From: Larkinella terrae
Lineage (GTDB): Bacteria > Bacteroidota > Bacteroidia > Cytophagales > Spirosomataceae
Direction: 5' to 3'
Assembly: GCF_009668025.1 (NCBI RefSeq)
Contig: NZ_WJXZ01000004.1
Location: 310,001-374,000, forward strand
Length of the DNA: 64,000 bases
Numbering within the stretch: position 1 is the stretch's first letter; every line of letters starts with the position of its first letter. Under the pieces are notes generated by a model, which was given only the letters and a program-made list of their open reading frames with translations, searched no databases and was not told the DNA's origin. Of the stretch, positions 1 to 64,000 are shown piece by piece. The translations under genes were made by a program, and so were the position numbers.

Positions 1-930
1 TTCGGCCATCAGCGAAACCAGGCAAAATACCCCGCCGACCAGTGCCACCGTCGCAATGCGATGCCACAAACGGCTGGGCGTTTTTTCCAGCGACAGAAAG
101 GATCGGACGAACAGCAACTGGAAGAAAAACAGCAACAACGGAAACACGAAATAGACGTTTCGGTTCGGCATCCGGAACTGACTGCCGAAGAAAAACTGGT
201 ACAGAAAACCGTCGTTGATGAAGAAATAACCGGCCAAACCAATGACGCACAGAATGTATTTCGCGTAAATCCGGTCGAAAGTAGTGAGGAAAAAGAAGAG
301 GCTGATGACGGTAACAAACAGAAAAATGGCGAAAATGCCGCCCCAGAAAGCGTAATCGCTCAGCACAAAAGTATCCAGCGCGCCCTGCGGTCGGATGGTA
401 ATTGGAACAACCTGCACCCCCCGGCTTTTGAACGCCCGAACGTAACAGGTAACTTCCATCCCCGCAGGCAGCGTAAAGGGAAACCAGTAATTTCGGTGAT
501 ACACCATTTTGTCCGTCAGGGGCGTTTTCCAGCCATAAACGGGCGAGTTGTAGCGTATTTGCTTACCGTCGGTTATGAACAGTTGCAACTCGTCGAAAGC
601 CCAGAAGTCGATTTCGCTGAACAGCGCCAGCACCTGACCAGAGGTGTTTTTTAGCTTGAAACGCAGCCAAACCGGATGCGCATGCTGGCTCCCGCTGGTG
701 TATCCGAAGTTAGGAATGGGCGATTCAGCAGGCTGGAATTTTGACGCAATTTCCGGGTGCTGAACCTGATCAATAGTCAGGTGATTGGAGGTGTCCTGCA
801 CAAACCAGAGATCGTGATCGATCAGGACGGTAGAGTTGCCGGACGAAATTGGTATAACCGGTTGATCTGCCCGGGCAAAAACCGGGGACAGGAGCCACAG
901 AAAAGCAATAAACCGGTAAAGAGGAGCCAT
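1..930 (-). CDS. 7TM-DISM-type membrane signalling protein, 5' part only (partial)
   Basis: The minus strand is open from an ATG at 930 to the left edge, giving 310 codons without a stop. The product starts with a signal peptide (MAPLYRFIAFLWLLSPVFARA). A periplasmic domain of about 180 residues follows and resembles the 7TMR-DISM extracellular domain, with WLRFKLKN near residue 90 and a late GxEVTCYVR strand. From about residue 195 hydrophobic helices begin (FWGGIFAIFLFVTVISLFFF, then YILCVIGLAGYFF, then FPLLLFFFQLLF), typical of the seven-helix DISM membrane domain. Such proteins usually end in a histidine kinase, guanylate cyclase or HTH output domain, which lies outside the window, so the signalling output is unknown. 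The gene runs in the same direction as nothing visible downstream, and rimO ends 61 bases upstream. Confidence 0.8.
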   Translation of the reverse strand, partial: MAPLYRFIAFLWLLSPVFARADQPVIPISSGNSTVLIDHDLWFVQDTSNHLTIDQVQHPEIASKFQPAESPIPNFGYTSGSQHAHPVWLRFKLKNTSGQVLALFSEIDFWAFDELQLFITDGKQIRYNSPVYGWKTPLTDKMVYHRNYWFPFTLPAGMEVTCYVRAFKSRGVQVVPITIRPQGALDTFVLSDYAFWGGIFAIFLFVTVISLFFFLTTFDRIYAKYILCVIGLAGYFFINDGFLYQFFFGSQFRMPNRNVYFVFPLLLFFFQLLFVRSFLSLEKTPSRLWHRIATVALVGGVFCLVSLMAE

Positions 931-991
931 ACCGTCGGTGGGGTTCGGCTCCAAATATACTTAAAAACCAGCTTGGATGAGAGATAGTTAG

Positions 992-2308
992 CTATTTTTG
1001 TTCGGCAACCACACCATACAGGTCGAACTCGTGAGCCTCAGTGATGCGGACGTTCGCAAAATCGCCCTGGCGAACGTATTGACCCGCCGGAACCAGCACT
1101 TCGTTGTCAACTTCAGGGGAATCAAATTCCGTGCGGCCAATAAAAAAACCGCCTTCTTTCCGGTCGAACAGTACCTTATACGTATTGCCCAGTTTAGCCT
1201 GGTTCAGTTCCGACGAAATGCCCTGCTGAAGATCCATGATGGCGTCGGCGCGTTCCTGCTTGATCTCAGCCGGAATGTCGTCGGGTAGGGTGTACGAGTG
1301 CGTATTGTCTTCGTGGGAATACGTGAACGCGCCTAAGCGATCAAACCGCATTTTTTCAACGAAGTTATACGTTTCGTCAAACATCGCTTCGGTTTCGCCG
1401 GGGTGTCCGACAATGAGCGTGGTACGGAGCGCAATGCCCGGCACTTTCTCACGAATGGTGTCGATCAGGGCTTCGGTTTTCTCGCGGGTAATGCCCCGGC
1501 GCATGATTTTGAGCAGCTCGGTCGAACCGGTTTGCAGCGGCATGTCCAGGTACTTACACACGTTCGACCGCTCACGCATGACATCCAGCACGTCCATCGG
1601 AAAACCGGACGGGTACGCATACTGCAACCGAATCCAGTCGATGCCTTCGACGTTGGCCAGTCGGTTGATCAGGTCGGCCAACGTGCGTTTTTTGTAAATG
1701 TCCAACCCGTAATAGGTCAAATCCTGTGCGATCAGAATCAATTCTTTGGTACCGCGCCGGGCCAGCGATTGCGCTTCTTTCACCAGTTCTTCCGCCGGAC
1801 GCGAAACGTGATGACCCCGCATCAGCGGAATGGCGCAGAACGAGCACGGACGATCGCAGCCTTCGGCGATTTTCAGGTACGCAAAATGGGCGGGTGTCGT
1901 CAAAAGCCGCTCGCCCACGAGTTCGTGTTTGTAGTCGGCTTTCAGCGTTTTGAGCAGGCGCGGGAGTTCGTTGGTCCCAAACCACGCATCGACGGTCGGG
2001 ATTTCCACTTCCAGTTCGTCCTTGTAACGGTGTGATAAACAGCCGGTTACGTAAACTTTATCGACCACCCCGGCGTCTTTGGCATCAACATACCGCAAAA
2101 TGGTGTTGATTGATTCTTCTTTGGCGTTATCGATAAAACCGCAGGTGTTGATCACCACAATATTGGCGTCATCTTTCTTCGATTCGTGCGAAACGTTATA
2201 GCCGTTGCCCTTCAGTTGGGTATATAAAACTTCCGAATCCACCAGGTTTTTGGAGCAACCCAGCGTAACGATATTGATTTTATTCGTGCGTAATCCCTTT
2301 GTTTTCAA
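992..2308 (-). CDS. rimO: Ribosomal protein S12 methylthiotransferase RimO
   Basis: Radical-SAM enzyme that adds a methylthio group to the conserved aspartate of ribosomal protein uS12. The 438-residue product is of normal family length. The N-terminal UPF0004 domain carries cluster cysteines C18 (LGCSKN), C56 (NTCGF) and C90 (TGCLS). The radical-SAM motif CxxxCxxC is C151, C155, C158 (CDRPCSFCAIP). A TRAM RNA-binding domain forms the last 65 residues or so. The only usable start is TTG at 2308: an in-frame stop lies 12 bases upstream and there is no ATG before the first cluster motif. In many Bacteroidota rimO follows ftsY directly; here four other genes separate them. Its substrate gene rpsL is also in this window, far away at 57.7 kb. 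Confidence 0.95.
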   Translation of the reverse strand: MKTKGLRTNKINIVTLGCSKNLVDSEVLYTQLKGNGYNVSHESKKDDANIVVINTCGFIDNAKEESINTILRYVDAKDAGVVDKVYVTGCLSHRYKDELEVEIPTVDAWFGTNELPRLLKTLKADYKHELVGERLLTTPAHFAYLKIAEGCDRPCSFCAIPLMRGHHVSRPAEELVKEAQSLARRGTKELILIAQDLTYYGLDIYKKRTLADLINRLANVEGIDWIRLQYAYPSGFPMDVLDVMRERSNVCKYLDMPLQTGSTELLKIMRRGITREKTEALIDTIREKVPGIALRTTLIVGHPGETEAMFDETYNFVEKMRFDRLGAFTYSHEDNTHSYTLPDDIPAEIKQERADAIMDLQQGISSELNQAKLGNTYKVLFDRKEGGFFIGRTEFDSPEVDNEVLVPAGQYVRQGDFANVRITEAHEFDLYGVVAEQK

Positions 2309-2473
2309 AATAGACCAAGATTAAACAGACTTTCCTGATTACCAGGATTGTCCGGGGGCTGGACCAGCGGTTTCCAACCCAACCAGCTTAAGTGATACGA
2401 TCAAACGGGTAATCGTCTTAGCGGAACACCGGAAATTTTTGCAAAGTTCGGAAAAGTACAATTCTGATGAAAG

Positions 2474-3115
2474 TCAAACCGGTTTTATCCAGGGAATTTT
2501 ATGCGGGACGGGTCGGACGGGCACGTTTTTAAAATAGTCATCCAGCGCAAAATAGAGGTAGCTTTTATTCAAATTCAGGTAGCACTTCTGCCCGGTTTTT
2601 AGTTTGAAAATCAAGTAACTGTAACCGGACACCATTCTGCTTGATTTCGGCCCGGAAGAATGCCGTTCTATTTCCTGTAAATCAGCGGCTGTAAACCGTA
2701 CGGTTTTTTCCCAGGTGGCGATTTCCAGGCTTTTGTCAGCGGGATCGAGCGTAACGGTTTTATTCCGGGTGATGAGCCAGTACTGCCACTCCAGCCGGGA
2801 AACAAGCGTCATAAACCATAGTATGGTAAACGAAGACGCTAGTAGGCTAAAACTGATCAGCCAGTGCCAATAAGCTTTGGCCGCGGGGATAGCAAAAAAT
2901 ACCGTTATATATAGAATTAGTATAGAAATCAGGGTGAGGAAAACATTTAAAATAATATCAAACCGGACAAAGTACTCCCACTCGTCGATTTCGTAAGTCA
3001 CGACGGTCGCTAAAGGCGATTCGTCCCCGACGGTTTTAGCCGTAAACCGGAGCATCTTGTAGATGAACCAGCCAACAGGCAGGAAAACAAAAGCAAAGGT
3101 GAGGAAAACGTTCAT
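2474..3115 (-). CDS. Hypothetical membrane protein with PH-like C-terminal region
   Basis: 213 residues, family not recognised. Hydrophobic helices lie at about residues 3-20, 55-78 and 85-105, so the protein is probably anchored in the inner membrane by three helices. The soluble C-terminal half (WLITRNKTVTLDPADKSLEI, then YSYLIFKLKTGQKCYLNLNK) alternates beta-strands in a way that suggests a PH-like fold. That is an inference from pattern, not a family match. The ATG at 3115 lies 5 bases after the stop of the upstream lipoprotein gene, so the two are very likely co-transcribed. It is part of the block that separates ftsY from rimO. Confidence 0.6.
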   Translation of the reverse strand: MNVFLTFAFVFLPVGWFIYKMLRFTAKTVGDESPLATVVTYEIDEWEYFVRFDIILNVFLTLISILILYITVFFAIPAAKAYWHWLISFSLLASSFTILWFMTLVSRLEWQYWLITRNKTVTLDPADKSLEIATWEKTVRFTAADLQEIERHSSGPKSSRMVSGYSYLIFKLKTGQKCYLNLNKSYLYFALDDYFKNVPVRPVPHKIPWIKPV

Positions 3116-3120
3116 GACGG

Positions 3121-3594
3121 TTAAAATACCGCCTGATACGAAATGTCAAAGGAGATTGTTGACCGACGGTTTTTCTCCACCGTCACCGGAAAAATGTTAT
3201 TTTGGCCGTCGGACAGGTTGGCGTACAAGCCCTTTTCTTCCCGGACAAATACCGAATAATTACCCGGCGGCAGGCTGACACAAAACTGCCCGTCTTTGCC
3301 GGATTTAACCTGTTTGACGAGTCTGGTCTTGATTTTGGAATAAAAACCGTCGTCCGTGGCTTCAGTCTGATCAATTTTAGTCAATTCGTAGATCAAAACG
3401 TCGCGAACGACGGGCTGACCTTTCGGCTGCGGCCGATCAGGCCCCGGCATGTGATTCCCGGATTTGAAAATAACCGTACCACAGATTCCCTGAAAGGATT
3501 TATTACGCTCGCCGGTTTTGCAGGCGGTGAAAAGGGATAACGCCAGAAGAAGCAAAACCGGTTTTAGGATGATAAAGAGCTGATGATTAGGCAT
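3121..3594 (-). CDS. Putative lipoprotein with carboxypeptidase-regulatory-like domain
   Basis: About 157 residues from the ATG at 3594; a TTG five codons upstream is the alternative start. A hydrophobic segment ends in a lipobox (SLFTAC), so the mature protein should be lipid-anchored at the cysteine. The rest resembles a small Ig-like carboxypeptidase-regulatory (CarboxypepD_reg) or SpaA/CnaB-type domain, with GTVIFKSGNHMPG at the start and GKDGQFCVSLPPGNYSVFVR in the middle. Such domains are common in Bacteroidota surface lipoproteins and have no catalytic role by themselves. It overlaps the end of the HEPN gene by a few bases and is followed after 5 bases by a membrane protein gene. Confidence 0.6.
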   Translation of the reverse strand: MPNHQLFIILKPVLLLLALSLFTACKTGERNKSFQGICGTVIFKSGNHMPGPDRPQPKGQPVVRDVLIYELTKIDQTEATDDGFYSKIKTRLVKQVKSGKDGQFCVSLPPGNYSVFVREEKGLYANLSDGQNNIFPVTVEKNRRSTISFDISYQAVF

Positions 3595-3961
3595 ATTTCT
3601 CTTTAACAAAATGAAGAAAAGTATCCGCTCGTGTAATCAAGTCATTAATTTCTTCGATAGGAAAATCGCCTTCTAAGTCATAGTCCGCTATCTGCCGATG
3701 ATCAAATAGAATTTTGAAGTCATCCTTGAATTGTTCAGGTACTTCACCAGACTTAATTAAATGCAAGGAGAACATCTCCCGAGCTGCCGAATGGCGTTTT
3801 GTAACGATATTTTTATCAGCGAGTAATCCGCGTACAAGCCAGAAAAAGCAATAATAACTTGAAGTAACAGCACCAAGTGGAAACTCCGTCAAAACCAATG
3901 TTTTAGCATTTGCCAGATACGCTTCTGCTTTCTTAATGCAGTCCTTCAAGTCATCGCTCAT
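3587..3961 (-). CDS. HEPN domain protein, putative toxin of a HEPN/MNT pair
   Basis: 124 residues starting at the ATG at 3961, which overlaps the end of the preceding nucleotidyltransferase gene by 11 bases. A longer reading upstream would lie wholly inside that gene and is not used. The product is helical, contains SSYYCFFWLVRGLLADKN in the middle, and carries a HEPN-type HRQIADYDL motif near residue 90, typical of COG1895-like proteins. In known HEPN/MNT modules the HEPN protein is the toxin (often an RNase) and the MNT protein neutralises it. Activity here is inferred from family and gene order. The strict RX4-6H RNase signature is not evident, so this copy may act differently. Confidence 0.8.
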   Translation of the reverse strand: MSDDLKDCIKKAEAYLANAKTLVLTEFPLGAVTSSYYCFFWLVRGLLADKNIVTKRHSAAREMFSLHLIKSGEVPEQFKDDFKILFDHRQIADYDLEGDFPIEEINDLITRADTFLHFVKEKYA

Positions 3962-4289
3962 AAATGCATTTAGCGTCTTTTCTAACCTCGCGAAAAAAAA
4001 TACGATTCGATGTAAGAAACTTATTATGAGAGACGACAACTGCAGAAATATCGATCAATGTATCGAGATAATAAGCATTTCGAGCCGCAACGGTCGTGGC
4101 AACTTCTTTAAACGGGGAGACATTTTCTTCGTCCAGTAGCACCAAATAATCTACATCCGATTCTTCGTCAAAATCACCCCGGGCATAGGACCCGAATAGC
4201 AAAATTTTGACCAGCCGATCGCCGTAGTGCCGTTTCATGATGTCGGTCACTTCGCGATTGACTGCCTCTAAATCGGTTACAAATGCCAT
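3951..4289 (-). CDS. MNT-type minimal nucleotidyltransferase, putative antitoxin
   Basis: 112 residues with the pol-beta nucleotidyltransferase signature LLFGSYARGDFDEESDVDYLV, that is GSxxRGx(n)SDxD, near residues 31-50, which provides the metal-binding acidic residues. The length fits the stand-alone MNT family that pairs with HEPN proteins; in characterised pairs MNT can silence the HEPN toxin by AMPylating it. The gene begins 2 bases after the ftsY stop and overlaps the HEPN start, so ftsY, MNT and HEPN look like one transcript. That coupling to an essential secretion gene is unusual for a toxin-antitoxin pair. The family call is firm; the antitoxin role is inferred. Confidence 0.85.
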   Translation of the reverse strand: MAFVTDLEAVNREVTDIMKRHYGDRLVKILLFGSYARGDFDEESDVDYLVLLDEENVSPFKEVATTVAARNAYYLDTLIDISAVVVSHNKFLTSNRIFFREVRKDAKCIYER

Positions 4290-4291
4290 TG

Positions 4292-5251
4292 TCAGATTTT
4301 CTTAAAAAACGAATCCACAAACTCCATCTTGTTGAACGTCTGCAAATCTTCGATTTTTTCGCCGACGCCGATGTACTTCACTGGAATCCTGAACTGATCC
4401 GAAATACCGATCACGACTCCGCCTTTGGCCGTGCCGTCCAGCTTCGTGATCGCCAGCGCCGTAACATCCGTGGCTTTGGTAAATTCCGTCGCCTGAATGA
4501 ACGCATTCTGCCCCGTCGATCCGTCGAGGACGAGCAACACTTCGTGGGGTGCTTCGGGCAGGAATTTCTGCACCACCCGTTTGATTTTCGACAGCTCGTT
4601 CATCAGGTTTACTTTCGTGTGCAGCCGACCCGCCGTATCAATAATGACCACATCGGCGTTCATGTCCACCGCTTTTTTAACCGCGTCGAAAGCCACCGCC
4701 GAAGGGTCGGTGTTCATGCCGTGTTCGATCACCGGAACGCCCACGCGTTGTCCCCAGAGTTTCAATTGCGTAACGGCTGCCGCCCGGAACGTATCGCCCG
4801 CGCCCAGCACGACCTTGTAGCCGCGTTTGTGAAACTGAGCCGCCAGCTTGCCGATGGTCGTGGTTTTACCTACGCCATTGACGCCCACCACCATGATCAC
4901 ATACGGTTTTTTGTCGACCGGCAACGCAAAGTCGTCATCGACATCGATGGATTTGTTTTCCGCCAGCAGCCCGGCAATTTCTTCCCGCAGAATGTTGTCC
5001 AATTCATTGGTACTGACGTACTTATCACGGGCAACACGGTCTTCGATGCGCCGAATGATTTTAACGGTCGTGCCAACTCCCACGTCCGATGTAATCAACA
5101 CTTCTTCCAGTTCGTCCAGAACCTCTTCGTCGACGGTCGATTTTCCGACGACAGCGCGGTTGAGCTTCGAGAAAAAACTTTCCTTGGACTTTTCCAGCCC
5201 TTTATCGAGTGATTCTTTTTTTTCCTTCGAGAAAAAATCAAACAGACCCAT
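4292..5251 (-). CDS. ftsY: Signal recognition particle receptor FtsY
   Basis: SRP receptor GTPase that docks ribosome-SRP complexes at the inner membrane. 319 residues from the ATG at 5251 (MGLFDFFSKEKKE, an amphipathic basic start usual in Bacteroidota). An upstream extension to 5368 would run through a terminator and is rejected. The NG domain shows the P-loop GVNGVGKTTT at about 123-132, GDTFRAAA, DTAGR and the TKLDGTAKGG G4 motif. The long acidic A domain seen in enterobacteria is absent, as usual in this phylum. A -7 element TATCTTTG (complement of 5327-5334) lies upstream, beyond the terminator of DUF4295, suggesting an independent transcript. Confidence 0.96.
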   Translation of the reverse strand: MGLFDFFSKEKKESLDKGLEKSKESFFSKLNRAVVGKSTVDEEVLDELEEVLITSDVGVGTTVKIIRRIEDRVARDKYVSTNELDNILREEIAGLLAENKSIDVDDDFALPVDKKPYVIMVVGVNGVGKTTTIGKLAAQFHKRGYKVVLGAGDTFRAAAVTQLKLWGQRVGVPVIEHGMNTDPSAVAFDAVKKAVDMNADVVIIDTAGRLHTKVNLMNELSKIKRVVQKFLPEAPHEVLLVLDGSTGQNAFIQATEFTKATDVTALAITKLDGTAKGGVVIGISDQFRIPVKYIGVGEKIEDLQTFNKMEFVDSFFKKI

Positions 5252-5331
5252 TTCCTTAACGTTAGAACTTTTGATGGCAGATAACCGACAAGTACGGCAA
5301 AAACCGCATCCGATCTTTGGTTCGAACAAAG

Positions 5332-5364
5332 ATAAAAACAAAAAAGTCCCACCGAGGGGACTTT
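5332..5364 (-). terminator. Rho-independent terminator after DUF4295
   Basis: On the minus strand the 7-bp stem AAGTCCC/GGGACTT (5344-5350 with 5357-5363) is followed by a T-rich tail (TTTTTTGTTTTT). It closes the rpmG-DUF4295 transcript just upstream of ftsY. Confidence 0.85.
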
Positions 5365-5388
5365 CCATGTACTATACAACCGAAAGAA

Positions 5389-5544
5389 CTAGGCTTTCAA
5401 TGCGGCCTGAACTTCTTCCAGCGGAACCATTTCTTCTCTGAAGGTGTAAGCACCGGTTTTTGGCGACTTTACGGCTTTAATGATCTTTGCGAAGTTTTTA
5501 CCGCCACCTTCTTTCTTCAGGGTTGCAACAACTTTCTTTGCCAT
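5389..5544 (-). CDS. DUF4295 family small basic protein
   Basis: 51-residue lysine-rich protein (MAKKVVATLKKEGGGKNFAK at the start, ending EEVQAALKA). It is recognised as DUF4295, a short family found in Bacteroidota between the L33 gene and ftsY. Its function is not established; the size, charge and constant linkage to rpmG suggest association with the ribosome, which is inference. It begins 33 bases after the rpmG stop and ends at the terminator near 5.35 kb. Confidence 0.9.
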   Translation of the reverse strand: MAKKVVATLKKEGGGKNFAKIIKAVKSPKTGAYTFREEMVPLEEVQAALKA

Positions 5545-5577
5545 CTTGGATCGTCGGGAGCAGTCCCGCAGTTACAA

Positions 5578-5760
5578 TTATTTAATTTCTTTGTGTACGG
5601 TTACACGTTTCAAGTTCGGATTGTACTTTTTCAGTTCGATCCGGCTCGGCGTGTTCTTGCGGTTTTTGGTCGTGATATAGCGCGAAGTACCCGGTATGTT
5701 GGTGTCCTTCTGCTCCGTACACTCCAGAATAACCTGAATTCTATTGCCTTTCTTAGCCAT
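5578..5760 (-). CDS. rpmG: 50S ribosomal protein L33
   Basis: 60 residues from the ATG at 5760 ([20 protein letters not shown]), with the L33 core [20 protein letters not shown] and a basic end. Only one cysteine remains, so this is a zinc-free (C-minus) L33. In related genomes rpmB (L28) usually lies directly upstream; here that position holds only a promoter and a heptamer-word inverted repeat, so rpmB must be elsewhere. Confidence 0.95.
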
Positions 5761-5789
5761 TGCAGTAAATATTTTCTCAAACAGGAACG

Positions 5790-5820
5790 CAAAGGTAAGA
5801 TAAAGTCTTAAAAACCACAA
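5790..5820 (-). promoter_or_regulatory. Promoter of rpmG
   Basis: Read on the minus strand: TTG (complement of 5818-5820), a 20-bp spacer, then TACCTTTG (complement of 5790-5797). This matches the Bacteroidota -33/-7 consensus and lies 30 bases before the rpmG ATG. Confidence 0.75.
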
Positions 5821-5859
5821 CGGTTAATTGGGAAATAATTGGCAAAAAGGCTTGGTAAG

Positions 5860-5976
5860 TTGGTTTTCGGTATACGGTTTTCCGTTTACGGTGGCTGACG
5901 CAGCCATACAAATATCGAATACTGAATAGCGAATGCGTCAGGCACCGTATACCGTAAACTGAAAACCGGATACCAA
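5860..5976. repeat. Heptamer-word inverted repeat, copy 1
   Basis: Two 43-nt arms (5860-5902 and 5934-5976) are inverted copies matching at 34 of 43 positions. Each arm divides into five 7-nt words: GGTTTTC, GGTATAC, GGTTTTC, CGTTTAC, GGTGGCT on the left and the complements of GGTATCC, GGTTTTC, AGTTTAC, GGTATAC, GGTGCCT on the right. The loop holds a second word set (GAATACT, GAATAGC, GAATGCG) related to copy 2 at 9.1 kb. It lies between the divergent rpmG promoter and nuoD. Confidence 0.85.
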
Positions 5977-6017
5977 TTTTTGATTTTTGGACGTTCCCTG
6001 CCGACCTTTGACGAACG

Positions 6018-7253
6018 ATGACCACACAAACCATCCAATACGAGTACCAACCCGGCTTGTTTCAGGCTTCGGAGCCGAATAAATACACGCCCGACGACCT
6101 CGGCAACGGCGAAATGATTCTGAACATGGGGCCGCAGCACCCGTCGACGCACGGCGTTCTGCGCCTGGAAATCGTCACCGATGGCGAGATCATTGTCGAT
6201 GTGGTGCCGCATCTGGGCTACCTGCACCGCTGTTTCGAGAAACACGCCGAATCCATGCCGTATAACCAGACGCTGCCTTTTGTCGACCGGCTGGATTATG
6301 TGGCCGCGATGAACAACGAACACGTTTTCTGCATGGGCGTGGAGCGGATGCTGGGTATCGACAAAGAGCTGCTGACGCGGCCCGACGGTCGCCGGATCGA
6401 ATACATCCGGGTACTGGTGGCGGAGCTAAACCGGCTGGCATCGCATTTCGTGGCTATTGGAACGTATGCGCTGGACATTGGGGCTTACACCCCTTTTCTC
6501 TGGATGATGCGTGACCGCGAGCACCTGCAACGGCTGCTGGAATGGGTCAGCGGGGCGCGGATGCTCTATAATTACATCTGGATTGGCGGTTTGTATTACG
6601 ACTTGCCGGTCGGTTTTGAAGAACGCTGCCAGGAATTTCTGACGTATCTGAAACCAAAGCTGCTCGAAATGCAGCAGTTGGTGACCGAAAACAAGATTTT
6701 TGTGAAACGGACGGCCAATGTGGGCGTCTTGCCGCTGCCGGTTGCCATCAGTTACGGCTGTACGGGACCGGTTTTGCGCGGATCGGGCCTGCGGTACGAT
6801 TTGCGCCGGGTCGATGGCTATTCCGTTTATCCCGAACTGGATTTTGATATTCCGATTGGCGAGGGAAAAATGGGAACGCCGGGCGACTGCTGGGACCGGA
6901 ATTACGTGCGGGTGCTGGAATGCTGGGAATCAGTAAAAATCGCCGAACAGTGTCTGACACAATTGACGGGCGATCTGAAACGAACCCGCGACTTCGATCC
7001 GCAGGCGATGGCGCCCAAGAAAATCCGCCCGAAAGCGCAAGAGTTTTATGTGCGGGGTGAAATTCCGAAAGGCGAACTGGGTTTCTTTTTCCGGGCTGAT
7101 GGCCGGGCGGACATTCCGTTTCGCTGCCGGGCGCGGTCGTGTTCGTACCACAACCTCTCAGTGATCAGCGAAATTTCAAAAGGCGCGATGATCGCCGATC
7201 TGGTCGCTATCATCGGATCGATCGACGTGGTGATGGGTGAGGTGGATCGTTAA
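6018..7253 (+). CDS. nuoD: NADH-quinone oxidoreductase subunit D (orphan)
   Basis: 49-kDa subunit of respiratory complex I, forming part of the quinone-binding cavity with NuoB. 411 residues, full length. Visible family blocks are [16 protein letters not shown] near 37-52, [30 protein letters not shown] and the C-terminal [16 protein letters not shown]. The usual neighbours nuoA, B, C and E are absent: rpmG lies on one side and hpt on the other. A near-consensus -7 element (GACCTTTG, ending at 6011) lies so close to the ATG that the mRNA would be almost leaderless. The stop codon overlaps the convergent hpt stop. Confidence 0.95.
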
Positions 7254-7777
7254 TCCAGAATGAGAATTTCTTTTGCATTTCGCCCAAAACCGTCATAATC
7301 CAGCCCGTAGCCAACCACAAACTGGTTTTGAATTTCAAAGCCGACGTATTTGATGGCAACCTCAACTTTCAGCGCTTCCGGTTTGAACAACAGCGTCGCA
7401 ATTTCGAGCGAGGCCGGTTTTTGCTCCAGCAGATGCCGCGAAACATTCTGAATCGTCAAACCGGTGTCGATGATGTCTTCAATCAGAATCACGTCCTGAC
7501 CTTCCAGCGATTCGCTCAAACCCAATACCTGTTTCACCACGCCCGTCGAAGTGGTTTGCTGATACGAGCTGACGCGGATGAATGTCACCCGGCAGGGAAT
7601 GGTCAGCTGGGTCATCAGTTCAGCCGCAAAAATAAACGCGCCGTTCAGCACTACCACCAGCAGGGGTTCCTTGTCCCGGTAATCCTGATTGATTTGTTCG
7701 GCCAGTTGAACAATGCGGTTTTTTAAGGTGTTTTGATCAATGAAGGGAACAAAACGCTTGTCTTTGATAGTCAGCAT
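7250..7777 (-). CDS. hpt: Hypoxanthine phosphoribosyltransferase
   Basis: Purine salvage enzyme joining hypoxanthine or guanine to PRPP. 175 residues with the PRPP-binding motif [13 protein letters not shown] near 95-107, the flexible-loop region [14 protein letters not shown] and the base-binding [15 protein letters not shown] near the end. Length and motifs are normal. It is convergent with nuoD and the two stop codons share bases 7251-7252. A perfect -7 element (TACCTTTG, complement of 7801-7808) lies 23 bases upstream. Confidence 0.95.
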
Positions 7778-7800
7778 AGAGGGCCAGTTGACACGAAAGT

Positions 7801-7808
7801 CAAAGGTA
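7801..7808 (-). promoter_or_regulatory. -7 promoter element of hpt
   Basis: CAAAGGTA on the plus strand reads TACCTTTG toward hpt, a perfect TAnnTTTG. No clear TTG -33 element is visible at the usual distance. Confidence 0.55.
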
Positions 7809-7900
7809 AGGCATCCGGCGGGTTCGTAAAAACTTTTGGTATCGTAAACTGGAAATTCAAAAACTTCGTTGATAGAAAACGATAGCAGTATCCTTTAAAA

Positions 7901-9118
7901 ATGAAAAAAATCAGCCTTGTTTTAATCGGCCTCTTGCTGACCTTCGCTGCACGCGCACAGGTCTATTCGCTGGCGGATTTTGACAAAAAATACGATATGT
8001 TGTTGAAGCACCCCGGCGTCCAGATCGAGTCGGCGGAGGCTATCAACAACTTGTATAATTACAAATTCTACGAAGCCGACAAAGAGTTTCGCTGGCTGAA
8101 ACTGCGGTATCCCGACCACCCGATGCCGTACTTCCTGATGGCCCTGGCCGAGTGGTGGAAGATCGTTCCGAACACCGAAAATACCGACTTCGACGACAAG
8201 TGTATTGCTTACCTGGATACCACCATCACGAAAGCCGAAAAACTGTACGACGATAAAGAAAATAAAGTTGAACCGGCTTTTTTTCTGGCGGCTGCCTACG
8301 GTTTTAAAGGTCGGCTGTATTCCGAACGCAAGAAATGGGCGAAGGCAACCTGGGCCGGTAAAAATGCCCTGAAATTCTTCGATAAATGCAAGGGTAACGG
8401 TGATCTGACGCCCGAGCTGCTCTTTGGCGATGGGTTGTTCAATTATTACGCCCAGTGGATTCCCAAAAACTATCCGGCGCTGAAGCCGATTCTGATGTTT
8501 TTCCCGAAAGGCAATAAAGCGGAAGGAATTCGGCAACTGGAGCTAACGGCCAATAATGCCTTTTACACGCGCACCGAAGCCCGGTATTTTCTGCTGCAGA
8601 TCTACAGCATGGAAAACGAGTACGGAAAAGCGTATGATCTGGCAAAGTACATGTGGCAGCAATACCCCGACAATCCGTATTTCGAGCGGTATTATGCTCG
8701 AACGGCGTTTGTGCGCGGCTACTCCAACGAGGCATCGGCGGCTTCGCTCAGCATTTTAAGTAAAATTGAGCGCGGAATGGACGGTTACGAGGGCGTGGGC
8801 GGACGTACGGCGGCTTACATTCTGGCGTATCACCACCAGCACAACACCCACGATCTGACCAAGGCGAAGGAATATTACCAGAAAACCATTGATTTTGCCA
8901 AACAGACCAATTCCTACGATGCGGCTTATTACTGGGCGTCGGTGTTGAGTCTGGGAAAAATTGCGGCTTCGGAAAAGAATTACGACCAGGCCCAGGCCTA
9001 TTATAAAGAAGTCATCGACAAAGCCGACCGCAAATCCAGTCAGCACAAAGAAGCCAAAGACGGCTTGGATAATCTGAAAAAACTGCGGAGAGAGGACAGG
9101 AGAAAGGGAAGAAAGTGA
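7901..9118 (+). CDS. Exported TPR-repeat protein
   Basis: 405 residues with a signal peptide (MKKISLVLIGLLLTFAARAQ), so it is periplasmic or outer-membrane associated. The mature part is alpha-helical, with TPR-like repeats such as YNYKFYEADKEFRWLKLRYP near 50-70, TEARYFLLQIYSMENEYGKA near 225-245 and KTIDFAKQTNSYDAAYYWAS near 330-350. The C-terminus is highly basic (KKLRREDRRKGRK). TPR proteins act as protein-binding scaffolds; no partner can be deduced. It stands alone and is followed by the heptamer-word repeat at 9127-9215, beyond which lies a convergent Lrp gene. Confidence 0.8.
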   Translation: MKKISLVLIGLLLTFAARAQVYSLADFDKKYDMLLKHPGVQIESAEAINNLYNYKFYEADKEFRWLKLRYPDHPMPYFLMALAEWWKIVPNTENTDFDDKCIAYLDTTITKAEKLYDDKENKVEPAFFLAAAYGFKGRLYSERKKWAKATWAGKNALKFFDKCKGNGDLTPELLFGDGLFNYYAQWIPKNYPALKPILMFFPKGNKAEGIRQLELTANNAFYTRTEARYFLLQIYSMENEYGKAYDLAKYMWQQYPDNPYFERYYARTAFVRGYSNEASAASLSILSKIERGMDGYEGVGGRTAAYILAYHHQHNTHDLTKAKEYYQKTIDFAKQTNSYDAAYYWASVLSLGKIAASEKNYDQAQAYYKEVIDKADRKSSQHKEAKDGLDNLKKLRREDRRKGRK

Positions 9119-9126
9119 CAAATTAA

Positions 9127-9215
9127 AATATCGAACACTGAATATTGAATAACGAAGTTCAAAAGCACACGCAGCCACTTCGTTATTCGCTATTCAATAT
9201 TCAGTGTTCGATATT
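9127..9215. repeat. Heptamer-word inverted repeat, copy 2
   Basis: The left arm (9127-9157) is built of the words GAACACT, GAATATT and GAATAAC. The right arm (9178-9215) is its exact inverted copy except for one additional 7-nt word (GAATAGC in complement). The arms thus differ by exactly one word. It lies between two convergent genes and could form a long hairpin in both transcripts. Confidence 0.9.
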
Positions 9216-9225
9216 AATTTCCTTT

Positions 9226-9696
9226 TCAGGGAATCGGAAGGACTTTACTTTCTTTAAACGTCGACAGAATCACCATCGTTTGGGTACTGGCGACTTCTTC
9301 GATTTCGTTGATTTTTTCCAGCATCAGTACCTGATACGAGGCAATATCTTTGGCGATGACTTTCAGCAGAAAGTCGCCGGAACCGGTGATATGGTGGCAT
9401 TCGATGATCTCCGGAATGTTCTTCACGGCATTGACAAAGGATTCGGTTACCATCTTCTTGTGACCGACCAGCGAAACCTGCACAAACGTGGTTACGCCCA
9501 GACCGACCCGATCCCGATTCAACTGAGCGTGGTAGCTCTGAATAATGCCCGAAGTTTCTAATTTTTTGACACGCTCAAGCGTTGGTGCGGGGGATAAACC
9601 GATTTCCTTCGACAACTGAGCATTGGTGATTTTGGCGTTGGTCTGTAGAATTTCTAATACTTTCCGATCAATCTGATCGAGCTTGATTCCTGACAT
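9226..9696 (-). CDS. Lrp/AsnC family transcriptional regulator
   Basis: 156 residues with the standard two-part build: an N-terminal winged HTH (LDQIDRKVLEILQTNAKITN, then AQLSKEIGLSPAPTLERVKK, residues about 5-55) and a C-terminal RAM/ligand-binding domain (FVNAVKNIPEIIECHHITGS, then GDFLLKVIAKD). Lrp proteins form octamers and respond to amino acids. The target here cannot be read from context because both neighbours are unrelated. The A/T-rich upstream region (9.70-9.84 kb) could hold autoregulatory sites. Confidence 0.93.
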   Translation of the reverse strand: MSGIKLDQIDRKVLEILQTNAKITNAQLSKEIGLSPAPTLERVKKLETSGIIQSYHAQLNRDRVGLGVTTFVQVSLVGHKKMVTESFVNAVKNIPEIIECHHITGSGDFLLKVIAKDIASYQVLMLEKINEIEEVASTQTMVILSTFKESKVLPIP

Positions 9697-10050
9697 GATA
9701 GTGATTAACTTAAAACTTTATCCAACCATTATGAGATCATACAAAACTAAACACAATCCTTTTATTTTTATAAAAAAATATGGATTATTTACTAAAACGT
9801 AAAATAATGATTGGTTTTGTGTCCCAAATTTCCGCTCAAAATTACTGGATACAATAGTTATACCAAATACTGTTCAACATCCATTTCCACCGTTCCTAAT
9901 TTTTTTCCAAATATTATTCTGTGCGGAAACGGGCGGTTTTCTCTTCTGACGCCTTTGGAAAAAGCAGCTTTCTTTCTAAAATGCAAAAAGCCAGCGTGGT
10001 GATAACTGGCCTGCTTCGGTAGTGATGCAATAAACCGGCCGGTAACCAAG
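9697..10050. other. Intergenic region between lrp and the GHL10 gene
   Basis: About 350 bases without a gene. The first 140 bases are very A/T-rich, with an AATCC/GGATT inverted pair around poly-T and poly-A runs (about 9755-9790), a plausible Lrp-type binding region. Nothing further is recognisable before the promoter at 10051. Confidence 0.5.
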
Positions 10051-10083
10051 TTTGAAAGTGGACGGAGTTCTTCCGTATCTTTG
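10051..10083 (+). promoter_or_regulatory. Promoter of the GHL10 gene
   Basis: TTTG at 10051-10054, a 21-bp spacer and TATCTTTG at 10076-10083 match the Bacteroidota consensus. The predicted start is only about 20 bases before the ATG at 10109. Confidence 0.75.
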
Positions 10084-10108
10084 AGGATTACTTTGACCAG
10101 CTTTGTGC

Positions 10109-11650
10109 ATGCGCTTTCATTACCGGGTTTTCTTCGTCTTTTGTTGGTATCTTTTTGGGAAACCGGGTGAAGTGACGGCGCAAAAACCGCCAAAACGCGA
10201 ATTTCGGGCCGTTTGGATTGCCACGGTCGATAACATCGACTGGCCGAGCGTCCGGGGAATGTCGTCCGACAGCCAGCGAGCGGAGTTTATCGAGCTGCTG
10301 GATCAGCACCAGCGGGCGGGTATCAACGCCGTGGTGGTCCAGATTCGGGCGGCTGCGGATGCGTTCTACGCCAAAAGCACGGAGCCGTGGTCGTTTTGGC
10401 TGACGGGGCAGCAGGGGCGTGCGCCGGTGCCTTTCTACGATCCGCTCGAATTCATGATTCGGGAAACCCACGACCGCGGCATGGAGTTTCATGCCTGGTT
10501 TAACCTCGACCGCGCCACGTTCAGCAAACTCTCCCGCGTAACCCCCGACCACATTAGCCTTCGAAAACCGGAGTGGATGCTGCAATACGGTGGCCGGAAA
10601 CTATTCAACCTGGGCCTGCCCGAAGTGCGAAATTACGTGACCGGCATCGTGACGAATATTGTCCGAAATTATGACGTTGACGGCATTCACTTCGACGACT
10701 ATTTTTATCCGTACGGCGAACCGGGGCAAGTGGTGCATGACGAAGCGACCTACAAAGCGTATTTCAACGGGATGAACCTGGCGAACTGGCGCCGGGAAAA
10801 TATTAACATCCTGATTTTGCAGCTCCGGGATTCGATTCGCGCCATCAAACCGTTTGTGAAGTTTGGCGTCAGTCCGTTTGGCGTCTGGAAAAACCGCGCT
10901 CAGGACCCCGAAGGTTCGCAGACCACGGGCGGTTTAACGTCGTATTTTGATTTGTATGCTGACACGCGCAAGTGGGTTCGCGAAGGCTGGGTCGACTACA
11001 TCGCTCCGCAGGTGTATTTCAGCACGGATTTTCAGAAAGTGCCGTACCGGTTGCTGGTCGACTGGTGGATTAAAAACGGCTATAACCGGCATCTATACAT
11101 TGGTCAGGGCGCCTTTCGGATAAACCGCTCCACGCCCCGCGACCGCGCCTGGAACGATCCGAACGAAATGACGACCCAACTGAATTACAATCGCCAGTTT
11201 CCGCAGATTCACGGCAGTATTTATTTTAGCTCGAAGTCATTGACCGACAACCTGAACGGCGTCCGGGATACGCTGCTGACGAACTTTTACCGGTTCCCGG
11301 CGCTCATTCCGACCATGCCCTGGAAAGATCCCGAACCGCCCCTTTCGCCGAAAGAATTAAAGGCGAATCCGACGGCTGAAGGCGTTGAATTGTATTGGCA
11401 GCAACCCGGTCCGGCGCCCGACGGCGACAAAGCCAGCTATTACGTTGTGTACCGGTTTGACCGAAAAGATAAAATTGATACCGAAGACCCCACCCATATT
11501 GTGGCGATTTGCGTCGGTGAACAAACTACGCGCTTTATCGACCGAACCGCAGCGCACGATAACCGGTATATCTACGTCGTTACCGCGTTGGATCGTCTGC
11601 ATAACGAAAGCGCCCCGATTCAGGTGAACGTCCGCGTCCCGGAACCGTAG
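10109..11650 (+). CDS. GHL10-type glycosyl hydrolase-like protein (YddW/DUF187)
   Basis: About 513 residues from the ATG at 10109; a TTG two codons upstream is also possible. A signal peptide (MRFHYRVFFVFCWYLFGKPG) leads into the COG1649/GHL10 TIM barrel: FRAVWIATVDNIDWPS near 35-50, GINAVVVQIRAAADAFY, then VDGIHFDDYFYPYGEPG near 190 and GWVDYIAPQVYFSTDF near 298. A fibronectin type III-like domain forms the last 100 residues or so. Related proteins act on the cell wall or on polysaccharides; the substrate here is unknown. The stop codon TAG abuts a perfect palindrome at 11650. Confidence 0.88.
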   Translation: MRFHYRVFFVFCWYLFGKPGEVTAQKPPKREFRAVWIATVDNIDWPSVRGMSSDSQRAEFIELLDQHQRAGINAVVVQIRAAADAFYAKSTEPWSFWLTGQQGRAPVPFYDPLEFMIRETHDRGMEFHAWFNLDRATFSKLSRVTPDHISLRKPEWMLQYGGRKLFNLGLPEVRNYVTGIVTNIVRNYDVDGIHFDDYFYPYGEPGQVVHDEATYKAYFNGMNLANWRRENINILILQLRDSIRAIKPFVKFGVSPFGVWKNRAQDPEGSQTTGGLTSYFDLYADTRKWVREGWVDYIAPQVYFSTDFQKVPYRLLVDWWIKNGYNRHLYIGQGAFRINRSTPRDRAWNDPNEMTTQLNYNRQFPQIHGSIYFSSKSLTDNLNGVRDTLLTNFYRFPALIPTMPWKDPEPPLSPKELKANPTAEGVELYWQQPGPAPDGDKASYYVVYRFDRKDKIDTEDPTHIVAICVGEQTTRFIDRTAAHDNRYIYVVTALDRLHNESAPIQVNVRVPEP

Positions 11651-11767
11651 AGACGCGATTAATCGCGTCTCAGTCTCAGATGGAATAGCCTGAGGTAGTA
11701 ATAGTAGAAAATGGTGGTGGAAATGGAGACGCGATAATGATGGATGAGACGCGATTAATCGCGTCTC
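11650..11767. repeat. Duplicated perfect 22-bp palindrome (GAGACGCGATT half-site)
   Basis: Two identical perfect palindromes, each made of GAGACGCGATT and its inverse, lie at 11650-11671 and 11746-11767. A third, half copy (GAGACGCGAT) lies at 11726-11735. The first overlaps the last base of the GHL10 stop codon. The convergent isomerase gene ends at 11782, so the elements could serve as a two-way terminator, although no strong T-run follows either. Confidence 0.9.
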
Positions 11768-11781
11768 TACGTGCAAAAATT

Positions 11782-12624
11782 TTAAACGGTTTTCAGGAAC
11801 GCCAACCCTTTTACGGCAATGTCTTCGCCGGAGGCTTCGATGTCGCGCCAGATGGCGGCTGCTTTGGCGATCGCTTTTACTTCGGGCGTGAACGACTCAA
11901 TTACGAGCTGGCCTTTGAAATCAATATCTTTCAGCGCCTGGCGGATCGAATCCCAGTCGATGTGGTCGTTGCCGGGAATACCGCGGTCGCAGCCGCAGCT
12001 GTGGAGCAGTTCCAGCCGCGATCCGGCTTTGCGAATGGCGTCGGCCTGGAATTTTTCTTCGATGTTCATGTGGAACGTGTCGAGGTGCAGCCGCACGGCG
12101 TCGTTGTCCACCAGATTGGCGAGTTCAATGGCTTGATCGGCCGTATTGATAAAGTCGGTTTCGAAGCGGTTCAACGGTTCGAGTGCGATTTTAAGGCCTT
12201 TGCTCTGGGCATAAGCGGCCAGTTCTTTCAAATTTTTAACAACGGCTTTTTGCTGCTCGGCGTACACATCTCGGGGTGTAGCTTCGGCGCGGCCCACGCT
12301 CGAGTACAGCGGTCCCACCAGCATTTCGGCGCCAATGATTTCCATGACATCCAGCAACCCTTTCAAATACGTCATGGCGTTTTGCTGCTGTTCGTCGTCC
12401 CCGCGAAAATCCCGCTCGGGACCCATCGCTGCACAAACCGTCTTACAGCCGAGGTTGGCGTCGAGGAGGGCTTGTTTGACCAGTTGCGGATCGACGTTGG
12501 CGGGATCTTCCAGGCCGATTTCAACGGTGTCGAAACCCCATTCAGCAAATTTTGTAAACCACTTCAAGCTCTCATTCGTGAAGGGTGACGTAAACAAAAA
12601 CGTGTTGATACCAATGGTGTACAT
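11782..12624 (-). CDS. Sugar phosphate isomerase/epimerase (DTE-like TIM barrel)
   Basis: 280 residues of the xylose-isomerase-like TIM barrel family, closest in pattern to D-tagatose/D-psicose 3-epimerases. Probable metal ligands are visible: Glu in IALEPLNRFETDF near 145-157, Asp in VRLHLDTFHMNIEE near 179, His in LELLHSCGCDRGIPGNDHID near 206 and Glu in LVIESFTPEV near 241. The second His/Arg cluster GCDRGIPG is typical of ketose 3-epimerases. The substrate cannot be fixed from sequence and there is no sugar operon around it. A hairpin lies in its leader at 12649-12687. Confidence 0.85.
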   Translation of the reverse strand: MYTIGINTFLFTSPFTNESLKWFTKFAEWGFDTVEIGLEDPANVDPQLVKQALLDANLGCKTVCAAMGPERDFRGDDEQQQNAMTYLKGLLDVMEIIGAEMLVGPLYSSVGRAEATPRDVYAEQQKAVVKNLKELAAYAQSKGLKIALEPLNRFETDFINTADQAIELANLVDNDAVRLHLDTFHMNIEEKFQADAIRKAGSRLELLHSCGCDRGIPGNDHIDWDSIRQALKDIDFKGQLVIESFTPEVKAIAKAAAIWRDIEASGEDIAVKGLAFLKTV

Positions 12625-12648
12625 GCGATTGATTTGTTAGGTTCCGGC

Positions 12649-12687
12649 TTTACCGCAGTTTTCGAGTTTCGGAAACTGCGCGGTAAA
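12649..12687. promoter_or_regulatory. Hairpin in the leader of the isomerase gene
   Basis: TTTACCG plus CAGTTT (12649-12661) pair with AAACTG plus CGGTAAA (12673-12687), broken only by a 2-nt bulge, with an 11-nt loop. It ends 24 bases before the isomerase ATG on the minus strand. It could be an operator or an mRNA leader structure. Confidence 0.5.
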
Positions 12688-12860
12688 CCGCTCGTGGCCG
12701 TTGTTTTTCTCAGAAAGCAAAGGAATATCGACCCGGTTTTTACTGTATTCAGGGAATAGGTTAGCCTTTAGAATTCATCATTTATTAACTCAAGTATCTA
12801 ACAATGAGTCGATAATTCTAACGCATAAACTTAAAACGGATCAACTAATTCTGCCGGATT

Positions 12861-14102
12861 TCAGTAGGTATATTGCTGAGTAACCTCGGCCATAACGTCG
12901 TCTACCGGGCGGGAATCGGCAAAAAAAGAAACAATTTTCAGGAGAATTCCTTCCACAACGGCGTCGGGGCAGGAGGCTCCGCAGGTCAGCAAAACCGTGA
13001 CCGGTTTTTGATCCGGGAGGAAATTCTCCGTGACCACCTCCTGTTTCGTGTGGAGATCAAAATGCCGGATTAAATCACGCGACAGGATTTTTTGCTCTGT
13101 TTCAATGAAATAGGTCGGTAGCTTTTCGTTGCACAACTCGACGATGTGCTGGGTATTGGAGCTGTTGTAACCGCCTGCCACCACGGCAAAGTGCGCCGGG
13201 TTGGTCAGCAAATTGTAGGTCGAATCCTGGTTGTCGTTCGTCGCGTAGCAGAGCGTGTCGCGGGTGTTGGCAAAACGGTTGTCGACCTCCTCCGGCATCA
13301 GGCGGTAATGATGAATCATGACGGTTTTCAGGAAGTCGGCGATGTACTGCGTGTCCGACGCCAGCATCGTCGTCTGGTTCACAACGCCGATGCGCTGCAA
13401 ATCCCGCTCCGGATCAAAACCGTCAGAATACTGCCCCGCAAATTCGTCATAAAACTGCTCTTTAGACGATTCGCCGGTGATGTACGTTGCCAGCCGCTGC
13501 GCCTGTTTCAGGTCTTTGACGACCACCGTTGGCGCGGCTTCTTTGCTATGGGAAAATGTTGCGCGGGTTTCCTCGTGCGACGGTTTTCCGTGTACTACCA
13601 CCGTATAATTTTTCTGCCCGATCTGCCCGGCTTTGTTCCAGACTTTTTCGACGAATGGGCAAGTCGTGTCGTATTGCTCGACGTTCAGGCCAATGTCGGT
13701 TAGCTTCCGCTGAATTTCGATCGTTGTCCCGAAAGCCGGAATCACCACCACGTCGTCGTTATGTAATTCGTCCCAAGGAACGATCTGTTTCCCGGACGTT
13801 TCCATGATAAATTGTACCCCACGTTCCTGCAAATCCCGGTTAACGTCCGGGTTGTGAATCATTTCACTCAGCAGAAAAATCCGCTTGCCGGTGTTTTCGG
13901 CAATGGCTTTATACGAAATTTCAATTGCATTTTCGACGCCGTAACAAAAGCCAAAATGCCGGGCTACCAAAAACCGCACCGGCCCAAAATCCAGCAGCGT
14001 CGGCGTAAAATCGCGCTTCAATTTATCGCGCTTCCGACGGAGTTCTTTCAGGGGACTAATAATATGGCTGCGGTAATATTCCGGTATATTGAAGGCTTTC
14101 AT
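12861..14102 (-). CDS. ispH: 4-hydroxy-3-methylbut-2-enyl diphosphate reductase IspH
   Basis: Last enzyme of the MEP isoprenoid pathway, a 4Fe-4S protein producing IPP and DMAPP. 413 residues, longer than the E. coli form (about 316) and of the extended type seen in some bacteria. Three cluster cysteines are present: HFGFCYGVENA near 52, DTTCPFVEKVW near 146 and LLTCGASCPDAVVEG near 380. The active-site HGKPSHEET block is also present. It follows the GH3-family gene after 73 bases on the same strand, so the two may share a transcript. Confidence 0.95.
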   Translation of the reverse strand: MKAFNIPEYYRSHIISPLKELRRKRDKLKRDFTPTLLDFGPVRFLVARHFGFCYGVENAIEISYKAIAENTGKRIFLLSEMIHNPDVNRDLQERGVQFIMETSGKQIVPWDELHNDDVVVIPAFGTTIEIQRKLTDIGLNVEQYDTTCPFVEKVWNKAGQIGQKNYTVVVHGKPSHEETRATFSHSKEAAPTVVVKDLKQAQRLATYITGESSKEQFYDEFAGQYSDGFDPERDLQRIGVVNQTTMLASDTQYIADFLKTVMIHHYRLMPEEVDNRFANTRDTLCYATNDNQDSTYNLLTNPAHFAVVAGGYNSSNTQHIVELCNEKLPTYFIETEQKILSRDLIRHFDLHTKQEVVTENFLPDQKPVTVLLTCGASCPDAVVEGILLKIVSFFADSRPVDDVMAEVTQQYTY

Positions 14103-14175
14103 TCACTTAAAATTAGACGGACATCGTCAGAAGAACACAAGGCGGAAGTGCTTCGTTCAGGCAAAAACCGGCGGA

Positions 14176-15702
14176 TCAGGATAGGGTGGTCAGACGGCCC
14201 AGAATATCGTCCAGATACTCCCGGCTGTTACTCAGGCGCGGCACTTTATGCTGACCGCCGAGCTTACCCCGGGTTTTCATCCAGTCATAAAAAGTCCCCC
14301 GCGGAACCGCGTGAACGATCGGCGAATGCAACACCATATCGTTGTACCGCTTGGCGTCGTAATCGGAATTGACCTGCCGGAGCGTCTGATCGAGAACGTG
14401 GCAAAAAACGTCGAAATTGTTCGGTTCGCTCGAAAACTCGATCACCCATTCATGCCGGCCATTGGAGCCGCTGCCCATATAAACCGGTCCGGCGGTATAG
14501 TCGCTCACCGTGGCTCCGGTGGCCGCACAGGCCCGCGTAATGGCGGTTTCGGCATTTTCAATGATGACTTCCTCCCCGAACGCATTGATAAAATGCTTGG
14601 TTCGCCCGCTGACTTTCAGCCGGAACGGATGGCGTGACGTAAACCGGACGGTATCGCCCACGCGGTAGCGCCAGAGACCGCCGTTGGTCGAAATCACCAG
14701 CGCGTAATTTTTATTCAGTTCGACTTCTTCAATCGTCAGAGCTTTCGGGAAAGGTTTGTCGGCTTCTTCCATCGGCACAAATTCGTAGAAAATGCCGTAA
14801 TCCAGCATGACCAGCATTTCACCGACGCGCTTTAAATCATCCTGAATGGCGAAAAAACCTTCCGATGCGTTGTAAATTTCAAGATACCGGATTTCGTTAG
14901 ACGGAAACACTTCGTTGGCAAACAACTCGCGGTAGGGCTGGAAAGCCACAGCTCCGTGAATGAACACCTCAAAATTCGGCCAGACTTCCAGGATATTCTG
15001 TTTGCCCGTTAACGCCAGGACTTTTTCCAGCAACACCAGCGCCCAGGTCGGTACGCCCAGAATACTCGTGACGTTTTCGCGGGCCGTAATTTCGGCCATG
15101 CGGTCGATTTTTTCCTCCCAGCGGTCCATCAACGCCACCTCGATCTGGGGTGTGCGGATGTATTGGGCCCAGGGCGGCAGGTTTTTCATTACGACGGCCG
15201 AAACGTCGCCCGCGTAACCGTGCTGGCCGTACGGATTTTCGTGTAAACTCCCGCCGATCGACAGCCCTTTGCCTTCAAACGCTTTGCTTTCGGGATTATT
15301 GGCGACGTAGAGCGCCATCATGTCCTTGCCACCCCTGAAATGGCTTTCGTCGAGTGATTCCTGCGAAACCGGAATGAATTTGCTGCGGGCGTTGGTGGTG
15401 CCCGACGATTTGGAGAACCAGTGAATGCGCGACGGCCAGAGCAGTTTCTGTTCTCCGCGCATGGTCCGTTCGATGTATGGAAACAGATCTTCGTAGGCCG
15501 AAACCGGTACCCGTTCCTGAAAATCACGAACCGTCCGGATGGAATCGTACTGGTGTTTTTTGCCCCATTCGGTGTGCCGACCCTTGCTGATGAGCTGACG
15601 AAAAACCGCCTGCTGTACTTCGCCGGGGCGTGCCATCATCGCTTCAATGCGTGGCACACGCCGGAGCAGCAGCCATTTCAAGGTCGTATTCAGCAGGGTC
15701 AT
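14176..15702 (-). CDS. GH3 auxin-responsive promoter family protein
   Basis: 508 residues of the GH3 family, adenylate-forming enzymes that in plants join amino acids to auxin or jasmonate. Visible blocks are the ATP-binding SSGTTNARSKFIPVSQESL near 114-132, YNASEGFFAIQ near 300 and GLWRYRVGDTVRFTSR near 355. Bacterial members are widespread in Bacteroidota but their substrates are unknown, so no reaction is assigned beyond probable acyl-adenylation. It lies upstream of ispH on the same strand and divergent from the penicillin acylase gene. Confidence 0.9.
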   Translation of the reverse strand: MTLLNTTLKWLLLRRVPRIEAMMARPGEVQQAVFRQLISKGRHTEWGKKHQYDSIRTVRDFQERVPVSAYEDLFPYIERTMRGEQKLLWPSRIHWFSKSSGTTNARSKFIPVSQESLDESHFRGGKDMMALYVANNPESKAFEGKGLSIGGSLHENPYGQHGYAGDVSAVVMKNLPPWAQYIRTPQIEVALMDRWEEKIDRMAEITARENVTSILGVPTWALVLLEKVLALTGKQNILEVWPNFEVFIHGAVAFQPYRELFANEVFPSNEIRYLEIYNASEGFFAIQDDLKRVGEMLVMLDYGIFYEFVPMEEADKPFPKALTIEEVELNKNYALVISTNGGLWRYRVGDTVRFTSRHPFRLKVSGRTKHFINAFGEEVIIENAETAITRACAATGATVSDYTAGPVYMGSGSNGRHEWVIEFSSEPNNFDVFCHVLDQTLRQVNSDYDAKRYNDMVLHSPIVHAVPRGTFYDWMKTRGKLGGQHKVPRLSNSREYLDDILGRLTTLS

Positions 15703-15894
15703 ACGCGGAGCAGTAATTCGGAAGTAAACTTACTAAAAATGTTGTACTTAGCAGAACTTTGCTTCATAACCTGATTTGGCGGCTTATTGTTCTTTCAGCC
15801 CCATATTCGCTGGAATGGGAAGTTACGGCACTTTTTTTGGTATAAAAGATAGAATAAATTTCCTTTGTAACAGACTCCGATTCCCATTCCCTGT

Positions 15895-18330
15895 ATGAAA
15901 GTAGTTAAAGCCCTTTTTTGCCTGCTTATTTCGATCAGTCTGACGGTTGCATTAAATCAGCAATGGGGAACGGTTCCGGCATTCGGCCGTTTGCTGAGCC
16001 CATTCGAGGGGTTTTGGCAAAACGCGGAAACCGCTGATCCGGTCGCCGGAAACAATATAAGCTTGAAAGGAATTCGGGAAGAAGTCACGGTTTTATACGA
16101 CGATCTGCACGTTCCGCACGTTTTTGCCAAAAATGATTTCGACGCCTATTTTGCGCAGGGCTACATCACCGCCCGCGACCGCCTGTGGCAGATGGAATTT
16201 CAAACCCACGCGGCTGCCGGACGGATTTCGGAACTGATCGGCGACCGTGCTCTCGAACTCGACCGCTACAACCGGCGGCTGGGTATGACCTACGGAGCCG
16301 AAAAATCGCTGGAAGGCATTTCGCAGAACCCGAATTCGAAATTGGTGCTGGAGGCTTATTCTGCGGGGATTAACGCGTATATCGATCAGTTGAAACCGGC
16401 CACTTATCCCATCGAATACAAATTGCTGGGCTACTCACCCGAACCCTGGACGCCGATCAAGGTGGCGTTTCTCCTCAAACAAATGACGCAGACGCTGGCC
16501 GCCGGGGCCGACGATCTGATGATGACCAACATCCGTCGGCACCTGGGTCCGGCCCTGACGGCCAATCTGTTTCCGGACTACCCGTTTAAAGAAGACCCGA
16601 TTATTCCGGCCGGGACGAAGTGGGATTTTACACCGCTTAAACTGCCGACTCCCCCCGCAAACTCTGAAACCGACAGCAGTGTTGCGCTGAATTGGCAACC
16701 GCACGATCCGGCCATTGGCAGCAACAACTGGGCCGTTGGCGGGCAGAAAACCGCTACCGGTTACCCGATTCTGGCGAATGATCCGCACCTGAATTTGAGC
16801 TTGCCATCGATCTGGTACCAGATTCAACTGGTGACGCCCACGATGAACGTGTACGGTGTTTCATTGCCCGGTGCGCCCGGCGTCATCATCGGTTTTAACA
16901 AGGATATAGCCTGGGGCGTCACCAACGTCGGAGCCGATGTGCTGGATTTCTACAAGATACGGTTTCGGGATAACCGGCGACAGGAATACTGGCACGACGG
17001 CAAATGGAAACCGGTTCAACGGCGTGTGGAAGTCATTAAAGTAAAGGGAAAACCGGCGCTTTCCGACACGGTATTATATACGCACCACGGTCCGGTCGTT
17101 TATTTGCCGGAGGAGAAACCGTTTCGGGACAACATTCCTACCGGCTACGCGGTTCGCTGGATTGCGCACGAAGCCGACAACGGCATACAGACGTTTTATT
17201 TGCTGAATCGGGCTAAAACCTACGATGACTACGTCAAAGCCTTGTCGTATTATTCGGCTCCGGCTCAGAATTTCGTATTTGCCAATGCCGCCAAAGACAT
17301 TGCCATTTCGCCCAACGGGCGGTTTCCGCTGAAATGGCGCGATCAGGGCAAGTTTTTGCTGGATGGAACCAAGGCCGCCAACGACTGGCAGGGCTGGATT
17401 CCGGCGGCCCAAAACCCACGCGTGAAAAACCCGCCGAGGGGCTTTATCAGTTCGGCCAATCAGTCGTCGACCGACCCGACATATCCGTATTACATCAACT
17501 GGGAGTTTGAAACCACCGACCGGGGGATGCGGATCAACGACCGGCTTTCGGGGATGCAAAAGGTAACGGTGGACAGTATGCGTCGGCTGCAGAACGATGT
17601 GTTTAATCATCAGGCGTCGAAATTTCTACCGGTTTTGCTGCCGCGAATTCAGGAAACCGGTTTGACGGAACAACAGAAACTGGCGCTAAAAACCGTACGG
17701 CAGTGGAATTACCAGCAGGACACGGCCTCGATTGCCGGCACCATTTACATGGACTGGATCAGTCGGCTGGAACATGATATCTGGGCCGATGATTTCCCGG
17801 ATAAAGACGACCAGCCGATGCGGTTTCCGAATTCCGACCGAACGCTGCAACTCATCACCGAAGAACCCAACGCCCGCTGGTTTGACAACGTCGCGACAAA
17901 AAACCGCACCGAAACCATCGGAGAAATTGTCACCGCCAGTTTTCAGGCCACCGTCGATACTTTGGCCAAACGGCACGGTGCTCTGGGCAAAACCTGGGCC
18001 TGGGCGGACCACAAAGGCACCGGAATCCGGCATTTGATTCCCGGTCTGGATGCGTTCAGCGCGTTGAATGTGCAGATTGGCGGTGGCCCGAGAATTGTCA
18101 ATGCGGCTGGTCGCCGGGCGGGGCCGTCGTGGCGGATGGTGGTGCAAACCGGTCCGGCGGTGAGTGCCTACGGCGTTTTTCCCGGTGGCCAATCCGGCAA
18201 TCCCGGCAGTCCATATTATTTGAATATGCTCGAAACCTGGCGGAAAGGTGACTTATACGAACTGCTTTATTTTAAATCGGTAACCGAAAAAAATCCGCGT
18301 ATCAAATCTACCCTGACCCTGAGCCGTTGA
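15895..18330 (+). CDS. Penicillin acylase family Ntn-hydrolase
   Basis: 811 residues with an N-terminal hydrophobic segment (VKALFCLLISISLTVALNQQ). It carries the Ntn-hydrolase plan: alpha chain, spacer, then the autoprocessing site GSNNWAVGG with the nucleophile Ser276 at the start of the beta chain. NDPHLNLSLPSIWYQIQL follows, and the C-terminal GPSWRMVVQTGP and PGGQSGNPGSPYY blocks are normal. Members cleave amides such as penicillin G or acyl-homoserine lactones. The natural substrate here is not deducible, and quorum quenching is only one option. An imperfect promoter (TTTG, 20 bp, TTCCTTTG, ending near 15867) lies upstream. Confidence 0.93.
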   Translation: MKVVKALFCLLISISLTVALNQQWGTVPAFGRLLSPFEGFWQNAETADPVAGNNISLKGIREEVTVLYDDLHVPHVFAKNDFDAYFAQGYITARDRLWQMEFQTHAAAGRISELIGDRALELDRYNRRLGMTYGAEKSLEGISQNPNSKLVLEAYSAGINAYIDQLKPATYPIEYKLLGYSPEPWTPIKVAFLLKQMTQTLAAGADDLMMTNIRRHLGPALTANLFPDYPFKEDPIIPAGTKWDFTPLKLPTPPANSETDSSVALNWQPHDPAIGSNNWAVGGQKTATGYPILANDPHLNLSLPSIWYQIQLVTPTMNVYGVSLPGAPGVIIGFNKDIAWGVTNVGADVLDFYKIRFRDNRRQEYWHDGKWKPVQRRVEVIKVKGKPALSDTVLYTHHGPVVYLPEEKPFRDNIPTGYAVRWIAHEADNGIQTFYLLNRAKTYDDYVKALSYYSAPAQNFVFANAAKDIAISPNGRFPLKWRDQGKFLLDGTKAANDWQGWIPAAQNPRVKNPPRGFISSANQSSTDPTYPYYINWEFETTDRGMRINDRLSGMQKVTVDSMRRLQNDVFNHQASKFLPVLLPRIQETGLTEQQKLALKTVRQWNYQQDTASIAGTIYMDWISRLEHDIWADDFPDKDDQPMRFPNSDRTLQLITEEPNARWFDNVATKNRTETIGEIVTASFQATVDTLAKRHGALGKTWAWADHKGTGIRHLIPGLDAFSALNVQIGGGPRIVNAAGRRAGPSWRMVVQTGPAVSAYGVFPGGQSGNPGSPYYLNMLETWRKGDLYELLYFKSVTEKNPRIKSTLTLSR

Positions 18331-18683
18331 AAACCATGCTGCCTTTTTTAGTAATTGCTGTATTGAGCGCGGTTGCGCAGTTCTTTTTGCCCTGGTGGAG
18401 CATTGCTCTGGTGGCGTTTGGTGTTTGTTTCTGGCGAAGCCGAACCGGCTGGCGGGCGTTTGGCAACGGTTTTTTGGGCATTGCGGTGGTTTGGTTTGTC
18501 TATGCGCTGATCATCCATTTGCAAACCGGCGGTATTCTGACGGGCCGGATGGCCGAACTTCTTTTCAAGACTAAAACGCCCGTTCTGTTACTCCTGATTA
18601 CCCCTTTGATTGGCGGTTTGGTGGGCGGTTTGGCCGGATTGGCGGGGCGGCAGGTCCGGGCGGTTTTTGCCGGAAAACCGTAA
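18327..18683 (+). CDS. Small hypothetical membrane protein
   Basis: About 115-118 residues. It starts either at TTG 18327, overlapping the acylase stop by 4 bases, or at ATG 18336. Three to four hydrophobic helices are visible (LPFLVIAVLSAVAQFFL, then WSIALVAFGVCFW, then FLGIAVVWFVYALIIHL, then a glycine-rich LLLITPLIGGLVGGLAGLAG). No family is recognised. The tight spacing implies translation coupled to the penicillin acylase gene. Confidence 0.6.
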   Translation: MKTMLPFLVIAVLSAVAQFFLPWWSIALVAFGVCFWRSRTGWRAFGNGFLGIAVVWFVYALIIHLQTGGILTGRMAELLFKTKTPVLLLLITPLIGGLVGGLAGLAGRQVRAVFAGKP

Positions 18684-18710
18684 GCCAGCGTTCCCCGGTC
18701 TGTATTCTGA

Positions 18711-18740
18711 TTGTTGTGTAACTAGTAAATCGTACCTTTG
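18711..18740 (+). promoter_or_regulatory. Promoter of the ompH-like gene
   Basis: TTG at 18711-18713, a 19-bp spacer and TACCTTTG at 18733-18740 fit the Bacteroidota consensus well and lie about 30 bases before the GTG start. Confidence 0.8.
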
Positions 18741-18773
18741 TAAAATCATTAATCCATTAATTAACTGTTTCTT

Positions 18774-19370
18774 GTGAAAAACGCATCTCTTGTTTTAAAC
18801 GCCGTACTAGCGGTAGCCGTAGCAGTTTTGTATTACCTGCACTTTTCAGAAAATAAGACCACAGAACCTGTTTCTGCCACCTCAACGAAATCGGAGCCCA
18901 CCCGCAAGACGGTTTATGTCAATGTCGATTCGCTACTGACGAACTACGAATATTTTAAAGATACCCGGAAGGTTCTGGAAAGCAAACGGTTTCAGCTCGA
19001 CAACGAATTGAATAACAAAGGGCGTTCGCTGCAAAATGAAGTGGCTTTTTTCCAGCAACGTGCGCAGACGATGACAATGGAACAGGGACGGGCTACGGAA
19101 GCGGCTTTGCAAAAGAAACAGCAGGATCTGGTGGCTTATCGCGACCGGATTATTCAACAACTGAGTCTGGAAGAGCAGAAAAAAAATGAAGAGCTCTACA
19201 ACCAGATTTACGATTACCTGAAAAAAATGAACAAGCAGAATCAATATGATTTTGTGATGGGTTACTCAAGAGGGGGCGGAATTCTGTACGCGGATAACTC
19301 ACTGGATGCGACCAAAGCCATTATTGCGGGTCTGAATAAAGAATACCAGGAAAAGCAGACCAAAAAATAA
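18774..19370 (+). CDS. OmpH/Skp-family periplasmic chaperone
   Basis: 198 residues from a GTG start. An N-terminal membrane segment or uncleaved signal (ASLVLNAVLAVAVAVLYYL) is followed by VYVNVDSLLTNYEYFKDTRK, the usual first strand and helix of the OmpH family. A long charged coiled coil then spans about residues 60-140. Skp-type trimers hold unfolded outer-membrane proteins in the periplasm. It is a single-gene unit with its own promoter and terminator, unlike copies placed beside bamA. Confidence 0.85.
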   Translation: MKNASLVLNAVLAVAVAVLYYLHFSENKTTEPVSATSTKSEPTRKTVYVNVDSLLTNYEYFKDTRKVLESKRFQLDNELNNKGRSLQNEVAFFQQRAQTMTMEQGRATEAALQKKQQDLVAYRDRIIQQLSLEEQKKNEELYNQIYDYLKKMNKQNQYDFVMGYSRGGGILYADNSLDATKAIIAGLNKEYQEKQTKK

Positions 19371-19395
19371 CGCACAGATTCTTATTGAAATCAAG

Positions 19396-19427
19396 GCTCC
19401 ACCAGACAGATGGGTGGAGCTTTTTTT
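19396..19427 (+). terminator. Terminator after the ompH-like gene
   Basis: GCTCCACC (19396-19403) pairs perfectly with GGTGGAGC (19413-19420), followed by seven T residues. Confidence 0.92.
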
Positions 19428-19565
19428 GTGCCGTTAAAAAAATAAAAAAGAAATCGGTCCGGTTTTTTAGAATGCCAACTGGAATACGGCATAAAATTTG
19501 TGAAGCCAATGATAAGGTTGTATGTATGGACAATCATTGCAACTATAAAGTCCGTTAGACTTTGA

Positions 19566-19797
19566 ATAGAAACGTGATTAGTAAACTGTACTTGTTGTTA
19601 TATTCTTACTGACATAAGGCGCGTAAGAATGAAAATATCCTGGGGAATGCCGGTGGGTACAGAAGGGTCTTGAGGCTGTGATTCGGCTGTACGCCTTACC
19701 GGTAAGGTTAAACACCGGCTTCACCAGGGATTTATTTTGGATTGATAAAATTATCAATCATTTGATACCTCGAAGGACACTTCGGGGTATTTTTATT
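19566..19797 (+). ncRNA. Candidate structured non-coding RNA upstream of smpB
   Basis: This 230-base stretch shows a dense series of perfect stems. ATTCTTAC/GTAAGAAT lies at 19602-19609 and 19623-19630. A three-way junction is closed by GCCGGTG/CACCGGC (19649-19655 with 19713-19719) and extended by CCTGG/CCAGG; inside it are GTACAG/CTGTAC (19657-19662 with 19687-19692) and the CCTTA...TAAGG hairpin (19694-19707). A 9-bp hairpin follows at 19740-19759, then a terminator. A weak promoter (TTG at 19537, TAGACTTTG at 19556) precedes it. It does not match tmRNA, SRP RNA or RNase P RNA as I know them. It could instead be a long smpB leader. Confidence 0.55.
19765..19797 (+). terminator. Terminator ending the candidate ncRNA
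   Basis: ATACCTCGAAG (19765-19775) pairs with CTTCGGGGTAT (19780-19790) over 11 bp with one T-G wobble and a GACA loop, followed by TTTTATTT. It lies 127 bases before smpB. Confidence 0.88.
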
Positions 19798-19807
19798 TAC
19801 AAAAAGG

Positions 19808-19815
19808 TAATTTTG
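19808..19815 (+). promoter_or_regulatory. -7 promoter element of smpB
   Basis: TAATTTTG is a perfect TAnnTTTG, just after the preceding terminator. No clear -33 TTG is present. Confidence 0.5.
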
Positions 19816-19923
19816 ACTTACAATTTAAAAGCAAATCGGTTCAATAAGCTGTCGGCGCTCCACTGGCCGTTTGGTTATACAAGAAAACCGCTGTCTGATT
19901 ACCCAATTGACTATCTTATAATT

Positions 19924-20385
19924 ATGTCTGATAAAACACTGGCTAAACACATCGAAATCCGGAACCGCCGGGCTTCGTTTGAATACTTTTTTCTGGAAAC
20001 CTTTAGTGCCGGAATCATGCTCACGGGTACGGAAATCAAATCTGTGCGGCAGGGAAAAGTGAATCTGGGCGATGCATACTGCCTGTTCCTGAACGAAGAG
20101 TTGTATGTTCGGCAAATGCACATTTCTCAGTATACGGAAGGAACGTACAATAACCACGAACCACTTCGTGATCGAAAACTGCTGCTGCAAAAGCGGGAGC
20201 TGAAACGATTGGTTAATAAGCTGACGGATCAGGGGCTGACCATCATTCCAACGCGGCTCTTTATCAACGATCGGGGGTTTGCCAAACTGGAGATTGCGCT
20301 GGCCAAAGGAAAAAAATTATACGATAAACGCGATTCAATTAAAGAACGGGATGTATCGCGCGAGATGAGCCGGGAGCACTATTGA
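19924..20385 (+). CDS. smpB: SsrA-binding protein SmpB
   Basis: 153 residues from the ATG at 19924. An open frame continues far upstream, but it crosses the terminator and carries no family similarity. SmpB brings tmRNA to stalled ribosomes. Family blocks are NRRASFEYFFLETFSAGIML near 15-34, GTEIKSVRQGKVNLGDAYC near 36-54 and the basic C-terminal tail KGKKLYDKRDSIKERDVSRE that enters the mRNA channel. The tmRNA gene (ssrA) is not in the adjacent intergenic region. Confidence 0.95.
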   Translation: MSDKTLAKHIEIRNRRASFEYFFLETFSAGIMLTGTEIKSVRQGKVNLGDAYCLFLNEELYVRQMHISQYTEGTYNNHEPLRDRKLLLQKRELKRLVNKLTDQGLTIIPTRLFINDRGFAKLEIALAKGKKLYDKRDSIKERDVSREMSREHY

Positions 20386-20515
20386 GTGTTTAATTGCATC
20401 AACTTTTTGAGAATCAGAGCGTTTTAAAAAAATATCAATTATTCGCGGGAGTGGTGTTTTTTATGATGAAATATCGTTAACTTGCTCAGGAATGAAAGGA
20501 GTCTGATGCATCTTT

Positions 20516-21031
20516 ATGGGTAGGAAAGTCCTGGTACTAAATCAAGATTATAGTGCTCTGGGCATCTGTTCTGTACCAAAGGCGTTCTTGTTAGTCTACC
20601 TGAACAAAGCAGAACTGGTTGCCAAATCTCAGGGTTTCGTTCTGCGCACTGTAGACGATGAATACCCGTCTCCCACCGTAATCCGCCTTCACCGGTACAT
20701 CCATCTGCCCTACAAAGGGGTAATGCTCAATCGTCAGAATATTTTCAAACGTGACGGAAACCGCTGCCAGTATTGCGGTAAACATGAAGACCTGACGCTC
20801 GACCACGTTATGCCCAAATCGCGGGGCGGCAAAACCAATTGGGATAACCTCATTACCGCCTGTAAGCGCTGCAACTCCCAGAAAGGCGACCTGACGCCCG
20901 AGGAAGCGGGCATGAAGTTGTACCAGAAACCGTTCAAGCCGTCTTTCCTGGTTTTCCTGCGCGATTTTTCCGGCTCCGTCGAAGAGACCTGGATGCCTTT
21001 CCTCGCGACCAAACGCGAAAAAATGTACTAA
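20516..21031 (+). CDS. HNH endonuclease
   Basis: 171 residues. An N-terminal region (VLVLNQDYSALGICSVPKAF) typical of the bacterial HNH family with two CxxC pairs precedes the nuclease core: CQYCGKHEDLTLDHVMPKSR near 83-102, then NLITACKRCNSQKGD. The two CxxC zinc pairs and the DHV/N/H catalytic positions are intact. Stand-alone HNH genes of this type are common in Bacteroidota housekeeping regions and their role is unknown. There is no sign of a restriction-modification partner. Confidence 0.9.
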   Translation: MGRKVLVLNQDYSALGICSVPKAFLLVYLNKAELVAKSQGFVLRTVDDEYPSPTVIRLHRYIHLPYKGVMLNRQNIFKRDGNRCQYCGKHEDLTLDHVMPKSRGGKTNWDNLITACKRCNSQKGDLTPEEAGMKLYQKPFKPSFLVFLRDFSGSVEETWMPFLATKREKMY

Positions 21032-21083
21032 TCGCCCGGCTGCTTCGGCGATGTGCTTGTGCAAAAATACTTTTTTTGCATGC

Positions 21084-21116
21084 TTGACTATTTTCCAGAA
21101 AAATTTGCTATTTTTG
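21084..21116 (+). promoter_or_regulatory. Promoter of rpsA
   Basis: TTG at 21084-21086, a 22-bp spacer and TATTTTTG at 21109-21116. The resulting leader of about 90 bases contains the stem TCAGCC/GGCTGA around 21160-21184, with AGGAAGG in its loop, a possible autoregulatory site for S1. Confidence 0.7.
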
Positions 21117-21211
21117 CACCTCCATTTTTGGGGCAGTGCCTCCAATGTAAACTAAAAGTCAGCCAGGAAGGCCCGGGGGCTGATGTATGAATGGGCTACA
21201 ACCAAACTTTT

Positions 21212-22999
21212 ATGAGCAAAACGCAAACACTGCCTGATTTTGATTGGGATAAGGCAGACAACCGGGGTTTTGGTAGCGGCTACTCAGCGGCAGAACGTGA
21301 CCGTCTGGCTGAGCTGTACGATAACACCCTGGCGCAAGTAAACGAAAAAGAAGTAGTGATCGGAACCGTTGTCGGGATTACCGACCGGGAAATTATTTTG
21401 AACATTGGTTTTAAATCGGATGGTCTGGTTCCGGCGTCGGAATTCCGGGATCTGCCCGACATGAAAATCGGTGATGAAGTTGAGGTATACGTAGAAAATC
21501 AGGAAGACCCCAACGGTCAACTGGTGTTGTCGCGCAAGAAAGCCAAAGTCATCACAGCCTGGCAGAAAATTCAGCGCGCTCTGGACGAAGATCTGGTGAT
21601 CGAAGGCTTCGTAAAACGCCGGACCAAAGGTGGTCTGATTGTCGATATTTATAGCATTGAAGCTTTCTTGCCCGGTTCGCAGATCGACGTGAAACCGATT
21701 CGCGATTTCGACGTGTTCGTCGGCAAGAAAATGGAAGTGAAAGTGGTGAAAATCAACTACGCCAACGATAACGTGGTTGTTTCGCATAAAGTCCTGATCG
21801 AGAAAGATCTCGAAGCGCAGCGTCAGCAAATCCTGAACAACCTGCAAAAAGGTCAGGTGCTGGAAGGTGTGATCAAAAACATGACCAACTTCGGGGTGTT
21901 TATCGACCTCGGTGGTGTCGATGGTCTGCTGCACATCACGGATATTTCGTGGGGCCGCATCAGCCACCCGTCGGAATTGCTGCACCTCGATCAGAAAGTC
22001 AACGTCGTGGTTCTGGATTTCGACGAAGACAAAAAACGGATTTCACTGGGTATGAAGCAGTTGCAATCGCATCCATGGGATTCGCTGCAGGAAAACATCC
22101 AGATTGGTTCGAAAGTAAAAGGCCGGATCGTCAACGTGGCCGATTACGGTGCGTTCCTCGAAATCATGCCGGGTGTGGAAGGTTTGATCCACGTTTCCGA
22201 AATGTCGTGGTCGCAGCACCTGCGCAACCCGCAGGACTTCCTGAAAGTTGGCGACGAAGTAGAAGCCGTTGTGCTGACGCTGGATCGGAACGATCGCAAA
22301 ATGTCGCTCGGTATCAAGCAACTGACGGCTGACCCCTGGTCACGTCCGGAGCTGGTGGAGAAATACGCCATCGGTACCAAACACAAAGGCGTGGTTCGCA
22401 ACCTGACCAACTTCGGTTTGTTCCTCGAACTGGAAGAAGGCATTGACGGTCTGGTACACGTATCGGATTTGTCGTGGACGAAAAAAATCAAGCATCCGTC
22501 CGACTTCATCAAAGTAGGTGAAGAACTGGAAGTAATTGTTCTGGAACTGGACGTTGAAAACCGTCGTCTGGCGCTGGGTCACAAACAACTGGAAGAAAAT
22601 CCGTGGGATACGTTCGAAACCGTATTCACGCCGGGCTCCGTTCACCGTTGTACGATCCTGTCGAAAAACGATAAAGTGGCAACGCTGGAATTGCCGTACG
22701 GAATCGAAGGTTTTGCCGCACTGAAAAACCTGCAGAAAGAAGACGGTACGTGGGCAGATGTTGGCGAAACCGTTGACTTCAAAGTTCTTGAATTCTCGAA
22801 AGAAGAGAAACGCATTATGCTGTCACACTCAAAAACGTGGCAGGAAAAAGGCGAAGATCGGAAACCCGAGAAACGTCAGGCAACGGTTGCCAAAGCGCCG
22901 ACTTCCAGCAAAGAGCCTGAGCGCGCAACCCTGGGTGACCTGGATGCACTGGCCGCTCTGAAGGAACAGATGGAAGGCCGTTCTTCGAAAGGAGAATAA
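21212..22999 (+). CDS. rpsA: 30S ribosomal protein S1
   Basis: mRNA-binding ribosomal protein with six S1 repeats, 595 residues from the ATG at 21212 (MSKTQTLPDFDWDKADNRGF). An ATG 7 codons upstream is less likely. Successive repeats are visible at VIGTVVGITDREIILNIGF, VIEGFVKRRTKGGLIVDIY, LEGVIKNMTNFGVFIDLGG, VKGRIVNVADYGAFLEI, HKGVVRNLTNFGLFLELEEG and a weaker sixth. In Bacteroidota, where Shine-Dalgarno pairing is largely unused, S1 is expected to be important for initiation. It is a single-gene transcript with its own promoter. Confidence 0.96.
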   Translation: MSKTQTLPDFDWDKADNRGFGSGYSAAERDRLAELYDNTLAQVNEKEVVIGTVVGITDREIILNIGFKSDGLVPASEFRDLPDMKIGDEVEVYVENQEDPNGQLVLSRKKAKVITAWQKIQRALDEDLVIEGFVKRRTKGGLIVDIYSIEAFLPGSQIDVKPIRDFDVFVGKKMEVKVVKINYANDNVVVSHKVLIEKDLEAQRQQILNNLQKGQVLEGVIKNMTNFGVFIDLGGVDGLLHITDISWGRISHPSELLHLDQKVNVVVLDFDEDKKRISLGMKQLQSHPWDSLQENIQIGSKVKGRIVNVADYGAFLEIMPGVEGLIHVSEMSWSQHLRNPQDFLKVGDEVEAVVLTLDRNDRKMSLGIKQLTADPWSRPELVEKYAIGTKHKGVVRNLTNFGLFLELEEGIDGLVHVSDLSWTKKIKHPSDFIKVGEELEVIVLELDVENRRLALGHKQLEENPWDTFETVFTPGSVHRCTILSKNDKVATLELPYGIEGFAALKNLQKEDGTWADVGETVDFKVLEFSKEEKRIMLSHSKTWQEKGEDRKPEKRQATVAKAPTSSKEPERATLGDLDALAALKEQMEGRSSKGE

Positions 23000-23045
23000 G
23001 TTGTAAATTTTTAAAATGCCGCGCTGACTGGAATGAATATTGTAG

Positions 23046-23053
23046 TAAATTTG
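23046..23053 (+). promoter_or_regulatory. -7 promoter element of tRNA-Cys
   Basis: TAAATTTG matches TAnnTTTG and lies about 100 bases before the tRNA. The -33 region is poorly defined. Confidence 0.45.
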
Positions 23054-23151
23054 CGGCAGAATAAGCAGTCGAAGAGTCAGGGAAGTTAAGAATTCAGATT
23101 TGGTTTTAAGTAAAAATCTCCACTTCTTAATTTTCCTGACTCCGAAACCAG

Positions 23152-23222
23152 GGTCCTGTGGCCGAGTGGCTAGGCAGAGGTCTGCAAAACCTTTTACAGC
23201 GGTTCGAATCCGCTCGGGACCT
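23152..23222 (+). tRNA. tRNA-Cys (GCA)
   Basis: Acceptor arms GGTCCTG and CGGGACC pair fully, with one G-T. The anticodon stem GAGGT/ACCTT encloses CTGCAAA with anticodon GCA, and the T-arm has GGTTCGAATCC. CCA is not encoded. The length of 71 is normal for this tRNA. Confidence 0.95.
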
Positions 23223-23265
23223 CTTCCAAAGTATCGATTTTAGACGTATACTTTTGCACGAGTAA

Positions 23266-23311
23266 ATACCATCCGATGAGCATCAGAGCCGCTCGGATGG
23301 TATTTTTTTTA
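23266..23311 (+). terminator. Terminator after tRNA-Cys
   Basis: ATACCATCCGA (23266-23276) pairs with TCGGATGGTAT (23293-23303), followed by a run of eight T residues. A perfect -7 element, TACTTTTG (23249-23256), lies just upstream of it. Confidence 0.9.
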
Positions 23312-23423
23312 GATTTAGTTTTTGTTTAAAATGACCTCGAAACGAGGGAAATAGTTCTAAAAAAATCAGTTACTTAGACAAAGTATAAATAAAATCGTAT
23401 GGTAAAATATCAAACCGCATATG

Positions 23424-23454
23424 TTTGATTAAAACCGTTCCTGTGCTACTTTTG
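23424..23454 (+). promoter_or_regulatory. Promoter of the act-cox respiratory operon
   Basis: TTTG (23424-23427), a 19-bp spacer and TACTTTTG (23447-23454) form a perfect Bacteroidota promoter about 60 bases before actA. No other equally good promoter was noticed before 40.6 kb. Confidence 0.82.
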
Positions 23455-23517
23455 TGCGTTAATGGAAAATAATTAGTAGGTATGCATACTGATTTTATCG
23501 GTTTCTCATTGATTAAA

Positions 23518-24750
23518 ATGTACTCAAGAAGTGTAATAAGTACTTTGGTAATTGTACTGATAGCACTGTTCAGTAGCTATCAGTCTGTCGCCCAGGATGC
23601 CGCGGCTGGTGGTGGCGACGCAGCAAAAGGGAAGGAATTATTCTCGACTTTATGCCAACAGTGTCACGCCGTTACGGACGAAAAAGTCATCGGTCCCGGC
23701 TTGAAAGGAATCACTAAACGCCGTGACACGGCCTGGCTGCTGAAGTGGGTCAAAAACCCGCAGGCGGTTATTTCCAGTGGTGATGCCTATGCCACCGCGC
23801 TGTATGCAAAATTCCAGCCGCTGGTGATGCAGAGCTTCCCCGATTTATCGGACGACGACATCAAGAACATCCTCGCTCACATCGATGCATCTGCCGCTCC
23901 GGCTCCTGCTGCCGGTCCCGCAACTGGTGGTGCTGTAGCTGCAACAGCGACCCCGGCCAGCGAAAGTCCTTCCGGCTTATTTACCGCCGTCTTGGTTGCA
24001 TTGCTGGTTGTGATGTTACTGGTTCTGGGAGTATTGCTGGTTCTGGTAACCATCCTGTCAAAAGCGGTTGGCCCAACGACCGGTGAAGGCGGACAAGCGA
24101 CGCCATTCCTGCAACGGCTGAAAACCAGTCTCGGTGCAGCCGCCAGCAACAGCACACTCCGCTCCATTGTATTGTGGCTCTTTGTTTTTGTAGTAACCAA
24201 GCAAACGTTCGACGGGCTGTACAGCGTTGGCGTTTCGCAGGGCTATGCTCCGAAACAACCCATTGCGTTTTCCCACAAACTGCACGCCGGTCAATATCAG
24301 GTCAATTGTAATTACTGTCACACCAGCGTTTACAAAGGGAAAATCGCTACCATTCCTTCGGCCAACATTTGTATGAACTGCCACGGTGAAATCAAGCGCG
24401 AATCACCGGAAATCCAGAAAATCTACAAAGCCATCGAAACCGATACCCCGATTGAGTGGGTGCGGGTCCATAACCTTCCGGATCTGGCGTATTTCAATCA
24501 CGCCCAGCACACCAACGTAGGCCAGGTCCAATGCCAGACCTGCCACGGCGAAATCGAAAAAATGGAAGTTGTTGAACAACGGTCGTCATTGACGATGGGC
24601 TGGTGTATCGACTGTCACCGGAAAACCGAAGTTGCTACGAAGGATAATGCTTACTACGATAAATTAGTGGCCCTCCACAAAAAGGGAAGCAAAGAACCGT
24701 TGCGTGTGGCTAATATTGGTGGCCTCGAGTGTTCAAAGTGCCATTATTAA
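23518..24750 (+). CDS. actA: Alternative complex III subunit ActA, multiheme cytochrome c with extra N-terminal heme domain
   Basis: About 410 residues from the ATG at 23518, which gives a clean signal peptide (MYSRSVISTLVIVLIALFSS); an ATG 12 codons upstream is possible. A monoheme cytochrome c domain comes first (CQQCH, residues 46-50), then an Ala/Pro linker and two hydrophobic segments. The pentaheme domain follows with CNYCH, CMNCH, CQTCH, CIDCH and CSKCH, giving six hemes in total. ActA carries electrons from the ActB iron-sulfur clusters toward cytochrome c or oxidase in the periplasm. The added monoheme domain may be the electron exit to the oxidase encoded downstream (inference). Confidence 0.92.
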   Translation: MYSRSVISTLVIVLIALFSSYQSVAQDAAAGGGDAAKGKELFSTLCQQCHAVTDEKVIGPGLKGITKRRDTAWLLKWVKNPQAVISSGDAYATALYAKFQPLVMQSFPDLSDDDIKNILAHIDASAAPAPAAGPATGGAVAATATPASESPSGLFTAVLVALLVVMLLVLGVLLVLVTILSKAVGPTTGEGGQATPFLQRLKTSLGAAASNSTLRSIVLWLFVFVVTKQTFDGLYSVGVSQGYAPKQPIAFSHKLHAGQYQVNCNYCHTSVYKGKIATIPSANICMNCHGEIKRESPEIQKIYKAIETDTPIEWVRVHNLPDLAYFNHAQHTNVGQVQCQTCHGEIEKMEVVEQRSSLTMGWCIDCHRKTEVATKDNAYYDKLVALHKKGSKEPLRVANIGGLECSKCHY

Positions 24751-24795
24751 TCACATCGAATCCCACAAAACAGTTGAACGAATCATAAGGACTGT

Positions 24796-27700
24796 ATGGA
24801 AAGTACAAATAAACGGTATTGGAGGGGACTGGAAGAACTACGGAATGACGAATCATTTGTAAAGAATGCGTACAAAGAGTTCTCCGACACCGATATTAAT
24901 AAATCGACCGAATCAGGAAGTATCGTCGACGGAATTGGTAGTGACCGTCGGGATTTCTTAAAAGTACTGGGATTTGGTATGGCGGCCGTTACGTTAGCGG
25001 CCTGCGATACGCCGGTTCACAAGGCAATACCTTATATTAATAAGCCGGAGAGCACCTTTCCGGGCATTGCCGATTTTTACGCATCTACTTACAGCGAAGG
25101 CGGTGATTATTTCCCGGTTTTGGTAAAAACCCGCGAAGGTCGTCCCATCAAGATTGAAGGGAACCCGTCTTCAAGCATTACCAAAGGAGGAACTTCGGCC
25201 CGCGTACAGGCGTCGGTTTTATCGCTCTACGACAACGATAAACTGAAAGGTCCGAAAAAAGGTGAAGCCGACAGCGATTGGGACACCGTTGATAAAGAAA
25301 TTCTGGGCCTGTTGCAGCGCGGTGGAGCTATCCGCATCGTTTCGTCAACGATTCTGAGCCCGACTACCAAATCAGCCATTGCGGCTTTTATCGCTAAATA
25401 TCCGACAGCTACTCACATTCAGTACGATGCCAATTCGGTATCGGGACTGGTTCAGGCCAATTTAACTTCGTTTGGTCAGGGAGTTATTCCTTCCTACGAT
25501 TTCAGTAAGGCCAAAACGATTGTCAGCGTCGGTGCCGACTTCCTGGGCAGCTGGATTGCGCCTAACGAATACACGGATCAATACATTGCAACCCGTAAAG
25601 TAGGCGCTAACGCCGGTAACAAGAAAGAAATGTCGCGGCACTACCAGTTTGAAACCGGGTTGTCGTTGACGGGTTCCAACGCTGATTATCGGACGGCCAT
25701 CAAGCCTTCGCAGGAAGGTCTGGTCGTTGCCGCTCTTTATAACAAGGTAGCAGCTAAATTGGGTGGCACACCGGTGAGCACGGCTTCGGTCGATGTTGCT
25801 TACCTGGATAAAGCCGCTGCTGATCTGGCGGCCGCACGGGGTGCCGCGCTGGTAGTCTCCGGTTCAAACGATCCCAACGTTCAGGTGTTAGTAAATGCAC
25901 TGAACAATTTGCTGGGCAGCTATGGTGTCACCATTGACCTGAGCCGTCCGGTTAATTACCGCCAGGGTAACGATGCCGCGATGAACGCTTTCATCAGCGA
26001 TGCCAAAGCCGGTCGGGTACAAGGTGTGATCTTCTACGCAGCCAACCCGGTTTATGATCACCCACGCGGTGCGGAATTGAAAGAAGCGTTACCAAGACTC
26101 GGTTTATCCGTTTCATTTGCCGATCGTTCCGACGAAACTGCTTCCCTCTGTAAATACACCTGTCCGGCTTCTCACTATCTCGAGTCATGGGATGTGTCGG
26201 AACCCAAAGCTGGTTTTTACAGCCTGACGCAGCCAACGATCAATACGATTTTTAAAACCCGTCAGCCGCAGGCTTCCTTGCTGAAATGGGCGGGTCTGAA
26301 TTCGAATTACGAAAACTACATTAAAAGCTACTGGCGGAGCACGGTTTATCCACAAGCCGGAAGCTCGTTGTCATTCGATCAGTTCTGGATTCAATCCCTG
26401 CACGATGGGGTTCTTGAACTCCAAACTGCTTCGGCTGCCGCAGCAGGTGCCTTCAAACCCGAAACCGTTGCAGCCGCAGCGGCCGGGGTAGCTCAAAAAT
26501 ACAAGCCGAACGCAACCGGAATCGAATTAGCACTTTATGAAAAAGTAGGTATCGGTACCGGGGCGATGGCCAACAACCCGTGGTTGCAGGAATTGCCTGA
26601 TCCGGTTTCTAAAGCCTGCTGGGACAATTATGCGTGTCTTTCGCAAAAAACCGCTACGGAACTCGGCGTTCAGGCGTTTGATCTGGTTTCGGTGGAAGTA
26701 GCTGGTAAACCCGCACTGGAATTGCCGGTACTGATTCAGCCCGGACAGGCGGATGGTACGGTTTCAATCGCAATTGGCTACGGCCGGGAGAAAGCCGGAA
26801 AATCGGCTGACGGCGTTGGTAAGAATGCTTATCCGTTGGTATCGGTTTCTGCCAACGCGTTGTTGTTCTCCGCTACAGATGTGAAAATCAGTAAGTCGGG
26901 CGGTAGCCGCACGATTGCCCAAACCCAGACGCACGACACCGTAATGGGTCGCCGGGCGGTTATTCAGGAAACGGTTTTAGCAGCGTATAAAAAAGATCCG
27001 AAAGCGGGCCGGTATTTCCCGAAAGTCGTTACGTCAGAAGGTCCGGTTTCACCAACTGATATCTCCCTGTGGAAAGGTTACGAAAAAACCAACCACTCCT
27101 GGGGAATGATCATTGACCTGAACTCCTGCACGGGTTGTGCCGCGTGTGTGATTGGTTGCCAGGCCGAAAATAACATTCCGGTCGTTGGCCGGCAGGAAGT
27201 AATCAACCGGCGCGAAATGCACTGGATCCGGATCGACCGTTACTACAGCAGCGATGCCGAACCCGAAGATCGGAAAGGACTGGAAATTGCTTCCTCCAAT
27301 CCGGAAGTGGTTTTCCAACCGATGCTTTGCCAGCACTGTTCGAATGCCCCCTGCGAAACCGTCTGCCCGGTATTGGCAACGACGCACAGCACGGAGGGCC
27401 TGAACCAGATGACGTACAACCGCTGTGTGGGAACGCGTTACTGCGCGAACAACTGTCCGTACAAAGTTCGTCGGTTTAACTGGTTCAAGTATTTCGACAA
27501 CGACAACTTCGATTACCACTTTAACAACGACCTCGGGAAGATGGTTATCAACCCGGATGTAACGGTTCGTTCGCGGGGTGTAATCGAGAAATGCTCATTC
27601 TGCGTACAACGGATCCAGGAAGGTAAACTGACGGCCAAGAAAGAACGCAGAAGACCGAAACCGGATGAAATTCAGGTTGCCTGCGCGCAGGCCTGCCCAA

Positions 27701-27900
27701 CCGGTGGTATCGTTTTTGGTGACATGAACGATCCGGAAAGCACGATCTCAAAACTGTTGAAAGAGGAAAATGACGCACGGGCTTTCCAGGTGCTGGAAGA
27801 AATCAACGTAAGACCGCAGATTTCGTACCTGACGAAGATCCGGAACAAGGATGAAGAAGCCAAGCCGGTGGCAGCCGCTGCTGAGCACCACGCCGAGTAA
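24796..27900 (+). CDS. actB: Alternative complex III iron-sulfur/molybdopterin-like subunit ActB
   Basis: 1034 residues, the fused form of a molybdopterin-oxidoreductase-like domain (without expected cofactor) and a C-terminal ferredoxin-like domain. The N-terminus has a twin-arginine motif (SDRRDFLKVLGFG) running into a lipobox-like LAAC, consistent with Tat export and lipid anchoring. Cluster ligands are in CTGCAACVIGCQ near 776, CQHCSNAPCETVCP near 849, CVGTRYCANNCP near 880 and CSFCVQRIQEG with CAQACP near 935-960, i.e. four Fe-S clusters. It passes electrons from the quinol site of ActC to ActA. Confidence 0.95.
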   Translation: MESTNKRYWRGLEELRNDESFVKNAYKEFSDTDINKSTESGSIVDGIGSDRRDFLKVLGFGMAAVTLAACDTPVHKAIPYINKPESTFPGIADFYASTYSEGGDYFPVLVKTREGRPIKIEGNPSSSITKGGTSARVQASVLSLYDNDKLKGPKKGEADSDWDTVDKEILGLLQRGGAIRIVSSTILSPTTKSAIAAFIAKYPTATHIQYDANSVSGLVQANLTSFGQGVIPSYDFSKAKTIVSVGADFLGSWIAPNEYTDQYIATRKVGANAGNKKEMSRHYQFETGLSLTGSNADYRTAIKPSQEGLVVAALYNKVAAKLGGTPVSTASVDVAYLDKAAADLAAARGAALVVSGSNDPNVQVLVNALNNLLGSYGVTIDLSRPVNYRQGNDAAMNAFISDAKAGRVQGVIFYAANPVYDHPRGAELKEALPRLGLSVSFADRSDETASLCKYTCPASHYLESWDVSEPKAGFYSLTQPTINTIFKTRQPQASLLKWAGLNSNYENYIKSYWRSTVYPQAGSSLSFDQFWIQSLHDGVLELQTASAAAAGAFKPETVAAAAAGVAQKYKPNATGIELALYEKVGIGTGAMANNPWLQELPDPVSKACWDNYACLSQKTATELGVQAFDLVSVEVAGKPALELPVLIQPGQADGTVSIAIGYGREKAGKSADGVGKNAYPLVSVSANALLFSATDVKISKSGGSRTIAQTQTHDTVMGRRAVIQETVLAAYKKDPKAGRYFPKVVTSEGPVSPTDISLWKGYEKTNHSWGMIIDLNSCTGCAACVIGCQAENNIPVVGRQEVINRREMHWIRIDRYYSSDAEPEDRKGLEIASSNPEVVFQPMLCQHCSNAPCETVCPVLATTHSTEGLNQMTYNRCVGTRYCANNCPYKVRRFNWFKYFDNDNFDYHFNNDLGKMVINPDVTVRSRGVIEKCSFCVQRIQEGKLTAKKERRRPKPDEIQVACAQACPTGGIVFGDMNDPESTISKLLKEENDARAFQVLEEINVRPQISYLTKIRNKDEEAKPVAAAAEHHAE

Positions 27901-27957
27901 TTCATCCCCGATTGTGTATTTCTAGTTCGTTAACCATTAGCATTAAAATAACTAACC

Positions 27958-29385
27958 ATGCACGTTACATCACCCGTGAGAACCCCACTGGTAACCGGGG
28001 GTAAGACATATGCCGACGTGACGGAAGACATCTGCAAGCAGGTGGAAGGGAAACCAACCCGCGCCTGGACTATCGCATTTGTCATTTCTTTTGTCGTGTT
28101 GATTTACGGTACCTGTTGCGTCTTCTGGACGTGGTGGGAAGGTCTGGGTGTCTGGGGTTTGAATAAAACCGTCGGCTGGGCCTGGGATATTACCAACTTC
28201 GTGTGGTGGGTAGGTATCGGTCACGCCGGTACGCTGATCTCCGCCATTCTGTTGCTGTTCCGGATGAAATACCGGACGTCGATCAACCGGGCGGCAGAAG
28301 CCATGACGATCTTCGCCGTTATCTGTGCGGCCAGCTTCATTCTGATGCACATGGGCCGCCCCTGGCTGGCTTACTGGGCGCTGCCGCTGCCGAACGCCTT
28401 CGGCTCGTTGTGGGTAAACTTCAACTCGCCACTGGTTTGGGACGTATTCGCCATCAGTACGTATTTCACGGTTTCGCTGGTTTTCTGGTACATGGGTCTC
28501 GTCCCTGACCTGGCTACCATCCGCGACCGCGCTACGAGTAAAGTATCACGCTACATTTACGGTGCTTTCTCATTAGGCTGGAACGGCGGTGCCAAAACCT
28601 GGGCTCGCTACGAATACATCAGCTTGATTCTGGCCGGTATTTCTACGCCACTCGTATTATCCGTTCACACGATTGTAAGTATGGACTTTGCTACCTCGGT
28701 TATCCCGGGCTGGCACACGACTATCTTTCCTCCGTACTTCGTAGCGGGTGCAATCTTCTCCGGTTTTGCGATGGTGCAGAACCTGATGCTGATCACGCGG
28801 GTGGTTTTCAAACTGGAAGACTATATCACGTTCGAGCACATCGAGTCGATGAATAAAATCATCACGCTGACGGGGTCGATCGTGGGGGTTGCCTACATCA
28901 CGGAGTTCTTTATTGCCTGGTATTCGGGCGTCGAGTACGAACGGTATGCGTTCCTGAACCGGATGTTAGGTCCGTACTGGTGGGCATACTGGGCGATGAT
29001 GACCTGTAACGTAATTTCTCCGCAGCTGTTCTGGTCACGGAAAATCCGCCGGAGCATAACCTGGACGTTCGTTTTGTCCGTCATTGTAAACATCGGGATG
29101 TGGTTCGAGCGGTTTGTAATTATTGTTACCTCGCTGCACCGCGATTACCTGCCTTCAAGCTGGGCGATGTTTTCACCGACAATGTTCGACATTGGTGATT
29201 ACATCTTTTCGTTCGGCCTGTTCTTCACGCTGTTCCTGTTGTTCGCCAAATTCCTGCCAGTGATCAACATGTTCGAAGTGAAAGCCATTATCCGGTCGGC
29301 ATCTGAAAAATTACCGGCATCCGTATCGGGTGTTGCCAAAGGGGAAAGCGTAACCAGCCCAACGTTCAATAAAAACGTCGAATAA
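27958..29385 (+). CDS. actC: Alternative complex III quinol-oxidising membrane subunit ActC (NrfD-like)
   Basis: 475-residue NrfD/PsrC-family integral membrane protein with about ten helices. The typical helix WWVGIGHAGTLISAILLLFR near 82-101 contains the His at the quinone site, and GRPWLAYWALPLPNAFG follows. ActC forms the quinol-binding and proton-path subunit of ACIII, paired with ActF. It lies 57 bases after actB and 59 before actD. Confidence 0.95.
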   Translation: MHVTSPVRTPLVTGGKTYADVTEDICKQVEGKPTRAWTIAFVISFVVLIYGTCCVFWTWWEGLGVWGLNKTVGWAWDITNFVWWVGIGHAGTLISAILLLFRMKYRTSINRAAEAMTIFAVICAASFILMHMGRPWLAYWALPLPNAFGSLWVNFNSPLVWDVFAISTYFTVSLVFWYMGLVPDLATIRDRATSKVSRYIYGAFSLGWNGGAKTWARYEYISLILAGISTPLVLSVHTIVSMDFATSVIPGWHTTIFPPYFVAGAIFSGFAMVQNLMLITRVVFKLEDYITFEHIESMNKIITLTGSIVGVAYITEFFIAWYSGVEYERYAFLNRMLGPYWWAYWAMMTCNVISPQLFWSRKIRRSITWTFVLSVIVNIGMWFERFVIIVTSLHRDYLPSSWAMFSPTMFDIGDYIFSFGLFFTLFLLFAKFLPVINMFEVKAIIRSASEKLPASVSGVAKGESVTSPTFNKNVE

Positions 29386-29444
29386 CGGGTTGCATTTTCT
29401 CACTTAATTTCCCTGAAGAATCGGTTCAAAATTTCATTATAGCA

Positions 29445-29978
29445 ATGTCTCATCATAACGATAGCGCGAAATTTCTGGTAGGCGTTTACGACGACGACGA
29501 AGTCGTTCTGAAAGCCGTTACCGAAGTTAAGAGCGCGGGTGTACGGATTCACGAAGTATATACACCATTCCCCATTCACGGTCTCGATGTTGCGTTGGGT
29601 CACCCGCGCACCCGCATCGGTATTGCGGCATTCCTTTTTGGTTTGACCGGTTTTTTAACGATGGTGTCGTTGACATTTTATACGATGGGTTATGACTGGC
29701 CAATGATAATCGGGGGAAAAGATAACTACGCTTATCCGGCATATGTTCCCGTTATGTTTGAGCTTACCGTTCTTTTTACGGCCCTTGGCATGGTCGGTAC
29801 GTTCCTGGTATCCAACGGATTGGGGCCCACGACAAAACCGCTGATGTTCGATCTTCGCAGTACGGACAATAAATTTGTAATGGCAATCGACCTGGGTAAA
29901 AACAAAAAAACGGAAGCAGAAATTGCGACGGTTTTGCGGGCGTCGGGAGCTGCTGAAGTAAATGTGAAACAATTTTAA
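29445..29978 (+). CDS. actD: Alternative complex III subunit ActD (DUF3341)
   Basis: 177 residues of the DUF3341 family. It has a cytoplasmic N-terminal ferredoxin-like fold (KFLVGVYDDDEVVLKAVTEV), two membrane helices (IAAFLFGLTGFLTMVSLTFY and VMFELTVLFTALGMVGTFLV) and a second cytoplasmic domain ending AAEVNVKQF. It is a structural subunit of ACIII without cofactors. Confidence 0.93.
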   Translation: MSHHNDSAKFLVGVYDDDEVVLKAVTEVKSAGVRIHEVYTPFPIHGLDVALGHPRTRIGIAAFLFGLTGFLTMVSLTFYTMGYDWPMIIGGKDNYAYPAYVPVMFELTVLFTALGMVGTFLVSNGLGPTTKPLMFDLRSTDNKFVMAIDLGKNKKTEAEIATVLRASGAAEVNVKQF

Positions 29979-29993
29979 TCCGACTGACGACAC

Positions 29994-30605
29994 ATGAAGT
30001 TTACGCGATTTAACCGCTCTCTTCTGGTGATGGCAGCCGCCATGCTAACGATAACCGCCTGCAAGCGGGGTCACGACAATCCGGGCAAAACCTATGCGCC
30101 GAATATGTACGAGCCCGTTGGTTACGAGCCATACAAACAGGAAGAAGGTTTCAAAACTCCTTATACAGAAAAAGGTACCAGGGGAACGGCTCTGTGGCTG
30201 CCCGTTAAGGGAACGGTTTCCCGTCGGAATTACAATACGAAGTTTAGCGATAGTTCGGCCCGTGATCTGATGATTTACAACATTCCGGCCGACAGCATCG
30301 AAATTGCGGAGCGTACGCTGGTGAACCCGATCCCGCTGAACGAAAAAACACTGGCTGAAGGCAAAGAGTACTATTCTCGTTTTTGCCAGCATTGCCACGG
30401 CGAAACCGGCAAAGGCGATGGGTTGGTAGCGGCCCAGTACAAAGGTGTTCCGAATTATTCATCGATGTCCGGCATGAAGGAAGGACATATTTTTCACGTG
30501 ATCACAAACGGTCGAAACCGGATGTGGCCCCACGGATCTCAGATAACGCCCGAAGACCGCTGGAAGATCGTGCATTATGTGCAGAAATTACAGAACGGGG
30601 GTTAA
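29994..30605 (+). CDS. actE: Alternative complex III monoheme cytochrome c ActE
   Basis: 203 residues. The signal ends in a lipobox (LTITAC), so this is a lipid-anchored periplasmic cytochrome c. One heme site (FCQHCHGETGKGDG, near 131) is present and the axial Met is probably in the GRNRMWPHGSQI segment. Together with ActA it forms the cytochrome arm of ACIII. The start lies 15 bases after actD. Confidence 0.94.
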   Translation: MKFTRFNRSLLVMAAAMLTITACKRGHDNPGKTYAPNMYEPVGYEPYKQEEGFKTPYTEKGTRGTALWLPVKGTVSRRNYNTKFSDSSARDLMIYNIPADSIEIAERTLVNPIPLNEKTLAEGKEYYSRFCQHCHGETGKGDGLVAAQYKGVPNYSSMSGMKEGHIFHVITNGRNRMWPHGSQITPEDRWKIVHYVQKLQNGG

Positions 30606-30641
30606 ACAGAATATTGAAGACTAATTATAGTTCATAAAGGA

Positions 30642-31994
30642 ATGGCTCATACACATTCAATCGCGTCTGTTGACGAACAATTTGAATTTACAGCCGAAAG
30701 CAAACGTCGATTGACCATCGGTATTGTTGCTGGAGTCGTGTTGGTTGGCATTGGTGCTTATCTGGCTGCAAAAGGTATTGGCGGGCATGAACATGCTGAA
30801 GCCGCACACGGGGCTGCAGCTCATGGCGAAGCGGCACACGGAGCGGCCGCTGCCCACGGCGAAGCCACCCACGCGGCCGGAGGTCACCACGAGTATAAGT
30901 GGACAACCCGTTTGTGGGCCAACGTTTGGGTAAACACGATTTATTTCACGGGAGCAGCCGTAATCGGTATGTTTTTCGTAGCCTATAATTACCTGGCACA
31001 AGCTGGCTGGTCGGCAGTTTTTAAACGTATCCCGGAAGCATTGCCTGCCTTTTTACCAGTAACCGGGGTAATTGCTCTGATTACCTTTTTTGTAGCCGGA
31101 CACGATCTTTTTCACTGGACACACGAAGGTTTGTATGAAGTTGGCGGACCGGAATATGACCCGATTATTGCCGGAAAAAGCGGTTTTCTGAACACGCCGT
31201 TTTTCCTGATTCGATTGGTTTTCTACTTCGTATCCTGGTACTTATTATGGCGGATTGTCCGCAAATTTTCCCTGCAGGAAGATCTGGAAGGCGGCACGGA
31301 GTATTATGAGAAAAGCATCAAGTATTCAACGGCTTTCCTGGTTGTTTTTGCTGTAACTTCATCAACGTCAGCCTGGGATCTGATAATGTCAATTGACACG
31401 CACTGGTTCAGTACCATGTTTGGCTGGTATACGCTGGCTAGCTGGCACGTAACCGGTCTGGCAATCATTACGCTGACGGTAGTTAGTTTGAAAGAACAAG
31501 GCTACCTCAAAGCTGTTAATGACAGCCACCTGCACGATTTGGGTAAATTCATGTTCGCTTTTAGCATCTTCTGGGCGTATGTGTGGTTTGCACAATTCAT
31601 GCTGATCTATTACGCCAATTTACCGGAAGAAACAATCTACTATCGGGAGCGTTTCAGTGGTTATGGAGGGATCTACAAAGCACCTTTCTGGATTAATATA
31701 TTCATGTGCTTTGTCTTTCCGTTCCTCGTTCTGATGACCCGGGATGCAAAACGGACACCAATTATCCTGAAAATTGCTTGTTGGGGAATTCTAGTTGGAC
31801 ACTATTTTGATTTTTACAACAATATCATGCCGGGTACGGTAGGTGAGCACGGCGGTTGGGGACCGATGGAGTTCGGAATGATCCTGATCTTTGCCTGTGC
31901 ATTTATCTGGTCGGTATCGGTGCAGCTTACGAAGGCAAACCTGATTCCAAAAAATCACCCGATGTTGGAAGAATCTTTGCATCACGATATTTAG
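30642..31994 (+). CDS. actF: Alternative complex III membrane subunit ActF
   Basis: 450 residues, paralogous in fold to ActC, with about ten helices. A first helix (LTIGIVAGVVLVGIGAYLA) is followed by a striking His/Ala-rich stretch at about residues 49-84 (motif HGEAAHGAA repeated) before the second helix. Conserved parts include HDLFHWTHEGLYEVGGPEYD and SWYLLWRIVRKFS. ActF is thought to provide a proton-translocation path. The His-rich loop is not a core family feature and may bind metal. Confidence 0.93.
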   Translation: MAHTHSIASVDEQFEFTAESKRRLTIGIVAGVVLVGIGAYLAAKGIGGHEHAEAAHGAAAHGEAAHGAAAAHGEATHAAGGHHEYKWTTRLWANVWVNTIYFTGAAVIGMFFVAYNYLAQAGWSAVFKRIPEALPAFLPVTGVIALITFFVAGHDLFHWTHEGLYEVGGPEYDPIIAGKSGFLNTPFFLIRLVFYFVSWYLLWRIVRKFSLQEDLEGGTEYYEKSIKYSTAFLVVFAVTSSTSAWDLIMSIDTHWFSTMFGWYTLASWHVTGLAIITLTVVSLKEQGYLKAVNDSHLHDLGKFMFAFSIFWAYVWFAQFMLIYYANLPEETIYYRERFSGYGGIYKAPFWINIFMCFVFPFLVLMTRDAKRTPIILKIACWGILVGHYFDFYNNIMPGTVGEHGGWGPMEFGMILIFACAFIWSVSVQLTKANLIPKNHPMLEESLHHDI

Positions 31995-32036
31995 GAATTA
32001 GTACAATTTTGTATTCATATTCATTCATAGATTGCT

Positions 32037-33164
32037 ATGGTTTATATTGTAGGACTGTTGGCATTGGTATTTCTGATACTGGCCATTATGGTGCTGACGC
32101 GATTAACCTCCGTTTTAAAAGGAGCTAATACCGACGAAACGACCGAGGAAAATTTGGGAGCAAGTGCGAGTAACCGGGTCAACGGGTTTTTATTTATAGC
32201 ATTTTTTGTACTCGGAGTGGTTGGTGCAACCTGGTCGTTTTTGCACGCGTCGCAGTTTTTTCTGCCCGAAGCCTCTTCACCGCACGGACGTCATACTGAC
32301 AGTTTGTTCTGGTTAACGATGTCAATTATTACGATTGCATTTGTCGTTACCAATGCACTGTTGTTTTATTTTGCGTTTAAATACCAGTATCGTAAAAACC
32401 ACCGGGCAACCTATTATCCGGAAAACCACAAACTGGAGTTGATCTGGACGGTTATTCCGGCGGTCGTAATGGCCCTGCTGGTATTTACCGGCTGGCGTGC
32501 CTGGCGTGACATTACCAAGGAAGCGCCAGCGAATGCATTGAACATTGAGATTGTGGGTAAGCAGTTCAACTGGGAAATGCGTTATCCAGGCGTTGATAAT
32601 GACAAACTCGGTAATTACAATTATAAATTAATCGATGCTGCCAACAGCCTGGGAATTGATCTGGAAGATGAGCAATCGTTTGATGACGTAACGGTTTCGA
32701 GCGAAATGCACATTCCGGTGAATCGGCCGGTTTTGTTGAAAATCCGTGCGAAAGACGTACTGCATAGCGTATTCATTCCGCACATGCGGGTGAAAATGGA
32801 TGCGGTTCCGGGCATGCCGACGCGTTTCTGGTTCATTGCCGACAAAACAACGGAACAGATGCGGAACGAAACGGGTAATCAGAATTTTAAATACGAGATT
32901 GCCTGTACGGAAGTATGTGGTCAGGGGCACTTTTCGATGCGGACGACACTGGTTGTTGAAGACGAAGAATCCTACAACAAGTGGATGGCCGAGCAAAAAC
33001 CCTGGTTAACGAAAAACCCGGATTACCTGGCTCGCGTACCGGAGAAACTGAAAGCCAAAGCCGCTAAATACGTACCGGCCAATTCAGCGGAAACGCCGTC
33101 TGACAGTACAGCCGCGCCAGTGGAAGAAGGAGCAGGGGCATCACCCAGCGCATCGTTGCGATAA
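32037..33164 (+). CDS. coxB: Cytochrome c oxidase subunit II
   Basis: 375 residues. It has four hydrophobic helices (two more than the textbook two-helix form, usual in Bacteroidota) and the C-terminal cupredoxin domain with the complete CuA site: His in VFIPHMRVKMD, then CTEVCGQGHFSM, giving C-x3-C-x3-H-x2-M near 288-299. No cytochrome c domain (CxxCH) is fused at the C-terminus, so electrons must arrive from a separate cytochrome, plausibly ActA or ActE. It starts 42 bases after actF. Confidence 0.96.
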   Translation: MVYIVGLLALVFLILAIMVLTRLTSVLKGANTDETTEENLGASASNRVNGFLFIAFFVLGVVGATWSFLHASQFFLPEASSPHGRHTDSLFWLTMSIITIAFVVTNALLFYFAFKYQYRKNHRATYYPENHKLELIWTVIPAVVMALLVFTGWRAWRDITKEAPANALNIEIVGKQFNWEMRYPGVDNDKLGNYNYKLIDAANSLGIDLEDEQSFDDVTVSSEMHIPVNRPVLLKIRAKDVLHSVFIPHMRVKMDAVPGMPTRFWFIADKTTEQMRNETGNQNFKYEIACTEVCGQGHFSMRTTLVVEDEESYNKWMAEQKPWLTKNPDYLARVPEKLKAKAAKYVPANSAETPSDSTAAPVEEGAGASPSASLR

Positions 33165-33197
33165 TTAATTAAAGAGACTTTATAAAATTCAGACACT

Positions 33198-35081
33198 ATG
33201 GCAACCCTTGAAACGAACGCAGCAGCATCGGCAGCTCATGTTGAAGAACATGATCATCACGAAGAGCTGAGTTTCATACGGAAATATGTGTTCTCGGAAG
33301 ATCACAAGACGATTGCAAAACAATACATGTTTTCGGGCATATTCTGGGCGATAATTGGTGCATCGCTCTCCGTATTGTTCCGTTTGCAGTTAGGTTTTCC
33401 CAACGCGAGTATGGAGTGGCTTCGTCCGCTGCTCGGTAACTGGATCGATGAATCCGGCAAACTCGACAAAGAATTTTACCTGGCGATGGTTACCATGCAC
33501 GGAACCATCATGGTATTCTTCGTTTTGACGGCAGGCTTGAGCGGTACATTCAGTAACTTCCTGATTCCGCTGCAGGTCGGTGCCCGCGATATGGCATCCG
33601 GTTTTCTGAACATGCTTTCCTACTGGTTTTTCTTTTTATCCAGTGTATTGATGTTCTCGTCGCTGTTCATCGAAACCGGTCCGGCGTCCGGTGGATGGGT
33701 GATTTACCCGCCGTTGAGCGCATTGCCACAGGCGATGTCGGGTTCCGGCTTGGGGATGACGCTCTGGCTGTTGAGTATGGCAATTTTCATCGTTTCGCAG
33801 CTGCTTGGCGGTATTAATTACATCACGACGGTTATTAACCTCAGAACGCGCGGAATGTCGTTCAGCAAAATGCCGCTGACGATCTGGGCGTTCCTGCTGA
33901 CGGCCATCCTGGGTCTTATTTCTTTCCCGGTATTGTTGTCGGCAGCTCTGTTGCTGATTTTCGACCGGAGCATGGGAACCAGCTTCTACCTCTCTGAGAT
34001 CTACATTGGTGGAGAAGCGTTGCCAAACATTGGTGGTAGCCCGATCCTGTTCCAACACTTGTTCTGGTTCCTGGGTCACCCGGAAGTATACATCGTACTG
34101 CTGCCAGCGCTGGGTATTACTTCTGAAATCATCGCTACGAACTCCCGCAAGCCGATTTTTGGTTACCGGGCCATGATTGCATCTATGATTGGTATTGCAT
34201 TCCTGGCGTTCATCGTGTGGGCTCACCACATGTTTGTAACGGGTATGAACCCATTCCTGGGATCGATCTTCATGTTCCTGACGCTGATTATTGCGGTTCC
34301 ATCGGCCGTAAAAGCGTTCAACTACATTACGACTCTGTGGCGTGGTAACATCGTTTTCACCCCGGCCATGTTGTTTTCCATCGGTCTGGTATCCTTCTTT
34401 ATTTCAGGTGGATTGACCGGTATTATCCTGGGAAACAGCGCGCTCGATATTCAATTGCACGATACGTATTTTGTTGTAGCTCACTTCCACCTTGTGATGG
34501 GAGCGGCTTCGGCCTTTGGCTTTCTGGCGGGTGTTTATCACTGGTTCCCGAAATTCTTCGGACGGATGATGAACAAAACGCTGGGTTATATTCACTTCTG
34601 GTTTACGTTCGTCGGAATTTACCTGGTTTTCTTCCCCATGCACTACATCGGGATTGCCGGTTTCCCACGTCGGTATTATTCATTCACTACCTACGAGGCT
34701 TTCCGCACGTTTGGTGACCTGAATATGTTCGTGAGTATTGCCGCTATTTTCACGTTTACGGCGCAGTTCCTGTTCATCTGGAATTTCTTCTACAGCATTT
34801 TCAAAGGCAAAAAGGCTCCGCTGAATCCTTGGAAATCAAACACACTGGAATGGACCACTCCGTTGCACCCAGGACACGGAAACTGGCCGGGCGAAATCCC
34901 AGCGGTTTATCGTTGGGCGTATGACTACAGCAAACCGGGTGCAACCGACGACTTTATTCCGCAGAATGTTCCTTATTCTCAAACTCCAGAATCGAATCTG
35001 CCGCATGAAAATGCCCTGATTGCGATCGAGAAAGAGATCGAGGCACAGAATTACAATGACCAGTTCAAACAGCCTCATTGA
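33198..35081 (+). CDS. coxA: Cytochrome c oxidase subunit I (aa3 type, A1 family)
   Basis: 627 residues, catalytic subunit with heme a and the heme a3-CuB centre. The CuB ligands and cross-linked Tyr are in FLGHPEVYIVLLP, with the A-family D-channel Glu; HH is in VWAHHMFVTG and the heme ligands in QLHDTYFVVAHFHLVMGA. The D-channel Asp in VGARDMASGFLN and the K-channel Lys in AVPSAVKAFNY are present, so full proton pumping is expected. The N-terminus is His/Glu-rich (HVEEHDHHEE). It overlaps the ctaA start by 26 bases. Confidence 0.97.
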   Translation: MATLETNAAASAAHVEEHDHHEELSFIRKYVFSEDHKTIAKQYMFSGIFWAIIGASLSVLFRLQLGFPNASMEWLRPLLGNWIDESGKLDKEFYLAMVTMHGTIMVFFVLTAGLSGTFSNFLIPLQVGARDMASGFLNMLSYWFFFLSSVLMFSSLFIETGPASGGWVIYPPLSALPQAMSGSGLGMTLWLLSMAIFIVSQLLGGINYITTVINLRTRGMSFSKMPLTIWAFLLTAILGLISFPVLLSAALLLIFDRSMGTSFYLSEIYIGGEALPNIGGSPILFQHLFWFLGHPEVYIVLLPALGITSEIIATNSRKPIFGYRAMIASMIGIAFLAFIVWAHHMFVTGMNPFLGSIFMFLTLIIAVPSAVKAFNYITTLWRGNIVFTPAMLFSIGLVSFFISGGLTGIILGNSALDIQLHDTYFVVAHFHLVMGAASAFGFLAGVYHWFPKFFGRMMNKTLGYIHFWFTFVGIYLVFFPMHYIGIAGFPRRYYSFTTYEAFRTFGDLNMFVSIAAIFTFTAQFLFIWNFFYSIFKGKKAPLNPWKSNTLEWTTPLHPGHGNWPGEIPAVYRWAYDYSKPGATDDFIPQNVPYSQTPESNLPHENALIAIEKEIEAQNYNDQFKQPH

Positions 35082-36072
35082 TAGACGCGAACATTTGTTC
35101 CGGCGACTGGCACTGCTGACGGTCATCACGATTTATCTGCTGATTGTGGCGGGTGGGATTGTCAGGAGTACCGGTTCCGGAATGGGTTGCCCGGACTGGC
35201 CGAGGTGTTTCGGACGGTGGGTACCTCCCACCGAAGCATCTCAACTTCCTCCCAATTATCAGGAAATTTACGGTGCCAAACTAAAGGGGGAAATTGAGTT
35301 TAATGCGGCCAAAACCTGGATCGAATACGTCAACCGGTTATTGGGCGCTTTTGCCGGCCTGCTGGTTTTTGGATTACTCGTTGTCTCCATTCCTTATTTG
35401 CGAAACGATAAACGGGTTTTTTACGGCAGCCTTCTATCGTTTATCCTGATAGGGTTGAATGGTTGGCTGGGGTCCCGCGTAGTAGCAACGGAATTGGCTC
35501 CGTACCTGGTAACATTGCACATGTTGCTGGCAATTCTGGTCGTTTTTGTCCTGCTCTACGTAATGACGGTTTCTTATTCCGGGCGCGTAACCATCGAATC
35601 TGTTAACCGCAATAAATCCACGGTCAATCAGATTTTGATCTGGACACTGGTTTTTTCGACCATTCAGGTTTTGATCGGAACGCAGGTTCGGGAAGCCATC
35701 GATGAAGTAATTCAGCGAATTGGATATAGTGAACGGTATCGCTGGATCGAGAATCTGGATTACCGGTTTTATATTCACCGTACGTTTTCCCTGGTTATTC
35801 TGGTGTTTCATCTGGCAGTCATTTATCAACTGCGGAAACATACCACCACCAAAGGAATTCTTTCTCAACTAACGACCAGCCTGCTAGTGCTGGTTATTGT
35901 GGAGATTCTGACAGGCATAATTTTAGCCTATTTTTCAGTTCCGGCTGCCGCCCAGCCCATTCACTTGACGCTGGCAGTCGTAATTCTGGGATTGCAGTTT
36001 ACGGCATTACTGATGCTCAATGCCGACCAGTTGTTAAAAAATCGGGCTGTCGAACAGCTCCATTATTCATAA
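35056..36072 (+). CDS. ctaA: Heme A synthase (COX15/CtaA)
   Basis: 338 residues from the ATG at 35056, inside the end of coxA. An earlier frame extension would lie entirely in coxA and is not used. The enzyme oxidises the C8 methyl of heme O to make heme A. It has eight membrane helices with the family motif GGIVRSTGSGMGCPDWPRCFG near 30, WIEYVNRLLGAFAG (Glu-x3-Arg), HMLLAI and the second-half YRFYIHRTFSLV and PIHLTLA histidines. Confidence 0.94.
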   Translation: MTSSNSLIDRREHLFRRLALLTVITIYLLIVAGGIVRSTGSGMGCPDWPRCFGRWVPPTEASQLPPNYQEIYGAKLKGEIEFNAAKTWIEYVNRLLGAFAGLLVFGLLVVSIPYLRNDKRVFYGSLLSFILIGLNGWLGSRVVATELAPYLVTLHMLLAILVVFVLLYVMTVSYSGRVTIESVNRNKSTVNQILIWTLVFSTIQVLIGTQVREAIDEVIQRIGYSERYRWIENLDYRFYIHRTFSLVILVFHLAVIYQLRKHTTTKGILSQLTTSLLVLVIVEILTGIILAYFSVPAAAQPIHLTLAVVILGLQFTALLMLNADQLLKNRAVEQLHYS

Positions 36073-36079
36073 ATAAGGA

Positions 36080-36967
36080 ATGCAACAAACCAAAACCGTT
36101 GGTGTTAGTACGTTCGCATTAAAGAGTAAAGCGTACTTCGATTTACTGAAATTTCGGTTATCCGCATTTGTTGCCTTATCCGGCATGTTTGGTTACAGCC
36201 TGGCTGTTAGCCGGATGGATTGGGTGAAACTGGGCATTTTAGCCATTGCCTCACTGGCGATGACCGGAGCGGCAAATATCATCAATCAGATTATTGAAAA
36301 AGAATACGACAAACTGATGAAGCGCACGGCGGGGCGTCCGTTGCCAACCGGTCGTTTGAGTGTACAGGAAGCGGCTTTTTTTGCATTTGTCTTATTCGTA
36401 GTTGCCTGCTATTTATTCATCGTCTTCTTCAATCTGCAGGCTTGTGCGCTCTCGGTACTTTCGTTGCTCCTGTACGGGTTTGTTTATACGCCCCTAAAGC
36501 GCGTTGGGCCGATTGCGGTTTTCGTAGGAGCTTTGCCAGGTGCCTTTCCACCGATGATAGGCTGGGTAGCAGCCACCAATCATTATGGACTGGAACCCGG
36601 AATTCTGTTTGCGATTCAGTTTTTCTGGCAGTTTCCGCATTTCTGGGCCATCGCCTGGGTTGCGGATAATGACTATACAAAAGCCGGTTTCAAATTGCTG
36701 CCTTCAACCGGAGGTAAAGACGAAAAAACCGCTTTGCAAATCATGATTTATACGTTGTTTCTATTGCCAGTTGGCTGGTTACCCTATGAGCTGGGAATGA
36801 CCGGAATCAGTTCGGCAATTGTGGCAATGGTTTGTGGAATTCTATTTCTGACTCAGACGTTTTACCTAATGAGAAAACGGACGGACAAGGCGGCTTTACA
36901 GATCATGTTTGGATCATTCCTGTATTTGCCGATTGTTCAGATTGCCTTCTTGTTAGACAAATTGTAA
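36080..36967 (+). CDS. ctaB: Protoheme IX farnesyltransferase (heme O synthase)
   Basis: 295-residue UbiA-family prenyltransferase, polytopic, that converts protoheme to heme O before CtaA acts. The Asp-rich substrate motifs are visible: NIINQIIEKEYDKLMKRTAG near 76-95 (N-x3-D/E-x3-D type) and DNDYTKAGFKLLP near 200. The position seven bases after ctaA places both heme A steps inside the oxidase operon. Confidence 0.95.
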   Translation: MQQTKTVGVSTFALKSKAYFDLLKFRLSAFVALSGMFGYSLAVSRMDWVKLGILAIASLAMTGAANIINQIIEKEYDKLMKRTAGRPLPTGRLSVQEAAFFAFVLFVVACYLFIVFFNLQACALSVLSLLLYGFVYTPLKRVGPIAVFVGALPGAFPPMIGWVAATNHYGLEPGILFAIQFFWQFPHFWAIAWVADNDYTKAGFKLLPSTGGKDEKTALQIMIYTLFLLPVGWLPYELGMTGISSAIVAMVCGILFLTQTFYLMRKRTDKAALQIMFGSFLYLPIVQIAFLLDKL

Positions 36968-36973
36968 CAAACT

Positions 36974-37564
36974 ATGAGCGAAACAGTTAAATTTTTGCCA
37001 GTGGCGGAGGAGCCCGAAGAAACCTTATCGATGAACCCCAAAAAGTTCATCTTGTGGATGTTCGTGGTCAGTATTGTGATGTTGTTTGCGGCAATGACGA
37101 GTGCCTATCTGGTTCGCCGGGCCGAAGGGAACTGGCTGGAGTTCAAAATGCCGACCATTTTTATGTACAGCACGGCAGTGTTGCTTGTCAGCAGTGTCTC
37201 TATGCATTGGGCGTATCGGGCGGCAAAAAAAGATGATTTTGGGGTCCTGCGAACAGCAATTTCGATTACTTTTGCGTTCGGGCTGGCCTTTTTAGTGATG
37301 CAATTTCTGGGCTGGAAAGACCTGGTGGCTCAAAACGTGTATTTTGTCGGTAATCCATCAGGCTCGTTCATGTACGTTTTCACCGGTTTGCATGCTTTTC
37401 ACCTTGTGAGCGGTCTGATCGTGCTGTTATATGCACTTCGGGCGGCTTTTCGGCTGAAAATCCACGCCAAAAACATGACCCAGATTGAAGTTTGCTCGAC
37501 CTACTGGCATTTTTTGGATATTTTGTGGGTCTATTTATTTGGCTTTTTATTGTATTTTAATTGA
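36974..37564 (+). CDS. Cytochrome c oxidase subunit III, first copy
   Basis: 196 residues of the heme-copper oxidase subunit III family in the short five-helix form. It shows AMTSAYLVRRAEGNWLEFKM near 40-59, GLHAFHLVSGLIVLLYAL near 140 and a terminal YWHFLDILWVYLFGFLLYF helix. It starts 6 bases after ctaB. A second, longer subunit III gene follows immediately, an arrangement common in Bacteroidota. One copy may be structural and the other divergent. Confidence 0.9.
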   Translation: MSETVKFLPVAEEPEETLSMNPKKFILWMFVVSIVMLFAAMTSAYLVRRAEGNWLEFKMPTIFMYSTAVLLVSSVSMHWAYRAAKKDDFGVLRTAISITFAFGLAFLVMQFLGWKDLVAQNVYFVGNPSGSFMYVFTGLHAFHLVSGLIVLLYALRAAFRLKIHAKNMTQIEVCSTYWHFLDILWVYLFGFLLYFN

Positions 37565-37581
37565 TTCAATTTCCGTAAAGT

Positions 37582-38358
37582 ATGTCTGCTACTGCAACGA
37601 CCGAAGCACCAGTGTTCGACAAGAAAACCTGGATGGGTGGCGTAGAACCGATGAAAGTGAGCTATGGTAAGCTCATGATGTGGTTTTTCCTCATTTCCGA
37701 TACCTTCACTTTTTCTGCATTGCTGGTAACCTACGGGTTAATCCGGTTCAGTTTCCAGGCATATGATCCGGCCATTCACGGCGAGTTTCATTTCTCGAAT
37801 CTGTACTGGCCGATTCCGGAACGCGTGTACGAAGCCGTACCGTTCCTCCACGGTATTCAGTTGCCGCTGGTGTTTGTCGGTATCATGACCTTCATCCTCA
37901 TTTTCTCATCGGTTACGATGGTATTGGCGGTAGAAGCGGGTCACCGGATGGACAAAGCCGCCGTTGAGAAATACATGTTGTGGACGATTCTGGGCGGTTT
38001 GACGTTCCTGGGAAGCCAGGCCTGGGAATGGACGCACTTTATCCACGGAACCGACGAAGGTTCAGTAATCCGGGAAATCGTTAACGGGCAATGGGTAGAG
38101 CGGACGATTTTTGGCGCTAACCTGACGGAAAACCAATATGGGCCTCCGGCCTTTGCGGATTTGTTCTTTTTCATCACCGGTTTCCACGGAACCCACGTTC
38201 TTAGCGGGGTGGTCCTGAACATCCTGATTTTCTACCGCACCTCTTTTGGTTTGTACCAGCGTCGGGGCCATTACGAAATGGTGGAAAAAGTCGGTTTGTA
38301 CTGGCACTTTGTCGACCTGGTTTGGGTGTTCGTCTTTACGTTCTTTTATCTGGTTTAA
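37582..38358 (+). CDS. coxC: Cytochrome c oxidase subunit III, second copy
   Basis: 258 residues, also subunit III family. Its features are FFLISDTFTFSALLVTYGLI near 37, AWEWTHFIHGTDEG near 138, the typical GFHGTHVLSGVVLNILIFY near 190 and a final YWHFVDLVWVFVFTFFYLV. The insertion between the second and third helix is longer than in the first copy. It is taken as the main subunit III because it keeps all family blocks. Confidence 0.92.
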   Translation: MSATATTEAPVFDKKTWMGGVEPMKVSYGKLMMWFFLISDTFTFSALLVTYGLIRFSFQAYDPAIHGEFHFSNLYWPIPERVYEAVPFLHGIQLPLVFVGIMTFILIFSSVTMVLAVEAGHRMDKAAVEKYMLWTILGGLTFLGSQAWEWTHFIHGTDEGSVIREIVNGQWVERTIFGANLTENQYGPPAFADLFFFITGFHGTHVLSGVVLNILIFYRTSFGLYQRRGHYEMVEKVGLYWHFVDLVWVFVFTFFYLV

Positions 38359-38378
38359 TATTTTTCAGCGATACCATC

Positions 38379-38708
38379 ATGGCAGATCATAGCTCACATC
38401 ACCACGATACTGAACCCGGCGTTATTGCCGAACCGCAAACCAAAGCCATCTGGCGGACGTTCGTTATCCTGTCCGTTTTGACGGCATTCGAATTCCTGAT
38501 TGCTTTCACACTGCACCACGGTTTTCTGAAAACGTCGATTTTCGTTTTGATGACCATCGTGAAGGCCTTCTACATTGTTGGTGAATTCATGCACTTGAAA
38601 CACGAGGTAAAATCACTGATCTGGGCCATTGTTCTGCCTTGTATCTTTGTCCTCTGGTTGTTGCTTGCCTTGCTGATGGAGGGAGGCTTCATCTTCATTG
38701 CAAGGTAA
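38379..38708 (+). CDS. Cytochrome c oxidase subunit IV (COX4/CtaF-like)
   Basis: 109 residues from the ATG at 38379. A His-rich start (MADHSSHHHDTEPG) precedes three helices (FVILSVLTAFEFLIAFTL, then IFVLMTIVKAFYIVGEFMHL, then LIWAIVLPCIFVLWLLLALL). The middle helix motif KAFYIVGEFMHLKHE is characteristic of the bacterial COX4 family. A small oxidase subunit without cofactors. Confidence 0.9.
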   Translation: MADHSSHHHDTEPGVIAEPQTKAIWRTFVILSVLTAFEFLIAFTLHHGFLKTSIFVLMTIVKAFYIVGEFMHLKHEVKSLIWAIVLPCIFVLWLLLALLMEGGFIFIAR

Positions 38709-38709
38709 T

Positions 38710-39396
38710 ATGGCGCGCTTTTTAAAAGCCGGAATCCTCCTGCTCCTGTTGGTGGTTCCGGCTTTTGTTTTTATTTTTCTTAAGGTATTCGGCCAGAATC
38801 AATTCAACCTTCAGACGTTTTTTCCGGTTATCGACGCCAAAACCGGGAAGATTGAAACCCGGCCCGCGCGTAACCCCGTTTTAGGAAACGATACCCAGGA
38901 TACGGTTTTCTACACGCTGCCGATAATTACAGGAACACTGCCGGATAAAAAACCGTACTCTACGGCGGCTCTGCGAGGCAAGATTTACGTCGCATCATTT
39001 ATCGGGCTGGAGTGTGATACGACCTGCGCAAAGGTCGCCGGGCAACTCAATCGTGTTCAGGATATTTTTTCCCAGAAACCGGAAGTCATGCTGGTGTCGT
39101 ATGTGGATAAAGATTCGGTAGCGGCCCAAGTTCGTAAATCATACGACGTACAGCCCGATAAATGGCTTATTGCCAAACCCGATACGCTGGAAACTACGTT
39201 TATTGCCGAACAATATTACCGCGTTAAGCAGCGCCCGATGACCGGACGCAAGAACGAAACTTTTACGCTGTACGAGGGGTTAGTACTGATAGATCATGAA
39301 GGGCACATCCGGGGCTTTTACAATGGGACCGACAAAACTGATGTCGATCGGCTGGTGTTGGAAATCAGAGTTTTAATGGATATTTATGCTAAATAA
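38710..39396 (+). CDS. SCO1/SenC copper chaperone
   Basis: 228 residues from the ATG at 38710, one base after the subunit IV stop. An N-terminal membrane anchor (AGILLLLLVVPAFVFIFLKV) is followed by a thioredoxin-like domain facing the periplasm with the copper site ECDTTCAKV (CxxxC, near 106-110) and a distal His in LIDHEGHIRGFYNG. SCO proteins deliver copper to the CuA centre of subunit II, which fits its place in the operon. Confidence 0.92.
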   Translation: MARFLKAGILLLLLVVPAFVFIFLKVFGQNQFNLQTFFPVIDAKTGKIETRPARNPVLGNDTQDTVFYTLPIITGTLPDKKPYSTAALRGKIYVASFIGLECDTTCAKVAGQLNRVQDIFSQKPEVMLVSYVDKDSVAAQVRKSYDVQPDKWLIAKPDTLETTFIAEQYYRVKQRPMTGRKNETFTLYEGLVLIDHEGHIRGFYNGTDKTDVDRLVLEIRVLMDIYAK

Positions 39397-39410
39397 GGCG
39401 TTCACTGCGA

Positions 39411-39953
39411 ATGGTAGGATTACAGATTGAACAAAGCAAGAAATACAGTCGGCTGATTAATATTCTGGCGATTGTGATTCCGGTGGTGGTCGCGGTTTTG
39501 CTGGGCATTCGCCAGAAAGTAGATCTGGGTAACTGGACAACGTACCTGCCGCACATCAATGCTGTTATCAATTCGGCTACAGCGGTTTTGCTGATGGTAG
39601 GTTTGTACTTTATCAAACAGAAAAATATTCCGGCGCACCGGGCAACCATGCTGACGGCTTTCACGCTCGGTTTTGTTTTTCTGCTGAGTTACGTCCTCTA
39701 TCACCTGTCGAACGAATCGACACCATTTGGTGGACAGGGCCTGATCAGACCGGTTTATTACTTTTTGCTCGTTAGTCATATCAGTTTGTCAATTGTGGTA
39801 GTTTGGTTTGTGTTACGGGCGGTTTATTTTGCACTGAGCGGTCAGATCGCCAAACACAAAGCGGTGGTAAAATGGGCGTATCCAATCTGGTTGTATGTCA
39901 GCATTACCGGCGTTATCGTTTATTTTCTGATTGCTCCTTATTATCGTCACTAA
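39411..39953 (+). CDS. DUF420 family membrane protein (CtaM-like)
   Basis: 180 residues with about five helices (INILAIVIPVVVAVLLGIRQ, then TAVLLMVGLYFI, then TAFTLGFVFLLSYVLYHLSN, then FLLVSHISLSIVVVWFVLRA, then a final helix). Conserved His residues are seen in LPHINAVIN, IPAHRATM, YHLSNE, SHISLS and near the end. This matches DUF420, the family of the oxidase assembly factor CtaM. A role in aa3 assembly is inferred from family and context. Confidence 0.85.
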   Translation: MVGLQIEQSKKYSRLINILAIVIPVVVAVLLGIRQKVDLGNWTTYLPHINAVINSATAVLLMVGLYFIKQKNIPAHRATMLTAFTLGFVFLLSYVLYHLSNESTPFGGQGLIRPVYYFLLVSHISLSIVVVWFVLRAVYFALSGQIAKHKAVVKWAYPIWLYVSITGVIVYFLIAPYYRH

Positions 39954-39966
39954 TTCCGTGTTGATC

Positions 39967-40251
39967 ATGAAAACCTGGAAAATCATTTTAGCCCTTGGAG
40001 TCCTATCCATCCTGACGATGACGGATACATTTGCGCAATGCGCCATGTGTCGCGGAACGGTGGAAAGTACCATGAGTAACGGGCGCAATCACGTGGCGGT
40101 GGGGTTGAATACCGGTATTCTCTATTTGTTGGCGACCCCATACCTGCTGGTAGCGATTGTAATCTTTCTTTGGATAAGAACCAGCAAAAAAGAACATGGC
40201 AAACGTCTCGCAATTGCAAGCCGTGTCCGGGGGGCTCTGTCCCAGATGTAG
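39967..40251 (+). CDS. Small exported CxxC membrane protein of the cox cluster
   Basis: 94 residues. A signal peptide (MKTWKIILALGVLSILTMTD, ending near residue 24) would place a CAMC pair (residues 25-28) at the very start of the mature periplasmic part. A membrane helix follows (ILYLLATPYLLVAIVIFLWI, about 49-68) with a short basic cytoplasmic tail. No named family is recognised. Position after sco and DUF420 and before DUF983, with a 56-base overlap into the next gene, suggests a part in copper or thiol handling during oxidase assembly (inference). Confidence 0.75.
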   Translation: MKTWKIILALGVLSILTMTDTFAQCAMCRGTVESTMSNGRNHVAVGLNTGILYLLATPYLLVAIVIFLWIRTSKKEHGKRLAIASRVRGALSQM

Positions 40252-40585
40252 GCAGGGAAAAATTTTCAAATACCCGATTTATAACCTTCGGCGGTTTGAT
40301 GACATGTACGAACATTGCCCGCACTGTGGTCTTCGCTACGAAATCGAACCCGGTTATTTTTGGGGAGCCATGTTTGTCAGTTACGCGCTGTCGGCGGGGG
40401 TTGCTCTGGTACTCGGTTTTCTGGTTTTCTACGGTTTAAATGATCCGGGCGGCTGGACGTATGTGTTGATTATCTGTCCGGCGCTGGTGTTGATTACACC
40501 CATCAATTTCCGGATTTCCCGAATTGTCTGGCTTCACTACGTATCCGGAATCCGGTACGACCCCGGCAAAACTTCAGAATTTTAA
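40196..40585 (+). CDS. DUF983 zinc-ribbon membrane protein
   Basis: 129 residues. Two zinc-binding CxxC pairs (GLCPRCRQGK near 14-18 and HCPHCGLRYE near 41-45) are followed by two helices (GAMFVSYALSAGVALVLGFL and YVLIICPALVLITPINFRIS). This is the DUF983 pattern; members often accompany cytochrome oxidase genes and have no assigned function. It overlaps the previous gene by 56 bases and ends directly before a strong terminator. Confidence 0.9.
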   Translation: MANVSQLQAVSGGLCPRCRQGKIFKYPIYNLRRFDDMYEHCPHCGLRYEIEPGYFWGAMFVSYALSAGVALVLGFLVFYGLNDPGGWTYVLIICPALVLITPINFRISRIVWLHYVSGIRYDPGKTSEF

Positions 40586-40593
40586 GGCATTTT

Positions 40594-40627
40594 AAGCCCG
40601 GTCCAATGGACCGGGCTTCTTTTTTTA
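40594..40627 (+). terminator. Terminator of the act-cox operon
   Basis: AAGCCCGGTCC (40594-40604) pairs perfectly with the inverse arm ending at 40618 around an AATG loop, followed by TTCTTTTTTT. Confidence 0.93.
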
Positions 40628-40700
40628 AATAATTTCAGCCGGGCGTGCAACCTCAGCCGATCCGGTTTGCATCTTGCTACTGAAAACGATCTTAACCTGC

Positions 40701-41288
40701 ATGATTCGACGATTACTCGGATATTCAACGGAAGCGCAGATGATAACTGCACTGCAACGGGCGGACAGCCGGGCGCAGAAGGCGTTATTTGATCGGTATT
40801 CGTCGAAAATGCTGACAATCTGCGTTCGTTATGTCTCCAACCGCTACGAGGCTGAGGAGATTCTGATGGACGGGTTTATGCGGGTTTTTGAAAAAATCGG
40901 GCAGTATAAAAGTGAAGGGAGTTTTGAAGGCTGGATTCGGCGGATCATGGTCAATGAATCCCTGATGTATCTGCGTCGGATCAAACAATGGAAGGCCGAA
41001 GTCGCGTTGGAAGATACCTTGCCGGAAGCCGACACCACCTTTGCCGATCAGGATCTGATGGCCGAAGACCTGTTGAATCTGCTCGAACAATTGCCGGCCG
41101 GTTACAAAACGGTTTTTAATCTCTATGCCATTGAAGGGTATAGTCACGCCGAAATAGCCGAATCATTAGGAATAACCGAAAGTACATCCAAATCGCAACT
41201 GCACCGGGCGCGGGCGCTCCTGCAACGGCTGGTTGCGCAGGCAGATGTAAAAAAAAAATCAATAAGTTATGAGCCAGCATCCTATTGA
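40701..41288 (+). CDS. ECF-type RNA polymerase sigma factor
   Basis: About 195 residues from the ATG at 40701; a TTG nine codons upstream is the alternative. Sigma region 2 is seen in RAQKALFDRYSSKMLTICVR and EAEEILMDGFMRVFEKIGQY. Region 4 is seen in LEQLPAGYKTVFNLYAIEGY and SHAEIAESLGITESTSKSQL. The extension is too short for SigA/SigH types. It is followed, with a 20-base overlap, by a gene for a single-helix protein likely to be its anti-sigma factor. Confidence 0.93.
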   Translation: MIRRLLGYSTEAQMITALQRADSRAQKALFDRYSSKMLTICVRYVSNRYEAEEILMDGFMRVFEKIGQYKSEGSFEGWIRRIMVNESLMYLRRIKQWKAEVALEDTLPEADTTFADQDLMAEDLLNLLEQLPAGYKTVFNLYAIEGYSHAEIAESLGITESTSKSQLHRARALLQRLVAQADVKKKSISYEPASY

Positions 41289-42111
41289 CGATCTGTTCGC
41301 CAGACAGTTAAGAGATCACGGAGTAAAACCGGAACGGGCTACCTGGGAAGAGTTGCAGCGACGAATGAACGCGAAAGAAGAGCGTAAATCATCCTTTATC
41401 TGGTGGTATGCGTCAGCGGCCAGTGTGGGCCTGCTTCTTTTGGCTTCGTGGTGGCTGTGGTCGGGTGATGAAACCGGCAAAGCCGATTTGGTGAACAACC
41501 GGATTGCCCATCAGGCAACGAAGAAAACCGCTCCGGCTAAAACGAAAGCTGCGGAATCGCAAACGAACGCGTTGCGGGCAGTTGAAAAGATAGATGAACC
41601 GGTGATCGCTTATGAAAAAACCGCTGAAGCCGGAAAAGAAAACCGGATCGCAGCGGTTCGCCGGACGGACCAAACCGCTCCACAGCCGGTTCAGGGACCA
41701 ATCGTGAGTGAAAAACCGGTTGTTCCGGCTACACCGGACGAGCCACGGAAACCGGAAACGCTCATTGCCGAAGTTACTTCGAAAGAGCCGGAACGAACGC
41801 TGGTGGTGCAGATTGCCGCGCCGGAAATCAAACCGACGACGCTGGTAGCCGCTACTGAACCAACGCAATCCGAAAGTGCAGAAGATACCGACGATCAACC
41901 CCGTAAAAAGCGGTTTCGGCTGGGCCGGGTGTTGCGCCAGATCAACAAACTGAAAGCCGGTGAGCCTGTCGAGTGGAATGAAGTGGGGGTTCAGCCGGGA
42001 ACCTTACTGGCCCGTGCTTCCGAAAAAGTGCACGAAGGCAAAGAGAAACTGACGGATTCGTACGAAAATCTGCGGTACAATGCATTCAAGAAAAATTCAA
42101 ACAACAAATAG
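41269..42111 (+). CDS. Putative anti-sigma factor (single transmembrane helix)
   Basis: 280 residues, not matched to a named family. An N-terminal cytoplasmic part (DDLFARQLRDHGVKPERATW) resembles the start of many Bacteroidota anti-sigma proteins. One helix follows (FIWWYASAASVGLLLLASWW, about 43-62), then a long Pro/Glu/Lys-rich low-complexity periplasmic stretch and a basic C-terminal segment (RKKRFRLGRVLRQINKLKAG). Overlap with the ECF sigma gene and topology support an anti-sigma role; no zinc motif (HxxxCxxC) is present. Confidence 0.7.
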   Translation: MSQHPIDDLFARQLRDHGVKPERATWEELQRRMNAKEERKSSFIWWYASAASVGLLLLASWWLWSGDETGKADLVNNRIAHQATKKTAPAKTKAAESQTNALRAVEKIDEPVIAYEKTAEAGKENRIAAVRRTDQTAPQPVQGPIVSEKPVVPATPDEPRKPETLIAEVTSKEPERTLVVQIAAPEIKPTTLVAATEPTQSESAEDTDDQPRKKRFRLGRVLRQINKLKAGEPVEWNEVGVQPGTLLARASEKVHEGKEKLTDSYENLRYNAFKKNSNNK

Positions 42112-42118
42112 AACAACC

Positions 42119-43141
42119 ATGAAGTACGTATTCACCACTCTCCTGATGCTGTTCGGTAGCCTGGCATGGGCCGCTGCCGAAAGTGCGCAAGCCGATTCAT
42201 TAGTCATTTTGTTCGGGAATAAGACCCGCCTGGTGATTCATTCCAACGACAAAGCCGGAATTCGGCAGTTGTCCAATTACGACATCAATAAGATTATCCG
42301 CGACATGGGTATGAAGCTGGATTCGGCCAGAGCGGGCGAAACATTCGTTGTCATTGATGAAAACCGGGTACAGCGGTATTTGCGGGATACGGTTCTGATC
42401 GTCACACAGCGCGACGGCGAAGTGCAGGTAACCATCAAGGAATCCGAAGGCCGCCGGTACGATAACTCTGACGATAACCACGATTCAGACTGGTCGGGCC
42501 GGAGCAAAAACCGCCGTCGGAAAAATGATAATTGGGACATTGGGGTTGACGGGGCTGGAATTGGGCTGAACACGCTGGTGGAACGAAGTGCCAATCCGAA
42601 TTATCCCAAAGAAAGTTATCAGTTGCGGCCATTGGGATCACGCTACCTCAGTCTGGCTCTGAGCCAGATGCCGACCATTGCCCGGAGCCAGCATGTTGCG
42701 TTCAAGATTTTTTACGGGCTGGAGGTTTCGTGGAATAATTACATGTTTGAGAATGACGTCATTGCTCAGAAAGGCCCCAACGGCATTGTTTTCGCGGACG
42801 CCGGGCGGGATTTGAGAAAGAGCAAGCTGACGGTTTGTTCGGTGAATCTGCCGCTGGTGCCGCGGCTCAGCTTCTACAACAACAGTGGTCGCAAAATGGG
42901 CCATCTGGGTTTCGGCGGCTACGTCGGCTACCGGGTCGATAGCTACACAAAAATCAAGGAGCAGGACAGCAACAAGGAGCGGCAGCACTCGGATTTTCAC
43001 CTGAATGATTTCCGCTACGGCCTTATTGCGCACATCGGCGTGGCCCGAACCAACTTTTTTATCAAGTACGATCTCAATTCAATGTTCAAAACCGACAAAG
43101 GGCCGGACGTTCGGGCACTAAGTTTCGGAATCGGTTTATAA
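42119..43141 (+). CDS. Exported protein, probable outer-membrane beta-barrel, of the ECF operon
   Basis: 340 residues from the ATG at 42119. It has a signal peptide (MKYVFTTLLMLFGSLAWAAA), a central charged region (DDNHDSDWSGRSKNRRRKND near 118-137) and a C-terminal half of alternating strands ending in a hydrophobic residue run (VRALSFGIGL), compatible with a small beta-barrel. It starts 7 bases after the putative anti-sigma gene, so the three genes form one operon. The protein may be the envelope target or sensor of this sigma system. Family not recognised. Confidence 0.6.
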   Translation: MKYVFTTLLMLFGSLAWAAAESAQADSLVILFGNKTRLVIHSNDKAGIRQLSNYDINKIIRDMGMKLDSARAGETFVVIDENRVQRYLRDTVLIVTQRDGEVQVTIKESEGRRYDNSDDNHDSDWSGRSKNRRRKNDNWDIGVDGAGIGLNTLVERSANPNYPKESYQLRPLGSRYLSLALSQMPTIARSQHVAFKIFYGLEVSWNNYMFENDVIAQKGPNGIVFADAGRDLRKSKLTVCSVNLPLVPRLSFYNNSGRKMGHLGFGGYVGYRVDSYTKIKEQDSNKERQHSDFHLNDFRYGLIAHIGVARTNFFIKYDLNSMFKTDKGPDVRALSFGIGL

Positions 43142-43157
43142 AAACTCATCACTCCTG

Positions 43158-43195
43158 AAAACCGCCCCTGGTGCAAGCAGGTGGCGGTTTTTATT
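43158..43195 (+). terminator. Terminator after the ECF operon
   Basis: AAACCGCC plus CCTG (43158-43170) pair with CAGG plus GGCGGTTT (43178-43190), followed by TTATTT. Confidence 0.85.
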
Positions 43196-43237
43196 TGCGG
43201 CTACAGATGTCGATCTAAATTTATTTTAAGTGAATAG

Positions 43238-43267
43238 TTGACTTAGCAAAAAAAGCATGTAATTTTG
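43238..43267 (+). promoter_or_regulatory. Promoter of the tRNA-Tyr/Gly/Thr-tuf unit
   Basis: TTG at 43238-43240, a 19-bp spacer and TAATTTTG at 43260-43267; about 60 bases before tRNA-Tyr. Confidence 0.85.
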
Positions 43268-43327
43268 CAACTCCATTGGCAGACGTGCTGATCGAGAGAC
43301 AGTAAAAAGTGCATTTTAAGGCTGAAA

Positions 43328-43413
43328 GGGGAGTTTCCAGAGTGGCCAAATGGATCAGACTGTAAATCTGCTGGCGTACGCCTTCGGAGGTTCGAATCCT
43401 CCACTCCCCACCA
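43328..43413 (+). tRNA. tRNA-Tyr (GTA)
   Basis: Acceptor GGGGAGT/ACTCCCC, anticodon loop CTGTAAA (GTA), a long variable arm as in class II tRNAs, T-arm GGAGGTTCGAATCCTCC and an encoded CCA. Confidence 0.97.
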
Positions 43414-43420
43414 GTAAATA

Positions 43421-43490
43421 GTTGTTAGTTTTTAGTATATAGTTTGTCGTTTTGACTTTAACAATAAACCGTAAACATAAAACTGATAAA
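43421..43490. repeat. Heptamer-word inverted repeat, copy 3
   Basis: Seventy bases fall into ten 7-nt words without remainder. The left arm is GTTGTTA, GTTTTTA, GTATATA, GTTTGTC, GTTTTGA. The right arm is the complement of TTTATCA, GTTTTAT, GTTTACG, GTTTATT, GTTAAAG. It fills the spacer between tRNA-Tyr and tRNA-Gly. Confidence 0.85.
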
Positions 43491-43492
43491 AA

Positions 43493-43568
43493 GCGGGAGT
43501 AGCTCATTTGGTAGAGCGGTAGCCTTCCAAGCTTCAGGTGGCGGGTTCGAGCCCCGTCTCCCGCTCCA
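43493..43568 (+). tRNA. tRNA-Gly (TCC)
   Basis: Acceptor GCGGGAG/CTCCCGC, anticodon loop CTTCCAA (TCC), T-arm GCGGGTTCGAGCCCCGT and encoded CCA. The anticodon stem GTAGC/GCTTC has one T-T mismatch. Confidence 0.96.
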
Positions 43569-43569
43569 G

Positions 43570-43632
43570 ATAATGAATAGTGTATGATGGATATGACGAG
43601 TCAATCATTTTCATTTTACATTATTCATTTTT
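43570..43632. repeat. Heptamer-word inverted repeat, copy 4
   Basis: Words ATAATGA, ATAGTGT, ATGATGG, ATATGAC, GAGTCAA are followed by TCATTTT, CATTTTA, CATTATT, CATTTTT. The right half is an approximate inverse of the left. It fills most of the spacer between tRNA-Gly and tRNA-Thr. Confidence 0.8.
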
Positions 43633-43652
43633 CGTAGTAGTCAGTAAAAAAA

Positions 43653-43724
<72 letters not shown>

Positions 43725-43784
43725 CTGAAACGGCTAAATTTTAAACAATAATAATTAACCAGTTCAATTTAAGCTTTTCCAACA

Positions 43785-44972
43785 ATGGCTAAAGAAAATT
43801 TTGACCGTTCCAAGCCGCACGTCAATATTGGTACGATTGGTCACGTTGACCACGGTAAGACGACCCTGACCGCTGCCATCACGAAAGTTTTGTCAGAAAA
43901 AGGTTTGGCCGAAAAACGCGACTTTTCGTCAATTGACAACGCACCGGAAGAAAGAGAGCGTGGTATTACGATCAATACTTCGCACGTAGAATATTCGACA
44001 GCAAACCGTCACTATGCACACGTTGACTGTCCGGGCCACGCTGACTATGTGAAAAACATGGTTACGGGTGCCGCTCAGATGGACGGCGCTATCCTTGTGG
44101 TAGCTGCTACGGACGGCCCAATGCCCCAGACTCGCGAGCACATCCTGCTGGCCCGTCAGGTAGGTGTACCTCAGCTGGTTGTTTTCATGAACAAAGTGGA
44201 CATGGTCGACGATCCGGAACTTCTGGAACTCGTTGAAATGGAAATCCGCGAACTGCTGAGCTTCTACGAATACGATGGCGACAACATTCCGGTTATCCAG
44301 GGTTCTGCGCTGGGTGGTCTGAATGGCGACGCGAAATGGGTTGCAACGATTGAAGACCTGATGTCTAACGTTGACAGCTACATCCCGCTGCCTCCACGTC
44401 AGACGGAACTTCCGTTCCTGATGCCGGTTGAAGACGTGTTCTCAATCACGGGTCGTGGTACGGTTGCTACGGGTCGGATCGAGCGCGGAATCATCAACTC
44501 TGGCGAGCAGGTTGAAATTCTGGGTATGGGTGCCGAAAACATGAAATCAGTTGTTACGGGTGTTGAAATGTTCCGGAAAATTCTGGACCGTGGTGAAGCC
44601 GGTGATAACGTAGGTTTGCTGTTGCGCGGTATTGAAAAAACCGATATCCGTCGGGGTATGGTTATTTGCAAACCCGGTTCAGTAAAACCGCACGCTAAAT
44701 TCAAAGCTGAGGTATACGTTCTGTCGAAGGAAGAAGGTGGCCGTCACACGCCGTTCTTCAACAAATACCGTCCGCAGTTCTACTTCCGTACCACGGACGT
44801 AACGGGTGAAATTTCACTGCCCGCTAACGTTGAGATGGTTATGCCCGGTGATAACATCACGATCGAAGTGCAACTGATCAACAAAATCGCCATGGAGAAA
44901 GGTCTTCGTTTCGCTATTCGCGAAGGTGGCCGGACGGTTGGTGCAGGTCAGGTAACTGAAATCCTCGACTAA
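43785..44972 (+). CDS. tuf: Elongation factor Tu
   Basis: 395-residue GTPase that brings aminoacyl-tRNA to the ribosome. G1 is GHVDHGKTT (18-26 region), followed by the G2-region [30 protein letters not shown] and SALGG. Domains 2 and 3 are complete ([12 protein letters not shown]; final [16 protein letters not shown]). It follows three tRNA genes and precedes tRNA-Trp, the tRNA-tuf grouping found in many bacteria. In this genome the tuf copy is separate from rpsL-rpsG. Confidence 0.98.
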
Positions 44973-44989
44973 TTTACGAACAAACAGGC

Positions 44990-45025
44990 AAGTGCATTTC
45001 TTTCGGGGGATGCACTTGTTTTTTG
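44990..45025 (+). terminator. Terminator after tuf
   Basis: AAGTGCAT (44990-44997) pairs with ATGCACTT (45010-45017), followed by GTTTTTTG. The right arm contains the TTG -33 element of the next promoter. Confidence 0.88.
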
Positions 45026-45044
45026 TGAATATTTAGTAACTTTG
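45016..45044 (+). promoter_or_regulatory. Promoter of tRNA-Trp-secE-nusG-rplKAJL-rpoB
   Basis: TTG at 45016-45018, an 18-bp spacer and TAACTTTG at 45037-45044. The -33 element is shared with the tuf terminator stem and T-run. Confidence 0.8.
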
Positions 45045-45065
45045 CAGTCCGTTTCGGCGGAAAAC

Positions 45066-45142
45066 AGGAATAAGGAGAAAAGAGATAAGATAAAAGACTG
45101 ATTCTCAACTTTTGTCTTGCTTCTTTTCTCCTTCTTCTCACT
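45066..45142. repeat. Heptamer-word inverted repeat, copy 5
   Basis: Seventy-seven bases read as eleven 7-nt words: AGGAATA, AGGAGAA, AAGAGAT, AAGATAA, AAGACTG, ATTCTCA, ACTTTTG, TCTTGCT, TCTTTTC, TCCTTCT, TCTCACT. The second half is an imperfect inverse of the first (21 of 25 in the best arm). It would lie in the 5' leader of the tRNA-Trp transcript. Confidence 0.82.
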
Positions 45143-45146
45143 AAAT

Positions 45147-45220
45147 ACGGGTGTAGTTCAAGGGTAGAATAGCGGTCTCCAAAACCGTTGATGGGAGTTC
45201 GAATCTCTCCACCCGTGCCA
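45147..45220 (+). tRNA. tRNA-Trp (CCA)
   Basis: Acceptor ACGGGTG/CACCCGT, anticodon stem GCGGT/ACCGT around CTCCAAA (CCA), T-loop GTTCGAATC, encoded 3' CCA. It lies 12 bases before secE. Confidence 0.96.
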
Positions 45221-45232
45221 ATCACATCACAG

Positions 45233-45424
45233 ATGGACAAGGTTACCTCATTTCTGAAGGACTCCTGGGAGGAGGTTCAGCATAATGTTACATGGCCAAA
45301 GTTTGGCGATCTGCAATCCAGTTCATCACTGGTTTTGATTGCATCGCTGATTTTCGCACTACTGGTAGGAGGCATCGACTTTTTATTTGAGAACGCACTG
45401 AATCTTTTTTATCAGTCGTTCTGA
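45233..45424 (+). CDS. secE: Preprotein translocase subunit SecE
   Basis: 63 residues with the single-helix SecE form: an amphipathic start (SFLKDSWEEVQHNVTWPKFG) and one membrane segment (LVLIASLIFALLVGGIDFLF). Part of the SecYEG channel. The ATG at 45233 is chosen because upstream codons lie inside tRNA-Trp. Confidence 0.95.
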   Translation: MDKVTSFLKDSWEEVQHNVTWPKFGDLQSSSSLVLIASLIFALLVGGIDFLFENALNLFYQSF

Positions 45425-45502
45425 TGCCAGGTCATAATTGTCGCTGCGTGATTCGGAGTTGATAATCATTCAGTAACAATTACAAATCGTAACGAATTCA
45501 CG

Positions 45503-46060
45503 ATGGAAAGCGGAATAAAATGGTATGTTGTCCGGGCCATATCTGGTCAGGAGAAAAAGGTCAAGTCTTATCTGGAAAACGAAATTACCAGACAAGGGTT
45601 GGGTGACTTTGTTCCACAGATACTGATTCCATCTGAAAAAGTGTATGAAATGCGGAACGGAAAGAAGCGAGTTCGTGAGAAAACGTTTTTTCCGGGCTAC
45701 ATTTTAATTTCCGCCGATCTCTCCAACGGTGAAGTCACGCACTTGATTACCAGCATGCCCGGTGTTCTGGGCTTTCTGGGAAACGCCAACGGGCCGACCA
45801 AAATACCGGTTCCGTTGCGGCAGTCTGAAGTAAACCGGATTTTAGGTAAAGTTGATGAGATTACCCAGGAAGTGGCTGCGCCCACGGTGTCCTTCCTGAA
45901 AGGAGAGTCGGTTAAAGTGGTTGATGGCCCGTTCAGCGGCTTTATCGGAACCGTCGAAGAAGTATTCGACGAACGGAAAAAGCTGAATGTTGTCGTCAAA
46001 ATTTTCGGTAGAAATACCCCTGTAGAGCTGAGTTACGCACAAGTAGAAAAGGAAAATTAA
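45503..46060 (+). CDS. nusG: Transcription termination/antitermination protein NusG
   Basis: 185 residues with NGN domain (KWYVVRAISGQEKKVKSYLE near 6-25, FFPGYILISADLSNGE near 63) and C-terminal KOW domain (GESVKVVDGPFSGFIGTVEE near 134). Couples RNA polymerase with Rho or ribosomal S10. Normal bacterial size and operon position after secE. Confidence 0.96.
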   Translation: MESGIKWYVVRAISGQEKKVKSYLENEITRQGLGDFVPQILIPSEKVYEMRNGKKRVREKTFFPGYILISADLSNGEVTHLITSMPGVLGFLGNANGPTKIPVPLRQSEVNRILGKVDEITQEVAAPTVSFLKGESVKVVDGPFSGFIGTVEEVFDERKKLNVVVKIFGRNTPVELSYAQVEKEN

Positions 46061-46148
46061 AAACTGGCTATGCCCGAGACAATGCCGTCGTATGCTTCCC
46101 ACTGGACGGATAGTCATTCGCAGGGCTTAGCGTAACAAACCAGAAGCA

Positions 46149-46592
46149 ATGGCAAAAGAAGTAGCTGGCTACGTGAAATTGCAGGTGAAGGGTGCTGCGG
46201 CCAACCCCTCTCCTCCGATTGGACCGGCGCTGGGTTCCAAGGGTTTGAATATCATGGAATTCTGCAAGCAGTTCAACGGACGGACTCAGGACAAGGCGGG
46301 TGTGGTTCTCCCCGTACTGATCACGTACTACAAAGACAAATCGTTTGAATTTGTCATCAAAACACCGCCTGCACCCATCCTGTTGATGGAGGCCGCCAAA
46401 GTAAAAACCGCATCGGCTCAGCCGAACCGGAACAAAGTTGGCTCAGTAACCTGGGATCAAGTGAAGCAAATTGCGGAAACGAAAATGCCGGATCTGAACG
46501 CCTTCACCGTCGAATCTGCGATGAAGATGATTGCCGGTACCGCCCGGAGTATGGGAATCACGGTATCAGGGAAAGCTCCCTGGGAAAATTAA
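46149..46592 (+). CDS. rplK: 50S ribosomal protein L11
   Basis: 147 residues. The proline-rich [20 protein letters not shown] of the thiostrepton-binding N-terminal domain and the RNA-binding C-terminal domain ([10 protein letters not shown]) are intact. A leader hairpin GCTATGCCC/GGGCTTAGC lies in the 88-base gap after nusG and may be a control site. Confidence 0.97.
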
Positions 46593-46619
46593 TTTCAGCA
46601 ATCGAATTCAGAGACGATC

Positions 46620-47318
46620 ATGGGAAAACTGACTAAAAAACAAAAAGAGGCTCAGAGCAAATACGACGTTGCGAAAGAGTACTCATTGGCGCAGGCAGCC
46701 GAGATTTTAAAGACAATCTCTTATACGAAGTTTGACGCTTCGGTGGACATCGACGTTCGTTTGGGCGTTGATCCCCGGAAAGCGGATCAAATGGTACGGG
46801 GTGTTGCCACCTTGCCACACGGTACGGGTAAAACCGTTCGGGTGCTGGTGCTTTGCACGCCGGATAAAGAAGCCGAAGCGAAAGAAGCGGGTGCTGATTA
46901 TGTAGGTCTGGACGAATACATTACCAAAATCGAACAGGGCTGGACGGACGTTGATGTAATCATCACGATGCCGAACGTCATGGCGAAAGTTGGTAAACTG
47001 GGCCGGGTGCTGGGTCCGCGCGGTTTGATGCCAAACCCTAAATCGGGTACGGTAACACCAGAAGTGGGCAAAGCGGTTCGGGAAGTGAAAGCCGGTAAAA
47101 TCGACTTCAAAGTCGACAAATTCGGAATCATTCACGCCGGTATCGGTAAAGTGTCGTTTGACCCGGATAAACTGGCTGAAAACGCACAGGAAATTATTGC
47201 AACCCTGCTGCGGCTGAAGCCTTCGTCTTCCAAAGGTACGTATGTAAGAACGATTCATTTGTCGAGCACGATGAGTCCGAGTGTAGTAATTGACAAAACG
47301 ACGGTATCAGGACTGTAA
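46620..47318 (+). CDS. rplA: 50S ribosomal protein L1
   Basis: 232 residues with [40 protein letters not shown] and the terminal [20 protein letters not shown]1 forms the ribosome stalk near the E site and is the usual translational repressor of its own operon. It starts 27 bases after rplK. Confidence 0.97.
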
Positions 47319-47319
47319 C

Positions 47320-47856
47320 ATGACACGGGAAGAAAAAGGAGCGATTATTGAGGAACTGAGCGAGAAGTTCAAGACGGTTCCCTACTTCTATATCACCGAT
47401 GCCAGTGGCATGTCGGTTGCCGAAGTAAACAAACTGCGTCGGATGTGCTTCGAGCAGGGTATCGAATACAAGGTTATCAAGAACACCCTGATCAGAAAAG
47501 CACTGGAAACACTGGATACGGATTATACGTCATTCGACGCTTCCGTACTGACAGGATTCTCTGGTGTGATGTTTCATCCTGAATCAGGTAAAGTTCCGGC
47601 CAAGCTGATCAAACAATATCGGAAAGAAGCCGGTAACGACAAGCTGAAGCTAAAAGGTGCCTCAGTTGACTACAGTATCTTTATTGGTCATGACCAGTTG
47701 GAGACGCTGTTGACGCTGAAAACCAAGAACGAGCTTATCGGTGATGTGATCGGCTTGCTGCAATCGCCTGCCAAGAATGTTATTTCTGGTTTGCAAAGTG
47801 GCGGCAATATCCTGGCCGGTCTCCTCAAAACACTGTCGGAGCGCGAAGCAGCTTAA
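47320..47856 (+). CDS. rplJ: 50S ribosomal protein L10
   Basis: 178 residues from the ATG at 47320, one base after the rplA stop; an upstream frame extension lies inside rplA. L10 carries the L7/L12 dimers. Features are REEKGAIIEELSEKFKTVPY near the start, EYKVIKNTLIRKALE and a helical C-terminus for L12 binding. There is no L10-leader in the usual place because rplA is immediately adjacent. Confidence 0.96.
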   Translation: MTREEKGAIIEELSEKFKTVPYFYITDASGMSVAEVNKLRRMCFEQGIEYKVIKNTLIRKALETLDTDYTSFDASVLTGFSGVMFHPESGKVPAKLIKQYRKEAGNDKLKLKGASVDYSIFIGHDQLETLLTLKTKNELIGDVIGLLQSPAKNVISGLQSGGNILAGLLKTLSEREAA

Positions 47857-47990
47857 TGTATCATCGGACTGTTTAGTCCGCGTATACTAAGCGTAACGTG
47901 TATCCAGATAACGGACTAAAAACTTCGTGCCCCGGTCCGTAGGTACAATTTTAAAATCAATTTTGTAACAATCTAATCAAGAATACGAAA

Positions 47991-48374
47991 ATGGCAGATT
48001 TGAAAGCGTTCGCGGAGCAGCTTGTCAACCTGACGGTAAAAGAAGTTAACGAACTGGCTGCTATTCTGAAAGACGAATACGGCATCGAACCAGCAGCAGC
48101 AGCACCGGTAATGGTAGCTGGTGGTGGTGGAGGTGGCGAAGAAGCCGCAGCAGCACCTGAGAAAACGTCATTCGACGTGATCCTGAAAGCAGCTGGTGCC
48201 AGCAAACTGGCCGTTGTGAAACTGGTGAAAGACCTGACGGGTCTGGGCCTGAAAGAAGCCAAAGAATTGGTTGATACAGCTCCGAAACCGGTGAAAGAAG
48301 GTGTTGCGAAAGACGAAGCGGAAGCGCTGCGCAAGCAACTGGAAGAAGCCGGAGCAGAAGTTGAAGTGAAATAA
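47991..48374 (+). CDS. rplL: 50S ribosomal protein L7/L12
   Basis: 127 residues: an N-terminal dimerisation domain, an Ala/Gly hinge ([20 protein letters not shown] near 37-56) and a C-terminal factor-binding domain with [20 protein letters not shown]. The gap of 134 bases before it contains the hairpin CGGACT/AGTCCG (near 47870) and may support a different expression level, as L12 is needed in several copies. Confidence 0.97.
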
Positions 48375-48395
48375 CCCTGCTTAGGGAATCACATT

Positions 48396-48446
48396 CTCCC
48401 CCGGGAACAGGCCTGGCATTAGTCAGGTCTTTTCCTGTTTGGGGAG
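48396..48446 (+). promoter_or_regulatory. Long hairpin between rplL and rpoB (possible attenuator/processing site)
   Basis: CTCCCC (48396-48401) pairs with GGGGAG (48441-48446), AACAGG with CCTGTT inside it, and CCTG/CAGG at the tip, then TTTT. A second stem (GTCCGT/ACGGAC, 48497-48502 with 48530-48535) follows nearer rpoB. Position matches the rplL-rpoB attenuator and processing region known in E. coli. Confidence 0.65.
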
Positions 48447-48574
48447 TTTTGCGCTATACTCCTGGGAAAATAAACTATTTTCCTGTATATTATGTTGTCC
48501 GTTTACACCCTTTTATATATTAGAAGTGTACGGACGAATCAGTCTCGATCACTACAACTAAACGCAACGAAGTC

Positions 48575-51500
48575 TTGGCTACGAAAACAACCACGCGTAT
48601 AAGCTTTGCGAAAATCAAACCAGTGATCGAATATCCGGATTTTTTGGATGTTCAGATACAATCTTTCCAAGATTTTTTTCAGTTAGACACCCCTTCTGAT
48701 AATCGTTCGAAAGAAGGTTTGTTTAAAGTTTTTCAAGAAAATTTTCCGATTTCCGACTCCCGCGAAAACTTCGTGCTGGAGTTTATTGATTATTCGGTTG
48801 ATCCTCCCAAATACTCCGTCGATGAGTGTATCGATCGGGGTTTGACGTATTCGGTGCCGCTGAAAGCGAAATTACGGCTTTCGTGCAACGATGCGGACAA
48901 TGAAGATTTCGAGACCATTGAGCAGGAGGTATTTTTAGGAAACATTCCGTACATGACGGCGAAAGGTTCGTTTGTCATTAACGGTGCCGAGCGGGTAATT
49001 GTTTCGCAGTTGCACCGCTCACCGGGCGTGTTCTTCTCCATGAGCAAGCACACCAACGGTACAAAGTTGTATTCAGCACGGATTATTCCGTTCAAAGGAT
49101 CGTGGATTGAATTCTCGACCGACGTCAATAACGTCATGTATGCCTACATCGACCGGAAGAAGAAATTTCCGGTAACAACGTTGCTGCGTGCTATTGGATT
49201 TGGGTCGGATAAAGAAATTCTGGATCTGTTCGGATTGTCTGAAGAAATACCGGCTACCCCGGCAAACCTGAAAAAAGTAGTCGGCCGTCGGTTGGCTGCG
49301 CGGGTTTTGCGGACGTGGACGGAAGATTTTGTGGATGAAGATACCGGTGAAGTGGTGTCGATCAGCCGGAACGAGGTGTTGATGGAGCGTGATTCGGTGA
49401 TTGCCGCTGATCACATCGATACAATTACCGATTCAGGCCAGAAATCGATCATCCTGCACAAGGAGGATATGAACGTAGCGGATTATAACATCATTTATAA
49501 TACGCTGCAGAAAGATAGCTCCAACTCGGAAAAAGAAGCCGTTGAGCAAATCTATCGGCAACTCCGGAATACGGAAGCTCCGGATGAGCAAACCGCCCGC
49601 GAAATCATCCAGAGTTTGTTCTTCTCGGACAAACGCTATGATTTAGGCGATGTCGGCCGCTACCGGATCAATAAAAAACTGGGCCTGGATGTAGCCGCCG
49701 ATACCAAGGTTCTGACGACGGAAGATATCGTTTCCATTGTGAAGTACCTGATCGGTCTGATCAACTCCAAAGCCGTTGTCGATGACATTGACCACCTGAG
49801 CAACCGGCGCGTCCGGACGGTCGGTGAGCAGTTGTACGCGCAGTTCGGTGTTGGTCTGGCGCGGATGGCCCGGACGATCAAGGAACGGATGAACGTTCGC
49901 GATAACGAAGATTTCAAACCGGTCGATCTGATTAACGCCCGGACGCTGTCTTCGGTGATCAACTCGTTCTTCGGAACCAACCAGCTTTCGCAGTTCATGG
50001 ACCAGACGAACCCGCTGGCCGAAGTGACGCACAAGCGTCGGATGTCGGCACTCGGACCCGGTGGTCTGTCGCGCGAGCGCGCCGGTTTTGAGGTTCGTGA
50101 CGTTCACTACACGCACTACGGTCGTTTGTGTACGATTGAAACGCCGGAAGGACCGAACATCGGGTTGATTTCGTCGCTTTGCGTGTACGCGAAGGTCAAC
50201 AGCATGGGCTTTATTGAAACGCCTTACCGGATCATTGATAGTGGTAAAGTGCTGCCCGATACGCCGGTAAAATACCTGACTGCGGAAGAAGAAGATACGC
50301 ACTACATCGCTCAGGCGAACACACAGGTCGATACGCAGGGTACCTTAACGGGCGATCGGATCAAGTCGCGTTTTGAAGGTGACTTCCCGATGTCGGAACC
50401 GACGAGCGTGACCTATATGGATATTGCGCCGAACCAGATCGTTTCGGTGGCGGCTTCGATGATTCCGTTCCTGGAACACGATGATGCCAACCGGGCGTTG
50501 ATGGGCTCGAACATGCAACGTCAGGCCGTGCCGCTGCTGCGTCCGCAGGCTCCGATTGTCGGAACCGGTTTGGAAGGCCGCGTCGCGATTGACTCCCGGG
50601 CTTTGGTGATTGCCGAAGAAGACGGGGTGATCGATTTCGTGGATTCGACCAAAATCGTGGTTCGCTACGATCTGGCCGACGATCAGCGACTGGTTAGCTT
50701 TGACGATGACCTGAAAACATACGATCTGATTAAATTCCGCCGGACCAACCAGGATACCTGTATTAACCTGCGGCCTATGGTGTTGAAAGGTCAGAAAGTG
50801 AAAAAAGGCGAACCGCTTTGCGAAGGATACGCAACGGAAGGTGGTGAGCTGGCCCTCGGACGGAACATGAAGGTGGCCTTCATGCCCTGGCAGGGATACA
50901 ACTTTGAGGATGCGATCGTGATTTCGGAGCGCGTTGTTCGCGAAGACATTTTTACGTCGATCCACATTGAAGAGTTCGAACTCGAAGTACGGGATACCAA
51001 ACGCGGTGAAGAGGAGTTAACGGCGGAAATTCCGAACGTTTCGGAAGAAACCGTGAAGAATCTCGACGAGAACGGTATTGTGCGGGTCGGTACAGAAGTG
51101 AAGGAAGGCGATATTCTGATCGGTAAGATTACACCGAAAGGAGAAAGCGATCCGACGCCGGAAGAAAAACTGCTCCGCGCCATCTTTGGTGACAAAGCCG
51201 GTGACGTGAAAGATGCTTCCAAAAAAGCACCGCCGTCGCTGAAAGGTGTCGTTATCGATACAAAACTGTTCTCGCGCCCGAACAAAGACGAGCGGTCGAA
51301 GCACAAGGATGAGATCAAGGCCTTGATGAAACGCTACAGCCGAGAGCTGGTGGGTGTTCGCGAGAAGATGATCAACAAAATGTCGGCGCTGCTGGAAGGC
51401 AAAACGTCACAGGGGATCAATCACAAATTCGGCGATAACATCACGAGCAAGGGCGTTAAGTTTACCCGCAAGAACATTGTGGATAACCTGTTCCCCGACA

Positions 51501-52438
51501 AAAACCCGTACCGCGACGAAAGCAGCTACTCGGTTCCGGAAGAAGTCAACCTGCTGAGCGATCTGTTGATCGAGGGCTGGACAGACGATCCGCACGCGAA
51601 CAAGTTGCTGACGCAGATGGTCAAAAACTACAACAACCGTCGGAACGAAATTACCGGCCGCTTCAAGCGGGAGCGTTTTACGCTCGAAGTCGGTGACGAA
51701 CTGCCGGCCGGTATCGTGAAACTGGCGAAAGTCTATGTAGCCAAGAAGCGCAAGCTGAAAGTGGGTGACAAGATGGCCGGTCGTCACGGTAACAAAGGGG
51801 TTGTTGCCCGGATCGTGCGGGATGAAGACATGCCGTTCCTGGCCGACGGAACCCCGGTCGATATCGTACTGAACCCGTTGGGGGTACCTTCGCGGATGAA
51901 CCTCGGGCAGATTTACGAAACCGTACTGGGCTGGGCCGGTTTGAAACTGGGCCGCAAATACGCAACGCCGATTTTCGACGGAGCAACCGAAGATCAGGTG
52001 GTTTCGGAATTGAACGACGCCGGTTTGCCATCGTTCGGCCGGACGTACCTGTACGACGGTCTGTCGGGCGAACGTTTCGATCAACCGGTTACGGTCGGTG
52101 TGATTTACATGCTGAAACTGGGTCACTTAGTTGACGATAAAATGCACGCCCGTTCGATTGGGCCGTACTCACTCATCACGCAACAGCCGTTGGGTGGTAA
52201 GGCACAGTTTGGGGGGCAGCGGTTTGGTGAAATGGAGGTTTGGGCGCTCGAAGCTTTCGGTGCGTCGCACATTCTCCAGGAAATCCTGACCGTTAAATCC
52301 GATGACGTGGTAGGCCGGGCCAAAGCCTACGAAGCCATCGTAAAAGGCGAAAATCTGCCGAAACCCAATATTCCGGAATCGTTTAACGTGTTAGTACACG
52401 AGTTACGCGGTCTGGCGCTTGAGGTAACGATGGATTAA
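48575..52438 (+). CDS. rpoB: DNA-directed RNA polymerase subunit beta
   Basis: 1287 residues. The rifampicin pocket reads [20 protein letters not shown], then MSALGPGGL, with the usual Asp, His and Ser positions, so no resistance change is apparent. [10 protein letters not shown] and the terminal [20 protein letters not shown] blocks are intact. Initiation appears to use TTG at 48575: an in-frame TAG lies at 48521 and no ATG or GTG occurs between it and the conserved [20 protein letters not shown] start. Confidence 0.97.
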
Positions 52439-52765
52439 TAAAATACGGTTTTCCCGGCCGGTTCAGCGGAATCGGTCGGGAGTAACCAGTTGCTGAACGG
52501 ATTTCTGCGTGATACTAATACTCGTACGTTTCTGAAAGATGCAAGTACACGGTTGACTCGATCAATCCACGTGCTTGTTTTTTATGCATATGCGCCTTTA
52601 CAATACCCCAAACCGGTTTTTCATATTCTTCTCACGGGCGCATGGTGATTGATGGTCAGCTACAAAAAGTGTTTAGTGCGGGTGGAGAATCACACCAGTG
52701 AATGTTAGGTGCGTAGAATTTGTTTAATCTGTTGGTGGTTAGCTTTTTAATAAATCCATACAAGT
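52439..52765. other. Long rpoB-rpoC intergenic region
   Basis: 327 bases with no gene. It holds an imperfect CCCGGCCG/CGGTCGGG stem near 52455-52488, the terminator-like hairpin at 52542-52583, and no perfect promoter. A near-match TAGAATTTG lies at about 52716. Confidence 0.7.
52542..52583 (+). terminator. Terminator-like hairpin between rpoB and rpoC
   Basis: CAAG, CACG and inner TTGA (52542-52556) pair with TCAA, CGTG and CTTG (52562-52577) with small bulges, followed by six T residues. It may act as a partial terminator or attenuator. Confidence 0.65.
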
Positions 52766-55700
52766 ATGTCCTTTAAGAAGAACAAAAAACTCAACAGCGA
52801 CTTTTCCAGGGTGCTGATAAGCCTGGCTTCGCCTGAGTCCATTCTGGAGAGTTCGTACGGGGAAGTGACCCAGCCTGAGACGATCAACTACCGGACTTAC
52901 AAGCCTGAGATGGGCGGTTTGTTCTGCGAGCGGATCTTCGGGCCGGTCAAAGACTGGGAATGCCATTGCGGTAAGTACAAACGGATTCGCTACAAGGGCA
53001 TCATTTGCGACCGCTGTGGAGTGGAAGTGACGGAGAAAAAGGTTCGCCGGGAGCGCATGGGGCACATCGAACTGGTGGTTCCGGTGGCGCACATCTGGTA
53101 TTTCCGGAGCCTCCCGAATAAAATTGGATACCTGCTCGGGTTGTCGACCAAGAAACTCGATCAGATTATCTATTACGAACGCTATGTGGTCGTTCAAACC
53201 GGTATTAAAGGAGAAGATGGTATTCAGGAACTGGACTTCTTAACGGAAGACGAATACCTGGACATCGTTGATAAACTGCCGAGCGGCAACCAGCTTTTGC
53301 CGGATTCTGATCCGCAGAAGTTTATTGCCAAAATGGGAGCTGAGGCTCTCGAAATGCTGTTGTCGCGGGTGAAATTGGACGAATTGTCGTACAACCTGCG
53401 CCACGCTGCGGCAACCGATACCTCGCAACAACGGAAAGCCGAAGCGCTGAAGCGTCTGAAAGTCGTTGAAGCATTCCGCGATGCCAACACCCGCGTGGAA
53501 AACCGCCCCGAGTGGATGGTGATTCGCATGGTGCCGGTGATTCCGCCGGAACTGCGTCCGCTGGTTCCTCTGGACGGTGGCCGGTTTGCAACTTCCGATT
53601 TGAACGATTTGTATCGCCGGGTGATCATTCGGAACAACCGTCTGAAACGCCTGATCGAAATCAAGGCACCGGAAGTCATTCTGCGGAACGAAAAACGGAT
53701 GTTGCAGGAAGCGGTTGACTCGTTGTTCGACAACTCACGGAAAGTGAACGCCGTTCGTTCGGAAGGAAACCGGGCACTGAAATCGCTTTCGGATATGCTG
53801 AAAGGGAAACAGGGACGGTTCCGTCAAAACCTGCTGGGTAAGCGGGTCGACTATTCAGGTCGTTCGGTTATCGTGGTAGGTCCGGAATTGAAACTGCACG
53901 AGTGCGGTTTGCCGAAAGATATGGCGGCTGAGTTGTTCAAACCGTTCATTATTCGGAAACTGATCGAGCGCGGTATCGTTAAAACCGTTAAATCAGCGAA
54001 GAAAATCGTTGACCGGAAAGACCCGATTATCTGGGACATTCTGGAAAACGTACTGAAAGGACACCCCGTTCTGCTGAACCGGGCCCCGACGCTGCACCGT
54101 CTGGGTATTCAGGCGTTCCAGCCGAAACTGATCGAAGGAAAAGCAATTCAGTTGCACCCGCTCGTCTGTACGGCTTTCAATGCTGACTTTGACGGTGACC
54201 AGATGGCCGTTCACGTTCCGCTGGGACAGGAAGCCATTCTGGAAGCCTCCATGCTGATGCTGGCGTCACACAACATCCTGAACCCGGCCAACGGCGCACC
54301 GATCACGGTACCGTCGCAGGACATGGTTTTGGGTCTGTACTACGTAACCAAAGGTCGCAAGAGTACGCCCGAATATCCGATTATCGGCGAAGGCATGACG
54401 TTCTACGGTGCGGAAGAGGTGATCATTGCCATCAATGAAAAGAAAGTTTCGAAGCACGCCAACATCAAAGTTCGGACGAAGGTCCGGAACGAGAAAGGCG
54501 AACTCGATACGAAAATCATCGAAACCGTCGCCGGTCGCGTTCTGTTCAACCAGTCGGTTCCGGAAGAAGTTGGTTACATCAACGAACTGCTGACGAAGAA
54601 AAAACTGCAGCAGATCATTTCGTATATCTTCAAGATTTCGGGTGGTTCAAAAACCGCTCAGTTCCTGGACGACATCAAAGAACTCGGTTTCCAGATGGCC
54701 TTCAAAGGCGGTTTATCGATCGGTTTGAGCGATGTGAAAGTGCCGGATGCGAAAGAGAAACTGATTGACGAAGCCAAGCAGGAAGTTGAGTCGGTCTGGA
54801 ACAACTACCTGATGGGTCTGATCACGGAAAACGAACGTTACAACCAGGTCATCGATATCTGGACGCGCGTGAACAGCCGGATCACGGAAACCCTGATGAA
54901 GCAGTTGGAAGCTGATCAACAAGGCTTTAACTCGATCTTCATGATGATGCACTCCGGTGCTCGTGGGTCGCGCGAACAGATTCGTCAGTTGGGTGGTATG
55001 CGGGGTTTGATGGCCAAACCGCAGAAAAACCTGCAGGGTTCGGTTGGCGAAATCATCGAAAACCCGATTCTGTCGAACTTCAAAGAAGGTCTGGACGTAT
55101 TGGAGTACTTCATCTCGACGCACGGTGCGCGGAAAGGTTTGGCGGATACGGCTTTGAAAACCGCCGATGCCGGTTACCTGACCCGCCGTCTGCACGACGT
55201 GGCGCAGGATGTAATTATTACGGAAGACGATTGCGGTACGCTGCGCGGTCTGCAAATCTCGGCCTTGAAAGACAACGAGGATATCGTTGAACCGCTGTCG
55301 GAACGGATTCTGGGTCGGGTAACGGTACACGATATTTACAACCCGTTGACGAAAGAGCTGATCGTTTCCGGTGGTAGCGAAATCAACGAAGAAATCGCGG
55401 CTGCTATTGACGAAACCAGCATTGAAACCGTCGAAATTCGGTCGGTTTTGACGTGCGAATCCAAGAAAGGGGTTTGTGCGAAATGTTACGGCCGGAACCT
55501 GGCAACGGGCCGGATGGTCGATATCGGAGAAGCGGTGGGCGTAATTGCTTCGCAGTCTATCGGGGAACCGGGAACGCAGTTGACGCTTCGTACCTTCCAC
55601 GTGGGTGGTACAGCTTCCAACATCGCGGTCGATGCCTCGATCCGGGCGAAATTCGACGGTCAGGTGCAGTTCGAAGAAATGCGGACGGTAGAATCAGTCG

Positions 55701-57094
55701 ATAACGAAGGCAATCCGATTACGGTTGTGATGGGGCGTTCCGGAGAGGTGAAAATCGTCGATCCGGCGAATCCGAACCTGGTTCTGATCAGCAACAACGT
55801 GCCTTACGGTGCTTTCCTGCGCGTTAAAGAAAATACGCTGGTGAAAAAAGGCGATGAGCTTTGCGCCTGGGATCCATACAACGCCGTGATCTTGTCCGAA
55901 CTGACCGGTAAAGTGGAATTCGAAGCGATCGAAGAAGCCATTACGTACCGCGAAGAGTTTGACGAACAAACCGGTTTCCAGGAAATGGTGATCATCGAAA
56001 GTCGGGATAAAACCAAAAACCCGGCGATCATCGTCAAAGGAACGAGCACGCTGCTGGATGACACGACCGAAAAAGGCTACAACCTGCCGGTAAGTGCGCG
56101 TCTGGTGGTGAAAAACGGTCAGTCGATCAAAGCCGGTCAGCCGGTTGCGAAGATTCCGCGTAACGTGGGTAAAACCCGCGATATCACGGGTGGTCTGCCG
56201 CGGGTAACGGAATTGTTCGAAGCGCGGAACCCGTCGAACCCGGCGGTTGTGAGCGAAATCGACGGTGTTGTTACGTACGGTACGATCAAACGTGGTAACC
56301 GCGAAATCTATATCGAGTCGAAAGACGGCACGAAGAAAAAATACCTGGTACCGCTGTCGAAACACATTCTGGTGCAGGATAACGACTTCGTACGGGCGGG
56401 CGATCCGCTGTCGGATGGCGCCATTACGCCGTCAGACATTCTGTCGATTAAAGGTCCGACCGCCGTTCAGGAATACCTGGTGAACGAAATTCAGGAAGTA
56501 TACCGTCTGCAGGGTGTGAAAATCAACGACAAACACATCGAAGCGATTGTTCGCCAGATGATGCAGAAAGTTGAGATCATGGACGCGGGCGATACGATTT
56601 TCCTCGATATGCAATCGGTTGACAAATGGAGTTTCCGGACCGAAAACGACAAGATCATGAACATGAAGGTGGTCATGGATCCGGGCGATTCGGAAACCCT
56701 GAAAGCCGGTCAGATCATTTCCGTACGTCGTCTGCGCGATGAAAACTCGAGCCTGAAACGTCGGGATATGAAACTGGTTGAGGTTCGTGATGCCATGCCG
56801 GCGGTTTCGCAACCGACCCTGCAGGGTATTACGCAGGCGTCACTGGGTACGGAAAGCTTCCTGTCGGCAGCTTCGTTCCAGGAAACGACCAAGGTGTTGA
56901 GCGAAGCCTCGATCCGCGGAAAAGCCGATTACCTCGAAGGCTTGAAAGAGAACGTGTTGGTAGGCCACCTGATCCCGGCTGGTACGGGAACGCGCCGGTA
57001 CGCCAACATCATCGTTAACTCAAAAGAAGAATACGAATCGTTCGTTGAAACGCGTGAGAAATTCACCCGAAGCAAAAAACGCGAAACGGTTTAG
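52766..57094 (+). CDS. rpoC: DNA-directed RNA polymerase subunit beta'
   Basis: 1442 residues. The N-terminal zinc site is [20 protein letters not shown] near 68-88, the catalytic magnesium loop [15 protein letters not shown] near 468-482 and the second zinc site [13 protein letters not shown] near 897. Trigger-loop and C-terminal clamp blocks are present ([26 protein letters not shown]). Length is typical for Bacteroidota. It is preceded by an unusually long gap and a hairpin. Confidence 0.98.
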
Positions 57095-57117
57095 TTTCAA
57101 TAACTGATTAATTACGA

Positions 57118-57152
57118 ACAGGGTCAGGCCGAAAGGATCTGGCCCTGTTTTT
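57118..57152 (+). terminator. Terminator after rpoC
   Basis: ACAGGGTCAG (57118-57127) pairs with CTGGCCCTGT (57139-57148) with one T-G wobble, followed by TTTT. Confidence 0.92.
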
Positions 57153-57275
57153 GTATAAATCAATGCCAATCGTTGGTTGAATAGATGGATGCTACTTCTG
57201 CCAATAAATTGCTTATCAGGTATATAATAAATTAAGCGTGTTTTTTTGAACTACCGAAAACCGACGGGAGTTCTG

Positions 57276-57283
57276 TATCTTTG
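57276..57283 (+). promoter_or_regulatory. -7 promoter element of the DUF3467 gene
   Basis: TATCTTTG, 20 bases before the ATG. The nearest TTTG upstream is 27 bases away, longer than usual. Confidence 0.5.
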
Positions 57284-57302
57284 ATGTTTATACCACAAGA
57301 AA

Positions 57303-57623
57303 ATGGAAAACCAATTACCTGATCAGGACGGCCAGATCAACATCGAATTAACGGATGAAATCGCCGATGGGATTTATGCCAATCTGGCGATGATCGCTCA
57401 CTCGAACAGCGAATTCATCGTTGATTTCATTCGTCTGATGCCCGGTATGCCGAAAGCCAAAGTAAAATCCCGGATCATATTGACCCCCGAACACGCCAAA
57501 CGCTTACTGACGGCCCTGAAAGATAACATCCGCAAATTTGAAGATACCTACGGCGACATCAACGGGAGCGAGGATGCGTTTCGTTTTCCAACCCAGTTTG
57601 GCGGCCCCATCGGCGAAGCCTAA
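57303..57623 (+). CDS. DUF3467 domain protein
   Basis: 106 residues with INIELTDEIADGIYANLAMI, AHSNSEFIVDFIRLMPGMPK and VKSRIILTPEHAKRLLTALK, the full DUF3467 pattern. The function of this family is unknown; it is widespread in Bacteroidota and also seen in archaea and other bacteria. It sits between the rpoC terminator and the rpsL promoter and seems to be transcribed alone. Confidence 0.9.
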   Translation: MENQLPDQDGQINIELTDEIADGIYANLAMIAHSNSEFIVDFIRLMPGMPKAKVKSRIILTPEHAKRLLTALKDNIRKFEDTYGDINGSEDAFRFPTQFGGPIGEA

Positions 57624-57666
57624 TCCCGTAGTGGACAAGAATTTACTGAAATTAATTTCGCTCTCG

Positions 57667-57698
57667 TTTGGGTTTTCCACACGATTTGGCTAATTTTG
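57667..57698 (+). promoter_or_regulatory. Promoter of rpsL-rpsG
   Basis: TTTG (57667-57670), a 20-bp spacer and TAATTTTG (57691-57698), 46 bases before rpsL. Confidence 0.83.
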
Positions 57699-57744
57699 CA
57701 CTCCTATTTTTCCAGAGGACTGTAGTAATACCCATTCTGATACA

Positions 57745-58167
57745 ATGCCTACGATACAACAATTAGTACGCAAGGGCCGTGAGAAGCTGACTTTTAAATC
57801 AAAGTCGCCGGCATTGGACTCTTGCCCACAACGTCGTGGTGTGTGTACGCGTGTGTACACAACCACCCCCAAAAAGCCAAACTCGGCTTTGCGTAAAGTA
57901 GCCCGTGTGCGTCTGTCACATGGCAAAGAAGTTAACGCCTATATTCCGGGCGAAGGCCACAACCTGCAGGAGCACTCCATCGTGCTGGTACGGGGTGGTC
58001 GGGTGAAAGACCTTCCGGGTGTGCGTTATCACATCGTTCGTGGAGCGCTCGATACCGCTGGTGTAAGCGGTCGGAAGCAAGCCCGTTCTAAATACGGTAC
58101 GAAACGTCCGAAACCGGGTCAGGTAGCGGCACCGACAAAAGGAGCACCCGCTAAAAAGAAAAAATAA
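57745..58167 (+). CDS. rpsL: 30S ribosomal protein S12
   Basis: 140 residues with a lysine-rich C-terminal extension ([12 protein letters not shown]). The decoding-site loops [13 protein letters not shown] and [12 protein letters not shown] keep the wild-type lysines linked to streptomycin sensitivity. The Asp in VKDLPG is the target of RimO, encoded at 992-2308. Confidence 0.97.
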
Positions 58168-58239
58168 TCGCTCCTGAATAGGAACTGAGCGTTGCCCACG
58201 ATGCACAGCGCTTAGAGTAAGATTAATCATCTGAAGATC

Positions 58240-58707
58240 ATGAGAAAAGCAAAACCAAAGAAAAGATACGTGTTGCCCGATCCGAAATTCAAGGAGACGC
58301 TGGTAACGAAATTTGTAAATAACCTCATGTACGAAGGTAAAAAGAGCCTTTCGTACTCCATTTTCTACGATGCGCTGGCACTGGTTGAGAAAAAAACCAA
58401 CGACAACGGTCTGGATGTTTGGAAAAAGGCGTTGAACAACGTAATGCCTTCAGTTGAGGTAAAAAGTCGCCGGGTAGGTGGTGCCACATTCCAGGTTCCG
58501 ACGGAAGTGCGTCCTGATCGTAAAGTATCAGTAGGCATGAAATGGCTGATCAAGTATGCCCGTTCGCGTGGTGAAAAAACCATGGTCGATCGTTTGGCAG
58601 CGGAAATCGTAGCAGCATCAAAAGGTGAAGGCGCTGCCGTCAAGAAGAAGGATGACACCCACCGGATGGCCGAAGCCAACAAGGCTTTCTCCCACTTCCG
58701 GTTCTAA
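58240..58707 (+). CDS. rpsG: 30S ribosomal protein S7
   Basis: 155 residues with [20 protein letters not shown] and [20 protein letters not shown]. In many bacteria fusA and tuf follow; here a terminator follows directly, so the str operon is split. A spacer hairpin AGCGTTG/CAGCGCT lies before it near 58187-58213. Confidence 0.97.
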
Positions 58708-58727
58708 TCCGACCGAATCCAGTCTTG

Positions 58728-58760
58728 AAAAGGCCTCCCGAACGGGAGGCCTTTTTTTTG
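58728..58760. terminator. Bidirectional terminator between rpsG and the LuxR-type gene
   Basis: AAAAGGCCTCCC and its perfect inverse flank a GAAC loop, with eight T residues on the plus strand and TTTT on the minus strand. It serves both convergent genes. Confidence 0.93.
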
Positions 58761-61541
58761 TTAAAACGCCATCATGAATTCGTTCAAATTCGATTCCGGT
58801 TCCAGATTCAGGCGTTTCCGCAGCCGATACCGTTTCAGTTCGACGCCCCGAACGGTAATGTTGAGTAGTTTGGCAACTTCCTTACTCGACAGATTCATTC
58901 GCAAATAAGCCGCCAGCCGCAGGTCGTCGGGAGTCAAACCGCTATACTGACTCAATAGCCGCTTGAAAAACTGCTCATGAACCTTGTTGAAATTCTTCTC
59001 GAAAACCTTCCAGTCCTGCCGACTGGAAATGTTGGAATCGATCAGTTTGACGAGCTGATTAATGTGTCCGGTGGCCTGATCGACGGTTTGGCGTTGCCGT
59101 ACTTCATCTTTCAGTTTTTCGACTTCCCCTTTTAATTTCAACAGCAGATCATTTTTGTGAATCAGATTCATGGTCGTGTTGGCCAGTTCCTCCGATTTGC
59201 CAATTACGTCCTGTTCCAGTTTTTCCTTCTGAATCTGAATTAGTTGCTGCTGATGGTGTTCCTGTTCACGTTTCAGTTTTTCTTCCATTTGCTGCCGGAC
59301 TTTCGCCTGATGCGCACTCACCTGCCACCGGTGGACGTAGAAACTAATCCCAACCAAACCGCACAAAATCAAAAAATAAACCGCATAGGCCCAGCTACTT
59401 TGGTACCAGGGCGGCAGAATCTCGAAAGGAAGCGAGGCAATGGAGCCGTCCGCCGTTGATCGAACCTCAAATCGGTAGGTTCCCGGCATCAAACTGGTGT
59501 ATTCCTTTTCCGCCTGTTTGTTAAAATCCGACCATTGTTCATCCAGACCGACTAAACGGTAACTAAACAGCGGTTCCTGAATGGATTCCGGCAAACTAAA
59601 CTGAAAAACGAGGTGATTCTCTTTAGCCTTTAAAACCGCTGAAAACCGCCCCAAAACCGCTTCATTGCGAAAGTTGAACGAATGGCTGTCCGCATTGTTC
59701 AGAACTGCCAGTTGCCGAATCAACGGTTTGCTGGCCAGTTGCCTATTGCTAACGCCTGAGAGCTCCTGGCGGGGCAGAAGGGCATATCCTTTTTCAAAAC
59801 AGAGCAGATAATAGGTCGAATCCAGCGGTATGATGTTTTCGTAATCATCCATCCAGGCGAAGTTGCTGATCGAGAATTCCGCTTTCAACCCGTTTGGCCG
59901 GGTCACCAGCAAATTGCCGTCCTGTCGCAGAAACAGATGCTCGTCATTCCAGCCCGTAAACACCCGCCGAATAGCGCCGAAGATGCCCAGACTACGTTTC
60001 AATCCCTCATCTTTGGAATAAACCGGTGTCCATTTCAACTGAGAGAGTTTTCGTAAATCCGGCGATAACTGAACCGAATACACCCCATTATGGGCATGAC
60101 GGAGCCAGATTTTCCCCTCCGGATCTTCCCAGACTTCCCGAATAGGCTCACCAAATCCGTCGATGCGATGGCTGAATTGCCATTGACCGGTTTGGTCACG
60201 GCGGTAAATGCATAAACCCGAATAAATTCCCTGAAGCGCAAAACCGGGATGTGCCGATAATGGCTGCAAGCTCCAGCCACCGGCCTGGTCGGAGAGTTGC
60301 TCCCAACCGCCTGCGGGCGTAATCCGGAACGTACCCGCATTATGGCCGCAAAGCAGTTGATTATCGACTACGGTTAAATCCCAGACCTGCCCCTGCGACC
60401 CCTCAATGAAATGATAAACCGGCAGACCGGAAGTTGGAAAATCACACCAGTAAACACCATGATTAGTGCCTAAATACAGCTTCCGATTGTAAAGAACCGC
60501 ATCGTAAGGCGTACCCAACTGGCCGTTCGGATCGGTGAAATACTTCAATGGGTAGCCGAAAGCTACGGCATCGATGCCATCGTCGAGCCCGGCCCAAACA
60601 CTTCCCTGGGCATCGAGCGTCAGCGAAAGCACGGTATTGTTCTGAAGACCTTCCCGTTGATTGAGCGAGTACAGAATGGCTCCGCTGGTATCGGTAATCA
60701 TCAGGCCGTTGAGGATTGTGCCAAACGCAAACCGCCCATCGGGCAGCGAGAGACCTTTATTACACTGATACCGCTGCAAAAACCGGCTGGCCGCGTGTTC
60801 CGACCGGGAAAGCTGGCCGTCTTCGTAGGTGAACAAACCGTGATCGCGGGTACCGATGAGTAGGCCCCGATTACCGTACGGTAAAATGGCGTGAACGGCG
60901 GTTGAAGCCAGTTGCTCGGTATTGGGCAGAGCCCTGAACTGGCCATTTACCAGTTCGTAAAGCCCTTTCCCGATGGCCTGCAGATAATAGCGGTTATGGA
61001 CGGCATACAGAAAAAGTACGTTTCCCGGTAAACGGAGCTCACGAACCCGGCCCTGCTGATAGAGAAAACCAGTCGAAAAGGATTGAAAGAACACAAAATC
61101 CGTCCCGACAACGATGTTCCAGATTTCTTCTTTCGGGAAAACCGGATTGGAAATCTGTTTCGCCAGCGAGTGATAGTGAAGTCGTCCGTTTGAATTGGCT
61201 TGCCAGTAACCGATCTCACCTAAACCGCCGGTAAAAATTCTTCCCTGCGGATCAATAGCCACTGAGCGGACAATCTGCCGTTTGGGCAGTCTGTAGGTTT
61301 GCCAGCGTGTCCCGTCAAACTCCAGCAATCCCTTGGAATTACCGGCGTACAGAAAACCGGTGCTGGGATCCTGACATAATGACCAGTTTTGGTTATATGC
61401 CTGATAATCCTGCTTGGAAAAATTACGGATATAAGGCGCGAAAAACTGATTCTGGGAAGTGGGTTCAGCAAAAAGGATCGACGCTAGATGTAACCAAAAG
61501 AAAGTAAATACAATTCTGTTAACGGTAGGGAGGGAACGCAT
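58761..61541 (-). CDS. Membrane-spanning beta-propeller/Y_Y_Y sensor with LuxR-type HTH
   Basis: 926 residues. A signal peptide (MRSLPTVNRIVFTFFWLHLA) leads into a periplasmic two-component-regulator-type propeller (GLLEFDGTRWQTY, GNRGLLIGTRDHGLFTYEDG, DAQGSVWAGLDDGIDAVAFG) and a Y_Y_Y domain (SYRLVGLDEQWSDFNKQAEK near 657). One helix (WAYAVYFLILCGLVGISFYV near 718), a coiled coil of about 100 residues and a C-terminal HTH (LRMNLSSKEVAKLLNITVRG, then VELKRYRLRKRLNLE) follow. No kinase or receiver domain is present, so it should act as a one-component regulator tethered to the membrane. Its divergent neighbour is a SusC gene, a likely target. Confidence 0.9.
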   Translation of the reverse strand: MRSLPTVNRIVFTFFWLHLASILFAEPTSQNQFFAPYIRNFSKQDYQAYNQNWSLCQDPSTGFLYAGNSKGLLEFDGTRWQTYRLPKRQIVRSVAIDPQGRIFTGGLGEIGYWQANSNGRLHYHSLAKQISNPVFPKEEIWNIVVGTDFVFFQSFSTGFLYQQGRVRELRLPGNVLFLYAVHNRYYLQAIGKGLYELVNGQFRALPNTEQLASTAVHAILPYGNRGLLIGTRDHGLFTYEDGQLSRSEHAASRFLQRYQCNKGLSLPDGRFAFGTILNGLMITDTSGAILYSLNQREGLQNNTVLSLTLDAQGSVWAGLDDGIDAVAFGYPLKYFTDPNGQLGTPYDAVLYNRKLYLGTNHGVYWCDFPTSGLPVYHFIEGSQGQVWDLTVVDNQLLCGHNAGTFRITPAGGWEQLSDQAGGWSLQPLSAHPGFALQGIYSGLCIYRRDQTGQWQFSHRIDGFGEPIREVWEDPEGKIWLRHAHNGVYSVQLSPDLRKLSQLKWTPVYSKDEGLKRSLGIFGAIRRVFTGWNDEHLFLRQDGNLLVTRPNGLKAEFSISNFAWMDDYENIIPLDSTYYLLCFEKGYALLPRQELSGVSNRQLASKPLIRQLAVLNNADSHSFNFRNEAVLGRFSAVLKAKENHLVFQFSLPESIQEPLFSYRLVGLDEQWSDFNKQAEKEYTSLMPGTYRFEVRSTADGSIASLPFEILPPWYQSSWAYAVYFLILCGLVGISFYVHRWQVSAHQAKVRQQMEEKLKREQEHHQQQLIQIQKEKLEQDVIGKSEELANTTMNLIHKNDLLLKLKGEVEKLKDEVRQRQTVDQATGHINQLVKLIDSNISSRQDWKVFEKNFNKVHEQFFKRLLSQYSGLTPDDLRLAAYLRMNLSSKEVAKLLNITVRGVELKRYRLRKRLNLEPESNLNEFMMAF

Positions 61542-61898
61542 GGTGATGGGTATGACGAATCAATGAAATAATTTATAGGAGATGTAAGTGCTTCATAATT
61601 AACGAATAATAGGTGATGGAATTGTAAAATCCAGGCTATTAACTAAATATGTAGTTAAAATGATGTAGTACTGATGTACCCCAATTAAACATAAACCGCA
61701 AATGGTTCGTTTATATTTGAGCTACAAATAGTAAAATATTTTATCGGAAAAGTGATGGTGTGGATTTGCGAGCTTTGGCTAATGTCTTCCATCAACGTAA
61801 CAAGAGTTAAGGCCGATTGTCCTGATTAAATGACTGGCAATGGGTGACCCAAAACCATTTTGAAGTCAAAAGTTTGCATTCAATACTGCTTAACTTAT
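61542..61898. other. Divergent intergenic region between the LuxR-type gene and susC
   Basis: 357 A/T-rich bases without a gene. They contain two GATGTA direct repeats 11 bp apart (61662-61667 and 61673-61678), a possible operator, and a -7 element TATATTTG (61712-61719) facing susC, which would give a leader of about 170 bases. No clear -33 element was found. Confidence 0.5.
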
Positions 61899-64000
61899 AT
61901 GAATACGACGAATACGATTTGTTTACGAAAACCGGTTTTGTGTAGCTTGTTTTTGCTGATCGGAATACTCATGCAGGCGCTTTCCGTTTCGGCGGCTGAC
62001 GTCCGGATAGCGGGAATGGTAACAGATGCATCGAACAACGATGCGGTTATTGGGGCTACAATCCGGGTTAAAGGAACGACGACCGGAACCACAACGGACG
62101 CCAATGGAAAGTTTACGCTGACCGTTCCGGATAACGCAACGCTTCAGATTAGCTCAATCGGTTACGAAAACACGGAAGTTGCTGTCAACGGAAGGACGGA
62201 ACTGACTATTACAATGAAACCGTCGACCAGCCAGCTTCAGGAAGTTGTGGTGGTGGGGTACGGGACCCAGCGGAAAGTGGATGTGACGGGTGCAACGGTA
62301 ACCGTTAAGGGCGACGAACTGGTGAAACAACCGGTGCTGACGGCAACGCAGGCATTGCAGGGGAAAGCCGCCGGGGTTCAAATTATTAACAGTGGCCAGC
62401 CGGGCGCTTCGCCGGTGGTTCGCATTCGGGGAACGGGCACGGCTCTGGGCGGAACGGCCGCCCTGTTTGTCGTCGATGGCGTGCTGACAGATGATATTAC
62501 CAACATCAACACTTCCGATATCGTCAATGTGGATGTTCTGAAAGATGCCTCAGCTACAGCGATTTACGGCTCTCGCGGAGCCAACGGGGTGATTATCATT
62601 ACCACCAAACGCGGAAAAGCGGGAAAACTGCAGATCAACTACAGTGGAAATGTCGGTATTCGAAATGCCGCCAATCTGGTCGATATGGCCAATGCGGTTG
62701 AATACGCCAACTATGTTAGTGCAGCCAGCGGCACGCTTGTCAATGCCGGAAATACCTCGACGGACTGGTACAGCAAAATTCTGCGCCAGGGCTTTACGCA
62801 AACGCACAATGTTTCGCTCTCGGGCGGAACGGAAAAGGCCACGCACTTCTTAAGTCTCGGTTATTTTACCGATCAGGGCATTGTGATCCGGAACCAGTAC
62901 GACCGGTTTACGATTCGGACCACCAACGAATTCAAGATTAACGACAAACTCAAAACCGGGATCATCGCTTCCTATGCCAGCGCCATCGACCGGCGGGTGA
63001 ATCTGGGTTCGGCCTATAACAACGCCTACCGCGCGGCTCCGATCATTCCCGGAAAAGAAAACGGGAAATACGGGAATACGTCGGTTTACCAGAACGTCGG
63101 AAACCCGATTCTGGATATTGAAAACAACAAAGACCGGGTGCTGGACAATCGCCTGCAGGGAGCGGCTTTCATCGAATACAAACCGGTCGAATGGTTGACG
63201 TTCCGCAGTAACATTGGCGACGATTGGAGTAATCAGGTGAGCCGGGTGTATAATTATCAGTTTAATAATGACACGATTACGTTTCTGGCTCCGGGCGGAA
63301 ACCAGCGAAATGCCAACAGTAACCTGGCGTTCCGCAACACTAAAACCTCGCACTGGACCTGGGACAATACCGTAACACTCAATAAAACATTCGGCAAACA
63401 AACGCTGACCGTGTTGGCCGGAACAACGGCGGAGCAGTATACGCAAACCTGGTTTCAGTCATACCGGAAAGATGTGCCAGCCGCCGAAAATCTCTGGTAC
63501 ATCGGAACGGGGAACGCTAATACCTCGACCAACGACGGCAGTGGCGATAAGTGGGCGCGCAACTCGTATATCGGTCGCGTCAACTACAACTACGACGACA
63601 CCTATCTATTGACAGCCACAATTCGGGCCGACGGTAGTTCGCGGTTTCCGAGTCAAAACCGCTGGGGCTATTTTCCGTCGATTGGGGCGGGTTGGGTGCT
63701 CACGAACGAATCTTTCCTGAAGGGCCAGTTAATTTTTGATCTGCTCAAACTGCGCGCCAGTTGGGGGCGGGTTGGAAACGACCGGATCCCGTCGGATGCC
63801 TATACCGTAACGGTGACGCCCAACCTGGCGTATCCGTACGGGGGCGGGGTTGCCACGCCCGGTAGCGCCATTACGCAGATCAAAGATCCGAACCTGAAGT
63901 GGGAAACCACCGAAGAAACCGATGTGGCACTGGAATTCAGCGCCATTGGCGGAAAGCTGACCGGCGAAATCGGTTATTACAACAAAAAAGCCCGCGATCT
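61899..64000 (+). CDS. SusC/RagA-family TonB-linked outer-membrane receptor (3' end beyond the window)
   Basis: 700 codons from the ATG at 61899 to the right edge. A signal peptide (LCSLFLLIGILMQALSVSAA) is followed by a carboxypeptidase-regulatory-like domain (GATIRVKGTTTGTTTDANGK near 51-70), then the SusC-specific segment LQEVVVVGYGTQRKVDVTGA near 113-132. The TonB plug shows LQGKAAGVQI, VDGVLTDDI and DASATAIYGSRGANGVIIIT, and then the barrel begins. It imports polymers or peptides with a SusD partner, probably just outside the window. The substrate is unknown; control by the divergent LuxR-type regulator is inferred. Confidence 0.93.
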   Translation, partial: MNTTNTICLRKPVLCSLFLLIGILMQALSVSAADVRIAGMVTDASNNDAVIGATIRVKGTTTGTTTDANGKFTLTVPDNATLQISSIGYENTEVAVNGRTELTITMKPSTSQLQEVVVVGYGTQRKVDVTGATVTVKGDELVKQPVLTATQALQGKAAGVQIINSGQPGASPVVRIRGTGTALGGTAALFVVDGVLTDDITNINTSDIVNVDVLKDASATAIYGSRGANGVIIITTKRGKAGKLQINYSGNVGIRNAANLVDMANAVEYANYVSAASGTLVNAGNTSTDWYSKILRQGFTQTHNVSLSGGTEKATHFLSLGYFTDQGIVIRNQYDRFTIRTTNEFKINDKLKTGIIASYASAIDRRVNLGSAYNNAYRAAPIIPGKENGKYGNTSVYQNVGNPILDIENNKDRVLDNRLQGAAFIEYKPVEWLTFRSNIGDDWSNQVSRVYNYQFNNDTITFLAPGGNQRNANSNLAFRNTKTSHWTWDNTVTLNKTFGKQTLTVLAGTTAEQYTQTWFQSYRKDVPAAENLWYIGTGNANTSTNDGSGDKWARNSYIGRVNYNYDDTYLLTATIRADGSSRFPSQNRWGYFPSIGAGWVLTNESFLKGQLIFDLLKLRASWGRVGNDRIPSDAYTVTVTPNLAYPYGGGVATPGSAITQIKDPNLKWETTEETDVALEFSAIGGKLTGEIGYYNKKARD

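Follow-up and report, generated by a model that had tools for sequence, protein, structure and literature searches.

The palindromic elements lying between genes in the window (the whole stretch of DNA analysed, 64,000 nucleotides) probably belong to a large population of REP-like intergenic palindromes whose arms are recopied by polymerase template switching, a reading to which a probability of about 60% is assigned. The differences among orthologous sites in nine Larkinella genomes are best read, on sequence comparison, as the likely footprint of DNA-polymerase template switching between the arms of inverted repeats. On meeting a palindrome, the polymerase would let the growing strand fold back or switch strand, and one arm would then be copied from the other, restoring the pairing and transferring any change, or any word gained or lost, to both arms. 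A template switch could also invert the loop, and words may be gained or lost by slippage, 7 nt being a reported bacterial preference. In a last and less sure step, the transcribed hairpin may end or protect transcripts, and selection would therefore keep a hairpin but not its letters. The comparisons suggest that the letters change fast and that the hairpin survives through repeated recopying of one half from the other. This touches the old puzzle of long hairpins that keep near-perfect pairing while their sequence changes, for which a single bacterial genus offers natural test sites, scaling to several hundred in each genome; its sister species are related closely enough for arm copying, the gain of whole words and loop inversion to be observed.

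The five elements from which the analysis started, described in an earlier note as inverted repeats of degenerate 7-nt words, were found where they had been placed, and both the 7-nt periodicity and the dyad symmetry exceed chance in all five. Lag 7 is the top of lags 2-15 in every element (identity 0.50-0.60), and its score was reached by none of 5000 composition shuffles in four elements and by 10 of 5000 for 43570-43632. Folding energies lie between -16.7 and -48.0 kcal/mol (z from -3.1 to -10.3; 200 shuffles), and 8 inverted repeats scoring at least 12 were found in the window's 31 spacers, against a shuffle mean of 0.03 (maximum 1; 100 shuffles).

Element 1 (5857..5979) is a palindrome of RGTWTWC words with arms at 5857-5902 and 5934-5979 and a loop at 5903-5933, placed in a divergent spacer between a small frame running leftwards and a nuoD-like frame running rightwards (inverted-repeat score 21; arm lag-7 identity 0.54). 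The inner end of its left arm is the core GGCTGACGCA (5893..5902, forward strand), and the right arm opens with the inverse of this core, TGCGTCAGGC, with one mismatch. Its orthologs are present in G000, G008, G002 and G003, reduced to remnants in G005 and G006, and absent from G001, G004 and G007. The earlier view that the elements have no common sequence holds only in part: the GGCTGACGCA core is enriched and, in a sample centred on it, recurs in palindromes elsewhere, the loop core GGCTGACGCA...TGCGTCAGCC is common to two word themes, and the loop of element 1 contains an unpaired run (5911..5933, forward strand) of the GAATANY words of element 2, a run missing in the G008 ortholog. Element 2 (9127..9215; left arm 9127-9158, right arm 9177-9215) fills a convergent spacer, and the additional word that had been noticed in one arm is real, because the predicted fold, a 32-bp stem, leaves exactly 7 unpaired bases in the right arm (9184..9190, forward strand). 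In Larkinella sp. C7, the alignment places a 7-nt word at the matching position of the left arm as well. Element 3 (43422..43489), between tRNA-Tyr and tRNA-Gly, is a GTTTWTA palindrome whose reading as exactly ten words (43421-43490) hinges on the chosen ends and whose stem is imperfect. Element 4 (43572..43629), between tRNA-Gly and tRNA-Thr, and element 5 (45068..45137), between a promoter-like stretch and tRNA-Trp, are each conserved in sequence in eight of the nine species. Behind a stop codon, a further REP-like palindrome (GAGACGCGATT-AATCGCGTCTC; 11651..11736) occupies a site where sister species hold other palindrome families.

A blind scan of 464 kb (about 6% of this genome, from a Larkinella of the Bacteroidota) bore out the expected excess of 7-nt periodicity in intergenic inverted repeats: 26 of 64 peak at lag 7, followed by lag 10 with 9 of them. 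Period 7 is thus the commonest inside inverted repeats, with periods 8-11 also seen. The finder allows no gaps and breaks up stems that contain bulges. Word themes form dispersed families with a patchy species range, and their copy counts are lower bounds, with 40 candidates scored per genome and palindromes counted on both strands. Identical neighbouring words are rarer than expected (3 versus 9.3, P 0.011, in 56 overlapping GAATANN matches). The idea that period 7 arises from stop codons in six frames (7 being 1 modulo 3) was weak and was dropped (mean of 5.08 frames closed versus 4.73 in shuffles, sd 0.19; all six closed in 12 of 26). Other genera of the family yielded 3 lag-7 palindromes in 18 usable stretches (about 342 kb; 2 of the 20 sampled were all N). 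Among 80 named Cytophagales loci, such palindromes are most evident in six of seven Larkinella (L. soli excepted) and in Spirosoma and Rudanella; Runella, Fibrivirga, Sporocytophaga and two others gave single or doubtful cases. The abundance of the palindromes therefore looks clade-specific. No published description of such elements in Larkinella or Spirosoma was found in the open-access papers searched.

At orthologous sites, different species hold different palindromes in 16 of 37 multi-species cases, so that unrelated families replace one another at a given site, a result relevant to the evolution of REP-like elements and terminators. At one such site the period as well as the word themes differ, and a protein reading 7-nt-spaced sites, one of two explanations offered earlier, is therefore rejected. 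The other, an active copying or correction process, gains support from two-sided stem changes, loop inversion and the gain or loss of whole words, and the earlier interpretation is accordingly upheld in part. Two-sided stem changes number 58 against 7.7 expected if independent (895 columns in 41 site rows, each comparing one species pair), an excess inflated by ascertainment because the stem finder requires pairing in both species; 47 of the 58 lead from one base pair to another, and in heptads alone two-sided changes number 21 against 3.5. Exceptions to this homogenisation are element 5, whose arms are 0.86 alike within the element and 1.00 between C7 and L. humicola, and the pair L256/L261, with six one-sided changes and none paired. 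As anticipated, lengths of the inspected and aligned arms differ by whole words, sometimes in both arms (7; 7+7; 14; and 9+9 nt in a period-9 element). Loop lengths vary freely, and site 27073 in G006 shows a perfect fold-back of one arm.

Paired changes could also be two-step compensatory mutations under ordinary selection for an RNA hairpin acting as a terminator or 3'-end stabiliser, with no special copying. This would suit the position of the palindromes near gene ends and in convergent spacers, and the ordinary T-run hairpins that L. soli has in place of elements 2, 4 and 5. However, 22 of the 47 pair-to-pair changes are of transversion type, with no route through G-U, and neither loop inversion nor simultaneous word changes in both arms would be predicted, which leaves this explanation a minority option of limited probability. 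Template switching is reported to yield both arm homogenisation and spacer inversion (PMC8604942), and it has been shown to be able to create and maintain RNA hairpins (PMC8794818).

The second of these signs, inversion of the loop, was found at 5 of 28 informative sites (G002, G003 and G006, three sister species; two rows are one element); in two examples the local match is 24 over a loop of 24 nt and 17 over one of 17 nt. One of the three informative GAATANY ortholog groups adds a sixth case (18/18). In the ortholog table, rows 16153 and 17594 are one site, as are 52296 and 52028. The draft genome of L. humicola takes part in all five inversions of the main count, as might be seen if palindromes had been misassembled or misread in draft genomes. 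Yet other lineages are inverted too: at site 74326 this genome and L. humicola are inverted relative to C7 and L. punicea, at site 16153 L. knui has the opposite loop orientation to C7 and L. humicola, and at site 48659 the orientation of this genome agrees with that of L. punicea. Whole elements, moreover, span about 90 nt, below the usual read length, and an artefact is very improbable. Homologous recombination or gene conversion, between arms or with family copies elsewhere in the genome, would be a biological alternative, in that a crossover between the arms inverts the loop, families are scattered and sites change family. At site 48659, however, the loop keeps its own letters though inverted, and two stem pairs have changed on both sides; the change there is therefore local. 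Arms of 24-40 nt are also short for RecA, and recombination appears unlikely. One may speculate, at rather long odds, that each genome carries several hundred self-repairing hairpin sites whose letters drift as one arm continually rewrites the other, that loops flip often enough for phase variation within a population, and that the 7-nt word is the copying unit, perhaps through a peculiarity of replication or a dedicated enzyme of the lineage.

Like REP elements, as far as PMC3733652 describes them, the Larkinella palindromes are dispersed, come in several families per genome and lie between convergent or co-directional genes and near stop codons; their numerous copies occupy intergenic DNA, chiefly at 3' ends. 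REPs are given there as 20-40 bp long, carry a GTAG or CGTC tag and are often accompanied by a RAYT. The Larkinella elements are longer and heptad-structured; visual inspection of the 12-nt sequences flanking 20 GAATANY copies showed no such tag, and no Y1 link was found. Mobilisation as REP/MITE-like elements by a Y1 (RAYT-type) transposase, the heptads being merely part of the element, would account for dispersed families of patchy species range and REP-like placement, and 1-7 Y1 genes are present in each of the nine genomes. Against it, ten of the 28 Y1 loci were checked, including all three of this genome, and none had an inverted repeat following the heptad rule or a RAYT gene flanked by the same palindrome (other inverted repeats are present there, two of them weak lag-7 ones, 0.42 and 0.44). 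Identity between different sites within one genome reaches at best 0.86 in the sampled elements, and target-site duplications were not evident by eye at eight sites, where flanks are often altered. On the loci and elements sampled, mobilisation of this kind is unsupported, and it is improbable.

The inverted layout had been put forward as a difference from cyanobacterial heptanucleotide repeats (STRRs); it is not wholly without precedent, given the inverted pairs of Xanthomonas. Cyanobacterial STRRs are intergenic 7-nt units, one word head-to-tail and without dyad, whereas in the Larkinella elements the words differ and change direction at the midpoint. Chloroplast hairpin loops are similar in undergoing minute inversions within intergenic stem-loops, in plastids and with arms that are not known to carry tandem words. 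Direct TAACTGA repeats, also intergenic 7-nt units and found in some Bacteroidetes, are again one word without dyad, and 7 nt is reported to be the most abundant repeat unit and is linked to polymerase slippage (PMC4679880). Degenerate heptamers are described from Xanthomonas (GGGAATC) and Nostoc (GGGGA(C/T)T) in PMC4692102; they are mostly intergenic, lie closer to the 3' end of the gene upstream and vary in length and sequence between relatives. In the two Xanthomonas genomes they form 70 and 75 inverted pairs. They differ in having one G-rich theme with G-quadruplex potential, whereas in the Larkinella elements the themes are many and AT-rich, the arms pair almost perfectly, families are exchanged at a site and loops invert; GAATANY words lack GGG and so offer no quadruplex-capable G-tracts. 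Quasipalindrome template switching, reported for yeast, human and E. coli, shares arm homogenisation, spacer inversion and multi-base paired changes; in those studies the events were mapped as mutations scattered over yeast genes or over RNA genes, whereas in Larkinella template switching appears to drive an entire class of intergenic elements in a bacterium, together with word slippage.

Termination of transcripts is a plausible, putative role for the palindromes. In this genome, heptad palindromes lie in 13 tandem, 13 convergent and 1 divergent spacers by crude gene calls (longest open frames; element 1 was misread as tandem), an excess of convergent spacers (13 of 27 versus 47 of 255 spacers, P 0.001). 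A canonical terminator is seldom also present in a convergent spacer that holds such a palindrome (2 of 30 versus 36 of 63, orthologs pooled and palindromes overlapping a canonical terminator excluded), and the same is seen in this genome (1 of 14 versus 17 of 30, P 0.0025). The difference is not significant in tandem (8 of 51 versus 93 of 385, P 0.22) or divergent spacers (5 of 9 versus 31 of 108, P 0.13). The palindromes do not fit the canonical intrinsic terminator, a GC-rich stem with a T-run behind it, as only 11 of 48 heptad palindromes have a T-run of at least 5 at an outer end, and the divergent spacer of element 1 and its lack in three species argue against a terminating role. A sense-strand G-U bias was dropped as a candidate signal (32 versus 14 pooled over species, but 9 versus 6 in this genome). 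At two sites the palindrome is flanked by a canonical terminator.

The five intergenic inverted repeats of 7-nt words claimed by the earlier note are all present in the window, at 5857-5979, 9127-9215, 43422-43489, 43572-43629 and 45068-45137 (elements 1-5), element 1 in a divergent spacer and elements 3-5 in a tRNA/EF-Tu cluster. Their 7-nt period was borne out as well: lag 7, the self-match at a 7-nt shift, is the highest among lags 2-15 (0.50-0.60), its score was equalled in only 0-10 of 5000 shuffles, and folding is stronger than in shuffled sequences (z -3.1 to -10.3). The genome carrying the window comprises 7.85 Mb in 22 contigs, and the genomes nearest to it by the nuoD-like protein of the window belong to Larkinella species, with L. 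rosea first (96%), which makes it a Larkinella (Bacteroidota, Cytophagales).

A blind scan for ungapped inverted repeats, covering the window and 20 arbitrary 20-kb stretches of this genome (464 kb), found 64, with the peak at lag 7 in 26 and at the runner-up, lag 10, in 9; by extrapolation from the 26, a genome would hold about 440 lag-7 palindromes. When 60-kb stretches from eight sister species were added (944 kb in total), a stricter heptad rule was satisfied by 48 of 125 inverted repeats, and among inverted repeats whose arms reach 18 nt and are strongly repetitive internally, the lag that scored best was 7 in 43 cases, 8 in 6, 9 in 6, 10 in 7, 11 in 3 and 13 in 2, so that 7 nt is the preferred word length and not the sole one. 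Real DNA from 80 related loci (822 kb) contained 64 inverted repeats scoring at least 15; after base shuffling in 300-nt bins there were none. Non-heptad palindrome families, such as CCCCTAAATCCCCTAAAGGGG, CCCTGTCAGCGG, GCGGAGTTAAGCGGAG (period 10) and ACGGATTGAACGGATT (period 9), were seen at sites 65165, 54846, 15668 and 58074 of the syntenic stretch and at loci L031-L050.

The word themes form families. That of element 2, GAATANNGAATANNGAATA, matches this genome exactly at 56 places, its reversed pattern at none, and it is present in 12 of 58 relatives; within Larkinella, six genomes have 75, 51, 26, 12, 11 and 1 matches and two have none. With the element 2 sequence as query, four Larkinella genomes yielded at least 34-71 matches and the remaining five 0-5, these counts being lower bounds (40 candidates scored per genome) with palindromes counted on both strands; among the matches listed, the top one elsewhere was a different site in L. 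humicola (87%). Of the 112 words in the 56 overlapping matches, 111 have C or T as their second variable base, and neighbouring words are seldom equal (3 observed, 9.3 expected). The last base of adjoining words in these matches tends, genome-wide, toward C/T alternation (TC 23, CT 18, CC 8, TT 6, CA 1). The core GGCTGACGCATT, whose arms are of either GTTTACGG or GAGTTAAG type, occurs 26 times in this genome, 50 times in L. humicola and 37 times in L. knui, against 2, 1 and 1 for the reversed control, and 0 times in L. soli. Sampled by core alone, 20 regions of L. humicola (the first 22 of 50 places) held 19 palindromes, 18 of them with lag 7, and in L. knui the first 10 places (out of 37) held 8, 7 with lag 7; the other two L. 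knui places are a stretch resembling coding DNA and an imperfect heptad array. At locus L221 (G003:C6:25900-26560), a CCCCTAAAGGGG palindrome lies between two GGCTGACGCATT cores in inverted order, and is thus nested in another palindrome's loop. Genome G055, from another family of the same order, has 48 + 30 matches to GAATANNGAATANNGAATA read backwards (ATAAGNNATAAGNNATAAG), an abundance by which this pattern may be a heptad theme of its own in another lineage. A perfect GAATAAT-type tandem array of about 64 units, direct and not inverted, occurs in another genus of the family (G036:C335:8454-8906).

In the element 2 spacer a palindrome is found in all nine Larkinella species compared, with unlike words: GAATANY in this genome and Larkinella sp. 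C7, GAGTTAWGA-like words in L. rosea, L. knui, L. humicola and L. arboricola, GATGAACGATG in L. punicea and genome G001, and an ordinary A-run/T-run hairpin in L. soli. Among C7, L. humicola and L. punicea, 93-95% of coding bases are common, whereas the element 2 spacers are only 0.47-0.68 alike; eight species keep the spacers of element 4 (0.82-0.99) and element 5 (0.77-0.99), and at these positions T-run hairpins are found in L. soli. At least two species have a long palindrome at 37 site rows, and in 16 of these the palindromes of some species pair are clearly different; at site 11651-11736, depending on the species, the palindrome is REP-like, AAATGTA-heptad, CCCCTAAAGGGG or GAGACAA-heptad.

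When each of 41 site rows is represented by a single species pair, the 895 stem columns show 50 one-sided and 58 two-sided changes, compared with 7.7 two-sided expected under independence; 47 of the 58 go from pair to pair (25 of transition and 22 of transversion type), and heptad palindromes alone give 21 against 3.5 expected. Because the stem finder favours paired changes, the excess of two-sided changes is overstated. Loop inversion is free of this bias. In 5 of 28 informative rows from C7, L. humicola and L. punicea (two of the rows being one element), the loop matches its own reverse complement between collinear flanks, and the GAATANY set (three ortholog groups informative) adds a sixth inversion with 18 of 18 letters matching. 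L. humicola takes part in all five inversions of the 28-row count, but at site 74326 this genome, too, is inverted when set against C7 and L. punicea, as is L. knui against C7 and L. humicola at site 16153, and therefore one faulty assembly does not explain the inversions. Paired changes and loop inversion were also found in palindrome families lacking a 7-nt period. Gain or loss in whole words, as proposed earlier, agrees with the aligned cases, in which a single arm differs by 7 nt (element 2) or 14 nt (site 1445), or both arms differ by 7 nt each (site 73372) or 9 nt each (the period-9 element at site 91571). At site 27073 L. punicea carries a perfect fold-back of the left arm. Counting against arm copying, homogenisation, the rewriting of one arm from the other, was not seen in element 5 or in the locus pair L256/L261.

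Template switching between inverted repeats is described in PMC8604942 as leading to arm homogenisation and spacer inversion, and is shown in PMC8794818 to be able to create and maintain RNA hairpins, while PMC4679880 and PMC4692102 ascribe to slippage the preference of bacterial tandem repeats for 7 nt. We infer from the alignments that arm copying by template switching lies behind the Larkinella palindromes: switching between the arms would yield the dyad and slippage with its 7-nt preference the period, and taken together the two would account for both. Arm copying gives no account of spread to new sites. The highest identity between sites within one genome was 0.86 among the sampled elements, and no link between Y1 (RAYT-type) transposase genes and heptad palindromes was found at the 10 of 28 Y1 loci checked. 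Short palindromes of other kinds, GTCGCGTAGCGAC and CCCACGGTTTAAACCGTGGG among them, flank Larkinella Y1 genes at L233-L242 and are probably the genes' own REPs. Inverted pairs of degenerate heptamers are shared with Xanthomonas, for which PMC4692102 records them; new, as far as the open-access literature searched goes, are the multiplicity of themes, the replacement of one palindrome by another at a fixed site, and the footprint of arm copying and loop inversion on heptad palindromes.

Crude gene calls over 564 kb of this genome place 13 heptad palindromes in convergent, 13 in tandem and 1 in divergent spacers, compared with 47, 155 and 53 for all spacers, and convergent spacers are over-represented (P 0.001); 8 of 12 convergent palindromes lie within 12 nt of both neighbouring open frames. 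REP elements share this placement, according to PMC3733652. In convergent spacers, canonical terminators are rare alongside a T-less palindrome (2/30 versus 36/63 with orthologs pooled and palindromes overlapping a canonical terminator left out; 1/14 versus 17/30, P 0.0025, in this genome), which suits a terminator role, a reading of which we are less sure than of the copying mechanism; tandem and divergent spacers gave no significant effect. PMC8355165 argues that the U-tract is dispensable for termination in some bacteria. Against a terminator role, most heptad palindromes have no T-run, and at two sites a terminator adjoins the palindrome. An RNA-strand bias was gone once the comparison was restricted to this genome. 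At 45010-45146 of the window and in its orthologs, a stretch before tRNA-Trp that we take to be promoter-like (TTAGTAACTTTGCAGTCCG) is kept in all nine species; directly after it L. soli has, in place of element 5, a T-run hairpin, as if a short leader transcript ended there.
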